NCBI GenBank assembly: GCA_030062745.1
Contig: CP099846.1
Coordinates: 5,084,001-5,148,000, forward strand
DNA length: 64,000 nt
Direction of reading: 5' to 3'
Source: Capitulum mitella
Taxonomy: Eukaryota; Arthropoda; Thecostraca; Pollicipedomorpha; Pollicipedidae
Of the stretch, positions 1 through 64,000 are shown in pieces. Each line of letters starts with the position of its first letter. The stretch's first letter is position 1. Under the pieces are notes generated by a model. The model was given only the letters and a program-made list of their open reading frames with translations. It searched no databases and was not told where the DNA came from. Both the position numbers and the translations under genes were made by a program.

Positions 1-486
1 ACATTTATTACACCATTGGAAAGATGCACAGTGCTGCAAGTTATGTGCATAGCACCACTACATAGATAGATATGATCATTATTATATTGTGACCTGAGAG
101 CATGTGATATATTAATCAGGCAATGTCTTAGATCTGCATATACTATGAGTTGCTGTGAATAAGGTTCACAATATTTTTTTCCAGGACTGGTATCATATTA
201 CCTATTCCTAGGAGGAAAAATATTCCCCAAGCTGGAGAAGAAATGTTGAAAGTGATGACAATGACAACAAGGCATCATTATGTCAGATATTGATGTGTTC
301 TGTCTTAGCCATGTTGCATACACATACAGGAAAATATTTTCTGTCTGTTTTAGAACATGCATTTTGATTGGAAACCAATAACTTGATAGCTGGCAGAATG
401 AATTTTCATGCAATACCCTCATTTAATAACCTGATGATGGAAGTTTTTCAGATGTTGATTTAACACATTGTATTGTTTTATTTCAG
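1..486. other. AT-rich sequence upstream of first recognised POP4 exon
   Basis: No exon can be supported here. It ends in a good polypyrimidine tract and TTTCAG acceptor at 481-486 for the first recognised POP4 exon. A second acceptor-like site (pyrimidine run plus CCAG at 181-184) is followed by one open frame of about 100 bases, but the peptide is unrecognised and no donor is evident. The POP4 start codon must lie in this stretch or to the left of the window. Confidence 0.5.
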
Positions 487-3266
487 AGAGTTTGATCAGT
501 CTCTCAGTCACACTGGTAAATTGACAGACTTGCAAAAAAGAATTTGGAGAAGAATGGCAGAATTTATCAAGGCTTTCATCAGTGCACAGGTCCCAAGCAA
601 AGATGTCAAAGCTGCTGAGGAAAGCTTTTTGACAAAGGTGAGATTTTTCATTGTACACAGTACTTTGTATAATATTGACATACCATTGGCCATGTGATCC
701 CACAAATCATGCATAATAAAACATCACCATGCTTCAACTAATGTGTGATGTGATGATGATGAGTGAGGGATGGTTATTGTGGCAGCTTCCCACATAACTT
801 AAAAGTTGGGATGGTCCCCAAAGATTGACAGTGACATCATGAAAAGCAATTAAAAGGTCATTTGCACCCATAATTGAATTAGGTGTGTTCATGCCAGACA
901 ATTTATGGTAATTTATGCATGCTTCATGTATATGATGCATTGTTCTTAGCCTACTTTCTGCCTTTTCCATGTCCTGTAAATGGAATCATCTATATCACAA
1001 AATATGTTTCAAACTGAAAAAAATAAATTGTAGTTTGTGGTTTTAGGCATGTTTTATCATGAGCGTTATATCTCAGGCCTCCATCTTAATCATTTCAGTA
1101 TCATTTCCCACATATTTACTGCATCCTGTTCATCCATGCCCAAATGCCAGTTGCTGCATGACCTTGAATGGGCAGCACTGAAGGTCATGTGCTGATTTCT
1201 GTTTTTTTTTTCACAATTGGCACATGACCTTGATGGCCTTGGAGACTCAAGGTCAAATATTCTCAGAGGCCATCAAATTTGAGCAAAAGACTGGTGTCAT
1301 GTCATATTAGTAGGAAAGGGCAGATTCAGATCATGGGCTAAGGGTGGTGAGTTACTCCATCTGTGTGACTTAACTTACCCTTAAATGCTGATTTTGCTCC
1401 AGGTTTGTTGTTTGTTGTTTGTTGTCACTTTGTTTAACTTTTCCTAAAACACATTATTTTAAATTAAAAAAATGTATGTGTATAATGAACTAAATTAATA
1501 TAGTAGAAAATGTTTCAAAAACAGATAACGTTTTTGACATTTTTCACCCGAAAAGGGGGCTGAAGACATGTTGGCCCCATTTCCCCATGAAAGAGGCTTG
1601 CCATTGCTAGTGGATGACATCAATTGATAGTTTCTAATTCATTAAATTTGTTTTTGGTTCTAGGAATTCCCCAGAAGGGGAGATCCTAGAAATATCTGCC
1701 ATATTTTTCAGACTGAGAGAATTTGTTTCCCAGGGTGGAACCAGTGAACCAGTGTGGAGACCCTTTCATGTCCTACAACATCCCACAAAAGCATTTGGCA
1801 TCCAAGGCATGCTGCGGTCAAAAAGTCTCGAACGCAGCTTGCCGCAGTTTGGACAACGTATATAGAGAAGCCTTGATCAACATCGTGTTGACCTGAAATC
1901 CGAATATTTTTTTCTGTTCCTCGTTTTCTTCTTCTTCGTGATCCTCTTCTTCTTTCATGCATTCTTCCATATCCATATCTTCCATATTTCCATTCCAGTC
2001 TTCCATACTTGTTTTTAACTGACAAAAAAACGTTAATCTTGCAGAGCATAGTAATGTCCAAAAGGAAGCAGACAAAGAAACCCACACAGGTGAAACTGCG
2101 AAAAGGATCTCTGACAGCACGGACCAGGAGAGAACTGGGCTTCCACAAGCTTGGAAATACTGGACTCAAGTACAGTGACTACCTGCCTCTCAATGACCTA
2201 TGGTCACAGTATATGAGGACATATCTCAATCTAGACACCCTGCTTAAACAGGGGTGAGTACGATTCGCTGGCAGTTGTGGAATTTCGTGGAGATCTGTGC
2301 ATAAACACTCAATCGCGGTGACATAGCAAATGTTCGCAGTGGCAGCTGTCATGGTTAGAGATAGATTATATTATGTGTTGGGAATCCGTGCAATTATGGC
2401 ACATAAAATGTGCGCCATCTTTTCAGCGCTGCGCTTAGCATTTTTGTACGCCATCGAAAGTATCTCATTTATTAATGTTGGTCATCAACATGAAACAGTA
2501 GCGATTGCTTTGCGACCTCCATCGTAGACATGCGGGTGTGCTGGTGCTGTCCAGGGTGCCTGCTTTAGTCGGCAGTTGCGGGCCCCTCAGACGGCGTGGC
2601 CCCGGCTCCAGTGACTGTCATGCGTGTCGGCGAGACGGCGGACGTCGCGTTGTATCGGCGCCCGGGGCGGTTTGTGACCGTGCCATCGCTAACGGCGCGA
2701 ACCCGGGCGGCAGCTTCCGGGCGGAGCCGTGGGACGGCCGGACCGAGCACTGCCTGCTGCAGCTGTGTCGCGCCGACCTGCACGGCGCCCGCCTGCGCGT
2801 GCTGCGCTCCCGGTGCGCCTCTTACTGCGGCGCGGAGGGCGTGGTGCTGCTGGAGACGCGCGGCACGTTCCAGCTCATCACGCCGCAGGACCGCGTCAAA
2901 AGTCAGTGCCCGAGCTCCCCCCTGTCATCGTCACCGGCATGCGGTGTCCAGGACTCATGCTTGCAACGGCCGGAGAGAGAGATCAGAACATGTAATAAGC
3001 TGCGATCAGTCGGAACTGGTGGTACGCCCAATAGTTCATCGCGAAAATTCTCAGACGGTTGATTAAATGGGCCGTCACAATAGTAGTAATTTGTGCGACT
3101 GTTGTCCTCATACGACACTTCCTTTTCAGTTATACCGAAGCAGCACAGCATATTCGAGACGAGTCTGGAGGGATTCAAGGTCAGATTATTCGGAAACAAC
3201 CTTCTGACCCGACCTGTGGGTCGCGGAATGAAGAAGCTGAAAGCAAAGAAGACTATTGAATTGTGA
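487..3266 (+). CDS. POP4: Ribonuclease P/MRP protein subunit POP4 (Rpp29), 5' exon missing
   Basis: Protein subunit of nuclear RNase P and RNase MRP, which bind the catalytic RNA and process pre-tRNA 5' ends and pre-rRNA. Exons read as 487-637, 2045-2253, about 2714-2901 and 3130-3266 (TGA 3264-3266), with matching phases. Together they give about 227 residues against 220 in human POP4. Landmarks: MAEFIKAF helix in the first exon; basic linker and LTARTRREL then YLPLNDLWSQYM in the second; RADLHGARL, CASYCGAEGVVL and LITPQDRVK of the Sm-like UPF0086 barrel in the third; a barrel strand, FGNNLLTRP and the basic tail KKLKAKKTIEL in the last. Donors at 638 (GTGAGA), 2254 (GTGAGT) and 2902 (GTCAGT) are good. 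The acceptor before 2714 has a poor pyrimidine tract and was chosen because its phase fits, so that edge is the least sure. The first exon starts with the third base of a codon, so an upstream exon with the ATG is missing. The gene converges on PDE6D. Confidence 0.93.
638..2044 (+). other. POP4 intron (1.4 kb)
   Basis: Spliceosomal intron with GTGAGA donor and a TTGCAG acceptor preceded by a long pyrimidine-rich stretch (about 1918-2010, CTTCTT and CCATAT runs). It holds a cluster of monomeric nuclear-receptor motifs listed separately at 1159-1255. No other gene is seen in it. Confidence 0.85.
1159..1255. promoter_or_regulatory. Three exact FTZ-F1/ERR-type sites in POP4 intron
   Basis: The 9-mer TCAAGGTCA or its complement TGACCTTGA occurs exactly at 1159-1167, 1225-1233 and 1247-1255, with a near match (GAAGGTCAT) around 1180. 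This is the extended half-site bound by monomeric nuclear receptors of the FTZ-F1 and ERR classes. The motif is seen; binding is inferred. Confidence 0.4.
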
Positions 3267-5057
3267 AACGAGTTGGCCGATAGTCCTTCCCCAGATTCCA
3301 GTGTCGTTGTTGAGTTCGTGAGCCCTGCACTCTGTGCGCGGGCATGCGTGCCGAAAGCAGGGTGGCGTCTGGTTGATCTGTCGCATGGCATGTGCGTGAC
3401 GTATGAGATGCCCCACCGTTCTCAAACACTTCGTCTTTTGTCCTTTTTGCGGGATTCACATCGTTTTTGCGAAAATAGTGAGGAAAGTGTTCGTCGCGAA
3501 GTGGGCAGTTTTTTCTGCACACTGCGGAGTACCTGACTTCTTGCGAGCATCACGGGCAAAGAACTGCCGATTCGCCCTGCGGGGCACGGTATGTGAATGA
3601 ATCGATGCAGTATACATCAGTCATGTGGCAGCACCATATTGCTGGAGAGGGGGGGGGGTTGACTCGTAGCTTTAGGATGAGTGTCCCATTTCTGAACGTC
3701 GTCTGGGATACCCGTACTGGCACTGGTTCCGTTCCAGACAATCAAGCTGGTCGTGCGCGCCGAACACGCAGAGCTCCGACGGCATCACATTTATTTTGTA
3801 TGGTGACGTATCACATGGCATTTTTCTCACATCTAGATGAGCAGGTGCTGTAACATAATGCAACTCACAGGAGCATACAGAGAAAACACACAGTACTCCA
3901 TAATATCCGCCAAGAGGCGCCGCCAGCCGCGGCGCCCGTTCGGCTACAATAACCGAGACACAAACTCGCGTGAGTTCGCGAGTGCCACACCTCCCAGACA
4001 GACAACCGGCAGGCCGACTTAGACACGAACACGAGAGCCGCTGGACCGCAGGACGAGATCGGCCGGCAGACATGAACAATGACTGGCAGGGTGGGGTGAG
4101 CTGCGGTGAGGTGGGAGCGTGAGGAGGTGCGGAGGGGGAGGGGCGCGGCGTCGTGTCCGGCAGAGCACCGGCCGCGGCCTCCGATTGTCTGTCGACGATG
4201 GGACGGCCAGCGGGCGGCCCGGTGAACGACCGTGCTGCGTGTAAATGGGGCTTCGGGGCGCTCCCACCGGATGGTCATACGGCGCCCGATGAACGTCCGT
4301 GTTCGGGCGGGGGACGGGGACGGGGACGGGGACGGGGACGGTGCCTCGCCGCCCCTGGGTCGCGGATCACGGGCCGGCGAGCGGAGCCGCGGGCCGGAAC
4401 TGAGTCCTCTCCGCGGGACGCCAGCCGCCAACAGCGCAGTGCTTAACGCGGCCCCCGATAGGCGAGCGCTGAGGGAGCATGTTCCGCCCTAAAAGTCGAA
4501 CTGGTAGTATCGGCCGTAAAATGGAAAGTGACACGGGTTAACTGCTGAAATTAATGAACACGGCAACTGTCTCTTTGTACGTATCGTCGCTCCTCAGACA
4601 AAAAATAGTACTGGTCCATTTGTACAACATGGCAAAAAAGCAAATCAAATACAGATTTCTCAAAGAGCAAACGCGAGACATTGTGACCGGCTGCCCACAG
4701 AAAAGACGAACTTTGGTCATCAGGATAGAAGCAGTCTGTCGCAATCTTCCCTGTCTCCCTGTTTCGGCGTCTCAGTTTGGACAAGCGACAGCTCGTTTCG
4801 ACACACTAAACAACGGCGATCGTGAGCCACTGGCGTCAACAGGTGAATATGGACTGCGATAGACGCGCTGGGTTGGCCTGGACGCAAGCGTGATCGAGTG
4901 GTGCGGAGCTTGTGCGCTCGTGTCTCGCCATCCGCGGCAGTCGAGTAAGCTCGGCAGAGCGCCGGACCAGCTCGGAGGGGGCCCATTCACCCCTATGATG
5001 GTTTCGAGCGTGCTCTCTTCACCACATGGATAAGGGGATTCAATCGGGCTGACATAG
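3267..5057. other. Convergent intergenic region POP4/PDE6D
   Basis: Between the two stop codons no further exon is recognisable. About 3900-4500 is CpG-rich with a G-tract repeat (separate entry). Open frames there run on both strands through GC-rich DNA and look accidental. Clear AATAAA polyadenylation signals were not found close to either stop. Confidence 0.5.
4307..4341 (+). repeat. GGGGAC tandem repeat, G-quadruplex candidate
   Basis: Five consecutive GGGGAC hexamers after a GGCGG lead. At least five runs of four or more G separated by AC fit the classic quadruplex pattern. It lies in a CpG-rich stretch downstream of POP4. Confidence 0.8.
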
Positions 5058-5230
5058 GCTCTCCACGACAGACGGTGCAGAAGTCTCCACCACGTACAGT
5101 GCAGAGGGCGCTATCTCCACCACAGATGTTGCAGAGGGCGCCTTTTCTAGCAGACAGCGCAGAGGGCACCATCTCCACATCCGATACTGCAGAAAGCGTC
5201 CTCTCCACGGCAGGAGGAATGGGGGGCCCC
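5058..5230. repeat. Degenerate minisatellite, about 33-36 bp unit
   Basis: About five imperfect copies of a unit built around TGCAGAGGGCGC followed by ATCTCCACCACAGA, ending about 140 bp from the PDE6D stop codon (downstream of that gene). Unit lengths vary, so it is old. Confidence 0.7.
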
Positions 5231-5368
5231 TTCCCGCCACGGACGGCACGAAGGGGACTGCCCTCCCGGCAGACGACACGGTGCCCTGAACATCACAATG
5301 AGTGCGCCCGTTGAGGTTCCGATGGAGTGGCCTGATGACTAACGACCCGGCCGGGATCACGGCGAGTT

Positions 5369-8358
<2,990 letters not shown>

Positions 8359-9565
8359 TGCTGCAGGCTGGAAAGAATAAAGCACATTTGAGCTGCATCT
8401 TGTTCAAAGCAATCAGCACATGAAATAATGTAATGCCACTGTCACCATTCATCAGCCACTCTTTGATATGAATGACCTATACTTTATAGGGTAGAATGGG
8501 GCAATATTAGTACAAGGGCTAAAATAAGTATGATGTGAATAAGCCAAATTTTATAAAATAAAATCTAAATATACATCTTTTAAAGACTCATCAAATTCAC
8601 ATGCTCATTAACACCTTTTAGCTGTGGTGTTTACTGAATCTCCACTAGACAACATTCAGCATTTATGAGCAAAAAGAAAGTTACATCACAAAACCTTTTT
8701 GTGTATATTTTACCATCCCTCCCAAAACCAGTTTAGAAAGATCAGAAATTAATCAATGAACTGGCTCTTTTCATGCAAGTAAACGCAGTCATCCTGGAGC
8801 TTATTCATTGCATTGGTGTGTGATGCATTGTAATGGGGTGAAATAAGTATACATTTTACCCCATTGCAAACCAGTGGGATGAAATGGTTTAAATTTCTTT
8901 CCTGTCCTGGCCTGGGTTCCTCCTGAGCACTCAATTTGTGTACACACTCCCATATCCTCTTATGAATGAGAAGTAACCAGTGATGTTCAAAAGAAAAACC
9001 TCAACTGTGTTTTCAGTTGAAATTTGGATGCGTTCCTTCAGTATTTCCTTATATGCATCTTGGCTGAATAAAATGCATCTAAGAATTTCATGCCAAGACT
9101 AAAAGAAAAGTGCTCAGCTCATTTCTGACACCATCAGGAAAATGAGGAGTGTGCAGTTTTGACACAATTTAGGAGTGAATGCAACATACCCATTTTGCCC
9201 CTCAATGGGGTACTCAATACTCAGACTGTTCTTTTTATGTTGGCTAAGCATAATCAGAACACCAAAATATCTTGCCAAAAACATACTTATCCAGATGAAA
9301 GGATACTCACTTGCCCTGATGGCATCACACACCTGCTCTGAAATCATGCATGAATGAAGGAATACACACTTGAAATAACAATAATCCTCATATTACCCAA
9401 CCATACCCTATTAGGCACAGCTTACACATCTCCTGGGTGTCTTTCCAAAACAGAATGGACCTTCCTTCAAAGAGACATGTATCAACCAACAGCTTAATTT
9501 CATGTTGTGAAGTCTGTGAGCCTTCCTTTTCCTATTTTGGTCAGTAAAATGTAGTAATGAAGGTA

Positions 9566-10197
9566 ACAGGCAGGCATCAACTCACCTTTCCGGCTCGTCA
9601 CCTGCAACAGTGTCACCATAGATGGTGGCTGTGAAACTACAGGATTTGTAGACTTGTTTTCCACACTAACCTGCCCGGATGCATGGACTGGGGCATTCTG
9701 CCATCTTCAGTAGACTGGGGTAAAGGATACTAGAGGCCACAGGCTGATAGGTGCGACCACACTTAGCTCTGTCCAGCAGAGGTCAGGCTGCTTTAAGCAT
9801 AGTGTTAGGTTGTGTCTTAATAGGAACCATGTGCTGGGCTGGCCTTATAATATGTATAGAAGTATATATAAAGTAATTGTATGTATATATACACACAAAG
9901 TACTGTAAGTCTAACCCTGCACAGTTCCAGTGTCCTATAGTTTATTCAGTTTTTTGGCAGCATGAAATTTTATGATTTGCTTGAGATAATGTATGTTTGC
10001 CCTATTCCCCTCTTTACACACCAGTGATATGCAACCAAGATTTTAACTCACCATGGCATGCAAAAATTCAATGCTGTGTTATTCTCAGGGATGGACAAAA
10101 ACTTTCAAGGATATGCTAACATGGAAGTTTCACCCCCCAGGGCACCACTGTTGCAGGTGATGGTTGATTAGTGTGAGTTGATGCCTGCCTGACCATT
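9566..10197. mobile_element. Non-autonomous TIR element, copy 1
   Basis: Begins with AGGCAGGCATCAACTCACC (about 9568-9586) and ends with the inverted form GTGAGTTGATGCCTGCCT (about 10173-10190). A second copy at 23143-24131 has the same termini. The interior shares blocks with that copy (ACTAGAGGCCACAGGCTGATA, near 9731) but no coding capacity is seen. The superfamily is not recognised. Confidence 0.7.
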
Positions 10198-10999
10198 AAT
10201 GTAGTTAAGTGGGGTTACCTAGGGCATGGTTAGCAATGGAATACCAATGTCCCTCCACACAGGTATGTGATACACAGCAGGAAAATTGATGGTACTTTCC
10301 TCTCATGTTTACCAAATCAATGTTCCTGCTTTTGTAATTAACAGTTATTCCAAGAATGCATTTAAATTGCACAAATTGCTTCAATTATTATCTGCAGCTC
10401 AAAATATCACAAAAACCTGACTTTTGCTGTTGTTCAAGCCTATTCAGGTAAGAAAAATTTGACTGTGAGATGTCCAACAGGCACATGCAACAAAAACAGG
10501 CTGGGCAGTAAAAATATATCAAGCCCGATCAAGTTAATAATGGGGCATTCATCCAGTAACCTCGATGTGCAATGAAATTTGTTCACACCCAAGTGTACTG
10601 AAAATACATGACATAACTGAACATCCAGATATATCAAACAAAATTCCAGTACAGCACAACTCCTAAAAGCTGCACTAACACACAATGTATAGAAAATGCC
10701 CACCTTCGCATCCACTACCACACACCTTCGATCACCTGTGACGTTATCGATCACGGCAGCACGTCCAGGTGTGTTTACAACACAACCATGGCGCTCATTC
10801 GTCGAGACCTCCAGAGTTGGCAACTACATACTCGACAAAAGCAATCTCCGGACCTGTGTTCGGAAAGTAAGTCATCGCTCTCCAAGTTAACATATTGTTT
10901 CAAAATTGGGGAGCAAGGTCGCCTTTTAGACCGAAGTAACAGAAACGTGCTGCAAGACACAGACTAGAGATAAATAGTAGCCTTGTAAAAGATGTTCCC

Positions 11000-11058
11000 C
11001 ATTTTATGAACGCAGCCCGATGCGTGGTTAACACACATTGGGCTGCGTTCATAAAATG
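11000..11058. repeat. Perfect 19-bp inverted repeat with 21-bp loop
   Basis: CATTTTATGAACGCAGCCC at 11000-11018 is exactly reversed and complemented at 11040-11058. The loop (11019-11039) contains GGTTAACACA and is itself partly symmetrical around GTTAAC. Stem symmetry stops abruptly at both ends. It could be a tiny foldback element, a structured RNA, or a recently formed palindrome. Confidence 0.9.
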
Positions 11059-11854
11059 ATGACACCTAACAATTGTTACGATTTATTACCGTTACGGTTC
11101 TCAGGTTACTACGTTTGCCTCGTCGCCTGTTGAGATACTGCGTTTGAAAAAAGATTCAAATGTAACATACATTTTATGCCCAGATTCCGTGCGTGTATGC
11201 GCGACTTGTCAACATTAACTGGAATTTTTAAGGAAATGTCAGAAATTGTATTGAACTATAACTACTGCGCTTAAGGCTGCAGCAAACCGCTCCACAATTT
11301 ACGTGAGATTTCCATATTCCCATGCATGAAGCATGATGAGCAATGCGGCATGCCACAAGAGCATGCTATTGCTTTTCCAGCATGTCTTTTTCGTGCTCTT
11401 GTACTCTTGTCAGTAAAACTTTTGGGGCGATGTCATTGTCACTCGCTGACGTTGACTTCAACGACACTCGAAAAACCTGTTTTACGTTTTGGATTTTTGG
11501 GCGCCCAATGCTACCTGTCGCTAAGTGGTTCAGTCGTCAGACAGGAAAATGCCTTTGGTCTTCAGAGTCGGGACGTCTTCAGCGGACCTCGCTTGCAGAC
11601 GCATTGCCTCTACTTGCACTGCCATGGTACGATATCCTTATCAGACGTATACTAACTGCAGGCAATCGTAACTTTCACCCGGGCCAAGAGGGTATCTTAA
11701 TATTTCCAGGCATTATTTCCCTACTGCAAGCTCTCAAGCACAGCCCTGAAACAATGCCTGTTGCAAACAATCACGACAAGGTCCATCAATACTAATGCAT
11801 TTAACTTCCTCATTGGTCAGAGCCGGAGCACATTCGACCACTGGGGCCGTAATA

Positions 11855-13073
11855 TTAACCCACCCCCGACTGGCGGGCAGTCGACCGCCCCCCCCCCCGA
11901 GGTTTTTCTGAGATTGCAAGAGAACGAAGAAACACAGAGCCACGAAACTTTATGTACCTTTTGCTTTATCATTTTTACACCTTATGTCAAAGTTTTTACC
12001 CCAGGTCAGGTCAGGTGCTTGACCTAGGTCAGGTCAGACGGACCTATGTCTAAAAAAGTTTAGCGCCCTCTAACTTTTTCGCAAAACAAGGCATCACAAC
12101 AATACTTTCAGTGATTAGTGATCTTAATAGATGCAACAAATCTGCTGTCAGTTTTTTTCGGAATTTTCCGAGTCATTGATCTAAGGTCAAGCCCATTTTT
12201 AACACATGTCGTCGTTTTTTCGGGAATTGACGGAATATTTCATAACATTTTTAGCGTGGAGTGACGCAGACATCTAGTTGCCGTCATTGGGCAAAGTATC
12301 AATGACTTCCAGCCATTGACCTGAGGTCTGGTCACGAATATCTGTAGTGAGCCAAAATGTACCAACGTCAAAATCAGCGATGAATAACTCAGAATGGGTA
12401 GAAAATGCAGAACTGGCTTGCACCGGCGGAAGTAATACCAGGAACCTTAGTTTGACAAAACTGCATATTTTGGAAATAAACAGGCTGTCGCGCATGAAGC
12501 TCCGCCAATTTTGTAGATTGGTAACTAATGAGTTTTCCCCAAATTTAAGCATGAGAAACCACCACAAGAACCACTAAGATCAATCAAATCTACATGGATG
12601 GGCTATTGTCGCGAAAATAAAGGAACGCTAAAATAAGTTCCCGTTAATTTCTTATTGCGTACGGCTGCAGCGCACGCCGACAGCCGACACGAAAATTGCC
12701 GTGTCTTTAACTCAACGTTTCGGCGTATATATCGAACAAATCTGGGAAATTAGACGTGTGTTCGCATCCATGGACCTTTATTTGTGCGTTGGTGCCTTTA
12801 CCTATGCGTTATTAGTCACAGCCCTTGAGATTCAGGCCATTTCTCAGTCTCATGCAGTTGGCTATGAGAAAACATATATAGGACTCAAATTGCCTACATA
12901 TTATCTAAAACTAAAAAATGAGACCAGTTCCGAGCTCTACTCGTCACAAGCTTTCCAACGGTGCTTATTTTTATCGTGCGACCAACCGTTCGTGAGTTAG
13001 AGGGGGGGGGCGACCAACTGCACCCCCCAGTTGGGCATGATCGTAACGGACCGACGGTCGTGCGCGGGGTAAA
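11855..13073 (+). mobile_element. TTAA-flanked MITE-like element, copy 1
   Basis: Starts TTAACCCACCCCCGACTGG and ends as an inverted, G-rich terminus (GCGCGGGGTAAA). Clearly homologous along its length to 31153-32389: shared blocks include AGGTTTTTCTG, the AAAAAGTTTAGCGCCCTC block, TTAACTCAACGTTTCGGCG and CGTGAGTTAGAGGGGGG. TTAA target and CCC ends are the hallmark of piggyBac-like elements, hence a non-autonomous piggyBac-like MITE is the best guess. It carries AGGTCA half-site clusters near 12003-12036. It lies downstream of HDAC1; the open frame at 12701-13000 is shared by the other copy only in part and is not considered coding. Confidence 0.75.
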
Positions 13074-13460
13074 TTTTGGTCACAAAGGTTATCCATTTTT
13101 CGCCACATCACGCAGACTGAGTCTAAACTTAGATTTTCAGCATCACTTTATTGTTCACATGGGATACGACACGATCAGCTACTGACGTAACTTTGACGAT
13201 GCGAGCTTCTGAAGTCATGAGGTGAAAGATGAGAATGTTCATATCCCCTTTCGCGATGCGTGCCAGTGTACAAATATGACAAGTGACCCAACTATTCTAG
13301 CTCTTGTTTCGGGCGATGTTTTAATTTAGCAACAAACACGGCGAAACAATACAAAAGTACCTCAATCCGATCTAGAGTCCATCATTACCTTGCAGGCGGG
13401 CATACGACCAGCCACCGCGCACAAAACTCGGCATCCAGTCAGACCACTTCCAGACCACTT

Positions 13461-13674
13461 CACTTCCGCCGCTCAAGACAAACGCACAGTAAACCTACTC
13501 CCGCCGGCGACCGGCCGAGCCGGGCGGCAACCAATGGCCGCCGACCGTCGGCCGCGCTCGACCAATCAGCGCGCCGGTCGGCGGCAGCCGGCCTCTCGGC
13601 CGGAGAGTGGAAAAAACGCTGCACGTACAAAACGGCCGGCAGCCGGGACGTCGGGCCTGCGCCCAGATGGCGGC
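13461..13674 (+). promoter_or_regulatory. Promoter-like motif cluster at the 3' end of HDAC1
   Basis: Within 215 bp stand an ETS-type CACTTCCG (13461-13468), two CCAAT boxes (13531-13535 and 13562-13566) and AGATGGCGGC (13665-13674), close to the YY1 consensus. The order and spacing resemble a housekeeping promoter pointing right, that is antisense to HDAC1, whose stop codon is at 13717-13719. No sense gene for it was found. Function is inferred. Confidence 0.35.
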
Positions 13675-13716
13675 GGCCCGGCGGAGCGGACGCCGGAGAC
13701 GGGCCGGCTGGGCGCC

Positions 13717-16700
13717 TCACGCCGTCGACATGGGCTCGGCGGCGGGCGTGGCGGCTGCCGGGTCGCCGCCGCCGGTCGGCTTGCCCTCCTGCTTGACGGC
13801 CTCCTTGGCGTCCTCCTGCTTGACGTCCGTCTCCTCCGGAGCTGCCTTCTCCGGCGTGCCGCCCTCCGTCCGCAGCTTCTTCTTCTTGCTGGAGCTGGTG
13901 GGCAGGCGACACAGAGACAGTCACCGTACCGCCCACGGCCAAACGGTGCCGTCTGATCATGAGTCTCCTGTTAGAACGCCCTCGCACTGGATGATGAAAG
14001 CAAGGAGAGACAAGAAGCCCGTGATACCATAAACCCACTAGATCACTTGGAAAAATAACATTTTCCCATTACAAGAACTAAAAAAGAGAAAAACAGCCTG
14101 AAATGCACAACAAATGTGTCGCAAAGCTGAGCTGGCGGCCAATGCCGGCCGGCGCCGAGTGCCTGGCGGTCCAGACAGCGGCCGTCCCTAGTCAGCCGGG
14201 CGGCGCGCCGGCCCCTTGACTCACGCCTCGTCCCGGCGGCCGCCCTCGCCCTCGTCCTCGCTGTCCGAGAACTCGTTGTCGCCCTGGACGCGCTTGTCGG
14301 AGGCACGGATGCTGACGCGCTCGTCGGGCGGGTGCGCCTTGTCCTCGTCCTCGTCCTCCTCCTCGTTCACCGCATCCTCGGGGATGTTCTGCGCCTGCGG
14401 AGGCAGACGGCAAGGGTGCGGTCAGCTCCCGACTCGCAGGGTGGCGGACGCAGCCCCCCTACACGGCTCGAGCAGCACAAAACCATGCCACAAAGGCCAA
14501 TGCTGATGTAATCAAGAACCTTGACATAACTAGAAAGGGATGATAAAGAACTGTTGGGCCTCCGAGTTCGGAGCACTTGCGCAGATCATTCCAGGTTGCT
14601 TATTTATGAGGAAGGAATGCTTCTCAAGGCAATACGAAACCTAGATTTCCTGCCTCCAAATGGTACCTCATGACTTTCCCTTGAAGAATATGTCTGCCAG
14701 AATTACATGTTTTTACAAAGATACTCTTCAGTTCATGTAAACGTGTTATGAAGACCGCACAACGAACTCTCGTTAATTGGCAACGCTGCAACTGACGGAC
14801 GAGCCAGGCGATGACAGTTGACCAACAAGTCACAGTCACGTTTCTGGCCCTTCACAGGCCCATGGCACCACAGAAGTGACCGAAGCACCCTGCTCCGTGA
14901 CAAAATGCTAGCCGACACGCAGAACCACTTGAAACGAAGGTCCATTTCAAAAGGCCGCAGCGGTCTCGCTTCGCATCTCACCTGCACTCCTGGTGCGTGC
15001 GGCAGCATGCGCAGGTTCTCGAACAGGCGTGTCTTGATCTTGTCGAGGTACTCGGTCGTGTTCTGGTTGGCCATGTTGGACGGGCTGATGTGCAGCTTGA
15101 AGTCGGGCCCGAAGTACTCGAAGTAGTCGTTGTACGGCAGCTCGTTGGCCACGTCCACGTTGAGCGCCACGGCCGTCTCGTAGGTCCAGCACCGCGCCAC
15201 GTTCCGGATAGTGTAGCCGCCGCCACCCAGCAGCAGCAGCGGCAGGTTGTACCGCTTGATGAACTCCACGCACTTGGCGTGGCCTGCGGGGACGGGGACG
15301 AGAGCGTCATCCATCGCTGACCACACACAGATCCTTTACTGTTGGGTCTTTAACAGGTCAACAAACATCTTACGAAGATAAAAATGGCTTACCTTTCATA
15401 TCAATGAGATGAGTCTTCACGCTTTGGGTCCAGAACTGGACGCATTTCAAAATCGCGCAGCACTGACTGCGTCACACCAGTGCGAACCGGGACTCTTACC
15501 AGAGTCGTGAAAATGCTTTGATGACGGCGCTGCGGCCGCCGACCCTGTGACCTGCCTCCGAGAGTGATGTGGACACGACCCAGTCTGTGACCCCGAGGGT
15601 GTGGTCGACGCAGCCGAGGCCATGATCCACCTCTGATGGCGAAGCTGACGCCGCAGACGCCATCACCCGCCTCTGAGGGTGAGGTCGACGCCGCCCAGGT
15701 CGCGGCCCACCTTTCAGGGTGAGGTTGAAGCAGCCGAGTCGGTCCCCGGAGAGGGAGTCGGCGCCGCACTGGAGCACGATGGCCGACGGCTGGTACGTCT
15801 CCATCACCTTGGACATGATCGGCACAAAGATCTGCTCGTACACCTCGTCGTCGATGCCGTCACGCAGCGGGAAGTTGACGGCGTAGTACTTGCCGCGGCC
15901 GGCTCCGATGTCCTGCCGACGCGGACGGCGACGTCACGGAGAACGCAGGCGGCGCAGAGAGGCGGCACGCCAGCCTGAGAGCCGTCATCAGCGGTACACT
16001 CCAACCAACGACTCGCCATCAGCGGTACATTCCAACCAATGACTCGCCATCAGCCGTACACTCCAACTAACGACTCGTCATCAGCGGTGCACATCCGGCT
16101 GACCAGCGACTGGTCATCACCGGTACAACAATCTGACCAGCGGCCCGCCAACAACAGTACAACGCCATGTAATGCAAGATTACACTGTGAAATGAAGAAA
16201 CACTGGGTTGAAGCGAAATTCGTATGCATCTGTACACGGCACAGTGTCCATTAAAACCGTCCCCGCGGGCCGCCCCGGGTGGTCGGTCTCCGCTCAGAGG
16301 GGGTCGCAGGGTAGACGGCCGCGTCTCGTGCCCACTCACCCTCAGGTCTCCGGTGCCCGGGAAGTATTCCCCGTACTTGTGGAACGACACGGTCATCACG
16401 CGGTCGGTGGTGTAGAACGCCTCCTCCACGCCGTCGCCGTGATGGATGTCGATATCGATGTAGAGCACGCGCTGGTGGTACTTGAGCAGCTCCAAGATGG
16501 CCAGCACGATGTCGTTCACGTAGCAGAAACCCGACGCCTGCCAAACAAGATTGGGCGGCTCAAGCGTCCAACCAAAAACGAAGGATATTAGTCACTTTAC
16601 AACGGAGATTTTGCAACCCGGATGGGTCGATTTTTTGCGTTTTTCATCCTTACCCTGGACGATCATTAACCGTTCCCAGCGTATGTTTCGAATAATGCCT

Positions 16701-19700
16701 GTACAAATGTGTACTGACTGTTGCCGATTTCTTCAAAATTGTGACGATCTCGAATGAATTTCTGCCCAGAAACCCGTCACTTGAACGTCTTTCAGAACCT
16801 CGACGTGCTAACAATCCCTGAGACATTTTGCGGAACAACGTTACTACATATTTCCATCAGTCGCTATTACAGCTCTTCACCGACCCCGTCGATGGGATAA
16901 GTCCTGACAGTCAGAAGACCACGACCCCGACAACGGCTGATTTTCAGGCCGAGCGCAGAATGAAGCCGGGAACCAGGCAGAATGAGGCCACCGACACCCC
17001 TCCCTCGGCTGCCCCCGACCAACTGAACAGCCATATCTCAGACCGGCCGTACCGTACCTCACACCTCCGGACCTCACCTTAGGCCAGCCGGACTCCACTC
17101 CAGACCGACGGACTGTATCTCAGATATACCGGACCGTACCTCAGACCGGCCGTACCGTACCTCACACCTCCGGACCTCACCTTAGGCCAGCCGGACTCCA
17201 CTCCAGACCGACGGACTGTATCTCAGACCGCCGGATCGTACCTCACACCTCCGGACCTCACCTTAGGCCAGCCGGACTCCACTCCAGACCGACGGACTGT
17301 ATCTCAGACCGCCGGATCGTACCTCACACCTCCGGACCTCACCTTAGGCCGGCCGGACTCTACTCCAGACCGACGGACTGTACCTCAGACATACCGGACC
17401 GTACCTCAGACCGGCCGGACCGTACCTCAGGCCAGCAGGACTGTACCCAAGACCGGCTGGGCTGTACCTCAGACCTGCCGGACCGTGCCTTAGACCGACC
17501 ACGCCGTACTTCAGACCGGACCTCAGACCGCCGGGGCGTACCTCAGACATATCGAACCGTACCTCGGACCGGAGGACCGTACTACAAACACACCGGCCCG
17601 TGCTTAAGACGGACCGGCGCCGTACCTCGGACTTTTTGGCGTGGTGGAGGCCGCCCGCCCAGTTGACGGCGATCTCGGCCGCCTGCTGGTTCAGCTTGAC
17701 GGCGCCGGCCACCGAGCCGCCGGTCGACAGCTGGCAGAACTCGTACAGGCCGTCGAACACCGGACAGTCCTCGCCCACGTTAACTGAAACGCACCCGACC
17801 GGCGTGTTCAGCCAACATCAACGGAAGGAAGCTGCGGGAGGAAACTCACGGAAAATGAAGGGACACGTCACCGACGGGAAATTAACGACAAATGATGAAA
17901 AACTAACAATGAATAACACTGTGAAAACACAGTGATGATGGCACTATGGAACAAGCATTTCGCATTGTATGGGGAGGTGTAAGTCAGGAAGATGTACCTT
18001 GTTCCAAGCATCAGCAAGTCTTAAATGTGATGAATGTATCGCAACGCAGCAATGCCAGAGACTTACGCGGTTTAATATTACAGCAGATCAAGTTGCTGCA
18101 CAGACGGCCAACTGCGCCGCACACCAGAGATGTTACCACAGAGGACTGATTACTATCTGTTACACCTTTTGTAGTGTAAGCTTTTGTAACTTTTGTAGAG
18201 TGCCAGGTACTCTGGAATGACGCAAAGCCCATTCCACACAAAAGGCTCCAATATTCAGAGTCGAAGGGAAACTAACAGTGTTTAACATACGATCTGTTAT
18301 TATCAACAAGAACCTCTTACAAAAATGAATCAATAGAAAAGAAAGCCCTACATTACTCACATCTCTGCATCTGTTTGTTGTACTCGGACATGTTGTCTGG
18401 CCGAATGGAACGCAAGAAGCGAATGTAGTCGTCACTATGGAACTTGGTCATCTCCTCCTGAGTTGCCTTGTGAGGGCGCTGCCAGGCAAAAGGCGGTTCA
18501 GCACACTCAGAACATATCAGGTCGTTAAGCACACTCGTCTTGCATCCACCTTTACCCCTGACTTTTCCTATCCGTTTTATGCAAACCAGCATTTATGCAA
18601 ACCATTCGGCCTTATCTCATCATTATATTGGTACCGCAACAGACAAGCTAAAAATTAGACCATGCAAACTGGCCACATGGCCTTATCCCATCACCACTGC
18701 AAAGGACAAGCTACAAATCTGGCACATGACAGCTGAGCTGCCAACTTCACTTCAACACTCTACGCAAGTGTCAATGAAAACCATGTGGAAAAATGCTCAG
18801 AATCTGCAGTGATGAGCCGAAACCACTTAACAAACTGCCAGCTGACAAAAATCGCCATTTTCCTGGAATTCATTTCAGCTGGTGATGGCGGTCAATGGCG
18901 ATGTGACAACTTACGTATATCTCCATCTTTCTGTACAGGCCATAGTTTAGCAAGAGGTTATGTGTCATGCGTATTCTATGGGGCTTCATGGGATGACCTT
19001 GTCCATAGTAATAATTTCCAACATCGCCTGAAAGAGAAATCGGGCAAAGTTACATCAACCCGTATTTGTCACACGTAATCGGCAGTTCCTGTAATCGGCA
19101 TCCCAATTCGTCGAGCACTGGTCTTCCCGCCTTGACAAGGCGGGTTCGGGTCGCCCAAGCACACGGTATTTGGCGCCAAGGTCTGTGGGCGCCTGGATCG
19201 ACGAGGGTCACGTCAGCTACCGTGCGAATGTGCCGTTCCTGGCGGCACGTTAAATTTTCGTCGTCAGACCGTCAGATGACAAGGTGAACCCAAAACATGT
19301 GATCGGGCGCGAAGGGATTCGTACAATATGTTCCACATAGCATGGTCTCTGATCATGAACATCACCATACACATTACTGCCAGAAATACATAGCTTAAAA
19401 CAGTGCAGTACTCCAAGAACCACGTATCAGCCACTTCTGATCCCATACCACAATCACGTGGAAATACGTTTGTGCTACTTCTATCTCTGAGATGCACTAT
19501 TCTTAATTTTTTTGTTACTTTTTAGCTACACATGCAAATGCTTCATTGCATGCACCAACCTGGAGACTGTTTTAAGCTGTAATCGAAGAAAAGACCGTCA
19601 GGGGCGGATCCAGGATTTCGCCGGGGGGGGGGGATGGCGAATGGTCAGCGTGCCCCCTCCCCATTTTTCTTCTTCAGAGGTGAGAAAAGCGTGAACACGC

Positions 19701-22700
19701 GCGGTTTCAGGAACAAATATGATTTTTTACGATAGAAGATTTGAAAAATTCAAGCACATCACCTTACTTCAGAAAATTTTCGGTTCTGTTGCATGACAAA
19801 AATAGCGGGATTTTAGGCGGCTGCGTCCTTTCCTCTAAGATCTGAAATCCTGTGTCCGTATCTGACAGCTCTTATATGACTGGCCAGGGACGGCCCAGGA
19901 GCTCCTCTACCCCTCGTAGTTCTTTTTTTGCCAGCTTAGGTCTGCGAAACTTTGGCTCCTAGCAGTTACAGGGACACTTTTGGTGGTCTAGGGGCCCTCA
20001 GTGGTATGTAAGGGCCTCTAATGGTCTCACGTTCCTTTCACAGTTCCGTGTCCCTCAGGACGTCTCAGGTGCCCATTCGGCAGTTTCAGGGACAACTTGG
20101 ACAGTTGCAGGGATGCTTTAGCCATCTCGGGACCCGTCCTGTCGTCCCTTGGACATTTCTGCCGTCTAAGGAGCCCCTCAGGCAGTAACAAGGACCCTCT
20201 TTAAGTCTCTATCTGCCGTGACACAGGCGCAGCAGTCTCAAAGGCCTTCCTCCAGCCGTCTCAGTGGACCCATGTTGTTTTACGTGCCTCTCTTGTCGTC
20301 TCTGGGTAGCATTTTTGCCATCTCAGGGGACCTCTGGCAGTTACAGACCTTTTAGCAACCTCAGGGCCCCTGGGCAGTGTTGTGGGCCTTCTGAACGTCT
20401 CCTGTGGCCCCCATGGCTGCGTCAGTATCTTCCTCTTTACCAGAGTATACCTGGCAGTCTTATCTAGCCATATCAGGGGTCTTTGCTGGTGCTTCAGGGG
20501 CCTCTGAGACCTTTTTCAGGAACCTTTTCTGTGCCAGGAATCCGCCTAACACACTCGGGCGCCTGCTGGTCGTCCAGGAGCCCCATGCCGTCTCAGAGGC
20601 CTTCTTATTGTCTCTGCCCTCGCAGGGGCGCTTTTGACCTTTTTGGCGGTCTCAAGGACCCTCTGCCGTGTAGGGGCCCACCAGGCCATCTCAGGACCCA
20701 CCTGACCTTTTCGGAGTTTCGTAAATGCATCAAGAGCCTTTAGGTTTTCAAAAGGATCAAAATATCCCATTTAGGGCCCCTCTTGATGTTGAGATAATTG
20801 ATGAATCCCCATTGAAATGGCCCCTCAACCTGGCCGGGGGGTTCCTTACGTCATCCTGAGCACCCCCTTAGGGTCTTGCCGTCTCGGAAACCCCTCTGGA
20901 ACTTTTCGCGTCTTAGGGACCTTTGCTGTATTGGGGCCCCTTACAGTCTACAGGCTATGCCACAGGCTCTTCTGTCCATCTCAGGGGCCATCTTGCTGTC
21001 TCAGGGTCTCATTAACCTTCCCCGGGGCCCTCTGACTGCATCAGGAACCTTCAGCTTTTCGCACAGGCCTGTGAAACCAATTTGGGACTCCTGTCACATT
21101 CCAGGGACACCTACGCCGTCATGGGGACTCGGTCATCATTTTGCCATCCCAGGGGCTCTATAATCCTTCTTGTAGTTTCAAAGGCCCTTTGGGAGTTTCA
21201 GGGACCCTTGTATCCATCTCAGAGGCCATCTAACCCTCCCAGAGGCCCCCTGACTGTATTAAGAACCCTTCAGGTTTCCAAACAGGACCCATGAAGTTCA
21301 TAAAGAACCCCTTCCAGGCCTCTTTGGAGCCCGAGAGGGGCCTCTTTCAGGCCTCGGGAGGGGGGCATCACCCCCATGCCCCCCACACCACACTGCAGAG
21401 AACAGAGCTGCAAAGCACCAATTTAAACTCATTCTTTGCCATTTAGGTTTATTCAGATGGTAAAGAGCTATGATGATATACAGAAACACACATTTTTTGC
21501 CCAGAGCATTGACAGTTGCCAACCTTTCTGCCTGAAGGTTGGCCGAAAGTGATATGTTGCAATACAACTGGCCACCATATAATTAAAATGGATAAAACCA
21601 ATGTTACTTTATATGTGCACAAGTGATCAACCACACAGTGGTGAATATTCTGCCCAATGACAAGACCTGAGTTTGAAAATCATATGCACAAAGCTCATGA
21701 GTCTTTTTGTGTGTGTGCGTGTGCGTGTGCGTGTGCGTTTGCGTGTGCGTGTGTGTGCAACAGAGGTTTTACACTGGCCAATAAGCTAAAGGATTGGGCC
21801 CTGTCACAATTTTGTATAGTTTGCCCATGAAATGTCCATAGTAGAGCTGCTGCCTCTGAATAGGTGATCATTAGCTCACTGCTAAATATTTCACTTCATA
21901 TATGATATCTTAGATATGGAATTAAAAAAAAAACTAAATGCCTGACCTTTAAAGATTCTGGGGGCTGATGTTTTAAATGAAGTGGGGGTTCATCACAGCT
22001 CTGTCATCCAGCAAACCTGAATGATAACACAGAGCACCAGCTCTGTACTCAGGTCAACAGCTAAAAAACTGGCTGACAGATGCATTAGCCTGCTACTGTG
22101 TTCTCAATGCATGCAGTGATTTCAGCATACCAATGTCACTCCCCCAACTGTATTTCTCACCAGGTACATCAAAAAAGCAGTTTCTAGTCCTATTTTGTGA
22201 TGAGCAGCAAAATATTACCACAGTTTTGTTGATGGCAGGATGTGGTCTGTTACCAGCACTCTGAATATCACCCTAAAAAAGGGAAACATGCCCAAGATAC
22301 CGTACTCAAAATCAGTGGCAGTGTGTGAAACCATGGAAATAAACCTGTCCGACACACTGGAGGACACGTGGCCCATGATATGTGGTACTGGTGTTATCAG
22401 TACCAATATACCCATTAATATACCTAGCTTCATGAATTTTAATGACATTTATTTCATTTATTGCACAAAATCAGTACCAATATGATTTGCTTTCCTGAAC
22501 AAGACAGCTGTGATGCATTGCATTAAAGGAAGCAAATTAACCAACATATGGCAGTGTTGCAAAATTCAGTTTTGGTCGGGGCGCAGGAGTGAAAATTTAA
22601 CAGGATTTCAGACTAAGGTGTTAAAAACAAAAAACCATTTGTGTCAGAATTTTCAAATTATGACAATGCATCCTGGACTGATGTGAAGTCATACATACCC

Positions 22701-25700
22701 AGGCATCATTCACAATCACTTTTACCTGTTTAGTAATATGGATGCAGATGATTTAAACATCACTTATCTGGCTAGGTCTCAGAAAAAATCAAGAATCACA
22801 TCTGAATCCAATCAAGAATCACATCTGCATGGTACTTCATGATGCAAGAGACAATGCTTGACACAATTTGATTTAAATGTACTTTTACAGTGGTACTTCA
22901 TCACAAAAATAGCAAAACTGGCTTAACAGTTATGGAACATATTTCAAGCTCATGTTAGTCCTTGGGCTCATGGCTGACTAGAACACTTCTGGAAAATATT
23001 CCAGGGAAGTTGTGGTGCTGAAATCACAAAAGCCTTCATTTGCACTATTTTTACTGCACATCTTTTGGTACCAATATGCTTTGGCAAATATGTGACTTGC
23101 TGGAGCTGTGAGAAGCTGGAGGCCTTTGCCTACAATACCAAAATTTTGGTAATGGTTGGGCAGGCATCAACTCACCCTAACTGCTTGCTACCTGCTACAG
23201 TGGGTGGCAAGCAATTAGGGTGTGGCTGACCATGTATGTGGCTGGTGGCTGGGTAACTAAAGGACTTATAGACCTACATTCCACACTCACTTGACTGGGA
23301 CATTCTGCCACCTTTTACTGATTGCAGAGGACATTCACAGGGCTCATGCCCTGTGAATGTTGCACAGCACATGCAATGCAGCACCAGATGCACAGTATAG
23401 GACACTAGAGGCTGCAGGCCAATAAAAGGGTGTGGTCAAACTTGGTTTTGTCCAGCAAGGAACTTGGTGCCATACAGCACAGTACATTATGTGATATCTC
23501 AATAGTCTGTGCTGGGCCATGTTTGTACTGCAAAAGGTTCATACAAAAATGGTGTGTAAGAAAAAAGGTTTGTGAGGAAAGGGGTTTTTAACCAAAGGTT
23601 TGTAAACTTTGAGTTCATATCATGGAAGGTTGGTATGAGAGAAGGAATGGACCTAGCTGTGACTTAAAACAGTGACTTAGCTTAACCTACCTGAACCTAA
23701 CCTAAACTTACCTAACCTAAGCTCTTTACTGGACCAAGCCAAGGCCAATCACACCCTTTATCAATCTGCAACCTCTAATACCCCATACCCAGTGCCTCTG
23801 GCCCAAACCCAGACCAAGCCTTTTCCAGTACAAATCTTGCATGATACAACCCTTATAATTATGGACATTTGACTATGAGACTTTTCTTACACAGACCCCT
23901 GACTTACAAGCTTTGGTCTCTTTACCCTTCCTGAGTCACCTGAGATAGCATATGGTCATCTTATTCCCTCCTTTACCCACCAATGGTGTGAGTTCAATGC
24001 ATTGCAATGCAATGAACTCAATGCATTGTGAACAGATCATTTAATGTTTTCACTAGACCCTGTTTGCAATGCCACTGTGGCAGGTGATGGAAGGCTAGGG
24101 TGAGTTGATGCCTGCCTGACCATTACCAAAGTTTTTTGCAAAAACCAGAAAACAATATACAAAATGTAAATGCAACAAATGAATGAAAGTCACATGCAAG
24201 GCACAGTCTCAGGGAAACCAAAGAAACTACAATTTCTGCAGAAGCAGCAAAAGTGATGACTAATCTCAAGGAAATCAGTGATTTCACTGCATGCCTTAGC
24301 CCACATAACCTTTGTTCAAAACTATATCCTACCTAGCTGCATAAAACCTTTCTTCTTGTTCTGTCATTAACGTGGTATCCCGTAGGAATTAAGAAACCAG
24401 ATGTGTTCAATTTAGCTAGTTTGGAAAACTATAGATTGGTGGTATATTGCATATTTACCTTTTCACAGCACACTTTTGCCACACATATGATGCAGAAGAG
24501 CACATGAACTTGCCTATGAAAGCAAGACATGATGACACTGCAGGCATTATTTCTGAATGAAATGGTGTTATATTTCATTGTAAGCAAACATGGCCAAAAA
24601 TGGTGGCACCATCTTGTTTAGACTGTCTTTGCTCCAAAGATGCCCTATTACTCCACAATATTTGATGATCTAATCCGTAAATGATATTAGAGGCTGCAGG
24701 TCGCTAAAGGGACGTTTATGGGGTGTAATGATGCGCCAAAGACACAACCTCACAATGGAGGCAAGGCACATGATATAAGATGCTGCAGGCCAATAAAGGG
24801 TGCAACTGGACTAAGCTCTAGGCTATGTTGTGTATTGAAATGGGTTAGGTTAGGTCAGGCTAGGTTGGGTTGGGCTGGGCTAGGTTAGGTTAGGTTAGGT
24901 TAGGTTAGGATAGGAATCTTGTTAATCTTGTGTATTTTTCATTTAGTCAGGTTATAATGATGTCACCAGAAGGCCCAAATACCTCAACCTTGGGAACTGC
25001 CCTTTTTTAATTTGGGCCATGCACCACTTTTTTCTGCTTGTCTGACTTTTGCTGGAATTCCATGATAACAGATTCCAAAAGGGGCAATACCCAAGGTCAT
25101 GGTATTTTGGGCCCAATGACATCATCAATATAACCTAACTTAAGGAATGCTCAATGAGATAACTAGCCTAGCCCAGCCTCACCTTACCTAACTTAACCTA
25201 ACCCTACCAAACCTAACCTGACCTAACCTAACTAATTTGGATGAATGATCTAATCTCTGACAGACAGAGCCAAGTCCAATCACACCCTTTACTGGTCTAT
25301 GCCCTCTAATATCCTATACCGCACCTCTGGCGTGGAGTTGTACTTTTGACATAATGACACCCCATGAACATCCATTTATTGGGTTGTGGACTCTAGTATC
25401 ATTACCTGATAACATCATCAAACACTGCATGGTAAATGGGGCATCCTTGGAGCAAAAGCAGAGGAAACAAAATGGTGCAGTCCATTCCTGTCCCATTTAC
25501 TTGTGGTAAAATATGACTTAATTTCCTTCTGGAACCAAACTGGTAGTGTCATAATTTCTTGCTTTGAAAGGAAAGTTTATGAGCTCATCTGTACTGTGTG
25601 TATAGCAAAAGTGGTCTGTGAAAATGTGAAAAAGTGATGTACTGCATGAATTTATTACCAGAGAGTCCCAGCAGAAATCAAAGACACCAGTGGCACAGAA

Positions 25701-26137
25701 GTCAGCAATGAACAGAGTGACAAGATTATTTGGTAATTTTCTCCCCACACACATATCTTGGAATATTATGCAGTGCTGAATCACAAGCATTTTTCTTCAG
25801 GCTGTCCGTTGTACGATTTTTGATGTTTACGCTATTTTTAACTGAGAAAACAAGCACACTGTACAAATTTACAGTATGGCTCCCAAATCACTGCATTTTT
25901 TACAGCTCGAATCACCCAGCCCAAATTAATGCATGAATACGAACATTTAGCATTCTACCCCTAAATTTGCGGAGACAATAACGACGCATACTTTATATCG
26001 CCGCCAACCCGTTTAAGATCAATATAAATTCCACTCCTTCAGCCTAGTGCCAAAGGAGTGTTCTGTCCACATTTCATTAGGTACTTACTATCGTAGTAGT
26101 AGCACACTCTCTTTTTACTGTGGGTTGGCGCCGCCAT
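13717..26137 (-). CDS. HDAC1: Histone deacetylase 1 (Rpd3-type class I HDAC)
   Basis: Zinc-dependent lysine deacetylase, catalytic core of Sin3, NuRD and CoREST complexes in the nucleus. Nine minus-strand exons: 26089-26137 (ATG 26135-26137), 18915-19027, 18361-18478, 17626-17783, 16340-16537, 15711-15912, 14982-15283, 14225-14394, 13717-13894. They total 1488 nt, 495 residues (human HDAC1 482), and every phase fits. The N-terminus [20 protein letters not shown] numbers exactly like human HDAC1, so catalytic His140/141 (GLHHAKKSE), zinc ligands Asp176/His178 ([14 protein letters not shown]) and Asp264 ([12 protein letters not shown]), and Tyr303 ([14 protein letters not shown]) are all present. 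The catalytic domain ends near HAPGVQ; the tail is acidic ([25 protein letters not shown]) then lysine-rich (SSKKKKLR), as expected for CK2 sites and an NLS. First intron 7.06 kb. Starts head to head with the FASTK gene. Confidence 0.98.
15545..15740 (-). repeat. 40-bp tandem array copying HDAC1 exon 6 end and its splice donor
   Basis: Read on the minus strand, the last about 30 coding bases of exon 6 (LGCFNLTLK) and the donor AAAGGTGGGC are followed by four further imperfect copies at a step of about 40 bp (starting near 15704, 15664, 15623, 15583 and 15545 on the plus strand). Copies can be read as [21 protein letters not shown] and LGCVDHTLG in shifting frames. Several keep donor-like AGAGGCGGGTGA or AGAGGTGGAT. 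The first unit is genuine exon; the rest are intronic. Confidence 0.85.
17035..17620. repeat. Minisatellite in HDAC1 intron 4, two-level repeat
   Basis: A short subunit of about 20 bp (CAGACCGGCCGGACCGTACC-like) recurs throughout. Part of the array, about 17045-17385, also has a higher-order unit of about 80-105 bp (ACCTCACACCTCCGGACCTC, CCTTAGGCCAGCCGGACTCC, AGACCGACGGACTGTATCTC) repeated about four times with few changes. It sits directly against exon 4 (17626). Confidence 0.85.
19601..19640 (+). repeat. Short GGGGCGGATCCAGGATTT terminus
   Basis: AGGGGCGGATCCAGGATTTC followed by CGCC and a run of G. The same pattern recurs near 55857, 56136 and 61300. It looks like the end of a widespread short hAT-like element, but no partner end was found here. 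Confidence 0.5.
19880..21360. repeat. Long decayed minisatellite, about 35-40 bp unit
   Basis: Roughly 1.5 kb in which forms of GTCTCAGGGGCCCCTCTG recur every 30-45 bases with heavy substitution and length change. Individual copies are only about half similar, so it is old. It gives rise to several spurious open frames. Confidence 0.75.
21703..21760 (+). repeat. GTGTGC microsatellite
   Basis: Alternating GTGTGT and GTGTGC hexamers with one GTTTGC interruption, potentially Z-DNA forming. Confidence 0.9.
23143..24131. mobile_element. Non-autonomous TIR element, copy 2
   Basis: Left end TTTTGGTAATGGTTGGGCAG then GCATCAACTCACCC; right end is the inverted GGTGAGTTGATGCCTGCC then TGACCATTACCAAAG, giving TIRs of about 33 bp. 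Same ends as 9566-10197. Inside, a second inverted pair (about 23400-23460 and 23722-23795, ACTAGAGGCTGCAGGCCAAT against its complement) is shared with the foldback at 24690-25335, and a CCTAA-rich tract lies at 23685-23720. No coding region. Confidence 0.75.
24690..25335. mobile_element. Foldback element with TTAGG arrays in both arms
   Basis: Left arm: GATATTAGAGGCTGCAGGTC (24686 on), a related GCAGGCCAATAAAGGGTG block, then a TTAGGT-rich array at 24842-24914, then AGGTTATAATGATGTCACC. Right arm is the inverted series: ATGACATCATCAATATAACCT, a CCTAA-rich array at 25163-25233, then CAATCACACCCTTTACTGG and CCTCTAATATCC. The unpaired centre is near 25020-25080. Arms are about 250-330 bp and imperfect. 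TTAGG is the usual arthropod telomere repeat. No coding capacity. Confidence 0.75.
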
Positions 26138-26140
26138 GTT
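26130..26140 (-). promoter_or_regulatory. YY1/Pho-type motif over the HDAC1 start codon
   Basis: On the minus strand AACATGGCGGC matches the YY1 consensus AANATGGCGGC exactly, and its ATG is the HDAC1 initiator. In animals this motif often sits just downstream of transcription starts. The match is seen; its use is inferred. Confidence 0.5.
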
Positions 26141-27436
26141 TCGAAACCCTCGGCGGGCGAACGCGCACCAAAGGAACCGACTGACGTTCAGTGACCTCTG
26201 TGACAGATTCCTTAATCTGAGTACAAAGAGATTTGGGTAAAGATCTTTCAGACGTGCAATGAAAATTTAGAGTACTATTTTACGATCAAAGTAAAATGTA
26301 AATAGGTGAAACTGATTCAACGGAAATGATACCCAATTTCATCGCGTACCATTTCGCATTTTTTTCAGTACTCTGGGGGGATTTATTGGGAATAACCATA
26401 TTTTGGTACCAGTAACATCATAAAGCCTTCAATGTCACGCAGCTTGCTTGCTCTGATCATTGATCACTGTTTTACATAATACAATACATAGACTGAAATA
26501 TGAACAACCTTTTTTAAGTCTTCGTATATTGGCAGCTCAAAATACAGAATGAGCTAATTTAAACGCATTTTGTCTAAATTTTGTTGCATCCTTGATGATA
26601 TAGAGCTATTGGGTTTTTTGTGCGATATTAATGACTTTATCACGTATGAATAACACAGAAAATCGCAGAAGATTTAGTTTTAAAAATATAGGAATGAGCT
26701 AGAAATCTAGCTATCGACTTTTGCTCTTCCATACCTGAATTTTCCCATTACTTTCAGTGTAAACATGGAAAACAATTGAAGTAATGTCTATTGTGGAAAC
26801 TTTTTCATTATGTTAAAATAACTTATTAAAATTAACATATTGTAATATGTTGTAGAAACTTGAAACTGAGCATACCTGGCCTTCACTGGCTGATCAAATA
26901 ATCTTGCTTTTTTTAATTCGACCCTGGAGCAAATTTTTGTGCTGTTTCTGTTGCTCTAATTAACGCATGTCCTGAAAGTAAAGTGGTATTCTGCCAAATT
27001 TTGGTTTCATCCTATGAAAAACGAAAGTGTCACCTAATAAGTTTTGTCGAAGACTTAGCGTCACAAAGACATAAATGACGTACGAGGTACATTTCTTGGC
27101 GCTTTTTCGAGAGATTTGCGATTACGCCTTGATAAGCTGTTGTTATATAAGTTTAGACCGAGGACCAGTCCCGCTTCCTCCCCGTTAGCTGAGTGAATAT
27201 AGACTCGGAATCGTAATTGCAAGGTCGTGGTTGGGAATTTCGACGGCACCAGCTGTTGATTGGTGACTCGTGTGGTGTGGCTTGGGCTCGGGAAACCTGA
27301 CCCCCAAGCGGTTGTGCGTCTTAACCCAACCAACCTACCAGCCTGATCGTGCCATTAAGTAGCTTAGACAGAAGTTGCATAATACGAGCTAGGCAAAGCA
27401 CGGGGCACATTTGCTTTCCACTGAGCTTGTTGCAAT
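26138..27436. other. Shared 1.3 kb upstream region of HDAC1 and the FASTK gene
   Basis: Divergent intergenic region. Near HDAC1 it is GC-rich with TGACGTTCAGTGACCTCTG (about 26182-26200); the rest is AT-rich. No TATA box stands out, and TSS positions and 5'UTR introns cannot be read. An open frame at 27061-27333 (minus) is not recognised. Confidence 0.5.
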
Positions 27437-29417
27437 ATGTTCAGGAGACAATTGATTAGTTTCAAGCCCTGCATAAGTCAAGTAAGGGGCTTACTGAAGA
27501 AGTCCAGTCAGTTTGGAAACTCAATCATTTTGCTACAGGATGGACTTTTTGTTCAAGAGCTGCCTGTGTTGGTGCGACATACAAGTGACCATTCATTTAT
27601 CATGGGGAGCTTTGATCCAGATTATGGTCAGCTGGTGTCTTCCAACAAAAACAGCCTTAACAAAGCTTCTGGTGGTCCCAAGTCACAGGAAGGGTCAGAA
27701 CATGCAACTGCTGTGATTTCCCAAGATGAAAAGGAATTTGTAGAGGCTCTCAACAGGACAGAAAGAGTGTGGCATATTTATTCACTTCTTGAAACTGCCA
27801 CTACTGATGGAGTCACACCTGCAGTTGCCCTACATGCTCTCATTAGAATTGCTCATTTAGAGAGCAGAGAAGAGGAGGCAGAGGCAGAGAAAATGTTTTC
27901 AAGACAAGCAATGGTTCAGAAGCTGATGAAGACAATTGTTGATGGAAATGATGATGAAGTTTTGGTCAACACATTCATGTTTATGAAGGATCTGAAAACC
28001 TTTGGGAGTCTGACTGTTCTTTGTGATGAGCTCAAGGCTGTCTGCATTGACAAGGGAGAATCTGGCCAGCTGAGTGTAAAGCAGGTTACTCAGCTCATTA
28101 AGGGACTTGATTCTGCTTGTGGACCTAAGTCTCCCATAGCAGATCAGCTGTGGCAAGGGATCAAGAACAATGCAACCCAAATAGATGAGGAAAATATAGG
28201 AGAAGTTTGCTCAGTTCTCCCACTATTGAAGGAAAGTAGAAAGGTGGTATTTCATGCCGTAATGAATCAGCTACCCAGTTTCTGGTGGAAGCTCTTGCCA
28301 GAGACTGTCTGCATTATAATGGACTCTGTGTACACTGCCCAACTTCAGTCATCTGAACTGTCTCGGATCCTCGCCCGCTGGACATCCCTGGCTCTGCATC
28401 AGCTGCATGAGGAGCACCTGCAGGTCGCGCTGGCCTATTTCGTGTGGACCGGACACTGTGACGACACGCTGGAGCGGGCCGTGGAGCGCTACTGCCGCGC
28501 CCGGGGCCGCTCCGAGCTCCAGCCGGCCACCGTCGCCGCCGTGGCCAGCTTCGCGCTGCGCTTCCGCGTGCGCAGCGACATCCTGTTGGAGACCGTCAGC
28601 GACCACTTCGTGACGCACCAGACGCGTTACGGCGCGGCGGCGGCGCCGCCGGCCGGCCGGCTGGCGGCTGCGCCGGGCGGCGCCGCCCCCGCCGGCCGAC
28701 GTGACGGCTGTCGTGCGCTTGCTCGGCGAGCTCGACTATCAGCCGCGCAACCGGCTCGGCTTCTTCGCCGCCGTCGAGAGCCACCTGAGCGAGCACTTCG
28801 CGGCGTTCGCCCCCGAGGATATGCTGGATATCTGCCTGGCCTGCGTCTACCTGAAGCGCTACCCGCTCAACTTCTTCCGCCAGGTGTTCAACCCTTTCTT
28901 CCTGGAGCGGCTGCCGACGGCCGACGGCGTGGCGCAGCGACTGCGCACCAAGCTGAGCGTGCTGGACTCGGCGCTGACGGCCGAGTGTCCCGGCTACCGT
29001 GGCCCGATGCTGCCACGCGACATGAACGCGCGCAGCCTGCTGCGTGACGCACGCGCCGCGCGGGTGGCGCATGCCCTGGCGCCGCAGCTGCGCGCTGTGC
29101 CCGGCGTCAGCGAGGTGGAGACCGGCCAGCTGCTGTCGCAGCTGCCACTGCACGCGCTGTACGTGCCCGAACTGAGCTGTCGGCGCGCCGACGGGCTTCG
29201 GCTGTGCCTGTTCCTGAACGCACCCGAGCTGTACGAGCGGCGCGGCGCGCGGCCGCTGGGCGCCGTCCGGCTGCGGCGCCGGCAGCTGGCGCGGCTCGGC
29301 CTGGCCGCCGTCGACCTGCCGTTGCGGGAGCTGGCGCAGCTGCTGGTCCACCCGGCGCTGCTGCGGCGACGCCTGGCCGACGCCGTGGCCGAGGCCGAGC
29401 CGGAGCCGGCGACCTGA
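27437..29417 (+). CDS. FAST kinase domain (FASTK/FASTKD) family protein, one frame break
   Basis: FASTK-family proteins are mitochondrial RNA-binding proteins that act in processing and stability of mitochondrial mRNAs. The ATG at 27437 opens MFRRQLISFK, a basic amphipathic start fitting a mitochondrial presequence. One long frame runs to about residue 400 (helical repeats, WHIYSLLETA, ILARWTSLALHQLHEEHLQ, ALYFVW-like helices). After about 28614-28700 the matching frame becomes +1: VVRLLGELDYQPRNRLGFFA, then MLDICLACVYLKRYPLNFF (FAST_1/FAST_2 type) and a C-terminal RAP-like segment, LRRRQLARLGLAAVDLPLRE, ending TGA at 29415-29417. Together about 660 residues, the usual family length. No GT-AG intron fits the switch, so an indel in the GC-rich tract (assembly error or true mutation) is likely. 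Which FASTKD paralogue is not clear. Base composition changes from AT-rich to very GC-rich within the gene near 28350. Confidence 0.85.
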
Positions 29418-31152
29418 GGCAGCGCTCCGGGACAGTGGCTGACGCTCAGGAGGACCCTGAACCGTGTGTCGTCGGCTTCTGGGTGGTGTGGCGCTGGCTC
29501 CCGGGCGGTGTGATGTCGACTCCTGGACCGTGTGACGCCGGTTATGGCGCAGGTGGGGCGGAGGACTACCACCATTGTCCCTTGCTCGCCGCACTGGCGG
29601 TCACACCAAGGCTGTCAAATATTTTGTGATACAAAGATGCCAAGCGTGGCAACTTTTTGTGAAGAGCTTTGTTTTGTGTAAGTCAGCTGTACTGAGGAGT
29701 CTGTGGCGGCGAAGCGCAGTTCAGTAATGTAGCTGTCACTGACGATCACGGGGGGATTATAACGCATGGTGAATTGTGAGCTGTAATGTCAGACTGGAAA
29801 GAAGTGTGTCATAGAACCTTCGTCTCTGTTATATTAATAGAGCAGAATGCAGGCTGCAAGCATTGGAAGCGTATAGAAGACCGAGATTCACGAGTAAATC
29901 TTGGCGTGGTGACAAGCGGAAACACGGACAGTGTCCGTGATACAGTCTTTGAAGAATCATAGACACCCGGCCCTTTTGTGGCTTATTCTTAGGCGTTACA
30001 CGTAAATGGGCCTATACTGTCCAGAGTCACGAACGGCAAGAACGGCAGCACCTTTCGCGCATTGCTGAAAACCAGCGAGCGATGTAAAGTTGTGGGTGGT
30101 AAGCGTACAATGGAAATACCCACTGGGGGGACCTCTCCCCCTCCCCCACATTCGATAACTTTAAATTCGAGTTTCTGAACGTTGACTGGAAAGAATGAAC
30201 CGAAAATCGTGGTTTGCTCCTCCCGGTTTTTGTCAGAAAAGTTGCACTCCTGATACAGATGTGTTTGTCCATACGCCATCACGGTGGGTGGTTCCTGGGA
30301 CGGGACCGGAGCATACCGCCATTGTCACAACAGGTGGTAACAGGAGTGAGACCTGAGCTGTACGTCACTATCACAGTAGGTGTCTACGGGAAAGGGACAA
30401 AAGTCTACCGTCACTATCACAGTAGGTGGTAACAGGAACGGGACCGGATCCCATCGTCACTTTTACAATAGGTGGTGGCAGGGACGGCACCGGGTCCCAC
30501 CGACCGGCGTCGTCATAGACTTGCCTTCGCTGGAACTGCATAGCCTGATAGCAAAATGTTTCCCTTTCTGTCCCACTTGGCGACAATGGCCATGTGAAGA
30601 AACGTAAGAGGTAATTATGAACAGGCGCCAGAAACAACCAAGAGTACCAAGAGCATGGATGTCGATTTCTGTGAATGATTGGGGGGCCGAGCCGAGGGCC
30701 GACAACCTAACCTCCCCCAAATGTGGGCTTCTCAACGGATTTAGCCCTCTTTACTCTGACCAGCGGAAATTTATAAGTTTTTTTGCTACTATTTATCAAA
30801 AGAAAAATTGCATTTTCCACATGTATTCGTGCATATATAGATCGAAGATAGAAAGATAGATAGATACATCGCTTTAGACTTTATTCTTTACTTTCCTCCT
30901 ATCTTTTATCTACTGTGGCCGTTCTTTTCGTTATTATTACTCATTTCCCTTTAAAACCGGCAAAATATATTTGGGGGAGCCCAAACCAACATTGGGTGGC
31001 TCCAAATCAGCATTGGAGTGGGACAGGGCCTTCTAAAAAAATGCAAATAGACACCCTGGTGGAGAGCAGGTCCTTTACGTGATCACCGTTATCATTGCAT
31101 GGCGTGATCGCCATGTTGAACCCATTGCTTTCTAGCAACATCAAAGGCGTTA
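29418..31152. other. Region downstream of the FASTK gene
   Basis: Holds the presumed 3'UTR, a minisatellite at 30280-30500 and AT-rich sequence. No further exon is recognised. Confidence 0.5.
30280..30500 (+). repeat. Minisatellite, about 55-65 bp unit, three to four copies
   Basis: Units contain CACTATCACAGTAGGTG followed by GTAACAGGAACGGGACCGGA and vary in length. They lie about 0.9 kb past the FASTK stop. Confidence 0.75.
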
Positions 31153-32389
31153 TTAACCCGTCCCCGACGGGGGGGGGCAGTTGACTGCCCCCCCTGAGGT
31201 TTTTCTGGGATTGCGAGAGAACGAACAAACACAGAGTCACGAAACTTTTTGTACCTTTCGCTTCATCAATTTTACATCTCGTGTCAAAATTTTGACCTCA
31301 GGTCAGGTCCGGTGCCTGACTTAAGTCAGGTCAAACAGACCTATGTCGAAAAAAGTTTAGCGCCCTCTAACTTTTTCGCAAAACAAGATATCTCAATAAT
31401 ACTTTCAGGTATTAGTGATCGTGATAGATGCAACAAATCTGCTATCTCAGATTTTTCGGAATTTTCCGGGTTATTGACCTAAGGTCAAGCCCATTTTTAA
31501 GACATGTCGTCGTTTTTTTCGGAAATTGACGGAATATTTCATAACATTTTTAGTGTGGAGTGAAGCAGACATCTAGTTATCGTCATTGGATAAAGTATCA
31601 GTGGCTTCCAGCCATTGACCTGAGGTCAGGTCACAAATAACTGTAGTGAGCCAAAATGTACCACCGTCAAAATCGACGATGAATTACTCAGAATGGGTAG
31701 ACAATGGCAGAACTAGCTTGCACAGACATAAACAATACCGGGAACCTGAAAAAGTTTGAAAAAATCCATATTTTGGAAATAAAAAGGGCTCTCGCAAATA
31801 AAGCTCTGCTAGTTGTGTACATTGGTAAATGATGAATTTTTCCAAAATTTAAGCACGAGAAACCATCACAAGAACCACAAAGATCAATAAAATTTACATA
31901 GATCGCCTTTTTTCGCGAAAATAAAGGAACGCTAAAATTAGTCCCCGTCAATTTGGTACCGCATACGGCAGCGACGCACGCCTATAGCTAGCGCAAGAAT
32001 TGCCGTGTCTTTAACTCAACGTTTCGGCGTATATATTGAACAAATCTGGAGGAAATTAGACGTGTATCGGCATCCGGGGACCTTTACTTGTGTGCTGGTG
32101 CCGTTACCTATGCATACCTTACCTATTAGTCACAGCCCTTGAGATTCAGGCCGTTGCTCGGTCTCATGCAGTCGGCTATGAGGAAACATATATAGGGCGT
32201 AAATTGGTCTACATATTATCTAAAACTAAAAATGAGACTAGTTTCGAGCTCTACTCGTCACAAGTTTTCCAACGGTGTGCTTATTTCTATCGTGCGACCA
32301 ACTGTTCGTGAGTTAGAGGGGGGGGCGGCTAAATGCCCCCCCCCCAGTCGGCGATGTTCGAAACGGACCGACGGCCGTGTGCGGGTTAA
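31153..32389 (+). mobile_element. TTAA-flanked MITE-like element, copy 2
   Basis: TTAACCCGTCCCCGACGGG at the left (31153) and GTGTGCGGGTTAA at the right (ending 32389), so both ends show TTAA plus CCC. Collinear with 11855-13073 along 1.2 kb. Contains direct and everted AGGTCA half-sites near 31298-31346, 31478-31492 (TGACCTAAGGTCA) and 31616-31635 (TGACCTGAGGTCAGGTCA). No intact coding frame. Probably a piggyBac-like MITE. Confidence 0.8.
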
Positions 32390-33608
32390 AAAAGAGAATT
32401 ATTTCGACTACCGACGTAAATTGGCACCGCCCAATAACGAAGTCATGCCAGTTGGCCAGATGGCAGGACGAAATCATGCCGAGATATATCTTTTTTCGCA
32501 AAACGGAAAACTCACTATTTACTCAAAACGGATTTAACAATTAACACCAAAATTATGTCTTCCTCTTTTCAAATACCCCAGAAATGCCCCAGAATGGGGT
32601 ATGAACTGGAAATGTATTCCATGCAATATATGCAAAAGGGAAATTGGTACAATCGATGTGGAAAATCGCGAAATTAGACGTGAATTATTGCAGAAACGAC
32701 AACTGATGTTCAAAAGCCTTCTGGTGTATTTTTTCCCACAAAAAAGCAATAACGTTAGGACCCCGCTTTATGATGTGCTGATGTTAAGTTGCCGTATAGA
32801 CCAAAACGCAGTATCCGACCTGCATCTCGCTCCAGATCGTCTGGAAACCAGTGATGAAACTGCAAACTTAAGACAAAGAGACTGTGACGAAGCTTGAGAA
32901 AAATGTCCCGTATGAAGCATGTGCATAGCTCAGAACGTTTGTGATAAACCAAAACCTTGATCGGTTAAATGGCCATTAAGACAGCTTGTGGGATGAAGCC
33001 ACTTCGATTCCTTCTTATTCCAAAAATGCATCTTTTACGATTGTTTGGTACTTACATATTTTGCATACTTTTCGCTACCCAAACGGATATTCATCTGTTT
33101 CAGTGTTTTGCATCCAAGGGAGTTCACACGTCACCGGTGCCAATAATCCTTTTGTTTGCTGTCATTACTGAGCGGTTCAAAAACACCAGTAGGGAAATAG
33201 AAGGGACTAGAAAGAAAGGCTAAAAGTCTGAAAGCAATAACATCACCCCAAAATAGTTATGTTAACGGAAAGGCTTTCAATTTCAGGCTCTCGCATTGCT
33301 AATGCACATGTTCAAAAACTGGGCAATCTTCTCAAGTGAAAACTTCATGGTTCCGTGCCCATCGCTTATGAAGTTACTAGCATTCAGCAATAGCAACGAG
33401 CGGGTTGGCCGGCCTTCCAATTCTGTTTTTTTTCTTCTAGTTGTAATGAACATCACTTGGCCTACGGCCTCGCTCACAACAAATTCAAAAAACAGCCCCG
33501 ATCCCTCTTTTCCAAACGTAGATCTGACCAGGTTCACCTTTACGTGGCAGTGTTTTGAAAATTTCGTCTGAATCGCCTCCGTTACGGTAGCCTCCGCCGT
33601 TCCGTTCC

Positions 33609-33642
33609 GCCGCGCCGCCGCCGCCGCCGCCGCGCCCGGCCA
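33609..33642 (+). repeat. CCG trinucleotide repeat
   Basis: About ten CCG units with one CGC interruption at the edge of a CpG-rich island. Confidence 0.85.
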
Positions 33643-34639
33643 TCCCAGGCCGCCTCCTCCGGCGGTCGTCGCCGTGATTGGCTATCTCGCCGCTGCCAGG
33701 CCGCCTCAGGCGTTGATTTATAGGCTCATCATCCTACAAACGAGTCGTTTCGCGGGCTTTACAGACGTTTTATCGCCCTGCCCCGAGTTTGGCGCCAAAT
33801 CTGAGATTCGGCGCCGCCCGATCGCCTGTGGTAAGCCGCCGAGCGGAGGATTTAATTACGACCATGAATTTTAATGTGCGCCCGCGCTGGGAGCGATAGG
33901 GGAGCAGACACTGGGCTCCGGAAGATCGGTGAGGCTCCCGATGAAACAAATGGGACGTCACAGTGGCAGGCGGTGCCGACTGGGGCCGCTCGAGTCCACC
34001 GTCCTCTGGATTCGTCTCACTCAGTTGGGGCTTTAGACGTCGCGTACTCTTCGCACCGATTTGTGGCGAACGGCGATAAAGCGCTCCTTCGGTGCTGTAG
34101 CGTCACGACGGCGTTGGAACGAGGTGTCGAAGGACATGCGGAGACATAACCGCAGGGAAATCCACATTTCGTTACAGATTCCACTCATTGGACAACTGCA
34201 TGAAAATGTGTTTCTGGCTATACGAACTGTAAAAATGTCCCTACGCTTATGGTTGGCTGGAAACGTTTCTGAAGCTGGAACCGTCAAAGCCATTTTACAA
34301 TAATTTGCATCTTTACAATACGACAAGGCACATACAGATCAAAAGTTGGTAGGGATGAGACCTTCCATTGTCTTATGGCCTGCTCATTATCACTATGTTT
34401 CCATTCATGAGCATCGCGCGTGTCCAGTAGGGGTTGATTTTCCAAAGACTCGTCCAGCCGCCCCAGCCTAGTTTGATTGCAGCGAGCTGCACTCAGGCAC
34501 ACCAGTCCGTCCCGTGCAGTTCAGTTTTACAAAACAGTTTTATCCGCTCCCCGCAGAGACCGTTTCAGTGTGGTCGTGTTCAACGGACGGCCTATCACAG
34601 CACTAACCGCTGCGCCGTGGCCGGGTCGGATATCTACTA

Positions 34640-34890
34640 ACGAGCGGCACCTGACCCGGCGCAGAGCGGCGCCATATGTCGGCGGCCGGGCGGCCACCGG
34701 CGGCCGCGGCCGGCGCAGATGGCCGCCGCACACCATCTGTCGCCGGCCGGCGGCATTGTGAGGCGCCCCCCTCCGCCCGGCGGCGATCACTTCAGGCGCC
34801 CCCGGCCAAATACGCATTGAATGTCGACTAAATAGCGCGGCCATATGGTGGCGGCCGCGGCCGCCGCGCGCCCCGGGCACCTGTTCGCCG
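34640..34890. promoter_or_regulatory. CpG-rich island with E-boxes
   Basis: GC-rich sequence with two CATATG boxes (34673-34678, 34842-34847), CAGATG (34716-34721), CATCTG (34734-34739) and CACCTG sites. CATATG and CAGATG are favoured by Olig/bHLHe22-class factors, and such a gene lies 15 kb away. No coding sequence is recognisable. Enhancer or promoter role is inferred. Confidence 0.3.
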
Positions 34891-35404
34891 CAGGGGACGA
34901 CGGTCTCCCCGTCCGGCGCGCCACCATCGCCGGGCCGCGGCCGACCGGCCCCGGGAGAGGGTGCCGAGAGTCTTGGAAACATCGACCGTGCGTCGACCTC
35001 GTTTTCAAGCATGACATTTACTGCACATCTCAACAACCATATCGGCTTCTCGACACTGGTTTGGTGGATTCTGCAGCAGTAACTCTCCAGTGATGAGTGT
35101 TTGTATGGGCAGGCTGCCTGAAGAAATTCATCCGAGTCAGATAAATACGTCGAGAGGCAAGCACTGCGTGCAAACAAAGACTTTCTCTGGGGAAGCAGTG
35201 GCGGGGCATCCGTGTCAAGTCGACTCAATTTCAACTCTGCGAGACGTCTCTGTCATACCGTTTTGGCCAAGACTGCTGCGAAAAGTCTGTATTCTGTTGA
35301 TTCGACCACACAGCCGACTCAACTAGACTACTACATAACTTTTTTATCCTGCTGATTCGGTTAGAACCGCGACGAAAAGTCTGTATTCTGTCGGACTATG
35401 CTGC

Positions 35405-35753
35405 GAGACGTCTGTATCCGTGCCCTGTGTATGGAGGCCCGTGCCCTGTGTGGAGGCCTGTGCCCTGTGTGGAGGCCTGTGTCCTGTGTGTGCAGACCTG
35501 TCTCCTGTATGTGGAGGCCTGCGTCTTGTGTGTGGAAGTATGCGTGCCGTCTGCGGAGGCCTGTGTTATGCGTATTAAGGCCTGTGTTATGTGTATTAAG
35601 ACCTGTGTGTCGCATGTGGATGCCGGTATTCTGTGTATGCGAGCCTGTGTCCTCTGTGTGTAGGCCTGTGTTCAATGTGTGGGAGCCTGTGTCCTGTGGG
35701 TGTAAGCCTGTCTCCTGTGTGTAGGCTTGTGTCCTGTGTATAGGCCTGTGTCC

Positions 35754-35785
<32 letters not shown>

Positions 35786-36062
35786 AGGCCTGCATCCTGC
35801 GTGTATAAGCCTGTGTCATGTGTGCGTAAGCCTGTGTCCTGTGTATGTTGAGCCTGTGTCCTGTGTGTGGGCATGAGTCCTGTGTGTGTAAGCCTGTGTC
35901 TCGTGTATGTGGAGGCCTGTGTCCTGTGTGTGAAGGCCTTTGTCCTGTGTGTGGGCCTGTGTCCTGTGTGTGCGAGCCTGTGTCCTGTGTGTGGGTCTGT
36001 GTCCTATGTGTTCTGGCATGTTTCCTGTGTGTGGAGGCCTGTGCTCTGTATGTGGAGGGCCC
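35405..36062. repeat. 21-bp-periodic minisatellite (GCCTGTGTCCTGTGTGTGGAG) with TG tract
   Basis: About 30 units of 21 (sometimes 18 or 24) bases. Since most units are multiples of three, several frames on both strands stay open; the minus strand reads as a heptad like TQDTGLH for 286 codons. A pure TG run sits at about 35756-35782. Nothing suggests translation. Confidence 0.9.
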
Positions 36063-36179
36063 TTTCTGGCCCGAATCGGCGCCGGCGGCGGCGCACCAAT
36101 CACCGAGAGTGACGGCCAGTGAGCGCCGCGCAGCGACGGACGGCCGCCGGTGGCGGCAGAGCAGGCCCCCATCCCCGCC

Positions 36180-36480
36180 TAATTGAATGGAGGATCGGCC
36201 GACACGGAGCCGACCGCACACTCATCCGAGCCCGCTCGCCTGGAAGCAAGAGCGCTAATCGGTTTATTATACACCACGGCCGGCCATTAAGGCGGCGCGC
36301 TGCGCGCCGGCGGACGCGCCGCAGTTGTCGCCCGGGGCGCGGCCCATTTCGGGCGAGCGCTCCCCCGGGCCTCGGCGGCCGGGCCGGGACCGCCGCAGAG
36401 CGCCGGCCGACGCTAGGTCGTCGGCTGATTAGGCCGGGCAGCGCGGATCGCGTCCGCGCTGCTCAGCTCAACTCGATGGC
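36180..36480. promoter_or_regulatory. CpG island with homeodomain-type TAAT sites
   Basis: CCTAATTGAATGG, GCTAATCGGTTTATTATACA and GGCCATTAAGG in GC-rich surroundings. Composition and motifs resemble a developmental enhancer or orphan promoter, but no gene is attached to it. Confidence 0.25.
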
Positions 36481-39285
36481 GTGCTCCGGGCTGTGTAGAA
36501 CGTCGTCGTAATTTGTCCGGCTTTAGACGCTCGGGTTACACCAGTTGGATTTCTCGCAAGGCGCGTGATGAGTGAGGCATGCAGCGTTGTTGTTGAAATT
36601 TGCAAACGTATTTTCATCGTGCTCGGAGCGTTTATTTTAGCTCCTTGCATATACCTCTAGATATAGCCTGCTTACCTATTGCGGCAATTTGCGCTTAAAA
36701 AGAACTGTCGGCTTAATCTTCACGCGTATCCATGATGTGCTCCACCATTACAGGGCGTTAGAAAATCGCGAAAAACGGCGAAAGGCGAAAAGTCACCACG
36801 GAACAGTGACGTTCATAAACCAAGGTGCAAGCTAACGTGTTAGAGATGAGACGAAACACGTGAAGAATTGACCAAATTCCTGTTGAAAATTGCATGATTG
36901 AATGAAAAGTCAGAGCTACGTCATCACATTCCAAAAAGCGTCACAGCCGGCTGGAGGGGGCCGCCGCATCATTGGATTTTTCTGTTTGTTGAGGCAGTCA
37001 GTTAGACAGGCTATGACTCGCCGCTAATAATGAAATGCTAGACCGTGGCTGGGCTGCGGTCGACTGGATAAGCTGGACCTGGCTCAGGTCGTCAATAGAC
37101 ATTGGGCCTATCGGGCCCCAGCACCACTTTGGTGCGTCATGACATCCTGTTGCATCGTAGCAGCGGGGCGTCCTGTAAGGCTCGGAACCTGTTTCATTCA
37201 CTTGAGCAAGAGAATGAGCCTATGCTTACACTCCTCCCACAAGCCGAGGTTTGGCGTAACACCGAAACCGGACCACCCAGTTAAAGCTGAAGACAATTTA
37301 ACTGCAAGACGAAACCTTCAAATTCGGCTCGGAGCAGGGCCGTAAACAAAGAAGTAGCCTGACAACATATCTGATCCCATGTTTCTTCGAAATAAATGCA
37401 ATTAATCCTAATGCATGTAAAATAATCTAATCCGGGGAAAAGCCATGTATCGACCCTTCCAATGCACGGAACGACGAAACAGCAAAAAACAATGGTTCCC
37501 AGATGCATCCAAATAGGTGAACCAAAATGAAAGCTAATGTATTCAAATTAGGTAGCAAACGAAACAGCCGCAAGAGCCATTTGACTCGGAACATTGCACA
37601 GCAGTCGCCACCGCGCCAGGCGAGCTCAGCTTGAAGTGGATCACGATCCACACTGCGTGCGCCTCGAGCCATTATTTCAACGACAGTCGTCAGCGCATAT
37701 CCCACGGGATTTTCCTCCGATTAAGAGCTCGTCCCCGACAACACGCCCCACGGAGTTATCTGCGAGGTAAATCAGGGCGGAGTTTTCGCAGCTGCCCGAG
37801 CGGATCTGACCCCCGTATCGGGCAGGCGCGGGGGAGAGCGTGGGTTTGTCTCAGGTGTTACATCGCGCGCCTGTTGTTTACCAGCCGAGCGTGTTATTGC
37901 CTGGCGGCCCAATCCGGCCGGTACGCGGCGGCGGCGCCGACCCCGTCCAGTCTGATTACCGCGCGCCTCTGATCGCCTGCGCTCGCCGCCCGGAACGGGC
38001 AGACCGGGGAGACGGCCCGAGCACGCAGGCAAACACAAACAGACGATCCAGTGACGGTAACTGTGCGTGTATTCAAGAAAGAAAGGTCGTTCTTCTTCTG
38101 GAAATTTCATCGGAACATTTTTTTCACCGAAGGAGATTCGTAACATTGATGCAGACAGGTCACAGGGGAGCAGTAAATTCGGATCATGAATGGTCTTGGT
38201 GTAACTGAACTGCGCAACTACACACAAGGAACTTTAAAGTCAGGCGAAACGCAGGAATTTGGTTTGGGTCATCAGGGTTTCAACCTATCGTTCTGCTGAC
38301 CTTCGTGGCTGGCTTCATTAGAAAACTCGGTAAACGGGGATAGACCTTTTTTTTGTTTCCGCTCTTGAAAACATCGTGTGATTAACGGCTGAGCAAATTC
38401 TTTTGAAAGGCTTGATAGGAATTCTTCATCGCATTATGCTGAAGAAGCAAATGCGCGAAGCATCTGTATAAGCCATTTGGAAGCATGAGAATACGTCATG
38501 TGGGCCCAAAACCAACGAAGATTCTAAGAGTTCAGTACGCTAGATTTCTCCCAATATAATTATTTCCTCCGGAACTCGTCAGCACAGAGAGCTAGGCATA
38601 ATTAGTGGACGTTCACGGGACTTCATACCAGTTTTAAACGCCTGCCTGCTGCTGGAAAGAGGCGATGGACATGAGAAGAGGCTACTGTTGGCGAGTGTTT
38701 GGTACGTATACTATAGCATGCATGATTTCTTGGAATTTGCTATGAAATACGAACAATTAGGCAACGTTGTCCACTCCACAGAAACGAGAGTGGAAGAGAC
38801 GGAGGGAAAAGAGGGGCAGAGAGAAAGAGAGGAAAACATGTACCCGACTTATTACACCGAGGCACCGGTGAGACGGGCTATCCTGTTTTCCCGGCCTCTG
38901 CGTGATGGCAGCCATCATTCAGCAGTATCCACGGTATGCTTTATTGCTAAGGCCAGATTAACATTGACTGGTTGTGCTTGCACGCGTTGCTCGCACTTCA
39001 TTACGCAAACGCGTAATTGCCACATGCTCTCACGTCGTCGTTTCAACGTTCCTGCCACTGACGCTTTTGTTTTTAAATCGTTCGAAATTTGGTGCATCGT
39101 GTAAGCCTGGCGAATTGGGGCCATCTTGGTGAAGAAATTTTCCGGCACCATTCCAGTCATCATCCCAGTCACCAGAATGGGAAACATTTCAGCTGTTAAC
39201 TGACGGTGGTCGACAACATGAGATGTAATCTAAAGGAAATGCATACCGCACAGGTCTGAGCATTGTCACTGGTTTAGTGCTGTCA

Positions 39286-39350
39286 TTGTCAGCCGTAACC
39301 GTAACAGCCGTAACCGTAACAGTCGTAAACCAGTCACATTGTCAGCCGTA
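39286..39350 (+). repeat. CCGTAAC short tandem repeat
   Basis: GCCGTAACCGTAACA recurs with small changes just outside the left TTAA of the next element, ending GTCAGCCGTA. Confidence 0.75.
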
Positions 39351-39354
39351 GGTG

Positions 39355-40765
39355 TTAACCCGCCCATACCAGGAGGGATGTTTGAACACCTCCTTCAGTT
39401 TTTTCCGACATAGTAGAAACACGGCAAAACACAGAGCCCCCAAATTCGGGCTCCTTTCTCTATCGTTTTTTTTTGCAGGTCAGGTCAAAGAGGTCAGCCC
39501 CCAAAAAAACTTTGACCCCTTATAACTTTTCCGGGGTAGGTACGAGTTCGCTAAAGCTTGCAGAAGTAATGACATATGTCAGGACGTACGATTGGGATAT
39601 TTTAGATTTTTGGAGAATTCGAAGTGAACGACCTGAAGTCACGTCAGTTTTAGCCACTTTATGAGACTTTGCCTTACTTTGAACAGATTTTCACGGGATT
39701 TGGATGTCTAGATATTATCAGCAACACGACCTCTCACAGGCACTACCATCACGTTACCTGGACACCGGTGACCTTGGCTCAGGTCATAACCCACCAGTTG
39801 TTGTTATAAAACCCGAGCGTTTTGCCCAGGATAAAAATTCTTTACTTCACAGAGTTAAAACTGACGCTGAATTCGATTTCATGGCACAAAATGATCTTAT
39901 CTCACACTGCAGGGCAAAACGAGGCAACTAGAGGTCATGATAGGTTAATGTCCTTTTTTTACCTGAACAATGCACTAACAAGTTTGTTGAGCCCTTGAAT
40001 GCGTCGCTACAATGTTAGAGATAAATCGAGAGGATTACGTTCCATTAGAATAAATTCCTACATGGCCATGTGCCTCATACTAAGTCCTCTCTAGGACAAG
40101 CGCAACTGGCGTCGGAGACCGTGGGCTGGTAACCTCATATGACTTCTCTTGGCTTCCATTGGCCCTTCCTGACCCCTGATATATATTCCATCAGCCACGT
40201 CGATCCCGCTAAAACTTTCACTTCTATTCCTATTGTTTGAAAATTTGACCTTAGTCGACTTTAGTTGGCCTTTGGTTCAATCTGAAATGGTTCTTGGGTG
40301 TCTATAAGATGCTTGGATATCTCATCAGCACCTTCGTAAATGCAAAGTAGCCATAAATGCCTGCTCGTCAGTAAAAAGGAAAAGAGAAAGTACATTCTGC
40401 ATATTTGCCATTTTGTGACGATGACGCAATCTTACCTCACTCGCGCTGAAGACCAAAAAGAGGTAACGTTACTTGGAAAAAGTTGCTTGGCGTATTATAA
40501 AACATTGTTTAATACATAACTTGTTTCAGAATATGGATTAACTCCTGGGCTATTAAGAAATCACGATAAATCCAATTTTTCAAGATTTTTGGCTACAAAT
40601 ACCTCTAAAATCTTCGGCGATTTTTTGAAATGTTATCTGTTTCGAGTTCTTCTCTTCAAGTGCTTTCCAATAATGTATCTTTCATTTTCTGCGATATATG
40701 TTTCGCGAGTTAGGGGGGTGCTTCGACGCGAAAGGTGGATCTGACCACTGTTACGGGCGGATTAA
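39355..40765 (+). mobile_element. TTAA-flanked MITE-like element, related family
   Basis: Left TTAACCCGCCCATACCAG, right (inverted) TTAATCCGCCCGTAACAG, giving a TIR of about 18 bp inside TTAA. Internal order resembles copies 1 and 2 (ACAGAGCC, AGGTCAGGTCA near 39478, CCCTTATAACTTTT, a G-run after GAGTTAG near the right end) but sequence is otherwise much diverged. No coding frame. Confidence 0.75.
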
Positions 40766-42429
40766 TGACTCTGATATGTAACTGAGCCCCAACTTCCAAA
40801 CACACTGAAAGCACGACCACCCCGTCACTGATTCGCGTGATGCTGCCTCAACAGGATTCTTCTGGGTCGACTGTGCCGCAGTACACGACTCAGCCCGTTA
40901 TGAGCATACTGTGCCGCAGCACAGCAGTCAGTCATTTCAGGTTTCCGTGCAGCGCGCACCTACAAAGGCCCACGGTCAAAATGGCCGTGACTGGGGTCTG
41001 GTCTGTTTCTCCCGTAGCTTGCTTGCTTTTGCGCTTTGGGCCGTAAAATATCATTTTTCGGATGCGTTCCAACGAGTTGGTCCGATTGGCGTATATCACA
41101 ACGTTAACATAACTAAAGCTGGTGCAAAATATCGCGCCACACTTTTTGACTTCATGGCGGGGCAGCTTGCCAAAAAAATTGGCATTACCTCAGCAAATAT
41201 GACCCTCTCCGGGAGGGAGGAGGGATCAGTCGTTTCATACGAGCGCACACGGCACTCATGTCTAAGGAGATGTCCGTGCAGACATGAGCGTAGGTTAGGA
41301 AGGGCCCAGCGAGCAAGACCCCTGCTTTTCTCTCCTTTATATTCACTTTTTGGCCTATATATCGATGCTTGGGCGCAGCTGCTCCCAAAATTCTCACGGG
41401 CCCTCACCCCCATATTTCTGAGTTTGTTTATGCCCCTGTAGATATATCAGAGTTTGAGGACGGAACAAAGGCGATCTCTAGACACATAACGAGCAGACCG
41501 GCTAACGAAACCATATTCGATAAAGCAGTGTTACATCCTCAAGGGATTTGAGTGATAAGTAGAAATGCGTGCTTGCGAATGCTTTACTGAGCGATTAAAG
41601 CTGAGCATTTCATTGTAATCGTAGTCAAATCTTGTTCTTTTATTATTTCTCATCGAGCTGCATTAAGGAATGAAGCCGAATTATTGGTCTGTTACAAAAA
41701 ATAGGTAACAAAGTCATATTCATTCCTCTTCATGGTTGCTTTGAGTAGCGATTAATGGAACAAAGTATTGTGTTTGTGTAGGTCTTCAGCTCGCTCGAAA
41801 AGCCATTGATTGCAAATGCATTCAAAATGTGACCCTTGATGTTTAAAAGGATTGACAAAGGAATGGTACTGATCTCTATATCCATGACGAGTAAAAGTGG
41901 TTCGCGAAACTGGATTTGGTAGACAAACGGTACCTTCTGAGAGGCTTCGAATATATCAGTGAGTGGGTCAAATATCGCGCTTGTTCAGATCTTACTACAC
42001 GGTTTAAACACTGCTGATCTAAGACGTTTACCGCGTTGTTTCATTACGGGACTGACGGATATTGCGGCCGGAACTTATTCCTTTATATTATTATTTTTAC
42101 TTGTTTGCTAGTGCTTCTACAAAATGGTAAAAATCCGTCATAAATGGGCAGAACTATCTGTCTGTCGATGACTGTAGTGACTTGCCGGTAGAACTGTTCA
42201 CGGATTCCTCTGCCATGAGGTAATATCAAGGAATTTATAACGCCGCAAAGTCTGCTTCGACTTTGCCTTGTTGTTTTCCTGTTTCGATTTTGTTCTGAGG
42301 AGGTCCCGGGGTAAGAATAAAACAGTCGAGTAAAAATCAAGACCAGACCTCGCAGTTCCATGAACTGGAAAACAGCGACAGCTCACAGCTCATAGGCATT
42401 CCGCTCACTTGACTCAGCGATGCGTAAAT
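40766..42429. other. Non-coding region before the LINE
   Basis: No gene recognised. The open frame 40911-41441 has no familiar motif. Confidence 0.4.
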
Positions 42430-44733
42430 CGTTATGTTAGGCTTCCCAGTTGGGTTTTATATTTTTTGGCCCGATTTAAAGGGTTTCTTATTGGCTTTGC
42501 GTAACGACGGTTTCTTGAAAGGTACTGCTCCTACAACACTAAAAGAAGGAATCATTGTGCCGTTGCCAAAGCCTAATAAACCAAGAGAACTTATAAAGTC
42601 GTACAGATCGATTGCATCGCTGAACGTTAGCTACAAGATTATTTCAGGCACAACAGCAAACAGATTAAAGAATGTCCTCAGGATAGTGACTGACCCATGC
42701 CAGTCCGCATTTCTGCAGGGGAGATTTATTGGAGATAACATTAGAATGCTGTATGACACCATACAGCTAATGAAAAATGAGCAAATGAGTGTGATCCTGC
42801 TGAGCTTGGACATAGAGGCAGCTTTTGATTCAGTAAGTTGGCAGTTTATTCAAAAAGCCCTTCAAAAATGGAACTTTCCCTGTAATATCATAAGGTGGTT
42901 CAATACCTTGTATGTTGGGTCTTTTGCAAGAATCTTGTATAATGGACATTTATCAGAGAGAATAAATCTGGAGAGGTCATGCAGACAAGGTGACACGTTA
43001 AACTGTTATCTTTCTGTACTGGTCATGGATGTGCTAGCGAGGAAAATTAAACTTAATAATGGAATCAAGGGGCTAAAAGTAGCCAGTCAAGAGCATAAGA
43101 TCTTAATGTACGCTGATTATGCAATCTGCCTCCTGGAACCAAAGGTAGGTAGTGTCGGGACTCTGTTTCATGAACTGGGATGGTTCGCCAAATATTCGGG
43201 CCTTAGCCCGAACTTAGACAAAACCCAAGCCATGTGGATAGGAGTACCTCACAGGAATGCAGATATTTTTCAGGGAAATGTAAACCTGAAGCTGTGTAGT
43301 GGTTTGAAAATATTAGGCATCACCTACGAAAATAATTTAAAAAGTGTACTAGATGTGTACAATGAAAAGATCAACGACATTAAACGTGAAATTACTAAGT
43401 GCAGGCACAGAAACTTGTCACTGCAAGGAAAAGTAACTGTAATTAAATCGTTATTGATATCCAAGATAAGGTACCTCTTTATGTCAATCCCAAAACCCTC
43501 TCGAAATATTTTGGATGAATTAACTAAAACGTTGTATTCGTTTCTGTGGCATGGGAAGAAAGACAAAATAAAACGTACCACACTTGTAAGGCCTCTAATA
43601 AATGGAGGTGTGGGAATGGTCGACTTAAAAGCATGCATATCAACTCTGAAAATAACGTGGATTCAACCACCGATCACAAAACGCGGTGTCTGGAAAGATA
43701 TTATTGGTTGAGAAGTCAGTAAACACATATAGTTTTGGCAAATGGGTCATTTAGCAATGAGGAGGAAAGGGTTTGTCATCAAAAACCAGTTTTGGAGAGA
43801 GGCTCTTTTAGATTTAGCAGATTTCAAAGAAAACTACGAAATGGGCATTGGCGATATAACTGCTAGCTCTCTCTTTTTCTCGGATTTCACCAAATTCAGG
43901 AAGACCTGGATAAAGAACTGGCTCAGGAAAGGCATTAGAACACTAAATGACCTGCTAAACCCAGATGGATCTCTTATGGCATACGAAGACTTTAAAACAA
44001 CATATGGAATCCAGGCATCGTTTCTGGACTATGGTGCCCTGCTAGACAGTTTGCCTGCAAAGTGGAAACAAGCAAGGGAAAGGAAGAAGATTAGCGAGCC
44101 CAGCATGAATTTTATTATTAGCTTTATTGTGGGTAGGAAGATCCTTATATCTCACTTGTACAACGTTGTTATAAAAAACAAAACAAAAGATCAGGTCATT
44201 ATATGGAAAGGTGCGTGGGAACGAGAATTTCCGGGAACTGAATGGCCTGGTGTATATTTAAACCATAAAGCATCCCCTGTTCAATACAGAGGCACCCGTT
44301 ACGAAATGATTACTAGAACCGTTGCCACAAATACTTTGCTAAAGAAAATGAAAACAAAAGACACTGACATGTGTGAGCATAGTCCAGAGCGAGACAACAT
44401 TTTACATAAGTTCTGGTACTGCCCCCGAGCCCAGAATCTCTGGAATGCCCTGATAGTCTGGCTAAATACAAAACAGCTTAATGATTTAGCAAGGGAAATC
44501 GACAAAAAGGGAATAATCCTTGGAGTTGAAGGCGGCGGGATTTTAAGCCATTTGGTTGGAAGTGCAATACATATGATTAATGCCAAGAGACGTCCTTCGC
44601 TTTTTCCATATTAAGCGTGCTACGGTCAGATGTGGTAAGCGAGTACTACAGTGCTAAGATCAACAATACGCTGGAGAAATTCCATAAGAAGTGGGCTGGG
44701 CTGAATTGTTTAGACGTCGATCTTCGGAACTAA
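42430..44733 (+). mobile_element. 5'-truncated, inactive L1/Tx1-like LINE (ORF2 reverse transcriptase)
   Basis: Remains of a non-LTR retrotransposon ORF2. Homology starts abruptly at GFPVGFY (about 42437), so the endonuclease domain is gone, the usual 5' truncation. Reverse transcriptase blocks: SYRSIASLNVSYKIISG, QSAFLQGRFIGDNIR, LLSLDIEAAFDSVSW, SCRQGDT and the catalytic box, here YADY instead of YADD (near 43110). Thumb and linker follow (GWFAKYSGLSPNLDKTQ). In-frame stops at 43709-43711 and 43736-43738 break the frame, which continues 43742-44614 (RTVATNTLLKKM, then the HSPERDNILHKFWYCPRA zinc-knuckle-like region); a final shift leads to FHKKWAGLNCLDVDL ending at 44733. Clade assignment is by overall look. 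Codon use and AT content differ from host exons. Confidence 0.93.
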
Positions 44734-45598
44734 ACAACGATGGCAGCACCTGGTGCTGGCTGTACCTTCTATCTGCTAGTGATTTTCCCATCACTTGTTG
44801 GCAATGCGTGCCCCGACGGATGTCATTGTTTCGTGTTTGGCCCGTTTACGTTTCTGCGTTTTTTCGTTTCTTGTTTTTTCTTGTCGACGCCTCGTGAGCT
44901 ATTTCTGTCTTGCGCATCTGATATTTCTTGCGAGGAACAAGTGTAGTTTTCCCATTGTACGTGGATGAAGGTGTGAACGTTCAAACTTTCTTTGGTAGGC
45001 AATGCTTTCGCTCCTGCGGCTGGGCGGTGCCGCGTGCGTCCGTCGGCGCCGGTCGTGCCAATGTGAGCGCATGCTATTTGTGATGTCAGGAAATGTTGTC
45101 AGAGATGTGAGTGACAATTATGTCAAAATAATGATAAACTGAGAAGGAAAAAAATTGGTCTGCAAAAAAAGATACGTCAAAACCACAAAAAATCGTTATG
45201 CTAGGTAGTAAATGTACTAACACTGTTGCTATGCCATTCAGCGGATATTACCGATCTTGTTTCGGTGCAGAACTGCAGTTCCCATACCCGTTTAAAGCAT
45301 TAAAATCTAGTAAAATGTTGTAATTCAAAGCCACATATGCCGAATGCTTTCACTTCTGACAGCAGACCGCATACGTCGTGATGTAATACCTTCATGGATG
45401 TTATCTCAGGGCCTTGAGAACCACATAGCCGCCTTAACTTAGCATGGCGATATCTAAATTTGGATACTTTATTGAATTACGGCATCTGAGGTCTTCTGTC
45501 ACAGTCATCTGTAAATAATAGTATGTTGCTCGGCTGAAGATCTCTTTTCAGCGAGCCAAATTCACTGTTTCGCATGTTGGGTTTCATAGTTTCGCATG
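44734..45598. other. Probable LINE 3'UTR and flank
   Basis: No gene. The A-rich stretch at about 45140-45192 may mark the end of the LINE, but a clean poly(A) tail and target duplication were not identified. Confidence 0.4.
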
Positions 45599-46610
45599 TT
45601 AACCCGCGCCCGACTGGCAGTCGGCGTCGTACACAGCCGACTGGGGGTTGCTGATATCCCCCCACCCACATCATCTTGTTGATCGTGCGACGAATCGCGA
45701 ACGATTTGTCGCGCGATAAAAATAGGCATATTTTTGGCAAGCTCGTGGCAAGTAGAGCTTGAAACTTTGATATCTTCTTGCGCTTTTGGAGAATACTTAA
45801 GCCACTTGAGCCCAATATATGCCTTCTCATAGCTGACTAGACGGACCCGAGGAGCTCCCTGGATCTCAAGGGCTGCGATTAATAAAGACTAAGTAAAGGT
45901 ACTAATTCCTTTATTGTCGTGAAACAGGCCTTACCAGTTTGTGTTTCTTAAAACCGGGAGTTCGTGCCATGGTTTTCCAGGTTTGGAAAACTCGGCAGCT
46001 ACCAGTTAACGCTAACGGTGTAGCTTTTTTCGCTGAAGCCCGTTTATTAGCAAACTGTGCAACTTTTTAAACTTTTTGGGCTTACTAAATATTATCAGAA
46101 GCTTTGGGAGCCAGTTCTGCCATTTTATGTTCGATCCAAGTGATTCATCGCCGATTTTCAAGGCTATGCATTTTCGCCCATACTGGTTATTGGTGACCTG
46201 ACCTCAGGTCAGTGGTTGAAGGTCAGTGATCTTTTGTCAAGTGACGATCATTGGAAGGTCTCCATCACCTAGTACATAAAACGTCGGGAAAATTTTTGTC
46301 AGTTTCCGGAAAAAAGACATGTGTTGAAATGGGCTTGACCTAAGGTCAATGGCTCAAAGGTTTCTGAGCTATCTGAGATAGCGAATTTGCCGCACATGTC
46401 AAGGTCTCTAAACCCAGAAAGTTTTGTTTTTATATCTTGTTTTTTTGAAAATAGTACGGAAAGCTAAACTTCTTTTGAACACATGTCCACTGGACCTGAC
46501 CTAGGCCAAATACTTGACCTGAATTAAGACCAAAACCCTGACACGAGATACAAGAAGGATCAAGTAAATTAACAACTCTCCAGTCGATGAAAGTTAAACC
46601 TATTCCTGTG
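45599..46610 (-). mobile_element. TTAA MITE-like element, copy 3, reversed and diverged
   Basis: TTAACCCGCGCCCGACTGG at 45599. Read on the minus strand it is collinear with copies 1 and 2: the CAGCCCTTGAGATCCAGG block, GCTATGAGAAGGCATATATT and the half-site modules TGACCTTAGGTCAAGCCC and TGACCTGAGGTCAGGTCA. The far end near 46610 is unclear. Confidence 0.65.
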
Positions 46611-49258
46611 GGGCAGGTGCGGATTTCCCCTCCCCCTCCTCGTCGATCACAAGAGACTGAATCCGTCGTTATTCAGATACCATATTTGAATGTCCATGAA
46701 TGCATCCATTTCACGTCCAGAATGTCATGAATGAATCCGTTTCTGCATCCACATATTTCAGCTTTAATCTATTCATCTCATCCCGTCCCATTTTCTGCAT
46801 CCGCCTCTGATTTTCGGAAAATGTATTCTGGGAAAATGTACTTGTAATCATTCTGGGAAAATGTACTTGCGACTACAGAGCATCCTTCAGAAACCATAAA
46901 CATGTTTTTCGTTACCCAGAATGGTTTCGTAATTCACACCAATCAATGGCCAATTACCCCCCAAGCACAAGAAACAGTATTTAGATGCTCGATGTATTGT
47001 TTAAGAAATCAGTTATAGTCTCACAAGTGCCCAGCCAAGGCAAAACAACTCACACGTGTCTGTTCAGTCTCGAGATCAGTGACGTACATTTCGGCGCAAA
47101 CATTTCCCCCCATTTTGAGGTCTCTGACTAAGCCTCGGTTAACATTTTGCAAATCCGAAAATGCCTAAACGTGCTTGGAATTCAATGAACTGTTTTCGTT
47201 CCCAGGCAAGCAAACTGGGCAGTAGTATTTCGAGATCTTGGGAGGAATCCCCCATTCATTACGGATTTAGGTCCAGGTAGCAGAACCCGCTCCCTCCCCC
47301 AGATTTATGTCCAGGAGAGCCTCGTAAGAATAGGGCTAATGATTTTATGATGTAGTTTCCTGTCGTGGAATCCTACACTGTTTGTAGCTCCGAAAACTGT
47401 TGCGATTGCTCTTACAACTATTTCATCCAGACGAATCGCATAGCCACTAATCATTTTAGCACGGCAAACTGCACAGAACGCGAGTCATGGGCACTAAAAC
47501 AGATCGGACACTAGTCGTGATCTTTCAACCGCTGAGTGCCTTTTCAGTACGAATGTGCCGCGACGTGCAGCTCGGTGCCTTCGCCTTTGGACGATCGAGC
47601 CGGCAACGCACGGCTCGGCTGGCTTCGACGATACTGCGCCGCAATGCTCTCGGTCCGCGGAACTGCGAAGACGGCCGACCCAGCCTAAGCCAAGCCCTGG
47701 GCCTACAGGGAGGTTGGGCTTTGCTGGGGGGCGAAAACATTAAATCTGCTGAGACCGAAAGAAAGCAGCCTCTAAGTGTGAAAACTTAAAAACGAATGTC
47801 TAGAAATACGGAGAAGCCCTCGTCATGGCGAAAAAGTTTTTTTTTGAGATGCAATAACCAAAACATTTGACCTAAGTGCGTTCAGATGCTGGAGCTCTAG
47901 GAGGCCTTGCCTCCGGAAAATGGCCTAGGGCTCAGTAATGCAATTTCCGACTATATCATGGGAGCCAAATCTTATATTTTTGTGTACGTTTTCCGGTAAG
48001 ATCAGGCGCAATGATTCCAGATAAAACACCGACTCTGTGTTATTCGTAGTGGTCTGTCCGGACAACTAGCACCATATCCTTGTTCGTGTAACGTCTGCTA
48101 TGGTCAGTTGATTGATGCAGCATATAATGAATGCGCTGTCCGCCTTATTCTCTCTTTTTTTCTTCGAGGGCCAGCTGGTACCGTCGCAACTGAGGTCATA
48201 TCCCGATTGCTCCCCGATGTCCTGTCCCTGATAAGCGCCGATGTTCCGTCGCGTGATGATTTTACTGTTTCATTCTAACAGCCTCCTGGCCCCTCACATA
48301 GGGCATCATGTCCTCCGGTGAAAATCCCTGTCACACCATGGACATTTATTTATGCACGCTGGCCACTGCACATGCACACATTCCGCATAGCCAGCCTAAA
48401 TATTGCTGAATACACGATGCTCTGCATTATATCTCTTAATGGAATACATACACTTAGCAAATCAATTTCAACTATTTCGAGAACATCCTGGATCTGTCTT
48501 GCATGTTTGTGTGGCAACAGATTGCAACGTAGAACATTCTTTTGAGTAAAAAAGAGCATCCCGTGGTGACTATCGAAAAATTAGAGAGAATTTTATTGAC
48601 ACTCAGATAAATAGTGTTCGTGCTGGTGACCATCGATGGCGTGAAAGTTAACGGTCGAGTCTCTAAATCAATGGTATGGGTTCCAATTTATCTTGAATTA
48701 TCGTCAGTCAATACCCTAGAGACTCCCAGCACATAGCGGAGACCTTTGTGTAGACGTAAGCCAACCCTGATCCGACGCTTTTCAAAACACTTTTACCGCT
48801 TGTTGTATCGCTGTTTGAACTTTTACTCTTCGTTTGACATACCACCAGCAATGCCTCACATTACCGACTTTCTAATGTAACAGTAATGCCGCGGAGCGCT
48901 GAGTTCAGCACCTTCGTCGTTCCTGGCGTAATCACGCACACTTAACATAACCACAGTGTGACTTTTCAGGGTCACGAAAATATACCATGCAAGTACTCAA
49001 ACAAACCATTGCGCTTGTAGAGTGGGAGCATCAGTCATATTTTTCTCGTCCTCCGGATGCTAACTTCTAGAACGGAAATGTCTCGATGACGTAATGTTGC
49101 CCTTCTCAAGGTGAAATTATGCCATCAGTACAAAGCGTCTTTCATCACTTGTCGTTTAAACTCTTGGGAACACAATGAGATGCCAGCCGTCCAAGTCACT
49201 TCTGCCGCCGGACAAAATGGCGGCCCATCGCGCGGCCGGCGCCTGGAAGTCCCCGGGC
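46611..49258. other. Non-coding region downstream of the bHLH gene
   Basis: AT-rich, with a short direct repeat CTGGGAAAATGTACTTG (about 46829 and 46855). No exon recognised; presumed 3'UTR of the bHLH gene at the right edge. Confidence 0.45.
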
Positions 49259-49981
49259 TCAATCACTCAGTCCCTGCGGCGACGGCGACATACTGAACTC
49301 GGGTCTCACGTCGTCGCCGAGAGAGGGCAGCAGGCCCATCCTGGGCTGCAGGTTGCCCTGCAGGTTGAGCGAGTCGTAGGCGGCCATGGCCGGCGTCGGC
49401 ACGTGGATGCCGGTCAGGTGGCTCAGGTAGGCGATGATGCGCCGCAGCTCCTCGATGGCGTTGCCCTGCATCATGATGTAGTTCTTGCCGAGCAGCAGCG
49501 TGGCGATCTTGCTCAGCTTGCGCACGGACGGCGAGTGCGCGTACGGGATGACGGAGCGCAGCTCGTCCAGCGCGTCGTTCAGGTCGTGCATGCGGCGCCG
49601 CTCGCGCGCGTTCACGTTCAGCCGCATCACCTTGCCGTGGCGGGTCTTCTTGGCCGCCTTGAGCCGGTAGCCGGGCAGCGCGCAGTTCTGGTCGGCCTCG
49701 CGCAGCGTCGGGCTCCGGCCGGACGCGGGCCGCTCGCTTGACTCGTCCAGCCGGCACGCCTTGGCTCGCACCGCCTCCAGGTACGGCCCCAGACCGGTCG
49801 GCTCGGCCGCAGGCTTCGGCGGCGCCGGCAGCCGCGCCTGTGACGCCACGGCGGCGGTCGGCGACGTCACGTCGGCGGTCGGCGACGTCGCGTCGGCGTT
49901 CGGGCGCGGACCACGAGCCGGGGCTGGGCGGATCAGGTCGGAGATGCTCAGCACTGAGCCGGAGCCGTGATACTGCTCCAT
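49259..49981 (-). CDS. Oli: Oli/bHLHe22-type bHLH transcription factor
   Basis: Olig-family basic helix-loop-helix regulator; the Oli/BHLHE22/23 branch acts in neuronal (often motor or interneuron) specification and binds E-boxes as a dimer. A 240-residue frame in one exon. The bHLH domain covers about residues 119-186: basic region [19 protein letters not shown], loop [16 protein letters not shown], helix 2 [19 protein letters not shown]. The short loop and [10 protein letters not shown] are diagnostic of this branch. LLLGKN and MQGNA carry glycines where relatives usually have alanine or another residue. The N-terminus is low-complexity (repeated [14 protein letters not shown]), the C-terminus short ([10 protein letters not shown]). 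The ATG (49979-49981) follows a CTGTGTCTGCAG acceptor-like site by one base, so an upstream exon is possible; the array beyond it copies this junction. Confidence 0.93.
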
Positions 49982-50215
49982 CCTGCAGACACAGGGGGAA
50001 GACCGTCAGCGCCCGATGTGGGTATCAGGGCGGGCTGTTGCACTGCTTCACCCTGCAGGCACAGGGAAACACAGTCAGAGGATGATGTGGGTATCAGGGC
50101 GGGCTGTTGCACTGCTCCACCCTGCAGGCACAGGGAAACACAGTCGGGGTCTGATGTGGATTAGGGTGGGCTGTTGCACTGCTCCATCCTGCCGACACAG
50201 GGGGACGGCAGCGAC
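49971..50215 (-). repeat. 69-bp tandem array copying the acceptor and start codon of the bHLH gene
   Basis: Four units starting near 49971, 50041, 50110 and 50177. On the minus strand each has CTGTGYCTGCAGG followed by (A/G)TGGAGCAGT; the unit nearest the gene is the real exon edge. The farthest unit again has an ATG with eight codons before a stop; the two middle units have GTG. Similarity between units is high (one to few changes in the core). Confidence 0.88.
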
Positions 50216-51974
50216 CACGCGCTAACAAGACCATTTTGAAGGGACATGACCTGTTTGGACCGCATCCCACGTGATGACTGTTGCTATTTCTGGGGAGTTA
50301 CTTCCGGTATGGGATCTGGTTGGTGACTGCTGTGTCCGTGGCTGAACAAGTGCTTCCCAATTGCAGGCTGCACTCAAGCAGACCGCGCGACTGTCTACGT
50401 TGACAACGCCGGTCATTGTGACTGGTCCAAAACCTTTCCTGCTGCTCGTAGTCTGGGAATCTGCTCTCTTTACTACCGGGCAATAATTCCATATCAAACA
50501 GACTAGCATGCATCGCAAGTCAGATGTAGAGTGGATGGTCTTAGTCAGCAAATGCCGCCTTTCCCCCTGGCATTGGAACCAAGCAATGATGTGTTTGTCA
50601 TCCAGTTTGTACAATTCGCTTTACTTTACGCTGACAGCATAGGTTCCAAAGCGACGGGAAAAGGGCAAACCGAGACTAACCTACGACTCAATCCAGCGAC
50701 TCTGTTTCAATTCGCCAAAATGGAAATCGTGTTTAGCGGAGCCGGAAAATTATGAATTATTCATGGCGATCCATCTCGTTTGTATGGGGGCGGTTTCCGT
50801 TTCATTTGTCGCCGGCCCGATGACGGATGTGATGAATTGTTGCGGTGCTCCCGTGATCGGGGGCCGGGCGGACGGCGGGCCGGCCGGCAGACCGCCGCCA
50901 TCACACGGCCTCTGACCACATGTGACTGAGCACCGGCGCCCTGGCCGCGCCACTCTCGAAAATGAGCGCCCGCGGAGAGCTGCCGCTCGTACGGAGGACG
51001 GAGCAGGGCGCCGGACTCGCAGGTCGTTGAGCATCGACCGCCGGAAGAGCACGAATCCTGAGGACGTCTCCATGAGGCGGCGGAACAAGCAGACGAGGCG
51101 TGGGGTTGGCGCCTGGTCCGTGGCAGGTGTGTTCGGATCGCATCCATCGTATTCAAAACGTTTTCAGTATCTTGCCTTGGAAAGCGTGCCTCAGGCTGTG
51201 CCCTCCTTGTTGAATAAGAATGCAGCTCGAGTGAACAAAACTTCATCTAAAAACAGTGCAGAATTTTCCTCAATCATGACGTGAGTCATGTGGAAGTTAA
51301 GAGGGTGAAACTACGAAAGAACTGAGTCGTTCTGGTCCGCGACCAAGTACTCAGCCGGCTGCCACGGCCTGTTCTTCCCGAGCTGTGTCAGAGGTCACTG
51401 CGGCGGCTGCCTGTAAACCAGCTCCAGACATTTCATGTGATCCGCAGGCTTCCCGGACAACAGAGCAAGCGACATCACAGATCCACCGCCGACCCAATTA
51501 CTGCTGATGGACGGCAGGCCGGGGTCATATACGAACGTCAGTAGAGTCAACCTGATGTCTGAGTTGACGTCACGGGATCATTACTAGTCTGATTCAGATG
51601 AAACTTGTTGATATAACCATCGGTGGAACGACAATATCGGCGGTAGGCTCGAACAAAGAAATCATTATCTAATCTTAGCATATTAACGAAGGCACTAGCA
51701 TTCTGCCTATGATGGTGCTGGAAAAAAATGGGCTTGAAAATGACATTTGCATCCCCATAAATTCTGGCCAACTTCTGCCTGTGGATCATCAGCCATGAGA
51801 CCTACAGGACCATCAGCAGCGTCACTGCCCACTTATGGCTGATGAGTTAAGCTGAGGCTTATCGATGCATTTACTACAGTCTCTGAACACACGGACTTTT
51901 TATCGTCCACAAATTTGGTCTACAGTTGCAGGTGGATTTAAGATTTACTGTCGCTGTCCCTCAGACTATCTGCC
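50216..51974. other. Upstream region of the bHLH gene
   Basis: No exon recognised. An AT-rich palindromic piece ATGAATTATTCAT (50751-50763) and a CpG-rich stretch 50800-51080 may be regulatory. Confidence 0.4.
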
Positions 51975-52193
51975 CAGCTGCAGTCTGACTACGGGCCAGC
52001 TGCCAGTCAGCAAGCTGGCACATCAGCTGGACAGCTATTTCGACTGACTGAACAGCTGGGCAGCTACCGGCCTACTGATGAAACAGCTGGCCAGCTGTGG
52101 GTGATGACGGACCGGCTGCCCGGCCGCCCAGCTGCGGGCCGCCCGACTGCCCTGCTGCCCGGCGGCGGCCGTCTGACAGATGGCGGACAGCTG
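51975..52193. promoter_or_regulatory. Homotypic cluster of eight CAGCTG E-boxes
   Basis: CAGCTG at 51975, 51997, 52024, 52053, 52084, 52092, 52129 and 52188, about 2 kb upstream of the bHLH start. By chance about one in 4 kb is expected. Additional half-forms (CAGCTA, AAGCTGG) suggest part of it grew from a decayed tandem repeat. A role as a bHLH-responsive element is inferred. Confidence 0.45.
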
Positions 52194-52937
52194 CTAGCGG
52201 CGGGTCAGTGGCTGGGCCGCCGGCGGCCGGCCGCCGCGCCGCCCCGCTGACGGATCGGGGCCGTTCTCGAGCGATGGCGTCCGTCCCCGGCCGGAAAACT
52301 GCCACCGGTCGAGCGAGGCCGCGGGCGGGGGAGCCGGCCGCGGCAGCTCCGCAGCCGGCCCGTCAGGAACATTGGGACCAGCTGCCAGAATGGCCGACGT
52401 GGAGGAAGGCTCAGCGACAGGGATTTTAAGATAACATTTAAGCGGCACCTAAGAGAATAAAAAAAATAATGCAAAGTCACATCTGAGAACCCGAGCCAAA
52501 GAAATAAAAAATGAGTAAAAAAGTGGCTGGATTTCTTTACATCACCATTCACTAAGCAGTTCTCCTCCCCCTAAAACAGGTGAAAGACAATGTTTGACTA
52601 TTCATCTTCTCTGTGGAGCGACTTTGGCTTTTGTGGGGACTTTTTAAGGGGAAAAGGAGACGTTTCAGCTATATAACTTGATTACACAATTTGTTGATTT
52701 AGCTCCATTTGTTTATCTTCATTGTCATTTCACAAAGCACTGATATCATCCTGTGGTTCTGACTACATTAAATGCACCAATTCATAGACGAATTCAGTGA
52801 AGAGAATTAGATTGTTTTGGTTTTCGTTAGGACTATTTTTGGCTTATTCAAACATCCACAATCTAATTTGCCACATGTTCATCTGTAAATGTGTTCGTGG
52901 TGTTCGCAGCCAAGCCACCGATATAACACATATCGGC

Positions 52938-52989
<52 letters not shown>

Positions 52990-54089
52990 ATAACAAAGCA
53001 CAACATAAAGTACTTACGCGTTAAGGACAACCGCAGAACAAAGAGCGGCATTTCTCCAAAATTACTGGGATGCCTACTTCTTTTTGAGTCCCATTATTTC
53101 CACGCCACACCATGGGCGTACTGTTAATTTTTTGTGAAGTTTGGATGGGCCTGCATCTCCAACTTACATTAAAGTTTCACCTATGCCCAGAAGTATATTT
53201 TTCCTTAGTTACCAGGCTTTACCAACCGTCGGAGCTATTTTGATTGGAGCATCGGAGCTAGTTTCGGCTCTGCACAATCATGACTGCGAAAACGACATTG
53301 GCTAGCAAATGTTCATGAGTGGGTAGAGAGTAAGCAAAAAACAGCGAGTTTTAGCATTTCTTTCACGCTGGCAAATTTGTTGGAATTGAATCGTGAAATA
53401 AATTTGTAATTTCGTCGAAAACAATGGAATTACTTCTTGGTTCTATTTCTTTTCGTTCACCACTTCCAACCCCCTTGTCTCTTTCACATAAATTATTCCT
53501 CTGTTTCATTCCCATCCTTTGCCTTCATATGTTTTTACTCTTCTCTACGCCTATTGCTGTCTACACCTGTATCTCTACCTCTTTATCTATCTTCACAGGC
53601 ATAGGAGCCAGGGAAAAAATAGGCGAAAGGGAGAGATCAGATCAGAGATTTTAAGGCGTTTCTTCTTTTTGTCGTGCACCACCGTGTGGTTAATGGCACA
53701 AATCTGCGAAAAGCAGAGGGGCCGTGGCACACTACTCCCACCCTCCCCAGCTAGCTATATCTTTGTGAATGTGTGCCTCTTTCTCTTGGTATGCGTAATG
53801 CGAGCAGACTCTCCACGAAGCTGCCATTCTTTCGGGTCAGTTGTCAAGAGTACGTGAAAAAGACAGAGGGTTAAATACATGTTTTTTGTTTGGTTCATCG
53901 GGAAGCAGGGTTTCTCTTGTACTTATAGCGTATAACTTTATGTGTGATTTAGTTTACGTTATTGCTGATATTTTCAGCATGCGTCTCAATCTTATATCTT
54001 GGCTTGGCATGTTATTAGGCACTGCCCGTTGACGATAGTTTGTCCACAAATAATAAACGGTAAAGATCTAACGCAAACATGAACAATTA
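52194..54089. other. Non-coding, GC-rich at left then AT-rich
   Basis: CpG-rich until about 52430, then AT-rich; contains an AT microsatellite. No gene recognised. Confidence 0.4.
52939..52986 (+). repeat. AT dinucleotide microsatellite
   Basis: Uninterrupted TA/AT run of about 48 bases. Confidence 0.95.
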
Positions 54090-54190
54090 TTCCTCCCTCC
54101 TCTATTCTTTTTCCCTCTCTTCTCTCTATTGGTCCTTCTCTTTCTCGCCTAGTCTCTCTCTTTTCCTCCGCCCTTTCTGCCCTCTTTCGG
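54090..54190 (+). repeat. Polypyrimidine tract
   Basis: About 100 bases almost only C and T (CTCCCTCC, CTCTCTCTT runs), capable of triplex formation. It directly abuts the island described next. Confidence 0.8.
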
Positions 54191-54560
54191 CCGTGTCCCT
54201 GCCCGGGTCTGTCCAATTACCGATCGTATCTCCCGGAGGACCGATTAGCCGAGTCAATCTCCGCATCATGCGGCCAAAGGGGTGGCTCCGACTTAATGAG
54301 GTTATGATGAAAGAGCTGCGGCGAAAGAACGGCTCCCGGGGGCCGGTCGGCCGGGGAGAGTGCGCCGCTCGCGCCGCCGCCGCGCCGCCGCTGCCGCCGC
54401 CGCCGCCGCCCCGGCCCGTGCAGATCACACGCAGAGATAGACTCGGCCACTGAAACACCGACTCTGCGGTGAACGGCGAGCGGCTGAATAGCGCCGCCGC
54501 ACAATACAACGATAAGAATCCAATTACCGGAATATTTACGCAGGCTTTCCGGGGGTCTAA
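54191..54560. promoter_or_regulatory. Island with duplicated CCAATTACCG and a CCG repeat
   Basis: The 10-mer CCAATTACCG occurs at about 54214 and again near 54530, flanking a CCG-rich run (54364-54416). Other TAAT-type sites (CGATTAGCC, CTTAATGAGG) lie between. Reads as a candidate developmental enhancer; no coding sequence found. Confidence 0.3.
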
Positions 54561-55856
54561 TATTGAACTAGAGGTCTTTGTTCTCGATATCGATGGCACG
54601 TGGATCTGGATTGGCAGGAATCAAGAATCATCTACAAGAAAATTTCGTGACAAAATGCATTTGTTTAGCTGTGTAGCGGTGCAACGTTACGCAAGGCAAA
54701 TATAAGATGATGACTAAATGAAAGAGAGATGACTGGACGCATCCGGTTTCAAATGTACATGGGAAATCTTGTCAAGGAAAAGAAACAGTTAAGGAAAACC
54801 ACCCATGAGATATCCACATGAATGACATCTGATTTGAGATCAAATCCAAAGGGATGACATTTAATTTTAGGTCAGATATGTCACGCAATCAGCACTGCAC
54901 CACGTTGTGAACACGCGACTTTGTCCTTTTGGACCATCAGCGAGTAGACAATGCGCACTGTATTCTCATAAATATTAGCATTTCTTCATTAAATTCCGTG
55001 CACGGTAAAGACGGCAAAAACCTCACGCAAAAGCAAACAAAGGAAAAACATTTACCAAATTCTCAGCCCCGTGTTGCGAAGCCAGACACCCGAGATATCG
55101 ATCGATTGACTGGATATCGCATACAAGCAAACCAATGAGGGATTTTTCGGCTGTTTTGTGAAAGCTTTACAGTTTGACTGGTAATTAATCTAACATATTT
55201 CCAGTGGTTTCCTATGGTAGAAGAGAAAGAATTTGTTTACAAAATTACTAAGAACTAATAAATGGAGGTTCAAAGCAGGAACTGAGTGAATTGTTCGGGA
55301 AAGAAACCGAATATCTCCATTGTAGAGGGCACCGGGTTGGTGGCATGTTAATGACAACGTCACGCGCCGTGGCAACATGGGCTTGCTCCTCATTTTCGAT
55401 AGCTCACGTTCCGCTGTCAAATACCAAACCTTGGCTGCATCGACGGCGATAGTGTGTCGAGATCATACAGCTTACTGGTAGTAATTGATTTTGTGCGTTC
55501 TGTGCCTTTTTCTCGTCCTTCTTTATGGCATCGTTCACTAGGCCATTTATGTGCTACCTTCATATAGGGTGTATGAGTCACAACTTACCTATGGATAACT
55601 TTATTCAATTTCAAACCAATCGAAATGAATGCTGCTAGATGTTCGAACGTTCGAGAAATTCGCCGAATTCACGGACGAGAGGACCGGGCGCCGCTAATAC
55701 GATTTTCTGCCTCATATGCTGTGCCGCAGTACATAACTGTTCACCGGGTTAGCCTACGTGTAAAGGACCGGAATCTAAAGGAAGTCTACGGGAAGCCGAG
55801 GGACGACACTACGGTTGATGCGAATAAACCATGTCCCGCTTACTTTGAACACGGTC

Positions 55857-56030
55857 GTCCAGGGGAGCCGCCAGAATTTTCTTAAGGGGGGCACGGGGGT
55901 CAGTGTGAACTGAAATCAGGCGAAAACCACTTGCTGGGAAGTCGATGTGCAATGGTTTTCACAAAAGTGTGGGCTTAAGGGGGGAGGAAGGAGGAAGGCC
56001 CCCGGGCCCCCCTTTGGTCGCGCCGGTGCG
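55857..56030 (+). repeat. Short interspersed repeat with G-rich terminus
   Basis: AGCCGCCAGAATTTTCTTAA followed by a G-run, then CAGTGTGAACTGAAATCA and GGTTTTCACAAAA. The same sequence order appears at 61300-61470, so these are two copies of one family; shorter related termini occur at 56136 and 56705. Confidence 0.7.
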
Positions 56031-58082
56031 GTCGTCCATTGTTGAGTACAGTGTAGATCATTGGGTATGGCATTCCGAGGGTAAGATGGGCTGTGAGGGG
56101 TCCGCTAGGTGGACGTTACGCCAGGTGTGTGGCCTGCAGGGGCGGCGGAACCTATTTCGGGGGGAGGGCAAACCGTTCGCGGATCCAATCACCTCATTCG
56201 GTGGAACCTAGGGTACCCCTAAATTTCGGCTTCTCCTTGGATTTGGTTTACTTTGCTTTGGGCTTAGACCAGGCATGACAAGAAATAAATGTGATGAAAT
56301 TACGGAGATGATGAGCAAAGAATCATTGGACCCCCCTGTCCTCCGGCGCAGCATTTTTAATCTGTAATAAGGTCTTATTAATTTACCACATGCTCCACGC
56401 ATAAACCAGGAGTACACAAAGAAAGACTGCTTCATTTGATAGAGGTGGTTTAGGCTGGTGCGGCGAAGGGTCGAAACGTGCCACGAAAACAATGACGTCA
56501 ACTGCATTTTTTATCTAATTTCTTGTCATTTGCGTCAACACTTCATGAGGGTTAATGTGGTGGAAGAACTGGGACTGCAGTCTGCAGGCGAACGCGTCAA
56601 ATGACTTTATCAGGCTCGCATGCATGTAGCACACAGCACAAATACTTTGATCAAAAACAAAAACAAAAAACCATCTTGAACATAACTCAAGACAGTTCAA
56701 GTCAGTGGTGTGGCCTGGATTTCTTGGGGAGGGGCAGAGAGTGAGGGGCCCAGCACTGATGGGGTCCCTTGAAAACTACGGGGTTTCCATGACTAGAACA
56801 CCAGGGACAAGTGATACAACACTAAACCATATGGGGATTCCATGTGTATGACTTCTGGTCCGCGCTGAGCGAGGTTACGAACCGTCTCCTACTTTATCCA
56901 CCGGTTCATCCCGCATCTCAAAGACTGACAATTGCAAAGGTGAATTATACGCTCAGCACTGTTCAAGTTACTTGTGTTTTACGGCGCTACGCCCAAGTTT
57001 GATTGTGTTGTCCAGGGATGTGCCCCTTTCCCTGGGTCTGGCCCACAGGTCAATGTGTGAATAGTACATAATAGCTGCCATCGATTGGTGAATGTGAATA
57101 ATTATGTCAATGTAAATATTACGCATAAATAACGACCAGGGCGAAATTCCTTTATACTTGGTACACCATATTTCGACGATGTGTCTGTTTGATCCAGTTT
57201 TTTCACAGTGTAAATGTCCTCTTTCTTCATACATATTCCCAGCCCGGGGCGTACCCACGCCCATGCCCGGCTTGTGGTGCGAAGTGTCGGCAGAGCTGCT
57301 GACTTCCCGTGCCGCGGCGAAAACTAGCGGGATTGCGGGACACAGTAGCGGTGCAGCTTCCCGGAATTACGGTGACATTCATAGCGTGGATGTATCGTTC
57401 CACGGCAAATAGAGAGGAGTGCGGCAGGCGTACAATTATCCTGTTCAAGTTTCAAGGACTTATCGTGTGGGTGCGACTGCTGTCAGACATAAATACCCTT
57501 CTCTCATCGAAAAATTCCCCTTGCGCGCATCCATATCTATGCATGTAGGAGGAATGTTCAGAACATCTTTCTGTGTATTTGTGTTGTTGACTGAGAATAT
57601 AACTGGTTTAGGATTGAGGATTCCTGAAGCTGGGATGACAAGATCCCTACGATCCTTATATCTTTACCCCTGGCTTAGGTTACGTCACTGGGCTCCCTCC
57701 CCAGCTCGCCGACACCATCATATGGCAGCAGGATCTTTTCTGCCGGCGGCTCCTTTGCAGAGGAGCATCCTTTCCGGTCCTCGCATATGCCGATTGGTAG
57801 GTACATACATACCGGAGGGCTCACTTACATTTCCCGGTCGAGGGGCGCACAGCTACCTGTCAGAGGGGCCTTTGCCGGGGACTGGGACCCTTTGCGGAGA
57901 AGTGGGTTTGCCTTTCCAGGCCAGGGAGCCCCTTTAGGCGAATGCCAGGGGCCCTTCGTGTGCCACCAAAAATCAGGAGGTCCTGGGACCAGGGCTACGT
58001 AACTGGTTGAAGTGTTTGTGCACAGGGAAGCATACGGGGACTTACTAATGACACCATCTTGTTCTGATTCTGTTCTTGTCCG

Positions 58083-58135
58083 GAGTCTGTCTCTGTCTCT
58101 GCCTTACTTGATCTGTCTCTGTCTGTCTCTGTCTA
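58083..58135 (+). repeat. CTGTCT microsatellite
   Basis: Imperfect CTGTCT/CTGT repeats, interrupted once. Confidence 0.85.
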
Positions 58136-58681
58136 GACACAGTTTTTATAACGTTTTTGAAATCCTGAAATAGGCGGGTGCCTCAAACCCAGCACCATCC
58201 AACATTTTCATTCTCAGCTATAAACAAAATGAGCTGGTTTGAATCGCGATCGGCGAAAACACGCAAAACGCGACATGCAGACTTTTTATACGCCTTCATT
58301 TGCATCAGTCTTAAAGAAACAAGACCAATTGTTTTCAGAGACGTGTACAGAACTGATCAAGGAGCTTAGTGGTGCAGCGGTATAAACCATGCAAGTTTGA
58401 AACTGGCTAACGCCATAAACAGTTCGTATTTTAGGACTCGGCTGCCGAAAACTTGTGCGCGGCACGGGGCCATTTTTGCGGGTGGGGCATGGGAACAAAG
58501 ATATATTTTCCCTTCATATTTCTGGATGGAGGGCACTTTGCTCCCGCTGCCCCCTTCGCTTCCGCCACCACTGGTGGCTTGAAATTCCGTAAGAACTCCA
58601 TGATAGTCCTATAGAGTATCAGGCATGGTTTGAGACACTGGGGATTTTGGGAAGGTCTAGACTCCCCACTTTTTAAATACT

Positions 58682-59545
58682 TTAACTCCCACCCGGGCAG
58701 GGGAGTTGATCCGATTTCCCTCCTCCGTGTTTTTCGGTGATAACTTATGCACGGGTGTCGGTTTTCTCTTAAATTTTTAGTGCCCTCTTGGGCATTAATT
58801 TCACAACTTTTGATAAAAAATAATTAAATGTCATGTCAGGTAAAGAGATTATGACGTCATAAAGAGGAACACCTCCGACCATTCTGCGATGAAACCGCAG
58901 ATTCTCGCAGCTTAATGTGATACCATGACCCCAAATGGATGGTGATGGTGGCTGAGGGCGTTTGATGATCGAATTGATCTACTGACATAAGTGTTTGATC
59001 TTCCCAAGGTCATGAGAGGTCATTGACCTCGGGCGACCTCGGACGACCTTTCTGACTTTCTGTTGTTTCTATTTTGAGGCGCTAATTTCAAATCCTGCAT
59101 CCATTTTAACCGTTTCCACCCATTCATGTTCATTTCATGGCCGACAGAGAGCTCTAGATTCCACGTCGTTGCAGCCGGCCACGAGGTTTGACTTGACCTG
59201 CGTCATTGACCGAAAGTAGCGCTGAAGGGTACCATTAAATCTGCAAGGCTTCAAGGAGTCCTCTGGTTCTTTCCCAGTTTCTTTAACTTCTCAACGTTTT
59301 ACCCCATGACTGTCCAAGCTAAAAGTTTCGCGATTTTCGCCTGTTTCGGGTCGTTGGCCTGACCTGAGAGCTCATCGGTTGACCTAAAACCATAAAACCG
59401 GATACCGTTGGCTTCCTCTTATGATGATCAACACGCTTGCTTTTGTTTTGCGGCTCCAGCTCAATTGGGGATCAAACGCCCAGGGGGTAGAACCCGCAGC
59501 TGCACAGGGGAAGGTGGGAAAACAGCGCGCCCGGGCGAACGTTAA
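58682..59545 (+). mobile_element. Possible fifth TTAA element, strongly diverged
   Basis: Starts TTAACTCCCACCCGGGCAGG, followed by GGAGTTGAT and CCGTGTTTTTC in the same order as the left end of copies 1 and 2, and holds several TGACCT/AGGTCA sites (59010-59045, 59365-59390). A TTAA preceded by CGCCCGGGCGAAC-like sequence near 59542 may be the right end. Boundaries are uncertain. Confidence 0.4.
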
Positions 59546-61299
59546 CACTAAGCCTATGGCAGTTACGGGAAGGAATGGTCTGCAGCCCTATTCACACCCC
59601 CCCCCCCCGCCTTCTTTGGAGATTTCCGACCATGATAAGCACCAGGCGGCGAGCTTGAAACAGACGTCACCTCCCCATGTGTGTCCTTCCCCACAGGAGC
59701 ACAAATCTCCCGTCGACAGACAAGGGAGTCCCGCCGCCTGCCAGCTCGCAGGAGGTTCTGCGGCGCCGCCTGACCCAAACCCAAAGGATTTTGGCGTGCG
59801 GTGCTGCTGTGACTCAGAACAGCCTGCCTCCGGCCGTCGCGCGGGGCCGAACGCGTCGCTTTCTTTGAAGTCCCGATGGACAACTGATGTCACCCCGCCG
59901 TACACATCGATGGCGTTTATTCGTTGTCTGTTGTAGGCGTTGTAATTAGTTTGGTGTGGCTAGAAAACACGCATCGTGCGGTGTCCCGAAAATAATGAAT
60001 CTTGGCATCCTGATGAGCAAGACTTGGGCCCCGACGACTGGCAAAATGCAATTATTAAATCCTTTGGAAAAATGGGATGTAATCATGTAAATCAAAAGGA
60101 AAGGAAACAGCTTAAGGTGTAAAATATGGAAAACGTCCGAACGAGATTCAAAGGCCCACTGTGAAGTTTTCCAAAAAGTCCAGGGCCACCAATTCGTTTT
60201 CAGTCGGAAACCAGCAGTTTCCCAAACAAGCTAACCTCTCTTATATTAGCCTGACGGTGGTTACCAAAGATCCGCCTTTCTCAGAAAGCACCTCAATCAC
60301 ACCTTAAGAGATATGTGAAACATTAATTCGTCTGAAGGGATGTGGGCAAAGTAAGCAATAAAATGGAATCCTGCCAGGTGGTGCTGGGGTGTTGGAAATG
60401 GGAGAGCTCGTCATCCCCCGGGGTTTCACATCTCCCCTTAAAGTAATCGTTCCTTTCCGTCATACTTTCAACACCATACATAACGCGCCGCCGTCGGCCT
60501 TTTAAGTGTTTTGTTTATGTCTTCATTCGCAACACCGTCTTATCGGATCTGGATAAACTTTCATAAATGAACCGGACTTTAAACCCTCTTTTATCGGATT
60601 TATCCGTGTCTCACAAAGTGGCGCGCCATAAAAACCTGTGTACCATTTTTCGTTATTAAAAATCCCACGTATTTGATTTAACCGCAAGCGCACAAACTGA
60701 AAACACCTTGGACCGTCTGTCAACGTAATTGCAAAGTACTTCTGTGGAAGGGAATGCTCTTGTCTGCGCCTTGTAGAATTTTGCCATATTTACTACCCTG
60801 TGTCTAGGTTATTTCATTCACATACTCACTTTACGTCAGGCCAGCATTGTGAGGAAATGACAAAAAACTGCATTTCATGAGTTTCCCGACGCAAACCGCG
60901 CGGAATTCAATGGAGAATCAGCTAAGTTATATGCGTCATCGTTGACAAAACGCTTTGCCGTTTCGCTGTAGTGTTCCCAGGGGCACGGGAACCTCTCTTT
61001 CGTTGGTGTGGGGGGAAAAAAATTTTGGGCCAGTTCTTCCCAGTCAAAGCCCATAGAGTTAATGTTAAATTTAAAAAGTTGTGGGGCTGGTGCCCCCGGC
61101 CCCATGGGTCACGCGCCTATGCTCGTTCCTGTATTTGCGTGTTTCAGTTACCTTAGTGTGCTGACCGCAGCTGCCGTTTCTGCGACACCATGGTTTTTAG
61201 CCGGCCAAAAAATGATCTTTCAGAGGTGAAACAGCGTTGACATTACCTAGTCTTGAAAGCCGCCACAGAGATCTCGATCTAACCAAAGTTAGAGGACAT
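59546..61299. other. Non-coding region
   Basis: AT-rich with a CCCCCCCCCCCGCC run at 59598-59611. No exon recognised. Confidence 0.4.
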
Positions 61300-61470
61300 G
61301 GAGACAGGAGCGCAGCCAGGATTTTCTTAACGGGGGCCCGGAGCTCAGTGTGAAATGAAATCACACGCAAACCGTCTTCTGGGAGGACAATGTGGTTTGG
61401 TTTTCACAAAAAAATCAGGCCTAAGGGTGGGGGCGACGGGGCGGGCTGCACCTGTGCATGGAGGTTCGGT
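61300..61470 (+). repeat. Second copy of the 55857 repeat family
   Basis: GGAGCGCAGCCAGGATTTTC, TTAACGGGGGC, CAGTGTGAAATGAAATCA and TGGTTTTCACAAAA in the same order as at 55857-56030. Confidence 0.7.
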
Positions 61471-61807
61471 TCATATTTTTTAATTGTAACGGTCTGTGGG
61501 CCACGTTAAATTCCCCTCGTTGGCGACTCCCGTAAGCATGGATAACCAGTCTCCCAATGCAACGTCAGGCGGAGTGGTGGTGATTTCACAAGGAACATCA
61601 CGAAGGGGGTCGTTCTCCCTCCCCCTCCCGCTGGACCATCTGGCTCGAGCTCACCTGAGACAGTTACGGCGCACGTGTAGCGTTCGTGACGGCGCTAAGC
61701 ACGCGCTCCCGCCCAGTGTGTCGCACCGCTCGCGGTCAAACGGACGTATGTCCGAGATGCGGCGACAACTGCCCGCCCGCGCCATGGAGCGCCGCCGTCC
61801 GGCTGGT

Positions 61808-61877
61808 GGGCGGGGCCAGGCCTCCGGCGGGAAACTGACGGCCAATCGGCGGGCGTGTCGGCCGATTTGGGCGGGGC
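61808..61877 (+). promoter_or_regulatory. Orphan promoter-like cluster: GC boxes, E2F, CCAAT
   Basis: GGGCGGGGC at 61808-61816 and 61869-61877, E2F-type GGCGGGAAA at 61826-61834 and CCAAT at 61842-61846, all inside a CpG-rich block (61620-61970) that also has CACGTG upstream. This is the grammar of a cell-cycle-type promoter. No gene is seen on either side in the window; it could serve a gene beyond the right edge. Confidence 0.4.
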
Positions 61878-61970
61878 CCGGGGAGGTGAAGGAGCGAGGT
61901 TGGTCGCAGCCTCGCCCTGTCGGCAGAGGCCTGATAATCTCGGCGTCGGCGGCCTTCTGGCGTGATTGAT

Positions 61971-64000
61971 GGGGCAGGATGACTTAGGGGACGGAAACTC
62001 TCATCTTTTCACTCCTCAGTCGATTTAGATAACAGGCTTTAGACGGTCCGGGAGCCAATTCATTTAAAATGAACATTTTGCAGCTCAAGGGAATATTTCA
62101 CCATAGAGTGTTTGGAACAGACACCATTGTAACACACGGTAAAACAAATAAAGAAATTCTGTTTTCCGTATTACGAATCAGTTCGATGTGCTCTTCAGTA
62201 ACTAATACAAAACGGTAAATAAACAAGTAAGAAAGCAAAAAAAAACGCGCATTCTTCAGTCTTTTTTTAGGGAACTAGACGAACTTTTTTTTGAACTTTT
62301 TTCAGGAACTAGATTTAATAGACCGAGGAACAGCGCATCCCGGAAGTAATGTGCCAGGTGCTCAGGCATTTTTGTTTTATAATGGTGACTCTCGAACAAC
62401 ATCAGAGGGCTTACATGGCTCAGTGGACTTTAGGACACGCAAATTTATCTTACTGACTACTGCTATTGGTGCCATTCCTGCATGTCGTAATTTTCTCGAT
62501 TATTTCGGTAATTATCGCTTCGTGCTAGTGAACCTTTACTTCCCGTCATTTCAGTTTACGACCTGAATTCTGAAAGGATCCGGCGGAAATCGGATAACAG
62601 ATAGGGATTCTTCTTCTGAGTGCTCCAAGTTGAAAATTTTCTTGGTGATTCAACGCCACGGACATACTAAGGGGTATGACGCAGACTTGCACTCGACTCC
62701 ATCGGTGTCGAAAATCAACTCTGCAAGCGGTTTCGTCCTGTCCTGAACAGAGTCAAAATGGGGATCGATCCCCACTACAGTCAAGTGCCAGAAGTATAGT
62801 CGGAGCTGAATCACACGGTTGTCTGTGGAATCAGTCGGAATCGATTCCAATAACTTAATTTGGTCCAATGGATCTTAGTGCAGTTGATTCCAGAACCGAA
62901 TCATTCCATTTTGGGTCAGAACCGAAATCGACTCATTTTTTGGAAAGCCCTGCTGAGTCAGAATCAGAATCAATTAGCAAGCCATGAGAGGGATTCGGAA
63001 TCGATTCCCTCCGAAGTGGAGCCAGTACAAGTCTGGTATGACGTCATCCATTCAACGCTAGGCTCCACCCACCAGCGGAGACGGAGTGGCCGCGCGCCAG
63101 GTCATTCTACCGGTGCTGCAGAATGGTGACGCGTTAAAGCATGCACAGACGAACAAGGTAGAGGAACAGCTGAAGATGAAGCCATACGACGGAAGAGCTG
63201 TTGACAGATAGTAATGATTGTGAGAATGTCATTGAGGGTGCAAGATCGTCGCAGGCTACCCGTTACTGAAGGCCATGAGCTGGAAAGCTGCAAGTACGTC
63301 TCAATAATTCCATGTTCTGAATGGCGGTCGACAACGCAAAATGTGGACCCTGAGCTGGTACGGATCCTGTATATTCGGAAACAGGCTATAGCCATAAAAA
63401 GTGTAGCACATGGATCCCAGAATCCCAAAGTCTCCGTAAAATGGAAAAATATGAAAAACAACGGAAAAATATGCGCTAATGATCCCCCGCCTGTCTCGGC
63501 GCGGCGCCTCCTACCGTGTAGACTGATATCGTCATCGGATGTAATGTATTTACGCTAAATTTCCCTTAACCAGTAAGCTGTTCTCAGACGCGACAGCATG
63601 CGACACCCGAAGCTATTCTCAACCAGAGCATTCAGAGCATTCAGATACCCGCACGCCTGTCGGCTGACCTGTGCTACTGTGCCGCTCTGACCAGGGGCGC
63701 ACCCATGTGTACAAAGTTACCGATTAGAAATATTTTTAACGCAGATAACGCAAATACTTGTTTCATTTTTCCTTCACAATGCACGTCGAAGGAAGCGTAC
63801 CCATAATTCCGTCTGATGGCCTCATGGAGAGGTTCGAGTGCGATATTTTCTCCTTCTCGGGAGCGCCTAAGCTTCCGGCAACGAATCGGGCCGGCCAGCT
63901 CGTGCCAGCCCGACCGCCAAGTGTGACGTAGAGCAGGACCGTGATTAGAGGGCTCTAAGCCTCTATCCGAGCATCCTCGATAGCATGGAATTTCGAAGCA
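61971..64000. other. Non-coding right end
   Basis: No gene recognised. Contains a loose array of GAATCGATTCC-like words (62655-63015). A frame at 62291-62566 follows a TTTTTTCAG acceptor but is unrecognised. Confidence 0.4.
62655..63015. repeat. Degenerate array of GAATCGATTCC words
   Basis: GTCGGAATCGATTCC, CAGTTGATTCCAGAACCGAATC, AACCGAAATCGACTC and ATTCGGAATCGATTCCCTCC recur at irregular 15-45 base steps; the core is palindromic, so both strands look alike. Confidence 0.65.

Follow-up and report, generated by a model that had tools for sequence, protein, structure and literature searches.

In Capitulum mitella, tandem arrays begin on exon edges, with coding bases in the first unit and further copies extending into the adjacent intron. 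Such copies were found in the window, a 64,000-nucleotide stretch of contig CP099846.1 (positions 5,084,001 to 5,148,000), and they recur in other genes of the genome; in a sample of exon edges, array ends are present in excess at donors. The arrays are probably local minisatellites, of the kind termed "mirages", that arose by tandem duplication across splice sites and grew intronward, with donors over-represented as their starting points. Coordinates are given in Table 1.

Table 1. Arrays and associated gene features in the window (positions of the window; b, bases)
Feature	Position	Strand	Basis or remark
HDAC1/2-type exon (DIGAG...)	15711..15912	-	Pfam PF00850, HDAC2 alignment, splice edges; 3' end is the array's first unit
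40-base tandem array	15550..15741	-	31 exonic bases and donor, then about 4 diverged intron copies
Intron, 427 b	15284..15710	-	Array at donor side only; array end 266 b from acceptor
31-base array in HDAC intron 15913-16339	15986..16092	-	About 65 b from acceptor; not edge-anchored
Donor-anchored array, 21-base unit (..GAG|GTACGG..), about 28 copies	17028..17632	-	Begins at HDAC donor 17625
bHLH open frame (MEQYHGSG...)	49262..49982	-	PF00010, translation; putative first coding exon after predicted acceptor
Array of 69-base units resembling CCCTGTGTCTGCAG|GATGGAGCAGT, 3.4 copies	49972..50202	-	Upstream of bHLH ATG

The HDAC gene provides a case in which the exon edge is placed by protein homology. 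The open reading frame at 15499-15933 of the minus strand is aligned with residues 206-275 of the HDAC2 of solved structures, the cut of the donor AAAG|GTGGGC falls between positions 15711 and 15710, and the next exon starts with HAKCVEF at 15283. The 40-base units start within the exon at 15741 and continue into the intron as far as about 15550. A 38-base segment across the edge is matched at 26 and 25 bases by two intronic copies, further copies being weaker and under the 24-base cut. The 32-base exon end scores 31 against the intron, a value reached by none of 5000 dinucleotide shuffles (maximum 25). The preliminary description had proposed that an array here copies a donor edge, takes coding bases as its first unit and grows intronward, and both the HDAC2 alignment and the shuffles bear this out; the conserved coding edge is the source of the copies. 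Tandem Repeats Finder (TRF) alone reported only 15606-15694 and missed the exon copy. In a paralogous HDAC gene on C5, which we take to be HDAC3-like, the donor is placed a few bases later and no array is evident there by eye; this gene therefore cannot date the HDAC array.

The array at donor 17625, a third one that did not figure in the preliminary finding, is the second donor-anchored array of the same HDAC gene, and no second genomic place was found for it at the sensitivity of the genome search used. At both HDAC donors, 15710 and 17625, which are placed by homology, a tandem repeat unit spans the exon-intron boundary. Searches with the window arrays, which skip common words, matched elsewhere in the genome only the paralogous HDAC exon; a dispersed satellite was rejected as the source, since the intronic copies had no second place in these searches. 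Upstream of the bHLH gene, an array had been described as copying an acceptor edge together with coding bases. The 69-base repeat is real (0 of 3000 shuffles equalled the match of the junction to upstream sequence), but it covers about 11 bases of the putative exon (GATGGAGCAGT), under the 15-base threshold set in that same description, and the acceptor CTGTGTCTGCAG|GATGG is a candidate splice site called from sequence. The bHLH gene could instead start in an unspliced exon.

Exon edges across the genome were sampled through Pfam hits, comprising 20 of 20 for Hist_deacetyl, 24 of 138 for Pkinase, 57 of 61 for Cpn60 and 11 of 129 for kinesin. The hits taken were those in, or chosen for, the fetched sequence (106 of 112 inside the fetched DNA), with whole-domain kinase hits excluded and Myosin (86), DEAD (52) and E1-E2 ATPase (17) hits left out. 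The resulting 154 edges, 82 donors and 72 acceptors, form a small sample in which the CCT family contributes 81 edges and six of the eight donor-near arrays outside the window; one edge with a short flank was dropped in some counts. Edges were placed by homology plus a weighted splice consensus rather than from transcripts. Three of 46 exon pairs misfit the profile by more than two residues (16, 6 and 3); these were kept in the main counts and excluded in one recount.

Copies of exon edges are found in further genes, as the preliminary description had anticipated in suggesting a recurrent process. At 9 of 156 edges the 32-mer from the exon end recurs in the neighboring intron (score of at least 26), against 0.37 for mismatched introns. 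Of these 156 edges, 153 come from the sample and three are window edges put in manually; the HDAC donor counts double, leaving eight distinct positive edges; without the hand-added edges the count is 8 of 153. Exon-interior 32-mers gave no intron copy (0 of 156, expected 0.35). Further copies number 11 at CCT acceptor C5:25675778, 13 at CCT donor C13:13510149, seven at kinesin donor C3:976374 and four at CCT acceptor C14:14835348, and arrays are also clear at the HDAC-family donor C11:16989214 and the CCT donor C13:13508439. By our reading of homology-based boundaries, the first unit contains the site at 8 of the 82 donors and 3 of the 72 acceptors in the sample. The eight donors include a single duplication (C2:12425380) and a weak call that may be wrong (C5:25677051, score 2.3); a fourth acceptor, C2:35822073, is supported by only one of four TRF rows.

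The test put forward in the preliminary description, overlap of an exon end by at least 15 bases compared with random placement, gave no enrichment: TRF arrays overlap 3 of 154 edges in this way, against 8.1-8.3 at random positions. This measure was retained as a result and dropped as the sole one, since TRF had missed the HDAC exon copy and since counting edge-spanning arrays is a blunt test: an edge that still functions can only be located close to an array end. When array ends are counted instead, donors are enriched about four- to fivefold and acceptors are not clearly enriched. With GC matching, array ends fall at -45..+20 of 11 of 82 donors, against 2.39 expected (P = 4e-5), and near 5 of 71 acceptors, against 2.10 (P = 0.06). 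The original claim of arrays at exon boundaries in general thus holds for donors but not clearly for acceptors. When arrays are placed at random within their introns, 10 of 17 arrays (47 introns) are donor-near, against 2.72 expected (P = 5e-5), and two of 17 acceptor-near, against the same 2.72. Excluding the window gene, the donor figure becomes 8 of 14 arrays (44 introns) versus 2.22 (P = 4e-4); it is 8 of 13 (41 introns) versus 2.02 once the three poorly fitting exon pairs are removed too. The excess persists across six detection settings (P from 6.5e-6 to 0.008). The window limits were set after looking at the data, and narrower ones weaken the within-intron excess (P = 7e-4 up to +10, 0.012 to +5 and 0.03 to 0). 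Of the 11 donor-near arrays, the three at +8, +14 and +18 have units that do not include the donor, and arrays reaching at least 3 bases into the exon at donors number 5 against 1.77 expected (P = 0.025).

According to the favored explanation, an array would start when a segment straddling a splice site, about 20-100 bases long, is duplicated in tandem. Copy number would then grow into the intron, presumably through slippage or unequal exchange, and the event would be tolerated where the exon-proximal copy still serves as the splice site, leaving the intronic copies to drift. The genome would form such arrays widely in GC-rich DNA, with donors over-represented as starts. Base composition contributes, as array density rises about tenfold with GC content, and GC content accounts for part of the donor preference. 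A background account, which appears rather unlikely, dispenses with any special role of donors: minisatellites would be born uniformly in GC-rich non-coding DNA, a few would touch exon ends by chance, and selection would prune deeper intrusion into exons. It is consistent with the GC link, the lack of excess in edge coverage, the marginal donor excess of edge-spanning arrays alone and the copy rate inside introns, which stays flat at about 8-11% between the exon edge and roughly +100, as expected of arrays strewn everywhere and then pruned from exons. Against it, the clustering of array ends at donors holds with within-intron placement, GC matching and all six settings, while acceptors, whose flanking GC is similar (0.66 and 0.63 in the first intron bases), show no clear clustering. 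A bolder version of the favored explanation, in which donors are true birth hotspots of minisatellites, is a tentative possibility; about one donor in 7-10 would then begin an array, and many introns would carry donor ladders, some with copies equal to or better than the real site.

The arrays might also mark newborn introns, created when an exon segment carrying AGGT was duplicated in tandem (the Rogers model). AG|GT is present in several units, and gain by tandem duplication has been described in Drosophila (PMC2891723) and potato (PMC4974935), as far as the available parts of these papers go. That model needs a repeat at both intron ends, whereas none of 17 arrays (in 16 array-bearing introns) comes within 20 bases of both and the HDAC array halts well short of its acceptor, making such an origin highly improbable. 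The least likely of the explanations is that the rows of donor-like sites are functional, recruiting U1 or permitting regulated alternative donors. Decoys, defined as sites that score no lower than the 10th percentile among the 82 sampled donors, are indeed dense, with 22 in the HDAC 17625 array (11 outscoring the real donor) and 38 in that at C13:13508439, compared with 0.39 per 100 bases in array-free intron. Furthermore, in a raw count 6 of 10 arrays keep GT or AG better than the remaining columns. On the other side, once central position is controlled, the splice dinucleotides exceed the other-position mean in five of six scorable arrays (two of eight being unscorable), at only the 19th-78th percentile, and six of eight donor arrays have no in-frame decoy before a stop, such a decoy being present in two. 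Both dinucleotide bases are retained in 1 of 3 copies at HDAC donor 15710 (5099710), 13 of 13 at HDAC donor 17625 (5101625), 13 of 14 at C13:13510149 and, by a loose count, 10 of 21 at C5:25675778. Selection on these dinucleotides was rejected on the percentile values. New splice isoforms from exon-edge arrays, as previously suggested, are possible.

If the donor bias applied genome-wide, it would point to a local mutational process tied to splice sites and steadily supplying duplicated donors. From such donors, shifted exon ends and new introns could arise, and they would also be natural constructs for studying how the spliceosome selects the correct donor among near-identical neighbors. Were donors true hotspots, their ladders would offer a natural test of how the spliceosome comes to choose the first site.

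The closest known system is the mirages of amphioxus, found in Adh3 and the globins BflGb6 and BflGb9. In the available part of PMC3087553, which also reports the Adh3 work, these are minisatellite-like tandem duplications of the exon-intron boundary at the 5' or 3' intron end, with units of 10-72 bases in Adh3; the paper reports length variation along with regular splicing, and suggests mirages as a source of new introns. Here too the unit crosses the exon-intron boundary, and in both systems AG/GT is kept in many, not all, units. What is new relative to amphioxus is probably a different phylum, a rate (8 of 82 donors, 3 of 72 acceptors) and a donor bias, known here from one assembly. The arrays resemble intron gain of the Rogers type, as outlined in the parts of PMC2891723 and PMC4974935 at hand, in that tandem duplication takes in splice motifs; they differ in that no sampled array reaches both intron ends and there is no sign that these introns are new. 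GC-rich chicken genes have introns composed of tandem repeats, and the GC-rich introns studied here likewise hold local tandem repeats; units including an exon end are not mentioned in the accessible portion of that paper (PMC6792250). For C. elegans, what is available of PMC4039745 ties a minisatellite to alternative splicing and does not connect it with duplication of a boundary. A term search in the accessible text of a Daphnia tandem-repeat paper (PMC3152781) returned no word starting with "splice", and the literature titles searched included no survey of donor-anchored arrays and no barnacle case. Titles on PGBD5 (cephalochordates to humans) and on pines were also listed.

The donor of the histone deacetylase (HDAC) exon, to which yeast RPD3 also aligns over nearly the same stretch as HDAC2, reads AAAG/GTGGGC, and the following exon starts at 15283. 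Units of 40 bases start at 15741, within the exon, and reach about 15550. The edge segment of the exon is identical to two intronic copies at 26/38 and 25/38 bases, and two more distant copies match more weakly. The exon-to-intron match exceeds all 5000 dinucleotide shuffles, bearing out the preliminary description of a donor-edge array with coding bases as its first unit. Because the coding sequence is so widely conserved, the exon is the source, with the intron units as its copies. A second array had been placed at an acceptor edge; it lies upstream of a bHLH frame. As a repeat it is genuine (none of 3000 shuffles matches it), and its coding overlap amounts to about 11 bases of a putative exon, whose acceptor and start codon are both putative. 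Close to this boundary array, the bHLH coding frame itself carries three in-frame 21-base repeats (49842-49903) of about seven SPTADVT-like residues each. The 21-base units of a third array, starting at 17625 in the HDAC upstream intron, contain the donor motif GAG/GTACGG; 22 of its GT sites reach or exceed the 10th percentile of sampled donor scores, and 11 of these outscore the true donor.

Features located in the window
Feature	Position	Strand	Detail
Open frame with RNase P/MRP p29 domain	2505-3059	+	
Histone deacetylase exon	15711-15912	minus	aligns with HDAC2 residues 206-275
21-base unit array	from start of HDAC upstream intron (16538-17625) to about 17028		about 28 copies
Reverse transcriptase open frame	42431-43708	+	PF00078
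Open frame without family, after reverse transcriptase frame	43736-44611	+	
69-base unit array	49972-50202		repeats CCCTGTGTCTGCAG/GATGGAGCAGT; upstream of bHLH frame

Exons in the same genome (477 Mb, 16 contigs) were located by Pfam family searches, with 112 hits used and 106 within fetched DNA. The sample comprises 154 exon edges (82 donors and 72 acceptors; 81 CCT, 29 HDAC, 25 kinase and 19 kinesin), and 92 of them belong to 46 phase-compatible exon pairs. Outside the window, TRF arrays occupy 4.5-5.4% of 220,829 bases, depending on setting. Repeat units had been expected to overlap exon ends by at least 15 bases more often than shuffled positions do, and no such enrichment was found: with 15 bases required on both sides, 3/154 edges lie inside arrays versus 8.1-8.3 for random positions, and with no margin (arrays of at least 30 bases) 5/154 versus 9.6.

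A copy of the 32-base exon edge lies within the next 330 intron bases in 9/156 cases at score 26, where mismatched introns predict 0.37 and exon-interior 32-mers give 0 in the same test. Three window edges were added by hand to the 153 from the sample, which counts the HDAC donor twice; without these additions, the result is 8/153. On the exon side, the copy rate is near 0 beyond -64 and 5% within the final 32 bases; inside the intron it starts at 10%, stays at 8-11% to about +100 and drops to 4% at +200. A self-similarity scan found 84 arrays covering 7.6% of 284,829 bases (0.3% when 25 intervals were block-shuffled as a control). Of the array ends near 153 edges, 16 lie at -40 to +20, versus about 2.7 under uniform density, and 0 at -200 to -40.

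Of 17 arrays in 47 introns, 10 are donor-near, with an end at -45 to +20 of the splice site, versus 2.72 expected when every array is placed randomly inside the intron that carries it (P = 5e-5, descriptive, as are all P values for donor bias, because the limits were picked after inspection); 2/17 are acceptor-near versus 2.72. The donor excess declines as the limits narrow, to 8 versus 2.3 with an upper limit of +10 (P = 7e-4), 6 versus 2.1 with +5 (P = 0.012) and 5 versus 1.89 with 0 (P = 0.03). Leaving out the window's gene gives 8/14 versus 2.22 (P = 4e-4), with CCT genes supplying 6 of the 8. With the window's edges included, the excess is present in all six parameter settings (P 6.5e-6 to 0.008); acceptors give P 0.045-0.2. 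Array occurrence is strongly biased to GC-rich DNA, and GC matching yields 11/82 donors versus 2.39 (P = 4e-5) and 5/71 acceptors versus 2.10 (P = 0.06).

By the analyst's reading, the splice site itself lies within the first unit at 8/82 donors, including one single duplication (contig position C2:12425380) and one weak donor call (C5:25677051), and at 3/72 acceptors. The donor is absent from the unit in three donor-near arrays, at +8, +14 and +18. At the CCT donor C13:13510149, a 35-base unit has 13 further copies, all listed with AAG/GTAGGG; the CCT acceptor C5:25675778 has 11 further copies of a roughly 55-base unit, two of them identical to the edge across 38 bases. Splice dinucleotides are retained in copies within the ordinary range for other unit positions, and in-frame decoy donors ahead of any stop occur in only 2/8 donor arrays, those at HDAC 17625 (+63, +84, +126) and C13:13508439 (11 sites).

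On the best reading, local tandem duplication across the splice site would be the first step, after which the duplicated segment would grow as a minisatellite, proposed to be tolerated because the proximal copy remains intact. Duplicated acceptors may be more harmful than donors, since an AG is placed upstream of the real one; such harm would account for donor over acceptor, not for donor over intron interior. Amphioxus "mirages", boundary minisatellites, are of the same kind (PMC3087553), and the phenomenon is therefore already known. New here is probably the second phylum, along with the rate of such arrays and the donor bias.

Two more large arrays lie at 35418-36057 (21 bases x 31) and 30278-30502 (46 bases x 4.9); no exon was identified beside either. 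Only one of ten open frames scanned gave family matches (FAST kinase-like, 28617-29414). Interstitial arrays of the (TTAGG)n type, the arthropod telomere motif, occur at 23683-23720, 24843-24914 and 25177-25232 and point to an arthropod genome. The reverse transcriptase frame and its neighbor are retroelement-like. Insect muscle myosin has mutually exclusive alternative exons. In this genome, myosin head matches to the same profile stretch (about 376-444) stand in a row four times at C16:5450234-5453643 and three times at C15:16425920-16428593, and are probably exons of this type.
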